From the NCBI GenBank assembly GCA_947650365.1, contig OX393549.1:17612896-17676895 (forward strand): 64,000 nt of DNA. The letters run 5' to 3'. The notes below the pieces were generated by a model. That model had not been told where the DNA came from, searched no databases, and saw nothing but the letters and a program-made list of their open reading frames with translations. The DNA is from Chamaelirium japonicum (taxonomy: Eukaryota; Streptophyta; Magnoliopsida; Liliales; Melanthiaceae). The translations under genes and the position numbers were made by a program. Positions 1 to 64,000 of the stretch are shown piece by piece (position 1 is the stretch's first letter; every line of letters starts with the position of its first letter).

Positions 1-338
1 TGAATTAGAATGGATACATTCGTGCGAATAAATTAGAATGGATCGGACGAATGAATTAGAATGGATCGTACGAATGAATTAGAATGGATCGTACGAATGA
101 ATTAGAATGGATCGTACGAATAAATTAGAATGGATACATTCGTCCGAATGAATTAGAATGGATCATACGAATGAGTAAGAATGGATCGTACGAATGAAAT
201 AGAATAGATTATACGAATGAATTAGAATGGATCCTACGAATGAATTAGAATGGATCGTGTGAAAGAATTAGAACGGATTGTATGAATGAATTAGAATGGA
301 TCGTATGAATGAATTAGAATGGATCGTGCGAATGAATT
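1..338 (+). repeat. Block 1, forward
   Basis: Truncated by the window start. From 121 it carries the cassette GTCCG 28-mer, GAGTAAG, GAAATAG, GTGTGAAAG. It ends at GAATTCGATTCGTATG. Confidence 0.9.
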
Positions 339-1640
339 CGATTCGTATGATCCATTCTAATTCATTAGTACAATCCATTCTAATTCATTCGCACGATCCA
401 TTCTAATTCTTTCACACGATCCATTCTAATCCATTCTTACTCATTCGTATTATCCATTCTAATTCATTCGGACGAATGTATCCATTCTAATTTATTAGTA
501 TGATCCATTCTAATTCATTCGTACGATCCATTCTAATTCATTCGTACGATCCATTCTTACTCATTCGTATGATCCATTCTAATTCATTCGTACGATCCAT
601 TCTAATTCATTCGTACGATCGATTCTAATTCATTCGCACTATCCATTCTAATTTATTCGTACGATCCAGTCTAATTCATTCGTATGATCCATTCTAATTT
701 ATTCGTTCAAATATATCCATTCTAATTCATTCCGTACGATCCATTCTAATTCATTCGTACGATCCATTCTAATTCATTCGTACGAATGTATCCATTCTAA
801 TTCATTCGTACGATCCATTCTAATTCATTCGTACGATCCATTCTAATTCATTCGTAAGATCCATTCTAATTCATTCGTACGATCCATTCTAATTCATTCG
901 TACGATCCATTCTAATTCATTCGCACAAATGTATCCATTCTAGTTCATTCGTACGATCCATTCTAATTCATTCGTACGATCTATTCTAATTCATTCGCAC
1001 GATCCATTCTAATTCATTCGTACGATCAATTCTAATTCATTCGCACGAATGTATCCATTCTAATTCATTCGTACGATCCATTCTAATTCATTCATACGAT
1101 CCATTCTAATTCATTCATACAATCCATTCTAATTCTTTCACACGATCCATTCTAATTCATTCGTAGGATCCATTCTAATTCATTCGTACAATCTATTCTA
1201 TTTCATTCGTACGATCCATTCTTACTCATTCGTATGATCCATTCTAATTCATTCGGACGAATGTATCCACTCTAATTTATTCGTACGATCCATTCTAATT
1301 CATTCGTACGATCCATTCTAATTCATTCGTCCGAACCATTCTAATTCATTCGCACGAATGTATCCATTCTAATTCATTCGTACGATCCATTCTAATTCAT
1401 TCGTAAGATCCATTCTAATTCATTCGTACGATCCATTCTAATTCATTCGTACGATCCATTCGACCGATCCATTCTAATTCATTCGCACGATCTATTCTAA
1501 TTCATTCACTCATTTGATCCATTCTAATTCATTCGTACGATCCATTCTAATTCATTCGTCCGATCCATTCTTACTCATTCGTATGATCAATTCTACATCA
1601 TTCGCACGAATGTATCCATTCTAATTCATTCGTACGATCC
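339..1640 (-). repeat. Block 2, reverse
   Basis: Regular reverse monomers with 28-bp variants about every 100-200 bp. It ends abruptly at GATCC/TGAATTAG. Confidence 0.92.
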
Positions 1641-3390
1641 TGAATTAGAATGGATCGTACGAATGAATTAGAATGGATACCTTTGTGCATTTGAATTAGA
1701 ATGGATCGTACGAATGAATTAGAATGGATACAATCGTGCGAATGAATTAGAAGGGATTGTGCGAATGAATAAGAACAGATCGTGCGAATGAATTGGAATG
1801 GATCGTACGAATGAATTAGAATGGATCGTACGAATGAACTAGATTGGATACATTCATGCGAATGAATTAGAATGGATCGTATGAATGAATTAGAATGGAT
1901 CGTACGAATGAATTAGAATGGATCTTACGAATGAATTAGAATGGATCGTACGAATAAATTAGAATGGATCGTATGAATGGTTTAGAATGGATACATTCAT
2001 GCGAATGAATTAGAATGGATCGGACGAATGAATTAGAATGGATCGTACGAATGAATTAGAATGGATCGAATGAATGAATTTGAATGGTTACATTCATGCG
2101 AATGAATTAGAATGGATCGTACGAATGGATTAGAATGGATCGTACGAATGGATTAGAATGGATACATTCGTGCGAATGAATTAGAATGGATCATACGAAT
2201 GAGTAACAATGGATTGTACGAATGAATTAGAATGGATCGTGCGAATGAATTTGAACGGATCGTACGAATGAATTAGAATGGATCGTGCTAATGAATTAGA
2301 AATGATCGTACGAATGAAATAGAATGGATTGTACGAATGATTTAGAATGGATCGTACAAATGAATTAGAATGGATCGTACGAATGATTTAGAATGGATAC
2401 ATTCGTGCGAATGAATTAGAACTGATCATACGAATGAGTAAGAATGGATCGTACGAATAAAATAGAATGGATTGTACGAATGAATTAGAATGGATTCGTA
2501 CGAATGAATTAGAATGGATACATTCGTGCGAATGAAATAGAATGGATCGTACCAATGAGTAAGAATGGATCGTATCAATGAAATAGAATGGATTGTGCGA
2601 ATGAATTAGAATGGATCGTACGAATGAATTAGAATGGATCGTGTGAAAGAATTAGACTGGATTGTATGAATGAATTAGAATAGATCGTATGAATGAATTA
2701 GAATGGATCGTACGAATGAATTAGAATGGATCATACGAATGAATTAGAATGGATCATACGAATGAATTAGAATGGATACATTCGTGCGAATGAATTAGAA
2801 TGGATACATTCGTGCGAAAGAATTAGAATAGATCGTATGAATGAATTAGAATGGATCCAATGAATGAATTAGAATGGATCGTGCGAATGAATTATAATGG
2901 ATCGTACGAATGAATTAGAATGGATCGTGCTAATGAATTAGAATTGATCGAACGAATGAATTAGCATGGATCGTGCTAATGAATTAGAATGGAACGTACG
3001 AATGAATTAGAATGGATCGTGTGAAAGAATTAGAATAGATTGTATGAATGAATTAGAATGGATCGCACAAATGAATTAGAATGGATCATATGAAAGAATT
3101 AGAATGGATTGTATGAATGAATTAGAATAGATTGTATGAATGAATTAGAATGGATCGTACGAAGGAATTAGAATGGATCGTACGAATGAATTAGAATGGA
3201 TCGTACGAATGAATTAGAATGGATCGTACGAATGAATTAGAATGGATCGTGTGAAAGAATTAGAATGGATCGTACGAATGAATAAGAATGGATCGTGCGA
3301 ATGAATTAGAATGGATCGTACGAATGAATTAGAATGGATTGTGCTAATGAATTAGAATTGATCGAACGAATGAATTAGCATGGATCGTGC
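1641..3390 (+). repeat. Block 3, forward
   Basis: 1.75-2.88 kb resembles 47.66-48.8 kb (TTTAGAATGG at 1981 and 47899). The part after about 2880 is the left end of copy A. It ends at GTGC/ATTCGTACGATCC. Confidence 0.92.
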
Positions 3391-5114
3391 ATTCGTACGA
3401 TCCATTCTAATTCATTTGTAAGATCCATTCTAATTCATTCGTACGATCCATTCTAATTCATTCGTACGATCCATTCTAATTCATTCGCACGAATGTATCC
3501 ATTCTAGTTCATTTGTACGATCCATTCTAATTCATTCGTACGATCCATTCTAATTCATTCATACGATCTATTCTAATTCATTCATACAATCCATTCTAAT
3601 TCTTTCACACGATCCATTCTAATTCATTCGTATGTAACATTCTAATTCATTAGTACGATCCATTCTAATTCATTTGTACGATCCATTCTAATACATTCGT
3701 ACAATCCATTCTATTTCATTCGTACGATCCATTCATTCGTACGATCCATTTTTACTCATTCGTACGATCCATTCAAATTCATTTGTCCGATCCATTCTAA
3801 TTCATTCGCACGAATGTATCCATTCTAATTCATTTGCACGATCCATTCTAATTCATTCCTATGATCTATTCTAATTCATTCGTACGATCCATTCTAATTC
3901 ATTCTAATTCATTCGTACGATCCATTCTACGATCCATTCTAATTCATTCATACGATCCATTCTAATTCATATGCACAAAGGTATCCATTCTAATCCATTC
4001 GTAGGATCCATTCTAATCCATTCGTACGATCCATTCTAATTCATTCGTACGATCCATTCTAATTCATTCGTACGATCCATTCTAATTCCTTCGTACGATC
4101 CATTCTAATTCATTCGTACGATCTATTCTATTTCATTCGTTTGATCCATTCTTACTCATTCGTACGATCTATTCTAATTCATTCATCCGATCCATTCTAA
4201 TTCATTCGTTCGATCAATTCTAATTCATTAGCACGATCTATTCTAATTCATTCGTACGATCCATTCTAATTCATTCGCACGATCCATTCTAATTCATTCA
4301 TAGGATCCATTCTAATTCATTCGTACGATCCATTCTAATTCATTCGCACGATCCATTCTAATTTATTCATACAATCCATTCTAATTCATTCGCACGATCC
4401 ATTCTAATTCACTCATACGATCCATTCTAATACATTCATACGATCCATTCTAATTCATTTGCACGAATATATCCATTCTAATTCATTCGTACAATCCATT
4501 CTAATTCATTCACACGAATGTATCCATTCTAATTCATTCATACGATTCATTCTAATTCATTCGTATGAGCTATTCTAATTCATTCGCATGATCCATTCTA
4601 ATTCATTCGTACGATCCATTGTAATTCATTCATACAATCCATTTAGATTCATTCGCACAAATGTATCCATTCAAATTCATTCGTACGATCCATTCTAATT
4701 CCTTCGTACGATCCATTCTAATTCATTCGTACGAATGTATCCATTCTAATTCATTCGTACGATCCATTCTAATTCATTCGTACGATCCATTCTAATTCAT
4801 TCGTATGATCCATTCTAATTCATTCGTAAGATCCATTCGTAATTCATTCGTACGAATGAATTAGATCCATTCTAATTCATTCGTAATTCATTCGTACAAT
4901 CCATTCTAATTCATTCGTAAGATCCATTCTAATTCATTCGTAAGATCCATTCGTAATTCATTTGATCCATTCAAATTCATTCGTACGATCCATTCTAATT
5001 CCTTCGTATGATCCATTCTAATTCATTCGTACGAATGTATCCATTCTAATTCATTCGTAAGATCCATTTTAATTCATTCGTACGATCCATTCTAATTCAT
5101 TCGTAAGATCCATT
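3391..5114 (-). repeat. Block 4, reverse
   Basis: Includes irregular monomers at 3900-3940 and 4830-4970 (CATTCGTAATTCATT). It ends at CCATTCGTGTGAAAG. Confidence 0.9.
4851..4864 (+). repeat. Micro-inversion island (forward) in a reverse block
   Basis: TACGAATGAATTAG interrupts a reverse run. The flanking monomers are also shortened (CCATTCGTAATTCATTCG). Confidence 0.75.
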
Positions 5115-5210
5115 CGTGTGAAAGAATTAGAATGGATCGTACGAATGAATTAGAATGGATCGTGCTAATGAATTAGAATTGATCGAACGAATGAATTAGG
5201 ATGGATCGTG
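5115..5210 (+). repeat. Block 5, forward, four monomers
   Basis: Short block with GTGTGAAAG and GCTAATG variants. It ends GTGC/ATTCGTACG. The copy B counterpart is two monomers longer. Confidence 0.88.
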
Positions 5211-5766
5211 CATTCGTACGATCCATTCTAATTCATTCGTAAGATCCATTCTAATTCATTTGTACGATCCATTCTAATTCATTCGTACGATCAATTCTAA
5301 TTCATTCGCACGAATGTATCCATTCTAGTTCATTCATACGATCCATTCTAATTCATTCGTACGATACATTCTAATTCATTCATACGATCTATTCTAATTC
5401 ATTCATACAATCCATTCTAATTCTTTCACACGATCCATTCTAATTCATTCGTACGATTCATTCTAATTCATTCGCACAATCCATTCTAATTCATTCGTAC
5501 GATCCATTCTAATTCATTCGTACGATCTATTCTAATTCCTTCGTACGATCCATTCTAATTCATTCGTACGATCCATTCTAATTCATTCGTACGATCCATT
5601 CTAATTCATTCGTACGATCCATTCTAATTCTTTCACACGATCCATTCTAATTCATTCGTACGATCCATTCTAATTCATTCGTGCAATCCATTCTATTTCA
5701 TTCGTACGATCCATTCTTACTCATTCGTACGATCCATTCTAATTCATTCACACGAATGTATCGATT
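5211..5766 (-). repeat. Block 6, reverse
   Basis: Ends at TATCGATTCGTACGAATG, a variant of the CATTCGTACGAATG palindromic switch. Confidence 0.9.
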
Positions 5767-6470
5767 CGTACGAATGAATTAGAATAGATTGTACGAATGA
5801 ATTAGAATGGATCGTACGAATGAATTAGAATGGATCGTACGAAGGAATTAGAATGGATCGTACGAATGAATTAGAATGGATCGTACGAATGAATTAGAAT
5901 AGATCGTACGAATGAATTAGAATGGATCGTACGAAGGAATTAGAATGGATCGTACGAATGAATTAGACTGGATCGTACGAATGAATTTGAATGGATACAT
6001 TTGTGCGAATGAATCTAAATGGATTGTATGAATGAATTACAATGGATCGTACGAATGAATTAGAATGGATCGTACGAATGAATTAGAATAGCTCATACGA
6101 ATGAATTAGAATGAATCGTATGAATGAATTAGAATGGTTACATTCGTGCGAATGAATTAGAATAGATCGTACGAATGAATTAGAATGGATCGTACATATA
6201 AATTAGAATGGATCATGGGAATGAATTAGAATGGATCGTACGAATGAATTAGAATAGATCCACCGAATGAGTTAGAATGGATCATACGAATGAATTAGAA
6301 TGGATTGTACGAATGAATTAGAATGGATTGTGCGAATGAATTAGAATGGATCGTATGAATGAATAAGAATGGATCGTACGAATGAATTAGAATGGATCGT
6401 GCGAATGAATTAGCATGAATCGTACGAATGTATTAGATTGGATCGTACGAATGAATTAGAATGAATCGTA
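5767..6470 (+). repeat. Block 7, forward
   Basis: Carries TCTAAATGG, GAATAGCTCATAC and GATCCACCG markers. It ends at GAATCGTACGATCC. Confidence 0.9.
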
Positions 6471-8280
6471 CGATCCATTCTAATTCAATCGTCCGATCCA
6501 TTCTAATTCATTCGCATGAATGTATCCATTCTAATTCATTCGTACAATCCATTCTATCTCATTCGTACGATCCATTCTTACTCATTCGTATGATCCATTC
6601 TAATTCATTCGTATGATCCATTCTAATTCATTCGTACGATCCAATCTAATTCATTCGTACGATCCATTCTAATTCATTCGCACGATCCATTCTAATTCAT
6701 TCATACGATCCATTCTAATTCATTCCTACAATCCATTCTAATTCATTCGCCCGATCCATTCTAATTCATTCATATGATCCATTCTATTCGAATGGATCAT
6801 GCGATCCATTCGAATTCATTCGAACGATCCATTCTAATTCATTCATACGATCCATTCTAATTCATTCATATAATGTATTCTAATTCTTTCGCACGATCCA
6901 TTCTAATTCATTCATACGATCCATTCTAATTCACTCATACGATCCATTCTAATTCACTCATACGATCTATTCTAATACATTCATACGATCCATTCTAATT
7001 CATTTGCACAAATATATCCATTCTAATTCATTCGTAAGATCCATTGTAATTCATTTGTACGATCCATTCTAATTCATTCGCACGATCCATTCTAATTCAT
7101 TCGTACGATCCATTCTAATTCATTCATACGATCCATTCTAATTCATTCGTACGATCTATTCTAATTCATTCGCACAAATGTATCCATTCTAATTCATTCG
7201 TACGATCCATTCTAATTCATTCGCACGATTCATTCTAATTCATTCGTACGATCCATTCTAATTCTTTCACACGATCCATTCTAATTCATTCGTACGATCC
7301 ATTCTAATTCATTCGCACGATCCATTCTAATTCATTCGTACGATCTATTCTAATTCATTCATACGATCCATTCTAATTCATTCGTACGATCCATTCTAAT
7401 TCATTCGCACAAATGTATCCATTCTAATTCATTCGTACGATCCATTCTAATTCATTCGCACGATCCATTATAATTCATTCATACAATCCATTCTAATTCT
7501 TTCACATGATCTATTCTAATTCATTCGTAGGATCCATTCTAATTCATTCGTACAATCTATTCTATTTCATTCGTACGATCCATTCTTACTCATTCGTATG
7601 ATCCATTCTACTTCATTCGGACGAATGTATCCATTCTAATTTATTCGTACGATCCATTCTAATTCATTCGTACGATCCATTCTAATTCATTCATATGATC
7701 CATTCTAATTCATTCGTATGATCTATTCTTATTCATTCGCATGATCCAGTCTAATTGATTCGCACGATCCATTCTAATTCATTCGCACGAATGTATCCAT
7801 TCTAATTCATTCATACGATCCATTCTAATTCATTAATATGATCCATTCTAATTCATTCGTACGATCCATTCGAATTCATTCGTAGGATCCATTCTAATTC
7901 ATTCGTACAATCTATTCTATTTCATTCGTACGATCCATTCTTACTCATTCGTATGATCCATTCTAATTCATTCGGACGAATGTATCCATTCTAATTTATT
8001 CGTACGATCCATTCTAATTCATTCGTACGATCCATTCTAATTCATTCGTAAGATCCATTCTAATTCATTCGTACGATCCATTCTAATTGATTCGTATGAT
8101 CCATTCTAATTCATTCATACGATCTATTCTAATTCATTCATACAATCCATTCTAATTCTTTCACACGATCCATTCTAATTCATTCGTACGATCCATTCTA
8201 ATTCATTCGTACAATCCATTCTAATTCTTTCACACGATCCATTCTAATTCATTCGTAGGATCCATTCTAATTCATTCGTA
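6471..8280 (-). repeat. Block 8, reverse
   Basis: Contains landmark 1 and two copies of the GTAGG/CTATTTC/CTTACTC cassette (7530-7650, 7880-8010). It ends at GTACAATGAGTAAG. Confidence 0.92.
6784..6822. repeat. Palindromic landmark CTATTCGAATGG (1 of 8)
   Basis: A short forward piece sits inside a reverse block: CTATTCGAATGGATCATGCG followed by ATCCATTCGAATTCATTCG. It contains TTCGAA and GAATTC palindromes. Confidence 0.85.
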
Positions 8281-9467
8281 CAATGAGTAAGAATGGATCG
8301 TACGAATGAAATAGAATGGATTGTACGAATGATTTAGAATGGATACATTCGTGCGAATGAATTAGAATGGATTGTGCGAATGAATTAGAATGGATCGTAC
8401 GAATGAATTAGAATGGATCGTACGAATGAATTAGAATGGATCGTGTGAAAGAATTAGAATGGATTGTATGAATGAATTAGAATAGATCGTATGAATGAAT
8501 TAGAATGGATCGTACGAATGAATTAGAATGGATCGTACGAATGAATTAGAATGGATCGTACGAATGAATTAGAATGGATCTTACGAATGAATTAGAATGG
8601 ATCGTGTGAAAGAATTAGAATGGATCGTACGAATGAATTAGAATGGATCGTGCGAATGAATTAGAATGGATCGTACGAATGAATTAGAATGGATCGTGCT
8701 AATGAATTAGAATAGATCGTACCAATGAGTTAGAATGGATCGTACGAATGAAATAGAATGGATTGTGCGAATGAATTAGAATGGATCGTACGAATGAATT
8801 AGAATGGATCGTGTGAAAGAATTAGAATGGATTGTATGAATGAATTAGAATAGATCGTATGAATGAATTAGAATGGATCGTACGAATGAATTAGAATGGA
8901 TCGTACGAATGAATTAGAATGGATACATTCGTGCGAATGAATTAGAATGGATCGGACGAATGAATTAGAATGGATCGTACGAATGAATTAGAATGGATCA
9001 AATGAATGAATTAGAATGGATCGTACGAATGAATTAGAATGCATCGTACGAAAGAATTAGAATGGATATATTCGTGCGAATGAATTAGAATGGATCGTAT
9101 GAATGAATTAGAATGGATCGTATGAGTGAATTAGAACGGATAGTACGAATGAAGTAGAATGGATCGTATGAATGAATTAGAATGGATACATTCGTGCGAA
9201 TGAATTAGAATGGATCGTATGAATGAATTAGAATAGATTGTGCGAATGAATTAGAATGGATCGTATGAATGAATTAGAATGGATACATTCATGCGAATAA
9301 ATTAGAATGGATTGTATGAATGAATTAGAATGGATCGTACGAATGAATTAAAATGGATCGTACGAATGAATTAGAATAGATTGCGCGAATGAATTAGAAT
9401 GGATCGTGCGAATGAAATAGAATGGATACAAATGAATTAGAATGGATCATACGAATGAATTAGAATG
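8281..9467 (+). repeat. Block 9, forward
   Basis: Starts with GAGTAAG and GAAATAG monomers. It ends at TAGAATGACGATCC. Confidence 0.9.
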
Positions 9468-9637
9468 ACGATCCATTCTTACTCATTCGTATGATCCATT
9501 CTAATTTATTCGCACGAATGTATCTATTCTAATTCATTCGTACGTCTAATTCATTCGTACGGTCCATTCTAATTCATTCGCACAATCCATTCTATTTCAT
9601 TCGTACGATCCATTCTTACTCATTTGTATGATCCATT
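9468..9637 (-). repeat. Block 10, reverse, short
   Basis: Seven or so monomers, including a truncated one (TCGTACGTCTAATTC). It ends at the palindromic joint GATCCATTATGGATAC. Confidence 0.88.
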
Positions 9638-10209
9638 ATGGATACATTCGTGCGAATGAATTAGAATGGATCATACGAATGAGTAAGAATGGATCGTACG
9701 AATGAAATAGAATGGATTGTGCGAATGAATTAGAATGGATCATACGAATGAATTAGAATGGATCGTGTGAAAGAATTAGAATGGATTGTATGAATGAATT
9801 AGAATAGATCGTATGAATGAATTAGAATGGATCATACGAATGAATTAAAATGGATCGTACGAATGAATTAGAATGGATCGTACGAATGAATTAAAATGGA
9901 TCGTACGAATGAATTAGAATGGATACATTCGTGCGAATGAATTAGAATGGATACATTCGTGCGAAAGAATTAGAATAGATCGTATGAATGAATTAGAATG
10001 GATCCTATGAATGAATTAGAATGGATCGTGCGAATGAATTAGAATGGATCGTACGAATGAATTAGAATGGATCGTGCTAATGAATTAGAATTGATCGAAC
10101 GAATGAATTAGCATGGATCGTGCTAATAAATTAGAATGGAACGTACGAATGAATTAGAATGGATCGTGTGAAAGAATTAGAATGGATTGTATGAATGAAT
10201 TAGAATGAA
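9638..10209 (+). repeat. Block 11, forward
   Basis: Ends at GAATGAATTCGTACGATCC, a switch centred on GAATTC. Confidence 0.9.
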
Positions 10210-10239
10210 TTCGTACGATCCATTCGAATTCATTCGCAC

Positions 10240-10470
10240 GATCCATTCTAATTCATTCATACAATCCATTCTAATTCTTTCACACGATCAATTCTAATTC
10301 ATTCGTAGGATCCATTCTAATTCATTCGTACAATCTATTCTATTTCATTCGTGCGATCCATTCTAATTCATTCATACAATCCATTCTAATTCTTTCACAC
10401 GATCAATTCTAATTCATTCGTAGGATCCATTCTAATTCATTCGTACAATCTATTCTATTTCATTCGTGCG
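10240..10470 (-). repeat. Local 115-bp tandem duplication in copy A
   Basis: A run of five monomers carrying TCTTTCACACGATCAATTC (10276 and again 10391), GTAGGATCC and CTATTTCATTCGTGCG is repeated with a period of exactly 115 bp (5 x 23). Confidence 0.82.
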
Positions 10471-10986
10471 ATCCATTCTTACTTATTCGTATGATCCATT
10501 CTAATTCATTCGGACGAATGTATCCATTCTAATTTATTCGTACGATCCATTCTAATTCATTCGTATGATCCATTCTAATTCATTCGTACGATCCATTCTT
10601 ACTCATTCGTATGATCCATTCTAATTCATTCGTACGATCCATTCTAATTCATTCGTACGATCGATTCTAATTCATTCGCACTATCCATTCTAATTCATTC
10701 GTACGATCCATTCTAATTCATTCGTATGATCCATTGTAATTTATTCGTTCAAATATATCCATTCTAATTCATTCGTACGATCCATACTAATTCATTCGCA
10801 CGATCCATTCTAATTCATTCGCACGAATGTATCCATTCTAATTCATTTGCACGATCCATTCTAATTCATTCCTATGATCTATTCTAATTCATTCGTACGA
10901 TCCATTCTAATCCATTCGTACGATCCATTCTACGATCCATTCTAATTCATTCGTATATTCCATTCTAATTCATTAGCACGATCCAT

Positions 10987-11010
10987 GCTAATGAATTAGA
11001 ATGGATCGTA
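10987..11010 (+). repeat. One-monomer forward island in a reverse block
   Basis: A single GCTAATGAATTAGAATGG monomer in forward orientation, entered at ATCCATGCTAATG and left at the palindrome ATCGTACGAT. Confidence 0.78.
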
Positions 11011-11228
11011 CGATCCAATCTAATTCATTCATACGATCCATTCTTACTCACTCGTATGATCCATTCTAATTCAATCGTACGATCCATTTAATTCATTCGT
11101 ACGATCCATTCTAATTCCTTCGTACGATCCATTCTAATTCATTCGTACGATCCATTCTAATTCATTCGTACGATCCATTCTAATTCTTTCGTACGATCCA
11201 TTCTAATTCATTCGTACAATCTATTCTT

Positions 11229-12630
11229 ACGAATGAATTAGAATGGATCTTACGAATGAATTAGAATGGATCGTACGAATGAATTAGAATGGATCGTATG
11301 AATGAATTAGAATGGATACATTCGTGCGAATGAATTAGAATGGATCGGACGAATGAATTAGAATGGATCGTACGAATGAATTAGAATGGATCGTACGAAT
11401 GGATTAGAATGGATCATACGAATGAATTAGAATGGATCATGCGAATGAATTAGAATGGATCGAACGAATGAATTAGAATGGATCGAACGAATGAGTAAGA
11501 ATGGATCGTACGAATGAATTAGAATGGATTAGAATGGATCGTACGAATGAAATAGAATAGATTGTACGAATGAATTAGAATGGATTCGTACGAATGAATT
11601 AGAATGGATACATTCGTGCGAATGAATTAGAATGGATCGTACCATTGAGTAAGAATGGATCGTACGAATGAATTAGAATGGATCGTACAAAGGAATTAGA
11701 ATGGATCGTACGAATGAATTAGAATGGATCGTACGATTGAATTGGAATGGATCATACGAATGAGTAAGAATGGATCGTATGAATGAATTAGATTGGATCG
11801 TACGATCCATTCTAATTCATTAGCATGGATCGTGCTAATGAATTAGAATGGAATATACGAATAAATTAGAATGGATCGTAGAATGGATCGTACGAATGAA
11901 TTTGAATGGATACATTTGTGCGAATGAATCTAAATGGATTGTATGAATGAATTAGAATGGATCGTACGAATGAATTAGAATGGATCGTATGAATGAACTA
12001 GAATGGATACATTCGTGCAAATGAATTAGAATGGATCGTACGAAAGAATTAGAATGGATATATTCGTGCAAATGAATTAGAATGGATCGTACGAATGAAT
12101 TAGAATGGATCATACGAATTAATTAGAATGGATCTTACGAATGAATTAGAATGGATCGTACGAATGAATTAGAATGGATCGTGCGAATGAATTAGAATGG
12201 ATCGTACGAATGAATTAGAATAGATCGTACGAATGAATTAGAATGGATCGTACGAATGGATTAGATTGGATACATTCGAGCGAATGAATTAGAATGAATC
12301 GTACGAATGAATTAGAATGGATCATATGAATGAGTAAGAATGGATCGTACGAATGAATTAGAATGGATCGTACGAATGAATTAGAATGGATCGTACGAAT
12401 AAATTTGAATGGATACATTCGTCCGAATGAATTAGAATGGATCATACGAATGAGTAAGAATGGATCGTACGAATGAAATAGAATAGATCGTACGAATGAA
12501 TTAGAATGGAATATACGAATGAATTAGAATGGATCGTACGAATGAATTAGAATGGATCGTATGAATGAATTAGAATGGATCGTACGAATGAATTAGAGTG
12601 GATCGTGTGAATGAATTCGAATGGATCGAA
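11229..12630 (+). repeat. Block 13, forward
   Basis: Interrupted by the reverse island at 11804. It ends GGATCGAACGATCC. Its bottom strand holds a 76-codon open frame that I regard as an artefact. Confidence 0.9.
11804..11823 (-). repeat. One-monomer reverse island in a forward block
   Basis: CGATCCATTCTAATTCATTAG sits between forward monomers: entered at ATCGTACGAT, left at TTAGCATGGATC. Confidence 0.78.
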
Positions 12631-13798
12631 CGATCCATTCTAATTCATTCATACAATCCATTCTAATTCATTCGCACGAATGTATCCATTCTAATCCATT
12701 CGTACGATCCATTCTAATCCATTCGTACGAGCCATTCTAATTTATTCGCACAAATGTATCCATTCTAATTCATTCGTACGATCCATTCTAATTCATTCGT
12801 ACGATCCATTCTAATTCATTCGTACGATCCATTCTAATTCATTCACACAATCCATTCTATTTCATTCGTACGATCCATTCTTACTCATTGGTACGATCCA
12901 TTCTAATTCATTTGCACGAATGTATCCATTCTAATTCATTCGTACGAATCCATTCTAATTCATTCGTACAATCCATTCTATTTTATTCGTACGATCCATT
13001 CTTACTCATTCGTATGATCCATTTTAATTCATTCGCACGAATGTATCCATTCTAAATCATTCATACGATCCATTCTAATTCATTCGTACGATCCATTCTA
13101 AATGATTCGTACAATCCATTCTATTTCATTCGTACGATCAATTCTACATCATTCTAATTCATTCTATTTCATTCGTACGATCCGTTCTAATTCACTCATA
13201 CGATCCATTCTAATTCATTCATACGATCCATTCTAATTCATTTGCACGAATATATCCATTCTAATTCATTCGTACGATCAATTCTAATTCATTCGCACGA
13301 ATGTATCTATTCTACTTCATTCGTACGATCCATTCTAATTCATTCGTACGATCCATTCTAATTCATTCATACAATCCATTCTAATTCTTTCACACGATCG
13401 ATTCTAATTCATTCGTAGGATCCATTCTAATTCATTCGTACAATCTATTCTATTTCATTCGTACGACCCATTCTAATTCATTCGCACGAATGTATCCATT
13501 CTAATTCATTCATACGAATCCATTCTAATTCATTCGTACAATCCATTCTATTTCATTCGTACGATCCATTCTTACTCATTCGTACGATCCATTCTAATTC
13601 ATTCGTACGATCCATTCTAATTCATTCGCACGATCCATTCTTACTCATTCGTATGATCCATTCTAATTTATTCGCACGAATGTATCCATTCTAATTCATT
13701 CGTACGTCTAATTCATTCTTACGGTCCATTCTAATTCATTCGCACAATCCATTCTATTTTATTCGTACGATCCATTCTTAGTCATTCGTATGATCCAT
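12631..13798 (-). repeat. Block 14, reverse
   Basis: Carries CTTACTC and CTATTTC variants. It ends GATCCATTATGGATAC. Confidence 0.9.
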
Positions 13799-15448
13799 TA
13801 TGGATACATTCGTGCGAATGAATTAGAATGGATCATACGAATGAGTAAGAATGGATCGTACGAATGAAATAAAATGGATTGTGCGAATGAATTAGAATGG
13901 ATCGTACGAATGAATTAGAATGGATCGTGTGAAAGAATTAGAATGGATTGTATGAATGAATTAGAATAGATCGTATGAATGAATTAGAATGGATCGTACG
14001 AATGAATTAGAATGGATACATTCGCGAATGAATTAGAATGGATCGTACAAATGAATTAGAATGGATCGTACGAATGAATTAGAATGGATCTTACGAATGA
14101 ATTAGAATGGATCGTACGAATGAATTAGAATGGATCGTACGAATGAATTAGAATGGATACATTTGTGCGAATGAATTAGAATGGATCGTACGAATGAATT
14201 AGAATGGATCGTATGAATGAATTAGAATGGATCGTACGAATGAATTAGAATGGATTGTACGAAGGAATTAGAATGGATCGTACGAATGAATTAGAATGGA
14301 TATATTCGTGCAAATGAATTAGAATGGATCATATGAATATATTAGAATGGATCGTATGAGTGAATTAGAATGGATCGTGCGAATGAATTAGAATGGTTTG
14401 TATGAATGAATTAGAATGGATCGTACGAATGAAATAGAATGGATCGTACGAATGTATTAGAATGGATCGTACGAATGAACAAGAATGGATACATTCGTGC
14501 GAATGAATTAGAATAGATACGAATGAATTAGAATGGATCGTGCGAATGAATTAGAATGGATCGTATGAATGAACTAGAATGGATACATTCGTGCGAATGA
14601 ATTAGAATGGATCGTACGAATGAATTAGAATGGATCGTACGAATGAATTAGAATGGATCGTACGAATAAATTAGAATGGATACATTCGTGCGAATGAATT
14701 AGAATGGATCGGACGAATGAATTAGAATGGATCGTACGAATGAATTAGAATGGATCGTACGAATGAACTAGAATGGATATATTCGTGCGAATGAATTAGA
14801 ATGGATCGTACGAATGAATTAGAATGGATCGTACGAATGAATTAGAATGGATCTTATGAATGAATTAGAATGGATCGTACGAATGAATTAGAATGGATCG
14901 TACGAATGAATTAGAATGAATTAGAATGGATCAGACGAATGAATTAGAATGGATCTAACGAATGAATTAGAATGGATCTTACGAATGGATTAGAATGGAT
15001 ACATTCGTGCGAATGAATTAGAATGGATTGGACGAATGAATTGGACGAATGAATTAGAATGGATCGTACGAATGAATTAGAATGGATCAAATGAATGAAT
15101 TAGAATGGTTACATTCATGCGAATGAATTAGAACGCATCGTACGAATGGATTAGAATGGATCGTACGAATGGATTAGAATGGATATATTCGAGCGAATGA
15201 ATTAGAATGGATCGTACGAATAAAATTAGAATGGATCGTACGAATGAATTAGAATAGATCGTACAAATGAATTAGAATGGATCGTACGAAGGAATTAGAA
15301 TGGATCGTGTGAAAGAATTAGAATGGATCGTACGAATGAATTAGAATGGATCGTGCGAATGAATTAGAATGGATCGTACGAATGAATTAGAATGGATCGT
15401 GCTAATGAATTAGAATTGATCGAACGAATGAATTAGCATGGATCGTGC
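13799..15448 (+). repeat. Block 15, forward
   Basis: Has a 26-bp variant (GATACATTCGCG) near 14020 and a shortened monomer at about 14913. It ends GTGC/ATTCGTACGATCC. Confidence 0.9.
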
Positions 15449-15795
15449 ATTCGTACGATCCATTCTAATTCATTCGTAAGATCCATTCAAATTCATTCGT
15501 ACGATCCATTCTAATTCATTCGTACGATCCATTCTAATTCATTCGCACGAGTGTATCTATTCTAGTTCATTCGTACGATCCATTCTAATTCATTCGTTCG
15601 ATCCATTCTAATTCATTTATACGATCTATTCTAATTCATTCATACAATCCATTCTAATTCTTTCACACGATCCATTCTAATTCATTCGTACGATCCATTC
15701 TAATTCATTTGCACAATCCATTCTATTTCATTCGTACGATCCATTCTTACTCATTCGTATGATCCATTCTAATTCATTTGCACGAATGTATCCAT
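15449..15795 (-). repeat. Block 16, reverse
   Basis: Ends at TATCCATAATGGATC, another ATCCA/TGGAT joint. Confidence 0.9.
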
Positions 15796-16732
15796 AATGG
15801 ATCATACGAATGAGTAAGAATGGATCGTACGAATGAAATAGAATGGATTGTGCGAATGAATTACAATGGACCATACGAATGAATTAGAATGGATACATTC
15901 GTGCGAATGAATTAGAATGGATTGGACGAATGAATTAGAATGGATCGTACGAATGAATTAGAATGGATCGTACAAATGAATTAGAATGGATCGTACGAAT
16001 AAATTAGAATGGATACATTCGTCCGAATGAATTAGAATGGATCATTCGAATGAGTAAGAATGGATCGTACAAATGAAATAGAATAGATTGTACGAATGAA
16101 TTAGAATGGATCGTGCGAATGAATTAGAATGGATCGTACGAATGAATTAGAATGGATCGTACGAATGAATTAGAATGGATCGTGCAAATGAATTAGAATG
16201 GATCATATTAATGAATTAGAATGGATCGTACGAATGAATTAGAATGGATACATTCGTGCGAATGAATTAGAATGGATCGTGCGAATCCATTAGACTGGAT
16301 CGTGCGAATGAATAAGAATGGATCATACGAATGAATTAGAATGGATCGTACGAATTAATTAGAATGGATACATTCGTGCGAATGAATTAGAATGGATTGT
16401 ATGAATGAATTAGAATGGATCGTACGAATGAATTAGAATGGATCATGCGAATTAATTAGAATGGATCATACGAATGAATTAGAATGGATCGTACGAATGA
16501 ATTAGAATGGATCGTACGAATGAACTAGAATGGATCGTACGAATGAACTAGAATGGATACATTCGTGCGAATGAATTAGAATGGATCGTACGAATGAATT
16601 AGAATGGATCGTACGAATGAATTAGAATGGATCTTACGAATGAATTAGAATGGATCTAACGAATGAATTAGAATGGATCGTACGAATGAATTAGAATGGA
16701 TCGTACGAATGAATTTGAATGGATCGCACGAA
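15796..16732 (+). repeat. Block 17, forward
   Basis: Ends at GATCGCACGAAAGTAACC. The copy B counterpart reads GCACGAATGTAACC. Confidence 0.9.
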
Positions 16733-17889
16733 AGTAACCATTCTAATTCATTCATACGATTCATTCTAATTCATTCGTATGAGCTATTCTAATTCATTCG
16801 TACGATCCATTCTAATTCATTCGTACGATCCATTGTAATTCATTCATACAATCCATTTAGATTCATTCGCACAAATGTATCCATTCAAATTCATTCGTAC
16901 GATCCAGTCCAATTCATTCGTACGATCCATTCTAATTCATTCGCACGAATATATCCAGTCTAATTCTTTCGTACGATGCATTCTAATTCATTCGTACGAT
17001 CCATTCTAATTCATTCGTACGATCCATTCTAATTCATTCGCACGAATGTATCCATTCTAATTCATTCGTACAATCCATTCTATTTCGTTCGTACGATCCA
17101 TTCTTACTCATTCGTATGATCCATTCTAATTCATTCGTATGATCCATTCTAATTCATTCGTACGATCCATTCTAATTTATTCGTATGATCCATTCTAATT
17201 CATTCGCACAATCCATTTTAATTCATTCATACGATCCATTCTAATTCATTCATACGATCCATTCTAATTCATTCCTACAATCTATTCTAATTCATTCGCC
17301 CGATCCATTCTAATTCATTCATACGATCCATTCTATTCGAATGGATCATGCGATCCATTCGAATTCATTCGCACGATCCATTCTAATTCATTCATACGAT
17401 CCATTCTAATTCATTCATACAATGCATTCTAATTCTTTCACACGATCAATTCTAATTCATTCGTACGATCCATTCTAATTCATTCGTACAATCCATTCTA
17501 TTTCATTTGTACGATCCATTCTTACTCATTCGTATGATCCATTCTAATTCATTCGTACGATCCATTCTAATTCATTCGTATGATCCATTCTAATTAATTC
17601 GTATGATCCATTCTAATTCATTCGTACAATCCATTCTATTTCATTTGTACGATCCATTCTTACTCATTCGTATGATCCATTCTAATTCATTCGTACGATC
17701 CATTCTAATTCATTTGTACAATCCATTCTAATTCATTCGTACAATCCATTCTATTTCATTCGTACGATCCATTCTTACTCATTCGTATGATCCATTCTAA
17801 TTCATTCGCACGAATGTATCCATTCTAATTCATTCAGACAATCCATTCTAATTCATTCCGTACGATCCATTCTAATTCATTCGTACGAT
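16733..17889 (-). repeat. Block 18, reverse
   Basis: Contains landmark 2 and repeated CTATTTC/CTTACTC pairs (17490-17790). It ends at TCGTACGATCGTACGAATG. Confidence 0.9.
17333..17371. repeat. Palindromic landmark CTATTCGAATGG (2 of 8)
   Basis: Same landmark inside the reverse block 16733-17889. Confidence 0.85.
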
Positions 17890-18796
17890 CGTACGAATGA
17901 ATTAGAATGGATCGTACGAATAAATTAGAATAGATTGTGCGAATGAATTAGAATGGATCGTACGAATTAATTAGAATGGATCGTACGAATGATTTAGAAT
18001 GGATTATACGAATGAGTAAGAATGGATCGTACGAATGAATTAGAATGAATCGTGCGAATTAATTAGAATGGATCGTACGAATAAATTAGAATGGATACAT
18101 TCGTCCGAATGAATTAGAATGGATCATACGAATGAGTAAGAATGGATCGTACGAATGAAATAGAATAGGTTATACGAATGAATTAGAATGGATCCTACGA
18201 ATGAATTAGAATAGATCGTGTGAAAGAATTAGAATGGATTGTATGAATGAATTAGAATGGATCGTATGAATGAATTAGAATGGATCGTGCGAATGAATTC
18301 GAATGGATCGTACGAATGAGTAAGAATGGATCGTACGAATGAAATAGAATGGATCGTACGAATGAATTAGAATGGATCGTACGAATAAATTAGTATGGAT
18401 ACATTCGTCCGAATGAATTAGAATGGATCATACGAATGAGTAAGAATGGATCGTACGAATGAAATAGAATAGATTGTACGAATTAATTAGAATGGATCCT
18501 ACGAATGAATTAGAATGGATCGTCTGAAAGAATTAGAATGGATTGTATGAATGAATTAGAATGGATTGTATGAATGAATTAGAATGGATCCTATGAGTGA
18601 ATTAGAATGGATCGTGCGAATGAATTAGAATGGATCGTACGAATGAATTAGAATGGATCGTGCTAATGAATTAGAATTGATCGAACGAATGAATTAGCAT
18701 GGATCGTGCTAATGAATTAGAATGGTACGTACGAATGAATTAGAATGGATCGTGTGAAAGAATTAGAATGGATTGTATGAATGAATTAGAATGAAT
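17890..18796 (+). repeat. Block 19, forward
   Basis: Two tandem cassettes (18068-18285 and 18365-18560) with the GTCCG 28-mer, GAGTAAG, GAAATAG, GTGTGAAAG or GTCTGAAAG. It ends at GAATTCGTACGATCC. Confidence 0.9.
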
Positions 18797-19860
18797 TCGT
18801 ACGATCCATTCGAATTCATTCGCACGATCCATTCTAATTCATTCATACGATCCATTCTAATTCATTCATACAATCCATTCTAATTCTTTCACACAATCCA
18901 TTCTAATTCATTCGTAAGATCCATTCTAATTCATTCGTACAATCTATTCTTTTTCATTCGTACGATCCATTCTTACTCATTCGTATGATCCATTCTAATT
19001 CATTCGGACGAATGTATCCATTCTAATTTATTTGTACGATCCATTCTAATTCATTCGTACGATCCATTCTAATTCATTCGTACGATCCATTCTAATTCAT
19101 TCGTCCGATCCATTCTAATTCATTCGTACGAATGTATCCATTCTAATTCATTCGTACGATCCATTCTAATTCATTCGTACGATCCATTCAAATTCATTCG
19201 TAAGATCCATTCTAATTCATTCGTATGATCCATTCTAATTCATTCGTACGATCCATTCTAATTCATTCGCACGAATGTATCCATTCTAGTTCATTCATAT
19301 GATCCATTCTAATTCATTCATACAATCCATTCTAATTCATTCGCACGAATGTATCAATTCTAATTCATTCGTACGATCAGTTCTAATTCATTCACAAAAT
19401 CTATTCTTATTCGTTCATACGATCCATTCTAATTCATTCACACGAATATATCTATTCTAATTCATTCATACGATCCATTCTAATTCGTTCGTACGATCCA
19501 TTCTAATTTGTTCGTACGATCCATTCTAATTCATTCGTATGATCCATTCTAATTCATTCCTACGATCTATTCTAATTCATTCGCTCGAATATATCCATTC
19601 TAATTCATTCGTTCGATTCATTCTAATTTATTCGCACGATCCATTCTAATTCATTCGTACGATCCATTCTAATTCATTCGCACGATCCATTCTAATTCAT
19701 TCGTACGATCAATTCTAATTCATTCATACGATCCATTCTAATTCATTCGTACGATCCATTCTAATTCATTCATACGATCCATTCTAATTCATTCGTACGA
19801 TCCATTCTAATTCACTCATACGATCCATTCTAATACATTCATACGATCCATTCTAATTAA
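18797..19860 (-). repeat. Block 20, reverse
   Basis: Holds the reverse form of the same cassette at 18870-19030. It ends CTAATTAATTTGTGC. Copy B has 143 extra bp here (five 23-mers plus one 28-mer). Confidence 0.9.
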
Positions 19861-20262
19861 TTTGTGCAAATGAATCTAAATGGATTGTATGAATGAATTA
19901 CAATGGATCGTATGAATGAATTAGAATGGATCGTACGAATGAATTAGAATAGCTCATACGAATGAATTAGAATGAATCGTATGAATGAATTAGAATGGTT
20001 ACATTCGTGCGAATGAATTAGAATAGACCGTACGAATGAATTAGAATGGATCGTATGAATAAATTAGAATGGATCATGGGAATGAATTAGAATGGATTGT
20101 ACGAATGAATTAGAATGGATTGTGCGAATGAATTAGATTGGATCGTATGAATGAATAAGAATGGATCGTACGAATGAATTAGAATGGATCGTGCGAATGA
20201 ATTAGCATGAATCGTACGAATGTATTAGAATGGATCGTACGAATGAATTAGAATGAATCGTA
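19861..20262 (+). repeat. Block 21, forward
   Basis: Paralogous to block 7 (TCTAAATGG, TAGCTCATAC) but lacks the GATCCACCG monomers. It ends GAATCGTACGATCC. Confidence 0.9.
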
Positions 20263-21184
20263 CGATCCATTCTAATTCATTCGCATGAATGTATCCATTC
20301 TAATTCATTCGTACAATCCATTCTATCTCATTCGTACGATCCATTCTTACTCATTCGTATGATCCATTCTAATTCATTCGTATGATCCATTCTAAATCAT
20401 TCGTACGATCCAATCTAATTCATTCGTACGATCCATTCTAATTCATTCGCACGATCCATTCTAATTCATTCATACGATCCATTCTAATTCATTCATACGA
20501 TCCATTCTAATTCATTCCTACAATCCATTCTAATTCATTCGCCCGATCCATTCTAATTCATTCATATGATCCATTCTATTCGAATGGATCATGCGATCCA
20601 TTCGAATTCATTCGAACGATCCATTCTAATTCATTCATACGATCCATTCTAATTCATTCATATAATGCATTCTAATTCTTTCGCACGATCCATTCTAATT
20701 CATTCATACGATCCATTCTAATTCACTCATATGATCCATTCTAATTCACTCATACGATCCATTCTAATACATTCATACGATCCATTCTAATTCATTTGCA
20801 CGAATATATCCATTCTAATTCATTCGTACGATCCATTCTAATTCCTTCGTACGATCCATTCTAATTCATTCGTACGATCTACTCTAATTCATTCGTACGA
20901 TCCATTCTAATTCATTCGTATGATCCATTCTAATTCCTTCGTACGATCCATTCTAATTCATTCGTACGATCCATTCTAATTCATTCATACAATCCATTCC
21001 AATTCTTTCACACGATCCATTCTAATTCATTCGTACGATCCATTCGTACTATCCGTTCTAATTCACTCATACGATCCATTCTAATTCATTCATACGATCC
21101 ATTCTAATTCATTTGCACAAAGGTATCCATTCTAATTCATTCGTACGATCCATTCTAATTCATTCACACGAATGTATCCATTCG
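20263..21184 (-). repeat. Block 22, reverse
   Basis: Contains landmark 3. It ends ATCCATTCGTACGAATG. Confidence 0.9.
20576..20614. repeat. Palindromic landmark CTATTCGAATGG (3 of 8)
   Basis: Same landmark inside the reverse block 20263-21184. It is a paralogue of the one at 6784 within copy A. Confidence 0.85.
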
Positions 21185-22823
21185 TACGAATGAATTAGAA
21201 TAGATTGTACGAATGAATTAGAATGGATCGTACGAATGAATTAGAATGGATCGTACGAAGGAATTAGAATGGATCGTACGAATGAATTAGAATGGATCGT
21301 ATGAATGAATTAGAATAGATCGTATGAATGAATTAGAATGGATCGTACGAAGGAATTTGAATGGATCGTGCGAATGAATTTGAATTGATCGTACGAATGA
21401 ATTAGAATGGATCGTACGAATGAACTAGAATGGATACATTCGTGCGAATGAATTAGAATGGATCGTACGAATGAATTAGAATGGATCGTACGAATGAATT
21501 AGAATGGATCATACGAATGAATTAGAATGGATCGTGCGAATGAATTAGAATGGATCGAGCGAATGAATTAGAATGGATATATTCGAGCGAATGAATTAGA
21601 ATAGATCGTAGGAATGAATTAGAATGGATCATACGAATGAATTAGAATGGATCGTGCGAATGAATTAGAATGGATCGAGCGAATGAATTAGAATGGATAT
21701 ATTCGAGCGAATGAATTAGAATAGATCGTAGGAATGAATTAGAATGGATCATACGAATGAATTAGAATGGATCGTACGAACGAATTAGAATGGATCATAT
21801 GAACGAATTAGAATGGATCATACGAATGAATTAGAATGGATACATTCGAGCTAATGAATTAGAATGGATCATACGCATGAATTAGAACAAATCATAGGAA
21901 TGAATTAGAATGGATCGTGCAAATGAATTAGAATGGATACATTCGGGCGAATGAATTAGAATGGATCGTGCGAATGAATTAGAATGGATATATTTGAACG
22001 AATAAATTAGAATGGATCATACGAATGAATTAGAATGGATTGTACGAATGAATTAGAATGGATAGTGCGAATGAATTAGAATGGATCGTACGAATGAATT
22101 AGAATGGATACATTCCTGCAAATGAATTAGAATGGATCATACGAATGAGTAAGAATGGATCGTACGAATGAAATAGAATGGATTATACAAATGAATTAGA
22201 ATGGATACATTCATGCGAATGAATTAGAATGGATCGTATGTACGAATGAATTAGAATGGATACATTCGTGCGAATGAAATAGAATGGATCGTACGAATAA
22301 ATTAGAATGGATCGTGCGAATGAATTAGAATGGATCGTACGAATGAATTAGAATGGATCGTGCTAATGAATTAGAATTGATCGAACGAATGAATTAGCAT
22401 GGATCGTGCTAATGAATTAGAATGGAACGTACGAATGAATTAGAATGGATCGTGTGAAAGAATTAGAATGGATTGTATGAATAAATTAGAATGGATCGTA
22501 CGAATGAATTAGAATGGATCGTGTGAAAGAATTAGAATGGATTGTATGAATGAATTAGAATAGATTGTATGAATGAATTAGAATGGATCGTACGAAGGAA
22601 TTAGAATGGATCGTACGAATGAATTAGAATGGATCGTACGAATGAATTAGAATGGATCGTACGAATGAATTAGAATGGATCGTGTGAAAGAATTAGAATG
22701 GATCGTACGGATGAATTAGAATGGATCGTGCGAATGAATTAGAATGGATCGTACGAATGAATTAGAATGGATGGTGCTAATGAATTAGAATTGATCGAAC
22801 GAATGAATTAGCATGGATCGTGC
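21185..22823 (+). repeat. Block 23, forward, spans the A/B boundary
   Basis: Contains the 120-bp duplication. Copy A gives way to copy B near 22312. It ends GTGC/ATTCGTACGATCC. Confidence 0.9.
21507..21746 (+). repeat. Local 120-bp tandem duplication in copy A
   Basis: 21507-21626 is repeated immediately at 21627-21746. The length is four 23-bp monomers plus one 28-bp monomer. Variants GATCGAGCG, ATATTCGAGCG and GATCGTAGG occur in both copies. Confidence 0.88.
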
Positions 22824-24524
22824 ATTCGTACGATCCATTCTAATTCATTTGTAAGATCCATTCTAATTCATTCGTACGATCCATTCTAATTCATTCGCAC
22901 GAATGTATCCATTCTAGTTCATTTGTACGATCCATTCTAATTCATTCGTACGATCCATTCTAATTCATTCATACGATCTATTCTAATTCATTCATACAAT
23001 CCATTCTAATTCTTTCACACAATCCATTCTAATTCATTCGTATGTAACATTCTAATTCATTAGTACGATCCATTCTAATTCATTTGTACGATCCATTCTA
23101 ATACATTCGTACAATCCATTCTATTTCATTCGTACGATCCATTCATTCGTACGATCCATTTTTAGTCATTCGTACGATCCATTCAAATTCATTTGTCTGA
23201 TCCATTCTAATTCATTCGCACGAATGTATCCATTCTAATTCATTTGCACGATCCATTCTAATTCATTCCTATGATCTATTCTAATTCATTCGTACGATCC
23301 ATTCTAATTCATTCTAATTCATTCGTACGATCCATTCTACGATCCATTCTAATTCATTCATACGATCCATTCTAATTCATATGCACAAAGGTATCCATTC
23401 TAATCCATTCGTAGGATCCATTCTAATCCATTCGTACTATCCATTCTAATTCATTCGTACGATCCATTCTAATTCATTCGTACGATCCATTCTAATTCCT
23501 TCGTACGATCCATTCTAATTCATTCGTACGATCTATTCTATTTCATTCGTTCGATCCATTCTTACTCATTCGTACGATCTATTCTAATTCATTCATCCGA
23601 TCCATTCTAATTCATTCGTTCGATCAATTCTAATTCATTAGCACGATCTATTCTAATTCATTCGTACGATCCATTCTAATTCATTCGCACGATCCATTCT
23701 AATTCATTCATAGGATCCATTCTAATTCATTCGTACGATCCATTCTAATTCATTCGCACGATCCATTCTAATTTATTCATACAATCCATTCTAATTCATT
23801 CGCACGATCCATTCTAATTCACTCATACGATCCATTCTAATACATTCATACGATCCATTCTAATTCATTTGCACGAATATATCCATTCTAATTCATTCGT
23901 ACGATCCATTCTAATTCATTCACACGAATGTATCCATTCTAATTCATTCATACGATTCATTCTAATTCATTCGTATGAGCTATTCTAATTCATTCGTATG
24001 ATCCATTCTAATTCATTCGTACGATCCATTGTAATTCATTCATACAATCCATTTAGATTCATTCGCACAAATGTATCCATTCAAATTCATTCGTACGATC
24101 CATTCTAATTCCTTCGTACGATCCATTCTAATTCATTCGTACGAATGTATCCATTCTAATTCATTCGTACGATCCATTCTAATTCATTCGTACGATCCAT
24201 TCTAATTCATTCGTATGATCCATTCTAATTCATTCGTAAGATCCATTCGTAATTCATTCGTACGAATGAATTAGATCCATTCTAATTCATTCGTAATTCA
24301 TTCGTACAATCCATTCTAATTCATTCATAAGATCCATTCTAATTCATTCGTAAGATCCATTCGTAATTCATTGGATCCATTCAAATTCATTCGTACGATC
24401 CATTCTAATTCCTTCGTATGATCCATTCTAATTCATTCGTACGAATGTATCCATTCTAATTCATTCGTAAGATCCATTTTAATTCATTCGTACGATCCAT
24501 TCTAATTCATTCGTAAGATCCATT
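22824..24524 (-). repeat. Block 24, reverse
   Basis: Copy B counterpart of block 4, one monomer shorter near its start. It ends CCATTCGTGTGAAAG. Confidence 0.9.
24261..24274 (+). repeat. Micro-inversion island (forward), copy B counterpart
   Basis: Identical to the island at 4851, so it predates the A/B duplication. Confidence 0.75.
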
Positions 24525-24667
24525 CGTGTGAAAGAATTAGAATGGATCGTACGAATGAATTAGAATGGATCGTGCGAATGAATTAGAATGGATCGTACGA
24601 ATGAATTAGAATGGATCGTGCTAATGAATTAGAATTGATCGAACGAATGAATTAGGATGGATCGTGC
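24525..24667 (+). repeat. Block 25, forward, six monomers
   Basis: Counterpart of block 5 with two extra monomers (46 bp). Confidence 0.9.
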
Positions 24668-25222
24668 ATTCGTACGATCCATTCTAATTCATTCGTAAGA
24701 TCCATTCTAATTCATTTGTACGATCCATTCTAATTCATTCGTACGATCAATTCTAATTCATTCGCACGAATGTATCCATTCTAGTTCATTCGTACGATCC
24801 ATTCTAATTCATTCGTACGATACATTCTAATTCATTCATACGATCTATTCTAATTCATTCATACAATCCATTCTAATTCTTTCACACGATCCATTCTAAT
24901 TCATTCGTACGATTCATTCTAATTCATTCGCACAATCCATTCTAATTCATTCGTACGATCCATTCTAATTCATTCGTACGATCTATTCTAATTCCTTCGT
25001 ACGATCCATTCTAATTCATTCGTACGATCCATTCTAATTCATTCGTACGATCCATTCTAATTCATTCGTACGATCCATTCTAATTCTTTCACACGATCCA
25101 TTCTAATTCATTCGTACGATCCATTCTAATTCATTCGTGCAATCCATTCTATTTCATTCGTACGATCCATTCTTACTCATTCGTACGATCCATTCTAATT
25201 CATTCACACGAATGTATCGATT
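24668..25222 (-). repeat. Block 26, reverse
   Basis: Counterpart of block 6. It ends TATCGATTCGTAGGAATG. Confidence 0.9.
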
Positions 25223-25926
25223 CGTAGGAATGAATTAGAATAGATTGTACGAATGAATTAGAATGGATCGTACGAATGAATTAGAATGGATCGTACGAAG
25301 GAATTAGAATGGATCGTACGAATGAATTAGAATGGATCGTACGAATGAATTAGAATAGATCGTACGAATGAATTAGAATGGATCGTACGAAGGAATTAGA
25401 ATGGATCGTACGAATGAATTAGACTGGATCGTACGAATGAATTTGAATGGATACATTTGTGCGAATGAATCTAAATGGATTGTATGAATGAATTACAATG
25501 GATCGTACGAATGAATTAGAATGGATCGTACGAATGAATTAGAATAGCTCATACGAATGAATTAGAATGAATCGTATGAATGAATTAGAATGGTTACATT
25601 CGTGCGAATGAATTAGAATAGATCGTACGAATGAATTAGAATGGATCGTACGAATAAATTAGAATGGATCATGGGAATGAATTAGAATAGATCGTACGAA
25701 TGAATTAGAATAGATCCACCGAATGAGTTAGAATGGATCATACGAATGAATTAGAATGGATTGTACGAATGAATTAGAATGGATTGTGCGAATGAATTAG
25801 AATGGATCGTATGAATGAATAAGAATGGATCGTACGAATGAATTAGAATGGATCGTGCGAATGAATTAGCATGAATCGTACGAATGTATTAGATTGGATC
25901 GTACGAATGAATTAGAATGAATCGTA
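25223..25926 (+). repeat. Block 27, forward
   Basis: Counterpart of block 7 with the same markers. Confidence 0.9.
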
Positions 25927-27760
25927 CGATCCATTCTAATTCAATCGTCCGATCCATTCTAATTCATTCGCATGAATGTATCCATTTTAATTCATTCGTA
26001 CAATCCATTCTATCTCATTCGTACGATCCATTCTTACTCATTCGTATGATCCATTCTAATTCATTCGTATGATCCATTCTAATTCATTCGTACGATCCAA
26101 TCTAATTCATTCGTACGATCCATTCTAATTCATTCGCACGATCCATTCTAATTCATTCATACGATCCATTCTAATTCATTCATACGATCCATTCTAATTC
26201 ATTCCTACAATCCATTCTAATTCATTCGCCCGATCCATTCTAATTCATTCATATTATCCATTCTATTCGAATGGATCATGCGATCCATTCGAATTCATTC
26301 GAACGATCCATTCTAATTCATTCATACGATCCATTCTAATTCATTCATATAATGCATTCTAATTCTTTCGCACGATCCATTCTAATTCATTCATACGATC
26401 CATTCTAATTCACTCATACGATCCATTCTAATTCACTCATACGATCTATTCTAATACATTCATACGATCCATTCTAATTCATTTGCACAAATATATCCAT
26501 TCTAATTCATTCGTAAGATCCATTGTAATTCATTCGTACGATCCATTCTAATTCATTCGCACGATCCATTCTAATTCATTCGTACGATCCATTCTAAATA
26601 ATTCATACGATCCATTCTAATTCATTCGTACGATCTATTCTAATTCATTCGCACAAATGTATCCATTCTAATTCATTCGTACGATCCATTCTAATTCATT
26701 CGCACGATTCATTCTAATTCATTCGTACGATCCATTCTAATTCTTTCACACGATCCATTCTAATTCATTCGTACGATCCATTCTAATTCATTCGCACGAT
26801 CCATTCTAATTCATTCGTACGATCTATTCTAATTCATTCATACGATCCATTCTAATTCATTCGTACGATCCATTCTAATTCATTCGCACAAATGTATCCA
26901 TTCTAATTCATTCGTACGATCCATTCTAATTCATTCGCACGATCCATTATAATTCATTCATACAATCCATTCTAATTCTTTCACATGATCTATTCTAATT
27001 CATTCGTAGGATCCATTCTAATTCATTCGTACAATCTATTCTATTTCATTCGTACGATCCATTCTTACTCATTCGTATGATCCATTCTACTTCATTCGGA
27101 CGAATGTATCCATTTTAATTTATTCGTACGATCCATTCTAATTCATTCGTACGATCCATTCTAATTCATTCATATGATCCATTCTAATTCATTCGTATGA
27201 TCTATTCTTATTCATTCGCATGATCCAGTCTAATTGATTCGCACGATCCATTCTAATTCATTCGCACGAATGTATCCATTCTAATTCATTCGTACGATCC
27301 ATTCTAATTCATTAATATGATCCATTCTAATTCATTCGTACGATCCATTCGAATTCATTCGTAGGATCCATTCTAATTCATTCGTACAATCTATTCTATT
27401 TCATTCGTACGATCCATTCTTACTCATTCGTATGATCCATTCTAATTCATTCGGACGAATGTATCCATTCTAATTTATTCGTACGATCCATTCTAATTCA
27501 TTCGTACGATCCATTCTAATTCATTCGTAAGATCCATTCTAATTCATTCGTACGATCCATTCTAATTGATTTGTATGATCCATTCTAATTCATTCATACG
27601 ATCTATTCTAATTCATTCATACAATCCATTCTAATTCTTTCACACGATCCATTCTAATTCATTCGTACGATCCATTCTAATTCATTCGTACAATCCATTC
27701 TAATTCTTTCACACGATCCATTCTAATTCATTCGTAGGATTCATTCTAATTCATTCGTAC
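25927..27760 (-). repeat. Block 28, reverse
   Basis: Counterpart of block 8, one monomer longer near 26170. Contains landmark 4. Confidence 0.9.
26263..26301. repeat. Palindromic landmark CTATTCGAATGG (4 of 8)
   Basis: Copy B counterpart of 6784, offset 19,479 bp. Confidence 0.85.
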
Positions 27761-28969
27761 AATGAGTAAGAATGGATCGTACGAATGAAATAGAATGGAT
27801 TGTACGAATGATTTAGAATGGATACATTCGTGCGAATGAATTAGAATGGATTGTGCGAATGAATTAGAATGGATCGTACGAATGAATTAGAATGGATCGT
27901 ACGAATGAATTAGAATGGATCGTGTGAAAGAATTAGAATGGATTGTATGAATGAATTAGAATGGATCGTATGAATGAATTAGAATGGATCGTACGAATGA
28001 ATTAGAATGGATCGTACGAATGAATTAGAATGGATCGTACGAATGAATTAGAATGGATCTAACGAATGAATTAGAATGGATCGTGTGAAAGAATTAGAAT
28101 GGATCGTACGAATGAATTAGAATGGATCGTGCGAATGAATTAGAATGGATCGTACGAATGAATTAGAATGGATCGTGCTAATGAATTAGAATAGATCGTA
28201 CCAATGAGTTAGAATGGATCGTACGAATGAAATAGAATGGATTGTGCGAATGAATTAGAATGGATCGTACGAATGAATTAGAATGGATCGTGTGAAAGAA
28301 TTAGAATGGATTGTATGAATGAATTAGAATAGATCGTATGAATGAATTAGAATGGATCGTACGAATGAATTAGAATGGATCGTACGAATGAATTAGAATG
28401 GATCGTACGAATGAATTAGAATGGATACATTCGTGCGAATGAATTAGAATGGATCGGACGAATGAATTAGAATGGATCGTACGAATGAATTAGAATGGAT
28501 CAAATGAATGAATTAGAATGGATCGTACGAATGAATTAGAATGCATCGTACGAAAGAATTAGAATGGATATATTCGTGCGAATGAATTAGAATGGATCGT
28601 ATGAATGAATTAGAATGGATCGTATGAGTGAATTAGAACGGATAGTACGAATGAAGTAGAATGGATCGTATGAATGAATTAGAATGGATACATTCGTGCG
28701 AATGAATTAGAATGGATCGTATGAATGAATTAGAATAGATTGTGCGAATGAATTAGAATGGATCGTATGAATGAATTAGAATGGATACATTCATGTGAAT
28801 AAATTAGAATGGATTGTATGAATGAATTAGAATGGATCGTACGAATGAATTAAAATGGATCGTACGAATGAATTAGAATAGATTGCGCGAATGAATTAGA
28901 ATGGATCGTGCGAATGAAATAGAATGGATACAAATGAATTAGAATGGATCATACGAATGAATTAGAATG
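27761..28969 (+). repeat. Block 29, forward
   Basis: Counterpart of block 9, about one monomer longer near 28.4 kb. Confidence 0.9.
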
Positions 28970-29138
28970 ACGATCCATTCTTACTCATTCGTATGATCCA
29001 TTCTAATTTATTCGCACGAATGTATCTATTCTAATTCATTCGTACGTCTAATTCATTCGTACGGTCCATTCTAATTCATTCGCACAATCCATTCTATTTC
29101 ATTCGTACGATCCATTCTTACTCATTTGTATGATCCAT
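28970..29138 (-). repeat. Block 30, reverse, short
   Basis: Counterpart of block 10, including the truncated monomer. Confidence 0.88.
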
Positions 29139-29711
29139 TATGGATACATTCGTGCGAATGAATTAGAATGGATCATACGAATGAGTAAGAATGGATCGTA
29201 CGAATGAAATAGAATGGATTGTGCGAATGAATTAGAATGGATCATACGAATGAATTAGAATGGATCGTGTGAAAGAATTAGAATGGATTGTATGAATGAA
29301 TTAGAATAGATCGTATGAATAAATTAGAATGGATCATACGAATGAATTAGAATGGATCGTACGAATGAATTAGAATGGATCGTACGAATGAATTAAAATG
29401 GATCGTACGAATGAATTAGAATGGATACATTCGTGCGAATGAATTAGAATGGATACATTCGTGCGAAAGAATTTGAATAGATCGTATGAATGAATTAGAA
29501 TGGATCCTATGAATGAATTAGAATGGATCGTGCGAATGAATTAGAATGGATCGTACGAATGAATTAGAATGGATCGTGCTAATGAATTAGAATTGATCGA
29601 ACGAATGAATTAGCATGGATCGTGCTAATAAATTAGAATGGAACGTACGAATGAATTAGAATGGATCGTGTGAAAGAATTAGAATGGATTGTATGAATGA
29701 ATTAGAATGAA
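29139..29711 (+). repeat. Block 31, forward
   Basis: Counterpart of block 11. It ends at the GAATTC switch. Confidence 0.9.
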
Positions 29712-29741
29712 TTCGTACGATCCATTCGAATTCATTCGCAC

Positions 29742-29972
29742 GATCCATTCTAATTCATTCATACAATCCATTCTAATTCTTTCACACGATCAATTCTAAT
29801 TCATTCATAGGATCCATTCTAATTCATTCGTACAATCTATTCTATTTCATTCGTGCGATCCATTCTAATTCATTCATACAATCCATTCTAATTCTTTCAC
29901 ACGATCAATTCTAATTCATTCGTAGGATCCATTCTAATTCATTCGTACAATCTATTCTATTTCATTCGTGCG
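29742..29972 (-). repeat. Local 115-bp tandem duplication in copy B
   Basis: Same five-monomer duplication as at 10240, with the TCTTTCACACG variant at 29778 and 29893. Offset from copy A is 19,502 bp. Confidence 0.82.
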
Positions 29973-30488
29973 ATCCATTCTTACTCATTCGTATGATCCA
30001 TTCTAATTCATTCGGACGAATGTATCCATTCTAATTTATTCGTACGATTCATTCTAATTCATTCGTATGATCCATTCTAATTCATTCGTACGATCCATTC
30101 TTACTCATTCGTATGATCCATTCTAATTCATTCGTACGATCCATTCTAATTCATTCGTACGATCGATTCTAATTCATTCGCACTATCCATTCTAATTCAT
30201 TCGTACGATCCATTCTAATTCATTCGTATGATCTATTGTAATTTATTCGTTCAAATATATCCATTCTAATTCATTCGTACGATCCATTCTAATTCATTCG
30301 CACGATCCATTTTAATTCATTCGCACGAATGTATCCATTCTAATTCATTTGCACGATCCATTCTAATTCATTCCTATGATCTATTCTAATTCATTCGTAC
30401 GATCCATTCTAATTCATTCGTACGATCCATTCTACGATCCATTCTAATTCATTCGTATATTCCATTCTAATTCATTAGCACGATCCAT

Positions 30489-30512
30489 GCTAATGAATTA
30501 GAATGGATCGTA
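30489..30512 (+). repeat. One-monomer forward island, copy B counterpart
   Basis: Same island as 10987, offset 19,502 bp. Confidence 0.78.
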
Positions 30513-30730
30513 CGATCCAATCTAATTCATTCATACGATCCATTCTTACTCACTCGTATGATCCATTCTAATTCAATCGTACGATCCATTTAATTTATTC
30601 GTACGATCCATTCTAATTCCTTCGTACGATCCATTCTAATTCATTCGTACGATCCATTCTAATTCATTCGTACGATCCATTCTAATTCCTTCGTACGATC
30701 CATTCTAATTCATTCGTACAATCTATTCTT

Positions 30731-32132
30731 ACGAATGAATTAGAATGGATCTTACGAATGAATTAGAATGGATCGTACGAATGAATTACAATGGATCGTA
30801 TGAATGAATTAGAATGGATACATTCGTGCGAATGAATTAGAATGGATCGGACGAATGAATTAGAATGGATCGTACGAATGAATTAGAATGGATCGCACGA
30901 ATGGATTAGAATGGATCATACGAATGAATTAGAATGGATCATGCGAATGAATTAGAATGGATCGAACGAATGAATTAGAATGGATCGAACGAATGAGTAA
31001 GAATGGATCGTACGAATGAATTAGAATGGATTAGAATGGATCGTACGAATGAAATAGAATAGATTGTACGAATGAATTAGAATGGATTCGTACGAATGAA
31101 TTAGAATGGATACATTCGTGCGAATGAATTAGAATGGATCGTACCATTGAGTAAGAATGGATCGTACGAATGAATTAGAATGGATCGTACGAAGGAATTA
31201 GAATGGATCGTACGAATGAATTAGAATGGATCGTACGATTGAATTGGAATGGATCATACGAATGAGTAAGAATGGATCGTATGAATGAATTAGATTGGAT
31301 CGTACGATCCATTCTAATTCATTAGCATGGATCGTGCTAATGAATTAGAATGGAATATACGAATAAATTAGAATGGATCGTAGAATGGATCGTACGAATG
31401 AATTTGAATGGATACATTTGTGCGAATGAATCTAAATGGATTGTATGAATGAATTAGAATGGATCGTACGAATGAATTAGAATGGATCGTATGAATGAAC
31501 TAGAATGGATACATTCGTGCAAATGAATTAGAATGGATCGTACGAAAGAATTAGAATGGATATATTCGTGCAAATGAATTAGAATGGATCGTACGAATGA
31601 GTTAGAATGGATCATACGAATTAATTAGAATGGATCTTACGAATGAATTAGAATGGATCGTACGAATGAATTAGAATGGATCGTGCGAATGAATTAGAAT
31701 GGATCGTACGAATGAATTAGAATAGATCGTACGAATGAATTAGAATGGATCATACGAATGGATTAGATTGGATACATTCGAGCGAATGAATTAGAATGAA
31801 TCGTACGAATGAATTAGAATGGATCATATGAATGAGTAAGAATGGATCGTACGAATGAATTAGAATGGATCGTACGAATGAATTAGAATGGATCGTACGA
31901 ATAAATTTGAATGGATACATTCGTCCGAATGAATTAGAATGGATCATACGAATGAGTAAGAATGGATCGTACGAATGAAATAGAATAGATCGTACGAATG
32001 AATTAGAATGGAATATACGAATGAATTAGAATGGATCGTACGAATGAATTAGAATGGATCGTATGAATGAATTAGAATGGATCGTACGAATGAATTAGAA
32101 TGGATCGTGTGAATGAATTCGAATGGATCGAA
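30731..32132 (+). repeat. Block 33, forward
   Basis: Counterpart of block 13, equal in length, with the reverse island at 31306. Confidence 0.9.
31306..31325 (-). repeat. One-monomer reverse island, copy B counterpart
   Basis: Same island as 11804, offset 19,502 bp. Confidence 0.78.
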
Positions 32133-33278
32133 CGATCCATTCTAATTCATTCATACAATCCATTCTAATTCATTCGCACGAATGTATCCATTCTAATCCA
32201 TTCGTACGATCCATTCTAATCCATTCGTACGAGCCATTCTAATTTATTCGCACAAATGTATCCATTCTAATTCATTCGTACGATCCATTCTAATTCATTC
32301 GTACGATCCATTCTAATTCATTCACACAATCCATTCTATTTCATTCGTACGATCCATTCTTACTCATTGGTACGATCCATTCTAATTCATTCGCACGAAT
32401 GTATCCATTCTAATTCATTCGTACGAATCCATTCTAATTCATTCGTACAATCCATTCTATTTCATTCGTACGATCCATTCTTACTCATTCGTATGATCCA
32501 TTTTAATTCATTCGCACGAATGTATCCATTCTAAATCATTCATACGATCCATTCTAATTCATTCGTACGATCCATTCTAAATCATTCGTACAATCCATTC
32601 TATTTCATTCGTACGATCAATTCTACATCATTCTAATTCATTCTATTTCATTCGTACGATCCGTTCTAATTCACTCATACGATCCATTCTAATTCATTCA
32701 TACGATCCATTCTAATTCATTTGCATGAATATATCCATTCTAATTCATTCGTACGATCAATTCTAATTCATTCGCACGAATGTATCTATTCTACTTCATT
32801 CGTACGATCCATTCTAATTCATTCATACGATCCATTCTAATTCATTCATACAATCCATTCTAATTCTTTCACACGATCGATTCTAATTCATTCGTAGGAT
32901 CCATTCTAATTCATTCGTACAATCTATTCTATTTCATTCGTACGACCCATTCTAATTCATTCGCACGAATGTATCCATTCTAATTCATTCAGACGAATCC
33001 ATTCTAATTCATTCGTACAATCCATTCTATTTCATTCGTACGATCCATTCTTACTCATTCGTACGATCCATTCTAATTCATTCGTACGATCCATTCTAAT
33101 TCATTCGCACGATCCATTCTTACTCATTCGTATGATCCATTCTAATTTATTCGCACGAATGTATCCATTCTAATTCATTCGTACGTCTAATTCATTCTTA
33201 CGGTCCATTCTAATTCATTCGCACAATCCATTCTATTTTATTCGTACGATCCATTCTTAGTCATTCGTATGATCCATT
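32133..33278 (-). repeat. Block 34, reverse
   Basis: Counterpart of block 14, one monomer shorter near 32.3 kb. Confidence 0.9.
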
Positions 33279-34991
33279 ATGGATACATTCGTGCGAATGA
33301 ATTAGAATGGATCATACGAATGAGTAAGAATGGATCGTACGAATGAAATAAAATGGATTGTGCGAATGAATTAGAATGGATCGTACGAATGAATTAGAAT
33401 GGATCGTGTGAAAGAATTAGAATGGATTGTATGAATGAATTAGAATAGATCGTATGAATGAATTAGAATGGATCGTACGAATGAATTAGAATGGATCGTA
33501 CGAATGAATTAGAATGGATACATTCGCGAATAAATTAGAATGGATCGTACAAATGAATTAGAATGGATCGTACGAATGAATTAGAATGGATCTTACGAAT
33601 GAATTAGAATGGATCGTACGAATGAATTAGAATGGATTGTACGAATGAATTAGAATGGATACATTTGTGCGAATGAATTAGAATGGATCGTACGAATGAA
33701 TTAGAATGGATCGTATGAATGAATTAGAATGGATCGTACGAATGAATTAGAATGGATCATACGAAGGAATTAGAATGGATAGTACGAATGAATTAGAATG
33801 GATATATTCGTGCAAATGAATTAGAATGGATCATATGAATATATTAGAATGGATCGTATGAGTGAATTAGAATGGATCGTGCGAATGAATTAGAATGGTT
33901 TGTATGAATGAATTAGAATGGATCGTACGAATGAAATAGAATGGATCGTACGAATGAATTAGAATGGATCGTACGAATGAACAAGAATGGATACATTCGT
34001 GCGAATGAATTAGAATAGATACGAATGAATTAGAATGGATCATGCGAATGAATTAGAATGGATCGTATGAATGAACTAGAATGGATACATTCGTGCGAAT
34101 GAATTAGAATGGATCGTACGAATGAATTAGAATGGATCGTACGAATGAATTAGAATGGATCGTACGAATGAATTAGAATGGATCGTACGAATAAATTAGA
34201 ATGGATACATTCGTGCGAATGAATTAGAATGGATCGGACGAATGAATTAGAATGGATCGTACGAATGAATTAGAATGGATCGTACGAATGAACTAGAATG
34301 GATATATTCGTGTGAATGAATTAGAATGGATCGTACGAATGAATTAGAATGGATCGTACGAATGAATTAGAATGGATCTTATGAATGAATTAGAATGGAT
34401 CGTACGAATGAATTAGAATGGATCGTACGAATGAATTAGAATGGATACATTTGTGGGAATGAATTAGAATGGATCAGACGAATGAATTAGAATGGATCTA
34501 ACGAATGAATTAGAATGGATCTTACGAATGGATTAGAATGGATACATTCGTGCGAATGAATTAGAATGGATCGGACGAATGAATTGGACGAATGAATTAG
34601 AATGGATCGTACGAATGAATTAGAATGGATCAAATGAATGAATTAGAATGGTTACATTCATGCGAATGAATTAGAACGCATCGTACGAATGGATTAGAAT
34701 GGATCGTACGAATGGATTAGAATGGATATATTCGAGCGAATGAATTAGAATGGATCGTACGAATAAAATTAGAATGGATCGTACGAATGAATTAGAATAG
34801 ATCGTACAAATGAATTAGAATGGATCGTACGAAGGAATTAGAATGGATCGTGTGAAAGAATTAGAATGGATCGTACGAATGAATTAGAATGGATCGTGCG
34901 AATGAATTAGAATGGATCGTACGAATGAATTAGAATGGATCGTGCTAATGAATTAGAATTGATCGAACGAATGAATTAGCATGGATCGTGC
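33279..34991 (+). repeat. Block 35, forward
   Basis: Counterpart of block 15 with extra monomers near 33.5 and 34.17 kb and a full 28-mer at 34.45 kb where A is shortened. Confidence 0.9.
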
Positions 34992-35338
34992 ATTCGTACG
35001 ATCCATTCTAATTCATTCGTAAGATCCATTCAAATTCATTCGTACGATCCATTCTAATTCATTCGTACGATCCATTCTAATTCATTCGCACGAGTGTATC
35101 TATTCTAGTTCATTCGTACGATCCATTCTAATTCATTCGTTCGATCCATTCTAATTCATTTATACGATCTATTCTAATTCATTCATACAATCCATTCTAA
35201 TTCTTTCACACGATCCATTCTAATTCATTCGTACGATCCATTCTAATTCATTTGCACAATCCATTCTATTTCATTCGTACGATCCATTCTTACTCATTCG
35301 TATGATCCATTCTAATTCATTTGCACGAATGTATCCAT
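34992..35338 (-). repeat. Block 36, reverse
   Basis: Counterpart of block 16, same length. Confidence 0.9.
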
Positions 35339-36275
35339 AATGGATCATACGAATGAGTAAGAATGGATCGTACGAATGAAATAGAATGGATTGTGCGAAT
35401 GAATTACAATGGACCATACGAATGAATTAGAATGGATACATTCGTGCGAATGAATTAGAATGGATTGGACGAATGAATTAGAATGGATCGTACGAATGAA
35501 TTAGAATGGATCGTACAAATGAATTAGAATGGATCGTACGAATAAATTAGAATGGATACATTCGTCCGAATGAATTAGAATGGATCATTCGAATGAGTAA
35601 GAATGGATCGTACAAATGAAATAGAATAGATTGTACGAATGAATTAGAATGGATCGTGCGAATGAATTAGAATGGATCGTACGAATGAATTAGAATGGAT
35701 CGTACGAATGAATTAGAATGGATCGTGCGAATGAATTAGAATGGATCATATTAATGAATTAGAATGGATCGTACGAATGAATTAGAATGGATACATTCGT
35801 GCGAATGAATTAGAATGGATCGTGCGAATCCATTAGACTGGATCGTGCGAATGAATAAGAATGGATCATACGAATGAATTAGAATGGATCGTACGAATTA
35901 ATTAGAATGGATACATTCGTGCGAATGAATTAGAATGGATTGTATGAATGAATTAGAATGGATCGTACGAATGAATTAGAATGGATCATGCGAATTAATT
36001 AGAATGGATCATACGAATGAATTAGAATGGATCGTACGAATGAATTAGAATGGATCGTACGAATGAACTAGAATGGATCGTACGAATGAACTAGAATGGA
36101 TACATTCGTGCGAATGAATTAGAATGGATCGTACGAATGAATTGGAATGGATCGTACGAATGAATTAGAATGGATCTTACGAATGAATTAGAATGGATCT
36201 AACGAATGAATTAGAATGGATCGTACGAATGAATTAGAATGGATCGTACGAATGAATTTGAATGGATCGCACGAA
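35339..36275 (+). repeat. Block 37, forward
   Basis: Counterpart of block 17. Confidence 0.9.
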
Positions 36276-37432
36276 TGTAACCATTCTAATTCATTCATAC
36301 GATTCATTCTAATTCATTCGTATGAGCTATTCTAATTCATTCGTACGATCCATTCTAATTCATTCGTACGATCCATTGTAATTCATTCATACAATCCATT
36401 TAGATTCATTCGCACAAATGTATCCATTCAAATTCATTCGTACGATCCAGTCTAATTCATTCGTACGATCCATTCTAATTCATTCGCACGAATATATCCA
36501 GTCTAATTCTTTCGTACGATACATTCTAATTCATTCGTACGATCCATTCTAATTCATTCGTACGATCCATTCTAATTCATTCGCACGAATGTATCCATTC
36601 TAATTCATTCGTACAATCCATTCTATTTCGTTCGTACGATCCATTCTTACTCATTCGTATGATCCATTCTAATTCATTCGTATGATCCATTCTAATTCAT
36701 TCGTACGATCCATTCTAATTTATTCGTACGATCCATTCTAATTCATTCGCACAATCCATTCTAATTCATTCATACGATCCATTCTAATTCATTCATACGA
36801 TCCATTCTAATTCATTCCTACAATCTATTCTAATTCATTCGCCCGATCCATTCTAATTCATTCATACGATCCATTCTATTCGAATGGATCATGCGATCCA
36901 TTCGAATTCATTCGCACGATCCATTCTAATTCATTCATACGATCCATTCTAATTCATTCATACAATGCATTCTAATTCTTTCACACGATCAATTCTAATT
37001 CATTCGTACGATCCATTCTAATTCATTCGTACAATCCATTCTATTTCATTTGTACGATCCATTCTTACTCATTCGTATGATCCATTCTAATTCATTCGTA
37101 CGATCCATTCTAATTCATTCGTATGATCCATTCTAATTAATTCGTATGATCCATTCTAATTCATTCGTACAATCCATTCTATTTCATTTGTACGATCCAT
37201 TCTTACTCATTCGTATGATCCATTCTAATTCATTCGTACGATCCATTCTAATTCATTTGTACAATCCATTCTAATTCATTCGTACAATCCATTCTATTTC
37301 ATTCGTACGATCCATTCTTACTCATTCGTATGACCCATTCTAATTCATTCGCACGAATGTATCCATTCTAATTCATTCAGACAATCCATTCTAATTCATT
37401 CCGTACGATCCATTCTAATTCATTCGTACGAT
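36276..37432 (-). repeat. Block 38, reverse
   Basis: Counterpart of block 18, same length. Contains landmark 5. Confidence 0.9.
36876..36914. repeat. Palindromic landmark CTATTCGAATGG (5 of 8)
   Basis: Copy B counterpart of 17333, offset 19,543 bp. Confidence 0.85.
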
Positions 37433-38340
37433 CGTACGAATGAATTAGAATGGATCGTACGAATAAATTAGAATAGATTGTGCGAATGAATTAGAATGGA
37501 TCGTACGAATGAATTAGAATGGATCGTACGAATGATTTAGAATGGATTATACGAATGAGTAAGAATGGATCGTACGAATGAATTAGAATGAATCGTGCGA
37601 ATTAATTAGAATGGATCGTACGAATAAATTAGAATAGATACATTCTTCCGAATGAATTAGAATGGATCATACGAATGAGTAAGAATGGATCGTACGAATG
37701 AAATAGAATAGGTTATACGAATGAATTAGAATGGATCCTACGAATGAATTAGAATAGATCGTGTGAAAGAATTAGAATGGATTGTATGAATGAATTAGAA
37801 TGGATCGTATGAATGAATTAGAATGGATCGTGCGAATGAATTCGAATGGATCGTACGAATGAGTAAGAATGGATCGTACGAATGAAATAGAATGGATCGT
37901 ACGAATGAATTAGAATGGATCGTACGAATAAATTAGTATGGATACATTCGTCCGAATGAATTAGAATGGATCATACGAATGAGTAAGAATGGATCGTACG
38001 AATGAAATAGAATAGATTGTACGAATTAATTAGAATGGATCCTACGAATGAATTAGAATGGATCGTCTGAAAGAATTAGAATGGATTGTATGAATGAATT
38101 AGAATGGATTGTATGAATGAATTAGAATGGATCCTATGAGTGAATTAGAATGGATCGTGCGAATGAATTAGAATGCATCGTACGAATGAATTAGAATGGA
38201 TCGTGCTAATGAATTAGAATTGATCGAACGAATGAATTAGCATGGATCGTGCTAATGAATTAGAATGGTACGTACGAATGAATTAGAATGGATCGTGTGA
38301 AAGAATTAGAATGGATTGTATGAATGAATTAGAATGAATT
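37433..38340 (+). repeat. Block 39, forward
   Basis: Counterpart of block 19 with the same two cassettes. Confidence 0.9.
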
Positions 38341-39546
38341 CGTACGATCCATTCGAATTCATTCGCACGATCCATTCTAATTCATTCATACGATCCATTC
38401 TAATTCATTCATACAATCCATTCTAATTCTTTCACACGATCCATTCTAATTCATTCGTAAGATCCATTCTAATTCATTCGTACAATCTATTCTTTTTTAT
38501 TCGTACGATCCATTCTTACTCATTCGTATGATCCATTCTAATTCATTCGGACGAATATATCCATTCTAATTTATTTGTACGATCCATTCTAATTCATTCA
38601 TACGATCCATTCTAATTCATTCGTACGATCCATTCTAATTCATTCGTCCGATCCATTCAAATTCATTCGTACGAATGTATCCATTCTAATTCATTCATAC
38701 GATCCATTCTAATTCATTCGTACGATCCATTCAAATTCATTCGTAAGATCCATTCTAATTCATTCGTATGATCCATTCTAATTCATTCGTACGATCCATT
38801 CTAATTCATTCGCACGAATGTATCCATTCTAGTTCATTCGTACGATCCATTCTAATTCATTCATACAATCCATTCTAATTCATTCGCACAAATGTATCAA
38901 TTCTAATTCATTCGTACGATCAGTTCTAATTCATTCACAAAATCTATTCTTATTCATTCATACGATCCATTCTAATTCATTCACACGAATGTATCCATTC
39001 TAATTCATTCATACGATCCATTCTAATTCGTTCGTACGATCCATTCTAATTTGTTCGTACGATCCATTCTAATTCATTCGTATGATCCATTCTAATTCAT
39101 TCCTACGATCTATTCTAATTCATTCGCTCGAATATATCCATTCTAATTCATTCGTTCGATTCATTCTAATTTATTCGCACGATCCATTCTAATTCATTCG
39201 TATGATCCATTCTAATCCATTCATATGATCCATTCTAATTCATTCGTACGATCCATTCTAATTCATTCGTACGATCCATTCTAATTCATTCGCACAAATG
39301 TATCCATTCTAGTTCATTCGTACGATCCATGCTAATTCATTCGTACGATCCATTCTAATTCATTCGCACGATCCATTCTAATTCATTCGTACGATCAATT
39401 CTAATTCATTCATACGATCCATTCTAATTCATTCGTACGATCCATTCTAATTCATTCATACGATCCATTCTAATTCATTCGTACGATCCATTCTAATTCA
39501 CTCATACGATCCATTCTAATACATTCATACGATCCATTCTAATTAA
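38341..39546 (-). repeat. Block 40, reverse
   Basis: Counterpart of block 20 plus 143 bp near 39.2-39.35 kb. Confidence 0.9.
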
Positions 39547-40017
39547 TTTGTGCAAATGAATCTAAATGGATTGTATGAATGAATTACAATGGATCGTATG
39601 AATGAATTAGAATGGATCGTACGAATGAATTAGAATAGCTCATACGAATGAATTAGAATGAATCGTATGAATGAATTAGAATGGTTACATTCGTGCGAAT
39701 GAATTAGAATAGATCGTACGAATGAATTAGAATGGATCGTATGAATAAATTAGAATGGATCATGGGAATGAATTAGAATGGATCGTATGAATGAATTAGA
39801 ATAGATCCACCGAATGAGTTAGAATGGATCATACGAATGAATTAGAATGGATTGTACGAATGAATTAGAATGGATTGTGCGAATGAATTAGATTGGATCG
39901 TATGAATGAATAAGAATGGATCGTACGAATGAATTAGAATGGATCGTGCGAATGAATTAGCATGAATCGTACGAATGTATTAGAATGGATCGTACGAATG
40001 AATTAGAATGAATCGTA
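39547..40017 (+). repeat. Block 41, forward
   Basis: Counterpart of block 21 plus three monomers near 39.8 kb, including GATCCACCG. It therefore matches block 7 better than block 21 does. Confidence 0.9.
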
Positions 40018-40962
40018 CGATCCATTCTAATTCAATCGTCCGATCCATTCTAATTCATTCGCATGAATGTATCCATTCTAATTCATTCGTACAATCCATT
40101 CTATCTCATTCGTACGATCCATTCTTACTCATTCGTAAGATCCATTCTAATTCATTCGTATGATCCATTCTAATTCATTCGTACGATCCAATCTAATTCA
40201 TTCGTACGATCCATTCTAATTCATTCGCACGATCCATTCTAATTCGTTCATACGATCTATTCTAATTCATTCATACGATCCATTCTAATTCATTCCTACA
40301 ATCCATTCTAATTCATTCGCCCGATCCATTCTAATTCATTCATATGATCCATTCTATTCGAATGGATCATGCGATCCATTCGAATTCATTCGAACGATCC
40401 ATTCTAATTCATTCATACGATCCATTCTAATTCATTCATATAATGCATTCTAATTCTTTCGCACGATCCATTCTAATTCATTCATACGATCCATTCTAAT
40501 TCACTCATATGATCCATTCTAATTCACTCATACGATCCATTCTAATACATTCATACGATCCATTCTAATTCATTTGCACGAATATATCCATTCTAATTCA
40601 TTCGTACGATCCATTCTAATTCCTTCGTACGATCCATTCTAATTCATTCGTACGATCTACTCTAATTCATTCGTACGATCCATTCTAATTCATTCGTATG
40701 ATCCATTCTAATTCCTTCGTACGATCCATTCTAATTCATTCGTACGATCCATTCTAATTCATTCATACAATCCATTCCAATTCTTTCACACGATCCATTC
40801 TAATTCATTCGTACGATCCATTCGTACTATCCGTTCTAATTCACTCATACGATCCATTCTAATTCATTCATACGATCCATTCTAATTCATTTGCACAAAG
40901 GTATCCATTCTAATTCATTCGTACGATCCATTCTAATTCATTCACACGAATGTATCCATTCG
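40018..40962 (-). repeat. Block 42, reverse
   Basis: Counterpart of block 22 plus one monomer (AATCGTCCG). Contains landmark 6. Confidence 0.9.
40354..40392. repeat. Palindromic landmark CTATTCGAATGG (6 of 8)
   Basis: Copy B counterpart of 20576, offset 19,778 bp. Confidence 0.85.
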
Positions 40963-42601
40963 TACGAATGAATTAGAATAGATTGTACGAATGAATTAGA
41001 ATGGATCGTACGAATGAATTAGAATGGATCGTACGAAGGAATTAGAATGGATCATACGAATGAATTAGAATGGATCGTATGAATGAATTAGAATAGATCG
41101 TATGAATGAATTAGAATGGATCGTACGAAGGAATTTGAATGGATCGTGCGAATGAATTTGAATTGATCGTACGAATGAATTAGAATGGATCGTACGAATG
41201 AACTAGAATGGATATATTCGTGCGAATGAATTAGAATGGATCGTACGAATGAATTAGAATGGATCGTACGAATGAATTAGAATGGATCATACGAATGAAT
41301 TAGAATGGATCGTGCGAATGAATTAGAATGGATCGAGCGAATGAATTAGAATGGATATATTCGAGCGAATGAATTAGAATAGATCGTAGGAATGAATTAG
41401 AATGGATCATACGAATGAATTAGAATGGATCGTGCGAATGAATTAGAATGGATCGAGCGAATGAATTAGAATGGATATATTCGAGCGAATGAATTAGAAT
41501 AGATCGTAGGAATGAATTAGAATGGATCATACGAATGAATTAGAATGGATCGTACGAACGAATTAGAATGGATCATATGAACGAATTAGAATGGATCATA
41601 CGAATGAATTAGAATGGATACATTCGAGCTAATGAATTAGAATGGATCATATGCATGAATTAGAACAGATCATAGGAATGAATTAGAATGGATCGTGCAA
41701 ATGAATTAGAATGGATACATTCGGGCGAATGAATTAGAATGGATCGTGCGAATGAATTAGAATGGATATATTTGAACGAATAAATTAGAATGGATCATAC
41801 GAATGAATTAGAATGGATTGTACGAATGAATTAGAATGGATAGTGCGAATGAATTAGAATGGATCGTACGAATGAATTAGAATGGATACATTCCTGCAAA
41901 TGAATTAGAATGGATCATACGAATGAGTAAGAATGGATCGTACGAATGAAATAGAATGGATTATACAAATGAATTAGAATGGATACATTCATGCGAATGA
42001 ATTAGAATGGATCGTATGTACGAATGAATTAGAATGGATACATTCGTGCGAATGAAATAGAATGGATCGTACGAATAAATTAGAATGGATCGTGCGAATG
42101 AATTAGAATGGATCGTACGAATGAATTAGAATGGATCGTGCTAATGAATTAGAATTGATCGAATGAATGAATTAGCATGGATCGTGCTAATGAATTAGAA
42201 TGGAACGTACGAATGAATTAGAATGGATCGTGTGAAAGAATTAGAATGGATTGTATGAATAAATTAGAATGGATCGTACGAATGAATTAGAATGGATCGT
42301 GTGAAAGAATTAGAATGGATTGTACGAATGAATTAGAATAGATTGTATGAATGAATTAGAATGGATCGTACGAAGGAATTAGAATGGATCGTACGAATGA
42401 ATTAGAATGGATCGTACGAATGAATTAGAATGGATCGTACGAATGAATTAGAATGGATCGTGTGAAAGAATTAGAATGGATCGTACGGATGAATTAGAAT
42501 GGATCGTGCGAATGAATTAGAATGGATCGTACGAATGAATTAGAATGGATGGTGCTAATGAATTAGAATTGATCGAATGAATGAATTAGCATGGATCGTG
42601 C
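40963..42601 (+). repeat. Block 43, forward, spans the B/C boundary
   Basis: Counterpart of block 23, with the 120-bp duplication. Copy B gives way to C near 42090. Confidence 0.9.
41285..41524 (+). repeat. Local 120-bp tandem duplication in copy B
   Basis: Same duplicated pentamer as at 21507, offset 19,778 bp. The corresponding site in copy C (from 47097) holds it only once. Confidence 0.88.
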
Positions 42602-44259
42602 ATTCGTACGATCCATTCTAATTCATTTGTAAGATCCATTCTAATTCATTCGTACAATCCATTCTAATTCATTCGTATGATCCATTCTAATTCATTCGCA
42701 CGAATGTATCCATTCTAGTTCATTCGTACGATCCATTCTAATTCATTCGTACGATCCATTCAAATTCATTCATACGATCTATTCTAATTCATTCATACAA
42801 TCCATTCTAATTCTTTCACACGATCCATTCTAATTTATTCGTATGATCCATTCTAATTCATTAGTACGATCCATTCTAATTCATTTGTACAATCCATTCT
42901 AATTCATTCGTACAATCCATTCTATTTCATTCGTACGATCCATTCATTCGTATGATCCATTCTTACTCATTTGTACGATCCATTCTAATTCATTCGTCCG
43001 ATCCATTCTAATTCATTCGCACGAAAGTATCCATTCTAATTCATTTGCACGATCCATTCTAATTCATTCCTATGATCTATTCTAATTCATTCGTACGATC
43101 CATTCTAATTCAGTCTAATTCATTCGTACGATCCATACTACGATCCATTCTAATTCATTCGTAAGATCCATTCTAATTCCTGCGTACGATCCATTCTAAT
43201 TCATTCGTACGATCTATTCTATTTCATTCGTACGATCCATTCTTACTCATTCGTACGATCCATTCTAATTCATTTGTCCGATCCATTCTAATTCATTCGC
43301 ACGAATGTATCCATTCTAATTCATTCGTTCGATCAATTCTAATTCATTAGCACGATCCATTCTAATTCATTTGTACGATCTATTCTAATTCATTCGCACG
43401 ATCCATTCTAATTCATTCATAGGATCCATTCTAATTAATTCGTACGATCCATTCTAATTCATTCGCACGATCCATTCTAATTCATTCATACAATCCATTC
43501 TAATTCATTCGCACGATCCATTCTAATTCACTCATACGATCCATTCTAATACATTCATACGATCCATTCTAATTCATTTGGACGAATATATCCATTCTAA
43601 TTCATTCGTACGATCCATTCTAATTCATTCGCACGAATGTATCCATTCTAATTCATTCATACGATTCATTCTAATTCATTCGTATGAGCTATTCTAATTC
43701 ATTCGTACGATCCATTCTAATTCATTCGTACGATCCATTGTAATTCATTCATACAATCCATTTAGATTCATTCGCACAAATGTATCCATTCAAATTCATT
43801 CGTACGATCCATTCTAATTCCTTCGTACGATCTATTCTAATTCATTCGTACGAATGTATCCACTCTAATTCATTCGTACGATCCATTCTAATTCATTCGT
43901 ACGATCCATTCTAATTCATTCGTAAGATCCATTCTAATTCATTCGTACGATCCATTCTAATTCATTCGTATGATCCATTCTAATTCATTCGCATGAATGT
44001 ATCCTTTCTAGTTCATTCGTACGATCCATTCTAATTCATTCGTACGATCCATTCTAATTCATTTGCACGATCCATTCTAATTCATTTGTACGATCAATTC
44101 TAATTCATTCGCACGAATGTATCCATTCTAATTCATTCGTACGATCCATTCTAATTCATTCATACGATCCATTCTAATTCATTTATATAATCCATTCTAA
44201 TTCTTTCACACGATCCATTCTAATTCATTCGTAGGATCCATTCTAATTCATTCGTACAA
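42602..44259 (-). repeat. Block 44, reverse
   Basis: Follows block 24 until about 43.98 kb, then switches to other monomers (CATGAATGTATCCTTTC). It ends GTACAATGAGTAAG as block 8 does. Confidence 0.88.
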
Positions 44260-44583
44260 TGAGTAAGAATGGATCGTACAAATGAAACAGAATGGATTGT
44301 ACGAATGATTTAGAATGGATACATTCGTGCGAATGAATTAGAATGGATTGTGCGAATGAATTAGAATGGATCGTACAAATGAATTAGAATGGATCGTGTG
44401 AAAGAATTAGAATGGATTGTATGAATGAATTAGAATAGATTGTATGAATGAATTAGAATGGATCGTATGAAGGATTTAGAATGGATCGTACGAATGAATT
44501 AGAATGGATCGTACGAATGAATTAGAATAGATCGTGCTAATGAATTAGAATTGATCGAACGAATGAATTAGCATGGATCGTGC
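44260..44583 (+). repeat. Block 45, forward
   Basis: Begins like block 9 (GAGTAAG) but ends like block 5 (GCTAATG, GTGC/ATTCG). It is a chimera absent from A and B at this place. Confidence 0.88.
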
Positions 44584-45182
44584 ATTCGTACAATCCATTC
44601 TAATTCATTCGTAAGATCCATTCTAATTCATTTGTACGATCCATTCTAATTCATTCGTACGATCCATTCTAATTCATTCGCACGAATGTATCCATTCTAG
44701 TTCATTCGTACGATCCATTCTAATTCATTCGTACGATCCATTCTAATTCATTCATACGATCTATTCTAATTCATTCATACAATCCATTCTAATTCTTTCA
44801 CACGATCCATTCTAATTCATTCGTACGATTCATTCTAATTCATTCGCACAATCCATTCTAATTCATTCGTACGATCCATTCTAATTCCTTTGTACGATCC
44901 ATTCTAATTCATTCGTACGATCTATTCTAATTCATTCGTACGATCCATTCTAATTCATTCGTACGATCCATTCTAATTCCTTCGTACGATCCATTCTAAT
45001 TCATTCGTACGATCCATTCTAATTCATTCATACAATCCATTCTAATTCTTTCACACGATCCATTCTAATTCATTCGTACGATCCATTCTAATTCATTCGT
45101 GCAATCCATTCTATTTCATTCGTACGATCCATTCTTACTCATTCGTACGATCCATTCTAATTCATTCACACGAATGTATCCA
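44584..45182 (-). repeat. Block 46, reverse
   Basis: Counterpart of blocks 6 and 26. It ends ATCCATTCGTACGAATG. Confidence 0.9.
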
Positions 45183-45867
45183 TTCGTACGAATGAATTAG
45201 AATAGATTGTACGAATGAATTAGAATGGATCGTACGAATGAATTAGAATGGATCGTACGAAGGAATTAGAATGGATCGTACGAATGAATTAAAATAGATC
45301 GTACGAATGAATTAGAATGGATCGTACGAAGGAATTAGAATGGATCGTACGAATGAATTAGACTGGATCGTACGAATGAATTTGAATGGATACATTTGTG
45401 CGAATGAATCTAAATGGATTGTATGAATGAATTACAATGGATCGTACGAATGAATTAGAATGGATCGTACGAATGAATTAGAATAGCTCATACGAATAAA
45501 TTAGAATGAATTGTATGAATGAATTAGAATGGTTACATTCGTGCGAATGAATTAGAATAGTTCGTACGAATGAATTAGAATGGATCGTACGAATAAATTA
45601 GAATGGATCGTGGGAATGAATTAGAATGGATCGTACGAATGAATTAGAATGGATCCACCGAATGAGTTAGAATGGATCATACGAATGAATTAGAATGGAT
45701 TGTACGAATGAATTAGAATGGATTGTGCGAATGAATTAGAATGGATCGTATGAATGAATAAGAATGGATCGTACGAATGAATTAGAATGGATCGTGCGAA
45801 TGAATTAGCATGAATCGTACGAATGTATTAGAATGGATCGTACGAATGAATTAGAATGAATCGTACG
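45183..45867 (+). repeat. Block 47, forward
   Basis: Counterpart of blocks 7 and 27, with TCTAAATGG and GATCCACCG. Confidence 0.9.
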
Positions 45868-46762
45868 ATCCATTCTAATTCAATCGTCCGATCCATTCTA
45901 ATTCATTCGCATGAATGTATCCATTCTAATTCATTCGTACAATCCATTCTATTTCATTCGTACGTTCCATTCTTACTCATTCGTATGATCCATTCTAATT
46001 CATTCGTATGATCCATTCTAATTCATTCGTACGATCCATTCTAATTCATTCGTACGATCCATTCTAATTCATTCGCACGATCCATTCTAATTCATTCATA
46101 CGATCCATTCTAATTCATTCATACGATCCATTCTAATTCATTCCTACAATCCATTCTAATTCATTCGCCCGATCCATTCTAATTCATTCATACGATCCAT
46201 TCTATTCGAATGGATCATGCGATCCATTCAAATTCATTCGCACGATCCATTCTAATTCATTTATACGATCCATTCTAATTCATTCATACAATGCATTCTA
46301 ATTCTTTCGCACGATCCATTCTAATTCATTCATACGATCCATTCTAATTCATTCGTACGATCTATTCTAATTCACTCATACGATCCATTCTAATACATTC
46401 ATACGATCCATTCTAATTCATTTGCATGAATATATCCATTCTAATTCATTCGTACGATCCATTCTAATTCCTTCGTACGATCCATTCTAATTCATTCGTA
46501 CGATCCATTCTAATTCATTCGTACGATCCATTCTAATTCCTTCGTACGATCCATTCTAATTCATTCATACAATCCATTCTAATTCTTTCACACGATCCAT
46601 TCTAATTGATTCGTACGATCCATTCGTACTATCCGTTCTAATTCACTCATACGATCCATTCTAATTCATTCATACGATCCATTCTAATTCATTTGGACAA
46701 AGGCATCCATTCAAATTCATTCGTACGATCCATTCTAATTCATTCACACGAATGTATCCATT
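45868..46762 (-). repeat. Block 48, reverse, contains the copy C deletion joint
   Basis: Begins like block 28. After about 46.44 kb it continues like block 42 (CTAATTCCTTCG, CATTCGTACTATCCG). Contains landmark 7. Confidence 0.88.
46202..46240. repeat. Palindromic landmark CTATTCGAATGG (7 of 8)
   Basis: In copy C. It lies 19,939 bp from 26263 and 5,848 bp from 40354, next to the inferred deletion joint. Confidence 0.85.
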
Positions 46763-48981
46763 CGTACGAATGAATTAGAATAGATTATACGAATGAATTG
46801 GAATGGATCGTACGAAGGAATTAGAATGGATCGTACGAATGAATTAGAATGGATCGTACGAATGAATTAGAATAGATCGTACGAATGAATTAGAATGGAT
46901 CGTACGAAGGAATTAGAATGGATCGTGTGAATGAATTAGAATAGATCGTACGAATGAATTAGAATGGATCATACGAATGAACTAGAATGGATACATTCGT
47001 GCGAATGAATTAGAATGGATCGTACGAATGAATTAGAATGGATCGTACGAATGAATTAGAATGGATCGTACGAATGGATTAGAATGGATCATACGAATGA
47101 ATTAGAATGGATCGTGCGAATGAATTAGAATGGATCGAACGAATGAATTAGAATGGATATATTCGAGGGAATGAATTAGAATAGATCGTAGGAATGAATT
47201 AGATTGGATCGTACGAATGAATTAGAATGGATCGTACGAACGAATTAGAATGGATCGTACGAACGAATTAGAATGGATCGTATGAACGAATTAGAATGGA
47301 TACATTCGAGCGAACGAATTAGAATGGATCGTACGAATGAATTAGAATAGATCATAGGAATGAATTAGAATGGATCGTGCAAATGAATTAGAATGGATAC
47401 ATTCGTGCGAATGAATTAGAATGGATCGTGCGAATGAATTAGAATGGATCGTACGAATGAATTAGAATGGATATATTTGAACGAATAAATTAGAATGGAT
47501 CATACGAATGAATTAGAATGGATCATACGAATGAGTAAGAATGGATCGTACGAATGAAATAGAATGGATTATACAAATGAATTAGAATGGATACATTCGT
47601 GCGAATGAATTAGAATGGATCGTATGTACGAATGAATTAGAATGGATACATTCGTGCGAATGAATTAGAATGGATCGTACGAATGAATTAGAATAGATGG
47701 TGTGAATGAATTAGAATGGATCGTACGAATGAATTAGAATGGATCGTACGAATGAACTAGAATGGATACATTCGTGCGAATGAATTAGAATGGATCGTAC
47801 GAATCAATTAGAATGGATCGTACGAATGAATTAGAATGGATCTTACGAATGAATTAGAATAGATCGTACGAATAAATTAGAATGGATCGTATGAATGGTT
47901 TAGAATGGATACATTCGTGCGAATGAATTAGAATGGATCGGACGAATGAATTAGAATGGATCCTACGAATGAATTAGAATGGATCAAATGAATGAATTAG
48001 AATGGTTACATTCATGCGAATGAATTAGAACGGATCGTACGAATGGATTAGAATGGATCGTACGAATGGATTAGAATGGATACATTCGTGCGAATGAATT
48101 AGAATAGATCATACGAATGAGTAAGAATGGATCGTACGAATGAAATAGAATGGATTGTACGAATGAATTAGAATGGATCATGCGAATGAATTTGAATGGA
48201 TCGTACGAATGAATTAGAATGGATCATGCTAATGAATTAGAATTGATCGTACGAATGAAATAGAATAGATTGTACGAATGATTTAGAATGGATCGTACGA
48301 ATGAATTAGAATGGATCGTACGAATGATTTAGAATGGATACATTCGTGCGATTGAATTAGAATGGATCATACGAATGAGTAAGAATGGATCGTACGAATG
48401 AAATAGAATGGATTGTACGAATGAATTAGAATGGATTCGTACGAATGAATTAGAATGGATACATTCGTACGAATGAATTAGAATGGATCGTACCAATGAG
48501 TAAGAATGGATCGTACCAATGAAATAGAATGGATTGTGTGAATGAATTAGAATGGATCGTACGAATGAATTAGAATGGATCGTGTGAAAGAATTAGAATA
48601 GATTGTATGAATGAATTAGAATAGATCGTATGAATGAATTAGAACGGATCGTACGAATGAATTAGAATGGATCGTACGAATGAATTAGAATGGATCGTAC
48701 GAATGAATTAGAATGGATACATTCGTGCGAATGAATTAGAATGGATACATTCGTGCGAACGAATTAGAATAGATCGTATGAATGAATTAGAATGAATCCT
48801 ATGAATGAATTAGAATGGATCGTGCGAATGAATTAGAATGGATCGTGCTAATGAATTAGAATTGATCGAACGAATGAATTAGCATGGATCGTGCTAATGA
48901 ATTAGAATGGATTGTATGAATGAATTCGAATGGATCGTGTGAAAGAATTAGAATGGATTGTATGAATGAATTCGAATGAAT
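46763..48981 (+). repeat. Block 49, forward
   Basis: First part follows block 43 with the 120-bp unit present once. From about 47.66 to 48.9 kb it follows 1.75-3.0 kb. It ends at GAATTCGTACGATCC. Confidence 0.9.
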
Positions 48982-49967
48982 TCGTACGATCCATTCGAAT
49001 TAATTCGCACGATCCATTCTAATTCATTCATACGATCCATTCTAATTCATTCATACAATCCATTCTAATTCTTTCACACGATCCATTCTAATTCATTCGT
49101 AGGATCCATTCTAATTTATTCGTACAATCTATTCTATTTCATTCGTACGATCCATTCTTACTCTTTCGTTTGATCCATTCTAATTCATTCGGACGAATGT
49201 ATCCATTCTAATTTATTCGTACGATCCATTCTAATTCATTCGTACGATCCATTCTAATTCATTCGTACGATCCATTCTAATTCATTCGTACGATCCATTC
49301 TAATTCATTCGTACGATCCATTCTAATTCATTCGCACGAATGTATCCATTCTAGTTCATTCGTACGATCCATTCTAATTCATTCATACAATCCATTCTAA
49401 TTCATTCGCACGAATGTATCCATTCTAATTCATTCGTACGATCAGTTCTAATTCATTCACAAAATCTATTCTAATTCATTCATACGTTCCATTCTAATTC
49501 ATTCACACGAATGTATCCATTCTAATTCATTCATACGATCCATTCTAATTCATTCCTACGATCCATTCTAATTCACTCATACGATCCATTCTAATACATT
49601 CATACGATCCAGTCTAATTCATTTGCACGAATATATCCATTCTAATTCATTCGTACGATCCATTCTAATTCCTTCGTACGATCCATTCTAATTCATTCGT
49701 ACGATCTATTCTAATTCATTCGTACGATCCATTCTAATTCATTCGTACGATCCATTCTAATTCCATAGTACGATCCATTCTAATTCATTCGTACGATCCA
49801 TTCTAATTCATTCATACAATCCATTCTAATTCTTTTACACGATCCATTCTAATTCATTCGTACGATCCATTCTAATTCATTCGTGCAATCCATTCTATTT
49901 CATTCGTGCGATCCATTCTTACTCATTCGTACGATCCATTCTAATTCATTCACACGAATGTATCCAT
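48982..49967 (-). repeat. Block 50, reverse
   Basis: Starts with the reverse cassette (TTCTTTCACACG to GGACGAATG, 49050-49210). The later part belongs to the 1.8-kb segmental repeat. Confidence 0.9.
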
Positions 49968-50672
49968 TCGTACGAATGAATTAGAATAGATTATACGAAT
50001 GAATTAGAATGGATCGTACGAATGAATTAGAATGGATCGTACGAAGGAATTAGAATGGATCGTACGAATGAATTAGAATGGATCGTACGAATGAATTAGA
50101 ATAGATCGTATGAATGAATTAGAATGGATCGTACGAAGGAATTAGAATGGATCGTATGAATGAATTAGACTGGATCGTACGAATGAATTTGAATGGATAG
50201 ATTTGTGCGAATGAATCTAAATGGATTGTACGAATGAATTACAATGGATCGTACGAATGAATTAGAATGGATCGTATGAATGAATTAGAATAGCTCATAC
50301 AAATGAATTAGAATGAATCGTATGAATGAATTAGAATGGTTATATTCGTACGAATGAATTAGAATAGATCGTACGAATGAATTAGAATGGATCGTATGAA
50401 TAAATTAGAATGGATCGTGGGAATGAATTAGAATGGATCGTACGAATGAATTAGAATGGATCAACCGAATGAGTTAGAATGGATCAGACGAATGAATTAG
50501 AATGGATTGTACGAATGAATTAGAATGGATTGTGCGAATGAATTAGAATGGATCGTATGAATGAATAAGAATGGATCGTACGAATGAATTAGAATGGATC
50601 GTGCGAATGAATTAGCATGAATCGTACGAATGTATTAGAATGGATCGTACGAATGAATTAGAATGAATCGTA
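49968..50672 (+). repeat. Block 51, forward
   Basis: Counterpart of block 47 in the 1.8-kb repeat. Confidence 0.9.
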
Positions 50673-52916
50673 CGATCCATTCTAATTCAATCGTCCGATC
50701 CATTCTAATTCATTCGCATGAATGTATCCATTCTAATTCATTCGTACAATCCATTCTATTTTATTCGTACGATCCATTCTTACTCATTCGTATGATCCAT
50801 TCTAATTCATTTGTATGATCCATTCTAATTCATTCGTACGATCCATTCTAATTCATTCGTACGATCCATTCTAATTCATTCGCACGATCCATTCTAATTC
50901 ATTCATACGATCCATTCTAATTCATTCATACGATCCATTCTAATTCATTCCTACAATCCATTCTAATTCATTCACCCGATCCATTCTAATTCATTCATAC
51001 GATCCATTCTATTCGAATAGATCATGCGATCCATTCGAATTCATTCGAACGATCCATTCTAATTCATTCATACGATCCATTCTAATTCATTCATACAATG
51101 CATTCTAATTCTTTCCCACGATTCATTCTAATTCATTCATACGATCCATTCTAATTCATTCGTACGATCCATTCTAATTCACTCATACGATCCATTCTAA
51201 TACATTCATACAATCCATTCTAATTCATTTGCACGAATATATCCATTCTAATTCATTCGTACGATCCATTCTAATTCCTTCGTACGATCCATTCTAATTC
51301 ATTCGTACGATCTATTCTAATTCATTCGTACGATCCATTCTAATTCATTCGTACGATCCATTCTAATTCCTTCGTATGATCCATTCTAATTCATTCGTAC
51401 GATCCATTCTAATTCATTCATACAATCCATTCTAATTCTTTCACACGATCCATTCTAATTCATTCGTACGATCCATTCTAATTCATTCGTGCAATCCATT
51501 CTATTTCATTCGTACGATCCATTCTTACTCATTCGTACGATCCATTCTAATTCATTCGTACGATCCATTCTAATTCATTCATACGATCTATTCTAATTCA
51601 TTCATACAATCCATTCTAATTCTTTCACACGATCCATTCTAATTCATTCGTACGATCCATTCTAATTCATTCGCACAATCCATTCTATTTCATTCGTACG
51701 ATCCATTCTTACTCATTGGTACGATCCATTCTAATTCATTCGCACGAATGTATCCATTCTAATTCATTCGTACGAATCCATTCTAATTCATTCGTACAAT
51801 CTATTCTATTTCATTCGTACGATCCATTCTTACTCATTCGTATGATGCATTCTAATTCATTCGGACGAATGTATCCATTCTAATTTATTCGTACGATCCA
51901 TTCTAATACATTCGTACGGTCCATTCTAATTCATTCATACGATTTATTCTAATTCATTTGTATGATCCATTCTAATTCATTCGCACGAATGTATCCATTC
52001 TAATTCATTCGTACGATCCATTCTAATTCATTCGTACGATCCATTCTAATTCATTCGTACGATCCATTCTAATTCATTCGCACGAATGTATCCATTCTAG
52101 TTCATTCGTATGATCCATTCTAATTCATTCGTACGATCCATTCTAATTCATTCGCACGATCCATTCTAATTCATTCGTACGATCCATTCTAATTCATTCA
52201 TACGATCCATTCTAATTCATTCGTACGATCCATTCTAATTCATTCGCACAAATGTATCCATTCTAATTCATTCATACGATCCATTCTAATTCATTCGCAC
52301 GATCCATTCTAATTCATTCAAACGATCCATTCTAATTCTTTCACACGATCCATTCTAATTCATTCGTACGATCCATTCTAATTCATTCGCACGATCCATT
52401 CTTATTCATTCGTACGATCCATTCTAATTCATTCGTAATATCCATTCTAATTCATTCGTATGATCCATTCTAATTCATTCGCACAAATGTATCCATTCTA
52501 ATTCATTCGTACGATCCATTCTAATTCATTCGCACGATCCATTCTAATTCATTCGTACGATCCATTCTTATTCATTCGTACGATCCATTCTAATTAATTC
52601 GTATGATCCATTCTAATTCATTCGTACGATCCATTCTAATTCATTCATAAAATCCATTCTAATTCATTCGCACGAATGTATCCATTCTAATTAATTCGTA
52701 CGATCCATTCTAATTCATTTGAATGATCTATTCTTATTCATTCGCACGATCCAGTCTAATTGATTCGCACGATCCATTCTAATTCATTCGCACGAATGTA
52801 TCCATTCTAAGTCATTCGTACGATCCATTCTAATTCATTCGTACGATCTATTCTAATTCATTCGTATGATCCATTCTAATTCATATGCACAAAGGTATCC
52901 ACTCTAATTCATTCGC
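50673..52916 (-). repeat. Block 52, reverse, the longest block
   Basis: About 2.2 kb without a switch. It contains landmark 8 and near 52740 the GATCCAGTCTAATTG marker shared with 60373 and 63064. It ends TCGCATGAAAAAATTAG. Confidence 0.9.
51009..51047. repeat. Palindromic landmark CTATTCGAATGG (8 of 8), one base changed
   Basis: Here it reads CTATTCGAATAG. It lies in the second copy of the 1.8-kb segmental repeat. Confidence 0.82.
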
Positions 52917-53797
52917 ATGAAAAAATTAGAATGGATTGTAAGAAAGAATAAGAATGGATCGTGCGAATGAATTAGAGTGGATCGTAAGAAAGAATTAGAA
53001 TGGATCGTACGAAGGAATTAGAATGGATCGTACGAATGAGTAAGAATGGATCGTACGAATGAATTAGAATGGATCGTACGAATGAATTAGAATGGATCGT
53101 ACGAATTAATTAGAATGGATCGTACGAATGAATTAGAATGGATCGTACGAATGAATTAGAATGGATACATTCGTGCGAATGAATTAGAATGGATCGTACG
53201 AATGAATTAGAATTGATACATTTGTGCGAATGAATTAGAATGGATCGTACGAATGAATTAGAATGGATCATATGAATGAATTAGAATGGATCGTATGAAT
53301 GAATTAGAATGGATCGTGCGAATGAATTAGAATGGATCGTACGAATGAATTAGAATGGATCGTACGAATGAACTAGAATGGATACATTCGTGCGAATGAA
53401 TTAGAATGGATCGTACAAATGAATTAGAATGGATCGTACGAATGAATTAGAATGGATACATTCGTGCGAATGAATTAGAATGGATCGGACGAATGAATTA
53501 GAATGGATCGTACGAATGAATTAGAATGGATTATACGAATGAAATAGAATGGATCGTACGAATAAATTAGAATCGATACATTCGTCCAAATGAATTAGAA
53601 TGGATAATACGAATGAGTAAGAAGGGATCGTACGAATGAAATAGAATAGATTGTACGAATGAATTAGAATGGATCCTACGAATGAATTAGAATGGATCGT
53701 GTTAAAGAATTAGAATGGATTGTATGAATGAATTAGAATGGATCGTATGAATGAATTAGAATGGATCGTGCGAATGAATTCGAATGGATCGTATGAA
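52917..53797 (+). repeat. Block 53, forward
   Basis: Opens with irregular GTAAGAAAG monomers. The cassette lies at 53560-53770. It ends GTATGAATTCATTC. Confidence 0.88.
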
Positions 53798-54035
53798 TTC
53801 ATTCTAATTCATTCATACAATCCATTCTAATTCTTTCACATGATCTATTCTAATTCATTCGTAGGATCCATTCTAATTCATTCGTACAATCCATTCTATT
53901 TCATTCGTACGATCCATTCTTACTCATTCGTATGATCCATTCTAATTCATTCGCACGAATGTATCCATTCTAATTCATTCATACAATCCATTCTAATTCA
54001 TTCCGTATGATCCATTCTAATTCATTCGTACGATC
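53798..54035 (-). repeat. Block 54, reverse, short
   Basis: Ends at CGTACGATCGTACGAATG, as block 18 does. Confidence 0.88.
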
Positions 54036-54100
54036 GTACGAATGAATTAGAATGGATCGTAAGAATTAGAATGGATTGTCTGAATGAATTGGAATGAATT
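54036..54100 (+). repeat. Block 55, forward, shortest full block
   Basis: About three monomers, one truncated (GTAAGAATTAG), ending at GAATTCGTACGATCC. Confidence 0.85.
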
Positions 54101-54681
54101 CGTACGATCCATTCGAATTCATTCGCATGATCCATTCTAATTCATTCATATGATCCATTCTAATTCATTCATACAATCCATTCTAATTCTTTCACACGAT
54201 CCATTCTAATTCATTCATAGGATCCATTCTAATTCATTCGTACAATCTATTCTAATACATTCGTACGATCCATTCTAATTCATTCGCATGAATGTAACCA
54301 TTCTAATTCATTCATTTGATCCATTCTAATTCATTCGTACGATCCATTCTAATTCATTCGTCCGATCCATTCTAATTCATTCGCACGAATGTATCCATTC
54401 TAATTCATTCGTACGATCCATTCTAATTCATTCGTACGATCCATTCTAATTCATTCGTAAGATCCATTCAAATTCATTCGTACGATCCATTCTAATTCAT
54501 TCGTACGATCCATTCTAATTCATTCACACGAATGTATCCATTCTAGTTCATTCGTACGATCCATTCTAATTTATTCGTACGATCCATTCTAATTCATTCG
54601 CACGATCCATTCTAATTCATTCGTACGATCAATTCTAATTCATTCGCACGAATGTATCCATTCTAATTCATTCGTAGGATC
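54101..54681 (-). repeat. Block 56, reverse
   Basis: Ends GATCC/TGAATTAG, the same joint as at 1640. Confidence 0.9.
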
Positions 54682-54850
54682 CTGAATTAGAATGGATCGT
54701 ACGAATGAATTAGAATGGATACATTTGTGCATTTGAATTAGAATGGATCGTACGAATGAATTAGAATGGATCATATTAATGAATTAGAATGGATCGTACG
54801 AATGAATTAGAATGGATACATTCGTGCGAATGAATTAGAATGAATCATGC
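54682..54850 (+). repeat. Block 57, forward, short
   Basis: Begins like 1641 (GTGCATTTGAATTAG). It ends GAATCATGCACGAATG. Confidence 0.88.
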
Positions 54851-55860
54851 ACGAATGTAACCATTCTAATTCATTCGTACGATCCATTCTAATTCATTAA
54901 TATGATCCATTCTAATTCATTCGTACAATCCATTCTAATTCAAATGCACAAAGGTATCCATTCTAATCCATTCGTAGGATCCATTCTAATCCATTCGTAC
55001 GATCCATTCTAATTCATTCGTATGATCCATTCTAATTCATTCGATCGAATATATCCATTCTAATCCATTCGTACGATCCATTCTAATCCATTTATACGAT
55101 CCATTCTAATTCATTCGCATGAATGAAACCATTCTAATTCATTCATTTGATCCATTCTAATTCATTCGTACGATCCATTCTAATTCATTCGTCCGATCCA
55201 TTCTAATTCATTCGCACGAATGTATCCATTCTAATTCATTCGTACGATCCATTCTAATTCATTCGCACGATCCATTCTAATCCATTCGTACGATCCATTC
55301 TAATTCATTCGTACGATCCATTCTAATTCATTCGCTCGAATGTATCCATTCTAATCCATTCGTACGACCCATTCTAATCTATTCGTACGATCCATTCTAA
55401 TTCATTCGCATGAATGTAACCATTCTAATTCATTCATTTGATCCATTCTAATTCATTTGTACGATCCATTCTAATTCATTCGTCCGATCCATTCTAATTC
55501 ATTCGCACGAATGTATCCATTCTAATTCATTCGCACGATACACTCTAATTCATTCGTACGATCCATTCTAATTCATTCGTAGGATCCATTCTAATTCATT
55601 CGTACAATCTATTCTATTTCATTCGTACGATCCATTCTTACTCATTCGTATGATCCATTCTAATTCATTCGGACGAATGTATCCATTCTAATTTATTCGT
55701 ACGATCCATTCTAATTCATTCGTATGATCCATTCTTAATCATTCGTACGATCCATTCTAATTCCTTCGTACGATCCATTCTAATTCCTTCGTACGATCCA
55801 TTCTAATTCCTTCGTACGATCCATTCTAAATCTTTCATACAATCTATTCTAATTCTTTCG
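54851..55860 (-). repeat. Block 58, reverse
   Basis: Contains a subunit repeated near 54.94, 55.12 and 55.40 kb (CATGAATGTAACC, CATTCATTTGATCC, GTCCGATCC). It ends TTCTTTCGTGCGAATG. Confidence 0.88.
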
Positions 55861-57660
55861 TGCGAATGAATTAGAATGGATACCTTTGTGCATATGAATT
55901 AGAATGGATCGTACGAATGAATTAGAATGGATCATATTAATGAATTAGAATGGATCGTACGAATGAATTAGAATGGATACATTCATGCGAATGAATTAGA
56001 ATGGATCGTGCGAATCAATTAGACTGGATCGTGCGAATGAATAAGAATAGATCATACGAATGAATTAGAATGGATCGTACGAATTAATTAGAATGGATAT
56101 ATTCGTGTGAATGAATTAGAATGGATTGTATGAATGAATTAGAATGGATCGTACGAATGAATTAGAATGGATCATACGAATTAATTAGAATGGATCATAC
56201 GAATGAATTAGAATGGATCGTACGAATGAATTAGAATGGATCGTACGAATGAATTAAATGGATCGTGCGAATGAATTAGAATGGATCGTACGAATGAATT
56301 AGAATGGATACATTTGTGTGAATGAATTAGAATGGATCGTAGGAATGAATTAGAATGGATCGTACGAAAGAATTAGAATGGATCGTATGAATGAATTAGA
56401 ATGGATCGTGCGAATGAATTAGAATGGATCGTACGAATGAATTCGAATGGATCGTGTGAAAGAATTAGAATGGATCGTACGAATGAATTAGAATGGATCG
56501 TGCGAATGAATTACAATGGATCGTACGAATGAATTAGAATGGATACATTTGTGCGAATGAATTTGAATGGATCGTACGAATGACTTAGAATGGATCGTAT
56601 GAATGAATTAGAATGGATCGTACGAATGAATTAGAATGGATCGTGCGAATGAATTAGAATGGATCGTACGAATGAATTAGAATGAATCGTACGAATGAAC
56701 TAGAATGGATACATTCGCGCGAATGAATTAGAATGGATTGTACGAATGAATTAGAATGGATCGTACGAATGAATTAGAATGGATCTTACGAATGAATTAG
56801 AATGTATCATACGAATGAATTAGAATGGATACATTCGTGCGAATGAATTAGAATGGATCGGACGAATGAATTAGAATGGATCGTACGAATGAATTAGAAT
56901 GGATCGTACGAATGAATTAGAATGGATCTTACGAATAAATTAGAATGAATACATTCGTCCGAATGAATTAGAATGGATCATACGAATGAGTAAGAATGGA
57001 TCGTACGAATGAAATAGAATAGATTGTACGAATGAATTAGAATGGATTCGTACGAATGAATTAGAATGGATACATTCGTGCGAGTGAATTAGAATGGATC
57101 GTACCAATGAGTAAGAATGGATCGTACGAATGAAATAGAATGGATTGTGCGAATGAATTAGAATGGATCGTACGAATGAATTAGAATGGATCGTGTGAAA
57201 GAATTAGAATGGATCGTACGAATGAATTAGAATGGATCGTACGAATGAATTAGAATGGATACATTCGTGTGAATGAATTAGAATGGATATATTCGTGCGA
57301 AAGAATTAGAATAGATCGTATTAATGAATTAGAATGGATCCTATGAATGAATTAGAATGGATCGTGCGAATGAATTAGAATGGATCGTACGAATGAATTA
57401 GAATAGATCGTACGAATGAATTAGAATGGATCGTACGAATGAGTTAGAATGGATCAAATGAATAAATTAGAATGGTTACATTCATGCGAATGAATTAGAA
57501 TGGATCGTACGAATGGATTAGAATGGATCGTATGAGTGAATTAGAATGGATACGAAGGAATTAGAATGGATTGTACGAAGGAATTAGAATGGATCATACG
57601 AATGAAATAGAATGGATCGTACGAAGGAATTAGAATGGATCGTACGAAGGAATTAGAATG
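55861..57660 (+). repeat. Block 59, forward
   Basis: Parts resemble 16.2-16.6 kb and 2.5-2.9 kb. It ends GAATGCATTCGTATG, a switch centred on GAATGCATTC. Confidence 0.9.
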
Positions 57661-58124
57661 CATTCGTATGATCCATTCTAATTCATTCGGACGAATGTAT
57701 CCATTCTAATTTATTCGTACGATCCATTCTAATTCATTCGTACGATCCATTCTAATTAATTCGTACGATCCATTCTTACTCATTCGTATGATCCATACTA
57801 ATTCATTCGTACGATCCATTCTAATTCATTCGCACGAATGTATCCATTCCATTCGTACGATCCATTCTAATTCACTAGCACGATCTATTCTATTTCATTC
57901 GTATGTTCCATTCTAATTCATTCGCACGATCCATTCTAATTCATTCATCGGATCCATTCTAATTCATTCATACGATCTATTCTAATTCTTTTGCACGAAT
58001 GTATCCATTCTAATTCATTCGCAAGAATGTATCCATTCTAATTCATTCGTACGATCCATTCTAATTCTTTCACACGATCCATTCTAATTCATTCGTAGGA
58101 TCCATTCTAATTTATTCGTACCAT
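57661..58124 (-). repeat. Block 60, reverse
   Basis: Ends at GTACCATATGTAAG, a variant of the GTACAATGAGTAAG joint. Confidence 0.88.
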
Positions 58125-58447
58125 ATGTAAGAATGGATCGTACGAATGAAATAGAATGGATTGTACGAATGATTTAGAGTGGATACATTCGTGCGAATGA
58201 ATTAGAATGGATTGTGCGAATGAATTAGAATGGATCGTACGAATGAACTAGAATGGATCGTGTGAAAGAATTAGAATGGATTGTATGAATGAATTAGAAT
58301 AGATCGTATGAATGAATTTGAATGGATCGTATGTGTGAATTAGAATGGATACGAAGGAATTAGAATGGATCGTACGAAGGAATTAGAATGGATCATACGA
58401 ATGAATTAGAATGGATCGTGCTAATGAATTAGAATTGATCGAACGAA
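58125..58447 (+). repeat. Block 61, forward
   Basis: Begins like block 9. It ends GATCGAACGAATTCATTC. Confidence 0.88.
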
Positions 58448-59015
58448 TTCATTCTAATTCATTCATACAATCCATTCTAATTCTTTCACACGATCCATTC
58501 TAATTCATTCGTACGATCCATTCTTACTCATTGGTACGATTCATTCTAATTCATTCGTACGAATCCATTCTAATTCATTCGTACGATCCATTCTAATACA
58601 TTCATACGATCCATTCTAATTCATTTGCACGAATATATCCATTCTAATTCATTCGTACGATCCATTCTAATACCTTCGTACAATCCATTCTAATTCATTC
58701 GTACGATCTATTCTAATTCATTCGTACGATCCATTCTGATTCATTCGTACGATCCATTCTAATTCCTTCGTACGATCCATTCTAATTCATTCGCACGAAT
58801 GTATCCATTCTAGTTCATTCGTACGATCCATTCTAATTCATTCGTACGATCCGTTCTAATTCATTCATACGATCTATTCTAATTCATTCATACAATCCAT
58901 TCTAATTCTTTCATTCGTACGATCCATTCTAATTCATTCATACGATCCATTCTAATTCATTCGCACGAATGTATCCATTCTAATTCATTCGTACGATCCA
59001 TTCTAATTCATTCAC
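58448..59015 (-). repeat. Block 62, reverse
   Basis: Ends CATTCACACGTGCAAATG; the joint contains CACGTG. Confidence 0.88.
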
Positions 59016-59793
59016 ACGTGCAAATGAATTAGAATGTATCATATGAATGTATTAGAATGGATCGTGCGAATGAATTAGAATGGATCGTACGAATGAATTA
59101 GAATGGATCGTATGAATGAATTAGAATGGATCTTACGAATGAATTAGAATGGATCGTGAGAATGAATTAGCATGAATCGTACAAATGTATTAGAATGGAT
59201 CGTCTGAATGAATGAATTAGAATAGATCATATGAATGAATTAGAATGGATTGTACGAATGAATTAGAATGGATCGTACAAATGAATTAGAATAGATCGTA
59301 CAAATGAATTAGAATGGATCGTACGAATGAATTAGAATGGATCGTACGAATGAATTAGAATGGATCGTACGAATAAATTAGAATGGATACATTCGTCCGA
59401 ATGAATTAGAATGGATCATACGAATGAGTAAGAATGGATCGTGCGAATGAATTAGAATGGATCTTACGAATGAATTAGAATGGATCGTACGAATGAATTA
59501 GAATGGATCGTACGAGTGAATTAGAATGGATCTTACGAATGAATTAGAATGGATCGTACGAATAAATTAGAATAGATCGTATGAATGGTTTAGAATGGAT
59601 ACATTCATGAGAATGAATTAGAATCGATCGGACGAATGAATTAGAATGGATCGTACGAATGAATTAGAATGGATCAAATGAATGAATTAGAATGGTTACA
59701 TTCATGCGAATAAATTAGAATGGATCGTACGAATGGATTAGATTGGATACATTCGTGCGAATGAATTAGAATGGATCATACGAATGAGTAAGA
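59016..59793 (+). repeat. Block 63, forward
   Basis: 59370-59440 carries the start of the cassette and 59580-59710 resembles 1.96-2.1 kb. It ends GAGTAAGATTCTAATTC. Confidence 0.88.
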
Positions 59794-60922
59794 TTCTAAT
59801 TCATTCGTACGATCCATTCTAATTCATTCGTACGATCAGTTCTAATTCATTCACAAAATCTATTCTAATTCATTCATACGATCCATTCTAATTCATTCGC
59901 ACGATCCATTCTAATTCATTCGTACGATCCATTCTAATACTTTCACACGATCCATTCTAATTCATTTGTACGATCCATTCTAATTCATTCGCACGATCCA
60001 TTCTAATTCATTCGTACGATACATTCTAATTCATTCATACGATCCATTCTAATTCATTCGTACGATCCATTCTAATTCATTCGCACAAATGTATCCATTC
60101 TAATTCATTCGTACGATCCATTCTAATTCATTCACACGATCCATTCTAATTCATTCGTACGATCCATTCTAATTCATTCGTACAATCCATTCTAATTAAT
60201 TCGTACGATCCATTCTAATTAATTCGTATGATCCATTCTAATTAATTCGTATGATCCATTCTAATTCATTCGTACGATCCATTCTAATTCATTCGCACGA
60301 ATGTATCCATTCTAATTAATTCGTACGATCCATTCTAATTCATTCGTATGATCTATTCTTATTCATTCGCACGATCCAGTCTAACTGATTCGCACGATCC
60401 ATTCTAATTCATTCGTATGATCCATTCTAATTCATTCGCACGATCCATTCTAATTCATTCGTACGATCCATTCTAATTCATTCCTACGATCCATTCTAAT
60501 TCATTCGTACGATCCATTCTAATTCATTCATACGATCCATTCTAATTCATTCGTACGATCCATTCTAATTCATTCGCACGATCCATTCATTCACACGATC
60601 CATTCTAATTCATTTGTATCCATTCTATTTCATTTGCACGATCCATTCTAATTCATTCGCGCAATCTATTCTAATTCATTCGTACGATCCATTCTAATTC
60701 ATTCGTACGATCCATTCTAATTCATTCATACAATCCATTCTAATTTATTCGCACGAATGTATCCATTCTAATTCTTTTGCACGATCCATTCTAATTCACT
60801 CCTATGATCTATTCTAATTTATTCGTACGATCCATTCTAATTCATTCTAATTCATTCGTACGATCCATTCTACGATCCATTCTAATTCATTCGTATATTC
60901 CATTCTAATTCATTAGCACGAT
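59794..60922 (-). repeat. Block 64, reverse
   Basis: The second half is the first copy of the 2.69-kb duplication. It ends CACGATCGTATGTACG. Confidence 0.9.
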
Positions 60923-62950
60923 CGTATGTACGAATGAATTAGAATGGATACATTCGTGCGAATGAATTAGAATGGATAGTACGAATGAATTAGAATGGAT
61001 CGTGCGAATGAATTAGAATGGATCATACGAATGAATTAGAATGGATCGTACGAATGAACTAGAATGGATACATTCGTGCGAATGAATTAGAATGGATCGT
61101 ACGAATGAATTAGAATGGATCGTACGAATGAATTAGAATGGATCTTACGAATGAATTAGAATGGATCGTACGAATAAATTAGAATGGATCGTATGAATGG
61201 TTTAGAATGGATTGTGCGAATGAATAAGAACAGATCGTACGAATGAATTAGAATGGATCGTACGAATGAATTAGAATGGATCATACGAATGAATTAGAAT
61301 GGATCGTACGAATTAATTAGAATGGATACATTCGTGCGAATGAATTAGAATGGATTGTATGAATGAATTAGAATGGATCGTACGAATGAATTAGAATGGA
61401 TCATACGAATTAATTAGAATGGATCGTACGAATGAATTAGAATGGATCGTACGAATGAATTAGAATGGATCGTACGAATAAATTAGAATGGATACATTCG
61501 CTCGAATGAATTAGAATGGATCATACGAATGAGTAAGAATGGATCGTACGAATGAAATAGAATAGATTATACGAATGAATTAGAATGGATCCTACGAATG
61601 AATTAGAATAGATCGTGTGAAAGAATTAGAATGGATTGTATGAATGAATTAGAATGAATTCGTACGATCCATTCGAATTCATTCGCACGATCCATTCTAA
61701 TTCATTCATACGATCCATTCTAATTCATTCATACAATCCATTCTAATTCTTTCACACGATCCATTCTAATTCATTCGTAGGATCCATTCTAATTCATTCG
61801 TACAATCTATTCTATTTCACTCGTACGATCCATTCTTACTCATTCTTATGATCCATTCTAATTCATTCGGACGAATGTATCCATTCTAATTTATTCGTAC
61901 GATCCATTCTAATTCTAATTCTTTCACACGATCCATTCAAATTCATTCGTATGATCCATTCTAATTCATTCGTACAAGCCATTCTATTTCATTCGTACGA
62001 TCCATTCTTACTCATTCGTATGATCCATTCTAATTCATTCGTATGATCCATTCTAATTCATTCGTATGATCCATTCTAATTCATTCGTATGATCCATTCT
62101 AATTCATTCGTACAATCCATTCTTACTCATTTGTATGATCCATTCTAATTCATTCGGACGAATGTATCCATTCTAATTTATTCGTACGATCCATTCTATT
62201 TCATTCGTACGATCCATTCTAATTCATTCGTACGATCCATTCTAATTCATTCGTCCGATCCATTCTAATTCATTCGCACGATCCATTCTTACTCATTGGT
62301 ACAATCCATTCTAATCCATTCGTATGATCCATTCTAATTCATTCGTATGATCCATTCTAATTAATTCGTATGATCCATTCTAATTCATTCGTACGATCAA
62401 TTCTAATTCATTCATACAATCCATTCTAATTCATTCCGTACGATCCATTCTAATTCATTCGTACGATCCATTCTATTTCATTCATACGATCCATTCTTAC
62501 TCATTGGTACGATCCATTCTAATTCATTCGCACGAATGTATCCATTCTAATTTATTCGTACGAATCCATTCTAATTCATTCGCACGATCCATTCTAATTC
62601 ATTCGCACGAATGTATCCATTCCAATTCATTCATACAATCCATTCTAATTCATTCCGTACGATCCATTCTAATTCATTCGCTCGAATGTATCCATTCTAA
62701 TCCATTCGTACGATCCATTCTTATCCATTCGTACGATCCATTCTAATTCATTCGCATGAATGTAACCATTCTAATTCATTCATTTGATCCATTCTAATTC
62801 ATTCGTACGATCCATTCTAATTCATTAGCACGATCCATGCTAATTCATTCATTCGATCAATTCTAATTCATTCGTATGATCCATTCAAATTCGTACGAAT
62901 GTATCCATTCAAATTCGTATGATCCATTCAAATTCATTCGTACGATCCAT
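60260..62950. repeat. 2.69-kb tandem duplication, first copy
   Basis: Distinctive sites recur 2,691 bp downstream: GATCCAGTCTAA near 60373/63064 and ATCCATTCATTCACACG at 60581/63272. The offset falls to 2,668 bp after the strand switch (61201/63869), a loss of one 23-bp monomer. Confidence 0.8.
60923..61660 (+). repeat. Block 65, forward
   Basis: Start resembles 47.62 kb onward (CGTATGTACG, GAACTAGAATGG). The cassette is at 61480-61640. It ends at the GAATTC switch. Confidence 0.9.
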
Positions 62951-63615
62951 TCTAATTCATTCATACAATCCATTCTAATTCATTCGCACGAATGTATCCA
63001 TTCTAATTAATTCGTACGATCCATTCTAATTCATTCGTATGATCTATTCTTATTCATTTGCACGATCCAGTCTAATTGATTCGCACTATCCATTCTAATT
63101 CATTCGTATGATCCATTCTAATTCATTCGCACGATCCATTCTAATTCATTCGTACGATCCATTCTAATTCATTCATACGATCCATTCTAATTCATTCGTA
63201 CGATCCATTCTAATTCATTCATACGATCCATTGTAATTCATTCGTACGATCCATTCTAATTCATTCGCACGATCCATTCATTCACACGATCCATTCTAAT
63301 TCATTTGTATCCATTCTATTTCCTTCGCACGATCCATTCTAATTCATTCGCGCAATCTATTCTAATTCATTCGTACGATCCATTCTAATTCATTCGTACG
63401 ATCCATTCTAATTCATTCATACAATCCATTCTAATTTATTCGCACGAATGTATCCATTCTAATTCTTTTGCACGATCCATTCTAATTCATTCCTATGATC
63501 TATTCTAATTCATTCGTACGATCCATTCTAATTCATTCTAATTCATTCGTACAATCCATTATACGATCCATTCTAATTCATTCGTATATTCCATTCTAAT
63601 TCATTAGCACGATCG
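61661..63615 (-). repeat. Block 66, reverse
   Basis: Begins with the reverse cassette (61740-61890). From about 62.95 kb it repeats block 64. An 80-codon open frame at 62504-62746 is judged an artefact. Confidence 0.9.
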
Positions 63616-64000
63616 TATGTACGAATGAATTAGAATGGATACATTCGTGCGAATGAATTAGAATGGATCGTACGAATGAATTAGAATGGATCGTGCGAAT
63701 GAATTAGAATGGATCATACGAATGAATTAGAATGGATCATACGAATGAACTAGAATGGATACATTCGTGTGAATGAATTAGAATGGATCGTACGAATGAA
63801 TTAGAATGGATCGTACGAATGAATTAGAATGGATCTTACGAATGAATTAGAATGGATCGTATGAATGGTTTAGAATGGATTGTGCGAATGAATAAGAACA
63901 AATCGTGCGAATGAATTAGAATGGATCGTACGAATGAATTAGAATGGATCATACGAATGAATTAGAATGGATCGTACGAATTAATTAGAATGGATACATT
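62951..64000. repeat. 2.69-kb tandem duplication, second copy, cut by the window edge
   Basis: It repeats 60260-61332 nearly base for base, including the strand switch CACGATCGTATGTACG and the AAGAACA variant. It runs off the window, so a longer run of 2.69-kb repeats could follow. Confidence 0.78.
63616..64000 (+). repeat. Block 67, forward, cut by the window edge
   Basis: Repeats the start of block 65, with one monomer fewer. Confidence 0.9.

Follow-up and report, generated by a model that had tools for sequence, protein, structure and literature searches.

A satellite array that reverses its strand again and again raises the question of whether each reversal is an inversion of its own or whether a few reversals have been copied many times. 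The stretch analysed here (the window, 64,000 bp, positions 1-64000, carrying satellite on both strands) lies at C1:17,612,896-17,676,895 in the 1.519-Gb assembly of Chamaelirium japonicum, called Chionographis japonica (C. japonica) in the papers cited below. The window is very probably part of a megabase-sized, CENH3-binding holocentromere unit of C. japonica, made of Chio1 and Chio2, in which strand switches arise rarely and are mostly inherited; CENH3 binding and the kinetochore function of Chio are taken from the literature (PMC10264360).

Identity and genomic setting of the array

TRF rows with a 23-bp unit span nearly the entire window. Monomers and strands were called with a profile HMM that models either orientation and allows for a 5-bp insert; it places 2,694 monomers in the window at 93.5% identity to the consensus, compared with 69.6% for a base-shuffled window under the same two-strand model, which bears out the description of the 64 kb as a 23-bp satellite in the sequence-only reading that preceded this work. 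The 5-bp insert, which gives a 28-bp form, is found in 341 of the 2,694 monomers, and the 28-bp spacing was seen 141 times on one strand and 145 times on the other. The 28-bp variant differs from the 23-bp monomer by the 5 bp and one substitution, and TRF reports a run of this Chio2-type monomer at 57975-58049 on the minus strand. The monomer consensus contains TTCGTACGA, and a dimer of the monomer forms a predicted hairpin (-5.1 kcal/mol, z -4.37), as in Chio, in which the dyad gives a hairpin between neighbouring monomers.

These features are those of a published family. Kuo et al. (2023) studied C. japonica (2n = 24) with a primary assembly of 1,526 Mb and a set of 12 scaffolds that total 1090.73 Mb with an N50 of 81.11 Mb. 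They reported Chio1 (23 bp) and Chio2 (28 bp, with a 5-bp indel and one substitution) as CENH3-enriched satellite variants that together form cluster CL1 and 16.11% of the genome; 100 centromere units of 0.24-4.46 Mb were described, and the Chio arrays mix forward and reverse orientation (PMC10264360). A paper from 2025 describes Chio as being of "frequently alternating orientation", in contrast to the Chama satellite found in the sister genus. It regards the repeats as uniform from one C. japonica unit to another and gives the 9-mer TTCGTACGA as common to Chio and Chama (PMC12722358). The window satellite is Chio1/Chio2, an identification made by monomer lengths, the indel, TTCGTACGA, the dyad and the layout. 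In the passages of these papers considered here, the Chio1/Chio2 arrays of C. japonica have the same 23- and 28-bp monomers, the same 5-bp indel plus substitution, dyad symmetry, mixed orientation and several spaced units per chromosome, with no difference in kind. The suggestion that no named family combines this monomer with this layout is therefore withdrawn: forward and reverse arrays of Chio1/Chio2 are in print (passages of PMC10264360 and PMC12722358), and these passages hold just the kind of prior description of an inverted-block family that the sequence-only reading had named as evidence against itself. The family, its layout and its centromere role have already been published, so that there is no new satellite family here and the finding as first posed is known.

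The satellite runs past both ends of the window. All 12 stretches sampled from C1:17.41-17.89 Mb carry it on both strands, two of them together with a non-satellite part, and both strands of the satellite are present in 28 of 28 fetched loci. One flanking non-satellite part is a Ty3/gypsy retrotransposon, in which gag, reverse transcriptase, RNase H and integrase domains were identified, and the non-satellite stretches of neighbouring loci look like separate insertions. An origin of the strand blocks from a transposon (a fold-back element), considered from the layout, appears unlikely, since 23-bp TRF rows over nearly the whole window and a 93.5% match of its bases to the consensus leave little space for element ends or coding sequence. 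The window stretch 1641-3388 gave no match in the plasmid collection that was searched.

The spread of the satellite on C1 can also be read from 30-mers that cover particular switch junctions, whose types are defined below. Among the matches listed, exact copies of the (3,13,1) junction 30-mer run from 17.116 to 18.350 Mb around the window, and its clusters on C1 lie at 1.41-3.33, 10.35-10.76 and 17.12-18.35 Mb and from 27.40 Mb onwards, separated by gaps of 6.4 to 9.0 Mb. The 30-mers of types (5,22,2), (5,16,0) and (9,3,0) lie, among the matches listed, in the first two C1 clusters, at about 1.4-3.3 and 10.3-10.8 Mb. Chromosome C1 of the C. japonica assembly, again by the matches listed, thus carries several spaced Chio units.

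Strand blocks and their tandem duplication

The HMM finds exactly 66 switches at switch priors from 1e-5 to 1e-14, with 30,254 bp on the plus strand and 33,746 bp on the minus strand, in agreement with the 66 flips and the near balance of about 30 and 34 kb first read from the sequence. Looser priors give 74 (2e-4), 90 (1e-3) and 94 (1e-2) switches and the tightest (1e-20) gives 64, a range of 64-94 that varies with the shortest block accepted. The strand totals stay at 30.2-30.4 kb plus and 33.6-33.8 kb minus across these priors, and the median block length is 572-928 bp over the settings tried. If monomer orientation were independent and random, about 1,344 flips would be expected, compared with 74, so the strand blocks are real.

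Self-comparison reveals a tandem duplication of 19.5 kb between about 3.0 and 44.2 kb of the window. Copy 1 (3001-22433) and copy 2 (22434-42211), whose limits are approximate, stand head to tail, and a partial and more diverged third copy starts at 42212-44257. Compared in 49 pieces of 500 bp with starts from 1 to 24,001, copies 1 and 2 have a median identity of 99.4%. Copy 1 holds 24 switches at the 74-switch setting, each of which is matched by a switch of identical type 19.4-19.8 kb further on, and a 25th pair reaches into the partial third copy. Segments 19914-24493 and 39697-44257 align at 92.4%. When pieces from 18,800 onwards are compared with the sequence one unit ahead, the overall median is 85% and the identity is high only to about 26 kb, hence the third copy is partial. 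To the left of the window, a block-length pattern of 5.8 kb is repeated four times (loci L012-L014).

The contrast first drawn between this array and satellites that run head to tail thus holds in part. The alternation is real, but in the window it falls within the 19.5-kb unit, whose copies follow one another head to tail, and, left of the window, within the 5.8-kb unit with its four repeats. The 19.5-kb duplication, together with the recurring junctions described next, means that the 66 switches are not independent events, and an origin from 66 independent inversions was rejected.

Recurring junctions across units and chromosomes

Each switch was typed by the monomer phases that it joins, a scheme with 420 possible types. 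Clustering of the junctions by edit distance gave 48 clusters, and the phase types were preferred because this clustering merges some of them. The sample consisted of the window and 25 non-overlapping loci (26 sequences, 270,896 bp). Locus L001, which overlaps the window, was left out throughout, only the satellite part of L009, L011 and L027 was used, and L002 and L006, which lie inside L024 and L023, were dropped from the counts of switches, types and flanks, whereas the edit-distance clusters, the microhomology tests and the count of window types absent elsewhere used the locus set that includes them. The sample holds 332 switches (1.226 per kb), of which 8 are unplaced, one of their sides being within the 5-bp insert. 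The remaining 324 represent 45 types, and the 16 types present in at least two loci account for 294 of them.

In the window, the plus-to-minus type (3,13,1) occurs at 3390 (feature 3380-3400) and also at 5211, 15448, 22823, 24667, 34991, 42601 and 44583. The minus-to-plus type (5,22,2) is found at 5768 (5758-5778) and at 5116, 21184, 24526, 25224, 40962, 45186, 46764 and 49970, and a second minus-to-plus type, (5,16,0), at 9638 (9628-9648), 13800, 15796, 29140, 33279 and 35339. Type (9,3,0), again plus to minus, is placed at 10208 (10198-10218), 18794, 29710, 38337, 54097, 57661 and 61657. The plus-to-minus type (21,16,8) falls at the 8-bp palindrome TCGTACGA and occurs 14 times in the window, at 6470 (6460-6480) and, for example, at 11010, 11802, 20262, 25926, 40017, 45865 and 50672.

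The same types recur far from the window. A type known from the window is seen at 84 of the 100 switches placed in 13 distant loci; the share expected by chance is 5% if types are equally likely and 8% if joins are. The distant loci were chosen by their match to a 319-bp window stretch, which favours sharing, and the share was hence also taken without the switches beside the fetch query, giving 55 of 69. Six of the 13 (L003, L004, L005, L007, L008 and L024) are on small unplaced contigs and could be allelic copies; the seven placed on chromosomes (other units of C1, C2, C3, C7 and C8) have a window type at 62 of 75 switches. In the locus set that includes the nested L002 and L006, 10 of the 21 window types are absent from the distant loci. 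The satellite sequence, its alternation, the head-to-tail duplication of 19.5 kb and the reuse of junctions across units and chromosomes (in samples from C1, C2, C3, C7 and C8) are direct observations.

Genome-wide searches with junction 30-mers, in which no more than one base was allowed to differ, found 4,401 copies of (3,13,1), 14,747 of (5,22,2), 10,761 of (5,16,0) and 21,097 of (9,3,0), each near-equal on both strands. As controls, two joins built artificially from consensus monomers and unseen in the samples gave 295 and 38 copies; the second was added because the first is close to a variant that is itself slightly expanded. By extrapolation (1.226 per kb over 16.11% of 1.519 Gb), the assembly would contain about 300,000 switches, of which the four junction patterns (51,006 copies) would make up about one sixth.

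The polarity of the junctions on C1 was counted by hand from exact copies among the matches listed, to which all of the following counts refer. The (9,3,0) junction is plus in 62 of 62 copies from 1.369 to 3.000 Mb, mixed from 3.010 to 3.333 Mb (11 plus, 20 minus) and at 10.33-10.36 Mb has 3 plus and 4 minus copies. The (5,16,0) junction is plus in 43 of 43 copies from 1.766 to 3.039 Mb and mixed on either side. For (3,13,1), 28 of 29 copies at 10.35-10.76 Mb are plus, as are all 13 copies between 17.575 and 17.938 Mb, the stretch that surrounds the window, while the entire 17-Mb cluster has 18 plus and 20 minus and the 1.4-3.3 Mb cluster 7 plus and 19 minus. These counts indicate that the alternation belongs to a scale below about 1 kb and that larger units keep one polarity over hundreds of kilobases, although not everywhere.

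Origin of the switches and their meaning

It is likely that the alternation of Chio descends from a few dozen founding junctions, some with more than 10,000 copies, that were traded among units on different chromosomes; amplification of a small number of rare inversions, followed by their spread among the centromere units, is the probable course. Switches would arise rarely, by inversion assisted by microhomology or palindromes or by fold-back template switching in the dyad-rich monomer, and would then ride passively in larger segments through tandem duplication. The excess of microhomology at the junction types, given below, favours such a formation, although it is modest. Copying between centromere units, which are clustered in chromocentres, may transfer them, a step proposed by Kuo et al., who name interlocus gene conversion, inversions and circular DNA as routes of Chio spread (PMC10264360). 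With rare switches and passive carriage, the alternating pattern would be mostly inherited and not made anew at each switch.

The alternative that the same junctions re-arise repeatedly at a few break-prone palindromes of the monomer is unlikely. Two junction types lie at the 8-bp palindrome and one at GATC, and microhomology exceeds that of random joins, with a mean of 1.27 versus 0.77 bp over the 45 types (P 0.014) and of 1.94 bp over the 16 multi-locus types (P 0.0035). This excess is modest (split by direction, P 0.055 and 0.061), and microhomology is 0-2 bp at four of the five most frequent types. The 30-mers of (3,13,1), (5,16,0) and (9,3,0) include off-consensus bases, yet they have thousands of copies, and all 24 switches of copy 1 reappear in copy 2. 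The flanks also bear on this alternative. For junctions of one type at different places, flanks taken 20-220 bp to either side were compared with a best-of-two phase-matched control, and the median identity was 0.890 versus 0.844 for the control. Of 487 same-type pairs, 44.8% exceed the control 99th percentile of 0.899 and 55% do not; with a control that is not best-of-two, 45% of 480 pairs exceed its 99th percentile of 0.889. By median, seven of 12 types share flanks beyond the control 99th percentile, contrary to repeated formation, and nine of 12 are above the control median. Three of the 12 fall below it, as repeated formation would predict, most clearly the plus-to-minus type at the 8-bp palindrome (0.738), followed by (2,18,0) (0.801, three pairs) and (6,0,2) (0.841), and two further types are barely above it (0.846 and 0.848). 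Low flank identity in these types could reflect more than one origin per type or blocks too short for the comparison.

A second alternative, which appears quite improbable, is that selection keeps the inversion sites because hairpins or cruciforms at the switches recruit centromere proteins, and that the junctions are conserved for this reason. Of 836 same-type pairs, 270 are collinear, with an identity of 90% or more across 300 bp per side, and their identity falls smoothly from 0.978 at 0-15 bp to 0.893 at 250-290 bp from the junction. The consensus fit at 15-60 bp from junctions is 0.914, below the 0.935 of the sampled arrays overall. Sequence that is most alike next to the junction despite a poorer consensus fit could point to selection, as could the predicted hairpin of the monomer dimer; however, copying alone, with breakpoints at random, produces the same smooth decay, high identity beside the junction with a worse consensus fit reflects shared private variants, as expected of copies, and the dyad belongs to the monomer itself and is therefore present in block interiors too. 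In the satellites of the beetle Tribolium madens, conserved inversion sites have been interpreted as possibly functional (PMC13081366); plain copying suffices for the present data, so function as in that interpretation is not needed. Additionally, the arrays of Chamaelirium luteum are consistently oriented and still bind CENH3 (PMC12722358).

That the inversions are false, produced by a repeat beyond the resolution of the assembler, is extremely improbable: near-identical 19.5-kb copies are difficult for any assembler, but median blocks of 572-928 bp lie well within the mean lengths of 14-26 kb of the C. japonica HiFi libraries, so that many switches fall within a single read, Kuo et al. themselves report forward and reverse arrays (PMC10264360), and the same junctions are found on several contigs.

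Descent by copying from a few founding junctions can be set beside the closest systems. Chama of Chamaelirium luteum is likewise a centromere satellite, in the sister genus, with TTCGTACGA and higher-order repeats, and differs in its 60-bp monomer and consistently oriented arrays (PMC12722358). The macro-dyad arrays of TmSat1 and TmSat2 in T. madens, compared here by layout only, also change orientation inside megabase satellite regions and have a few conserved types of inversion site with thousands of occurrences; they differ in their monomers of 225 and 704 bp, in a centromere function that is presumed, and in consisting predominantly of two subarrays each, in contrast to the many sub-kilobase blocks of Chio (passages of PMC13081366). 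Junction reuse, junction counts and the 19.5-kb unit were not found in the main-text passages of PMC10264360 and PMC12722358 considered; the word "junction" is absent from both main texts, and higher-order repeats are named in those passages only for cluster CL73, without details, and for Chama.

Strand-switch counts in a satellite overstate how many inversions took place, as the 19.5-kb duplication and the recurring junctions of Chio make plain. If the descent from a few founding junctions is true, each junction is a countable lineage tag, and Chio is a plant counterpart of the conserved inversion sites of Tribolium that offers a direct test of the proposed exchange among centromere units. 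Copied switch junctions form a set of markers whose copies can be counted and followed across units, and such markers would allow the spread of Chio along the chromosomes that has been suggested in print, by gene conversion or the reinsertion of circles, to be tested from sequence alone.

Where the satellite breaks off

At two of the sampled genome loci the satellite breaks off at GC-rich sequence. The satellite stops sharply at the border of GC-rich non-satellite sequence at L011:9412-10000, and at L027:8566-10000 (C1:134.37 Mb) the array meets a GC-rich stretch that contains short tandem repeats and stops there. The initial ~70 bases of the latter stretch are found again ~1.3 kb further on, as in a terminal repeat.

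A retrotransposon within the array

The satellite array is broken by a Ty3/gypsy retrotransposon at C1:17,415,221-17,422,895 (L009:2326-10000). This element features gag, RT, two RNase H-type and integrase domains, and its two long reading frames are both open. Having a dual RNase H, it may belong to the Tat lineage.

Higher-order units

Left of the window, at C1:17,582,896-17,612,895 (L012-L014), a 5.8-kb unit that contains several strand switches is present in four head-to-tail copies. The unit is seen in the block lengths, and a search with a 30-mer across a strand-switch junction determined a spacing of 5,780-5,872 bp. Two other searches of this kind revealed recurring junction spacings of 27,760-27,783 bp at C1:2.79-2.83 Mb, pointing to a further higher-order unit of a different length.
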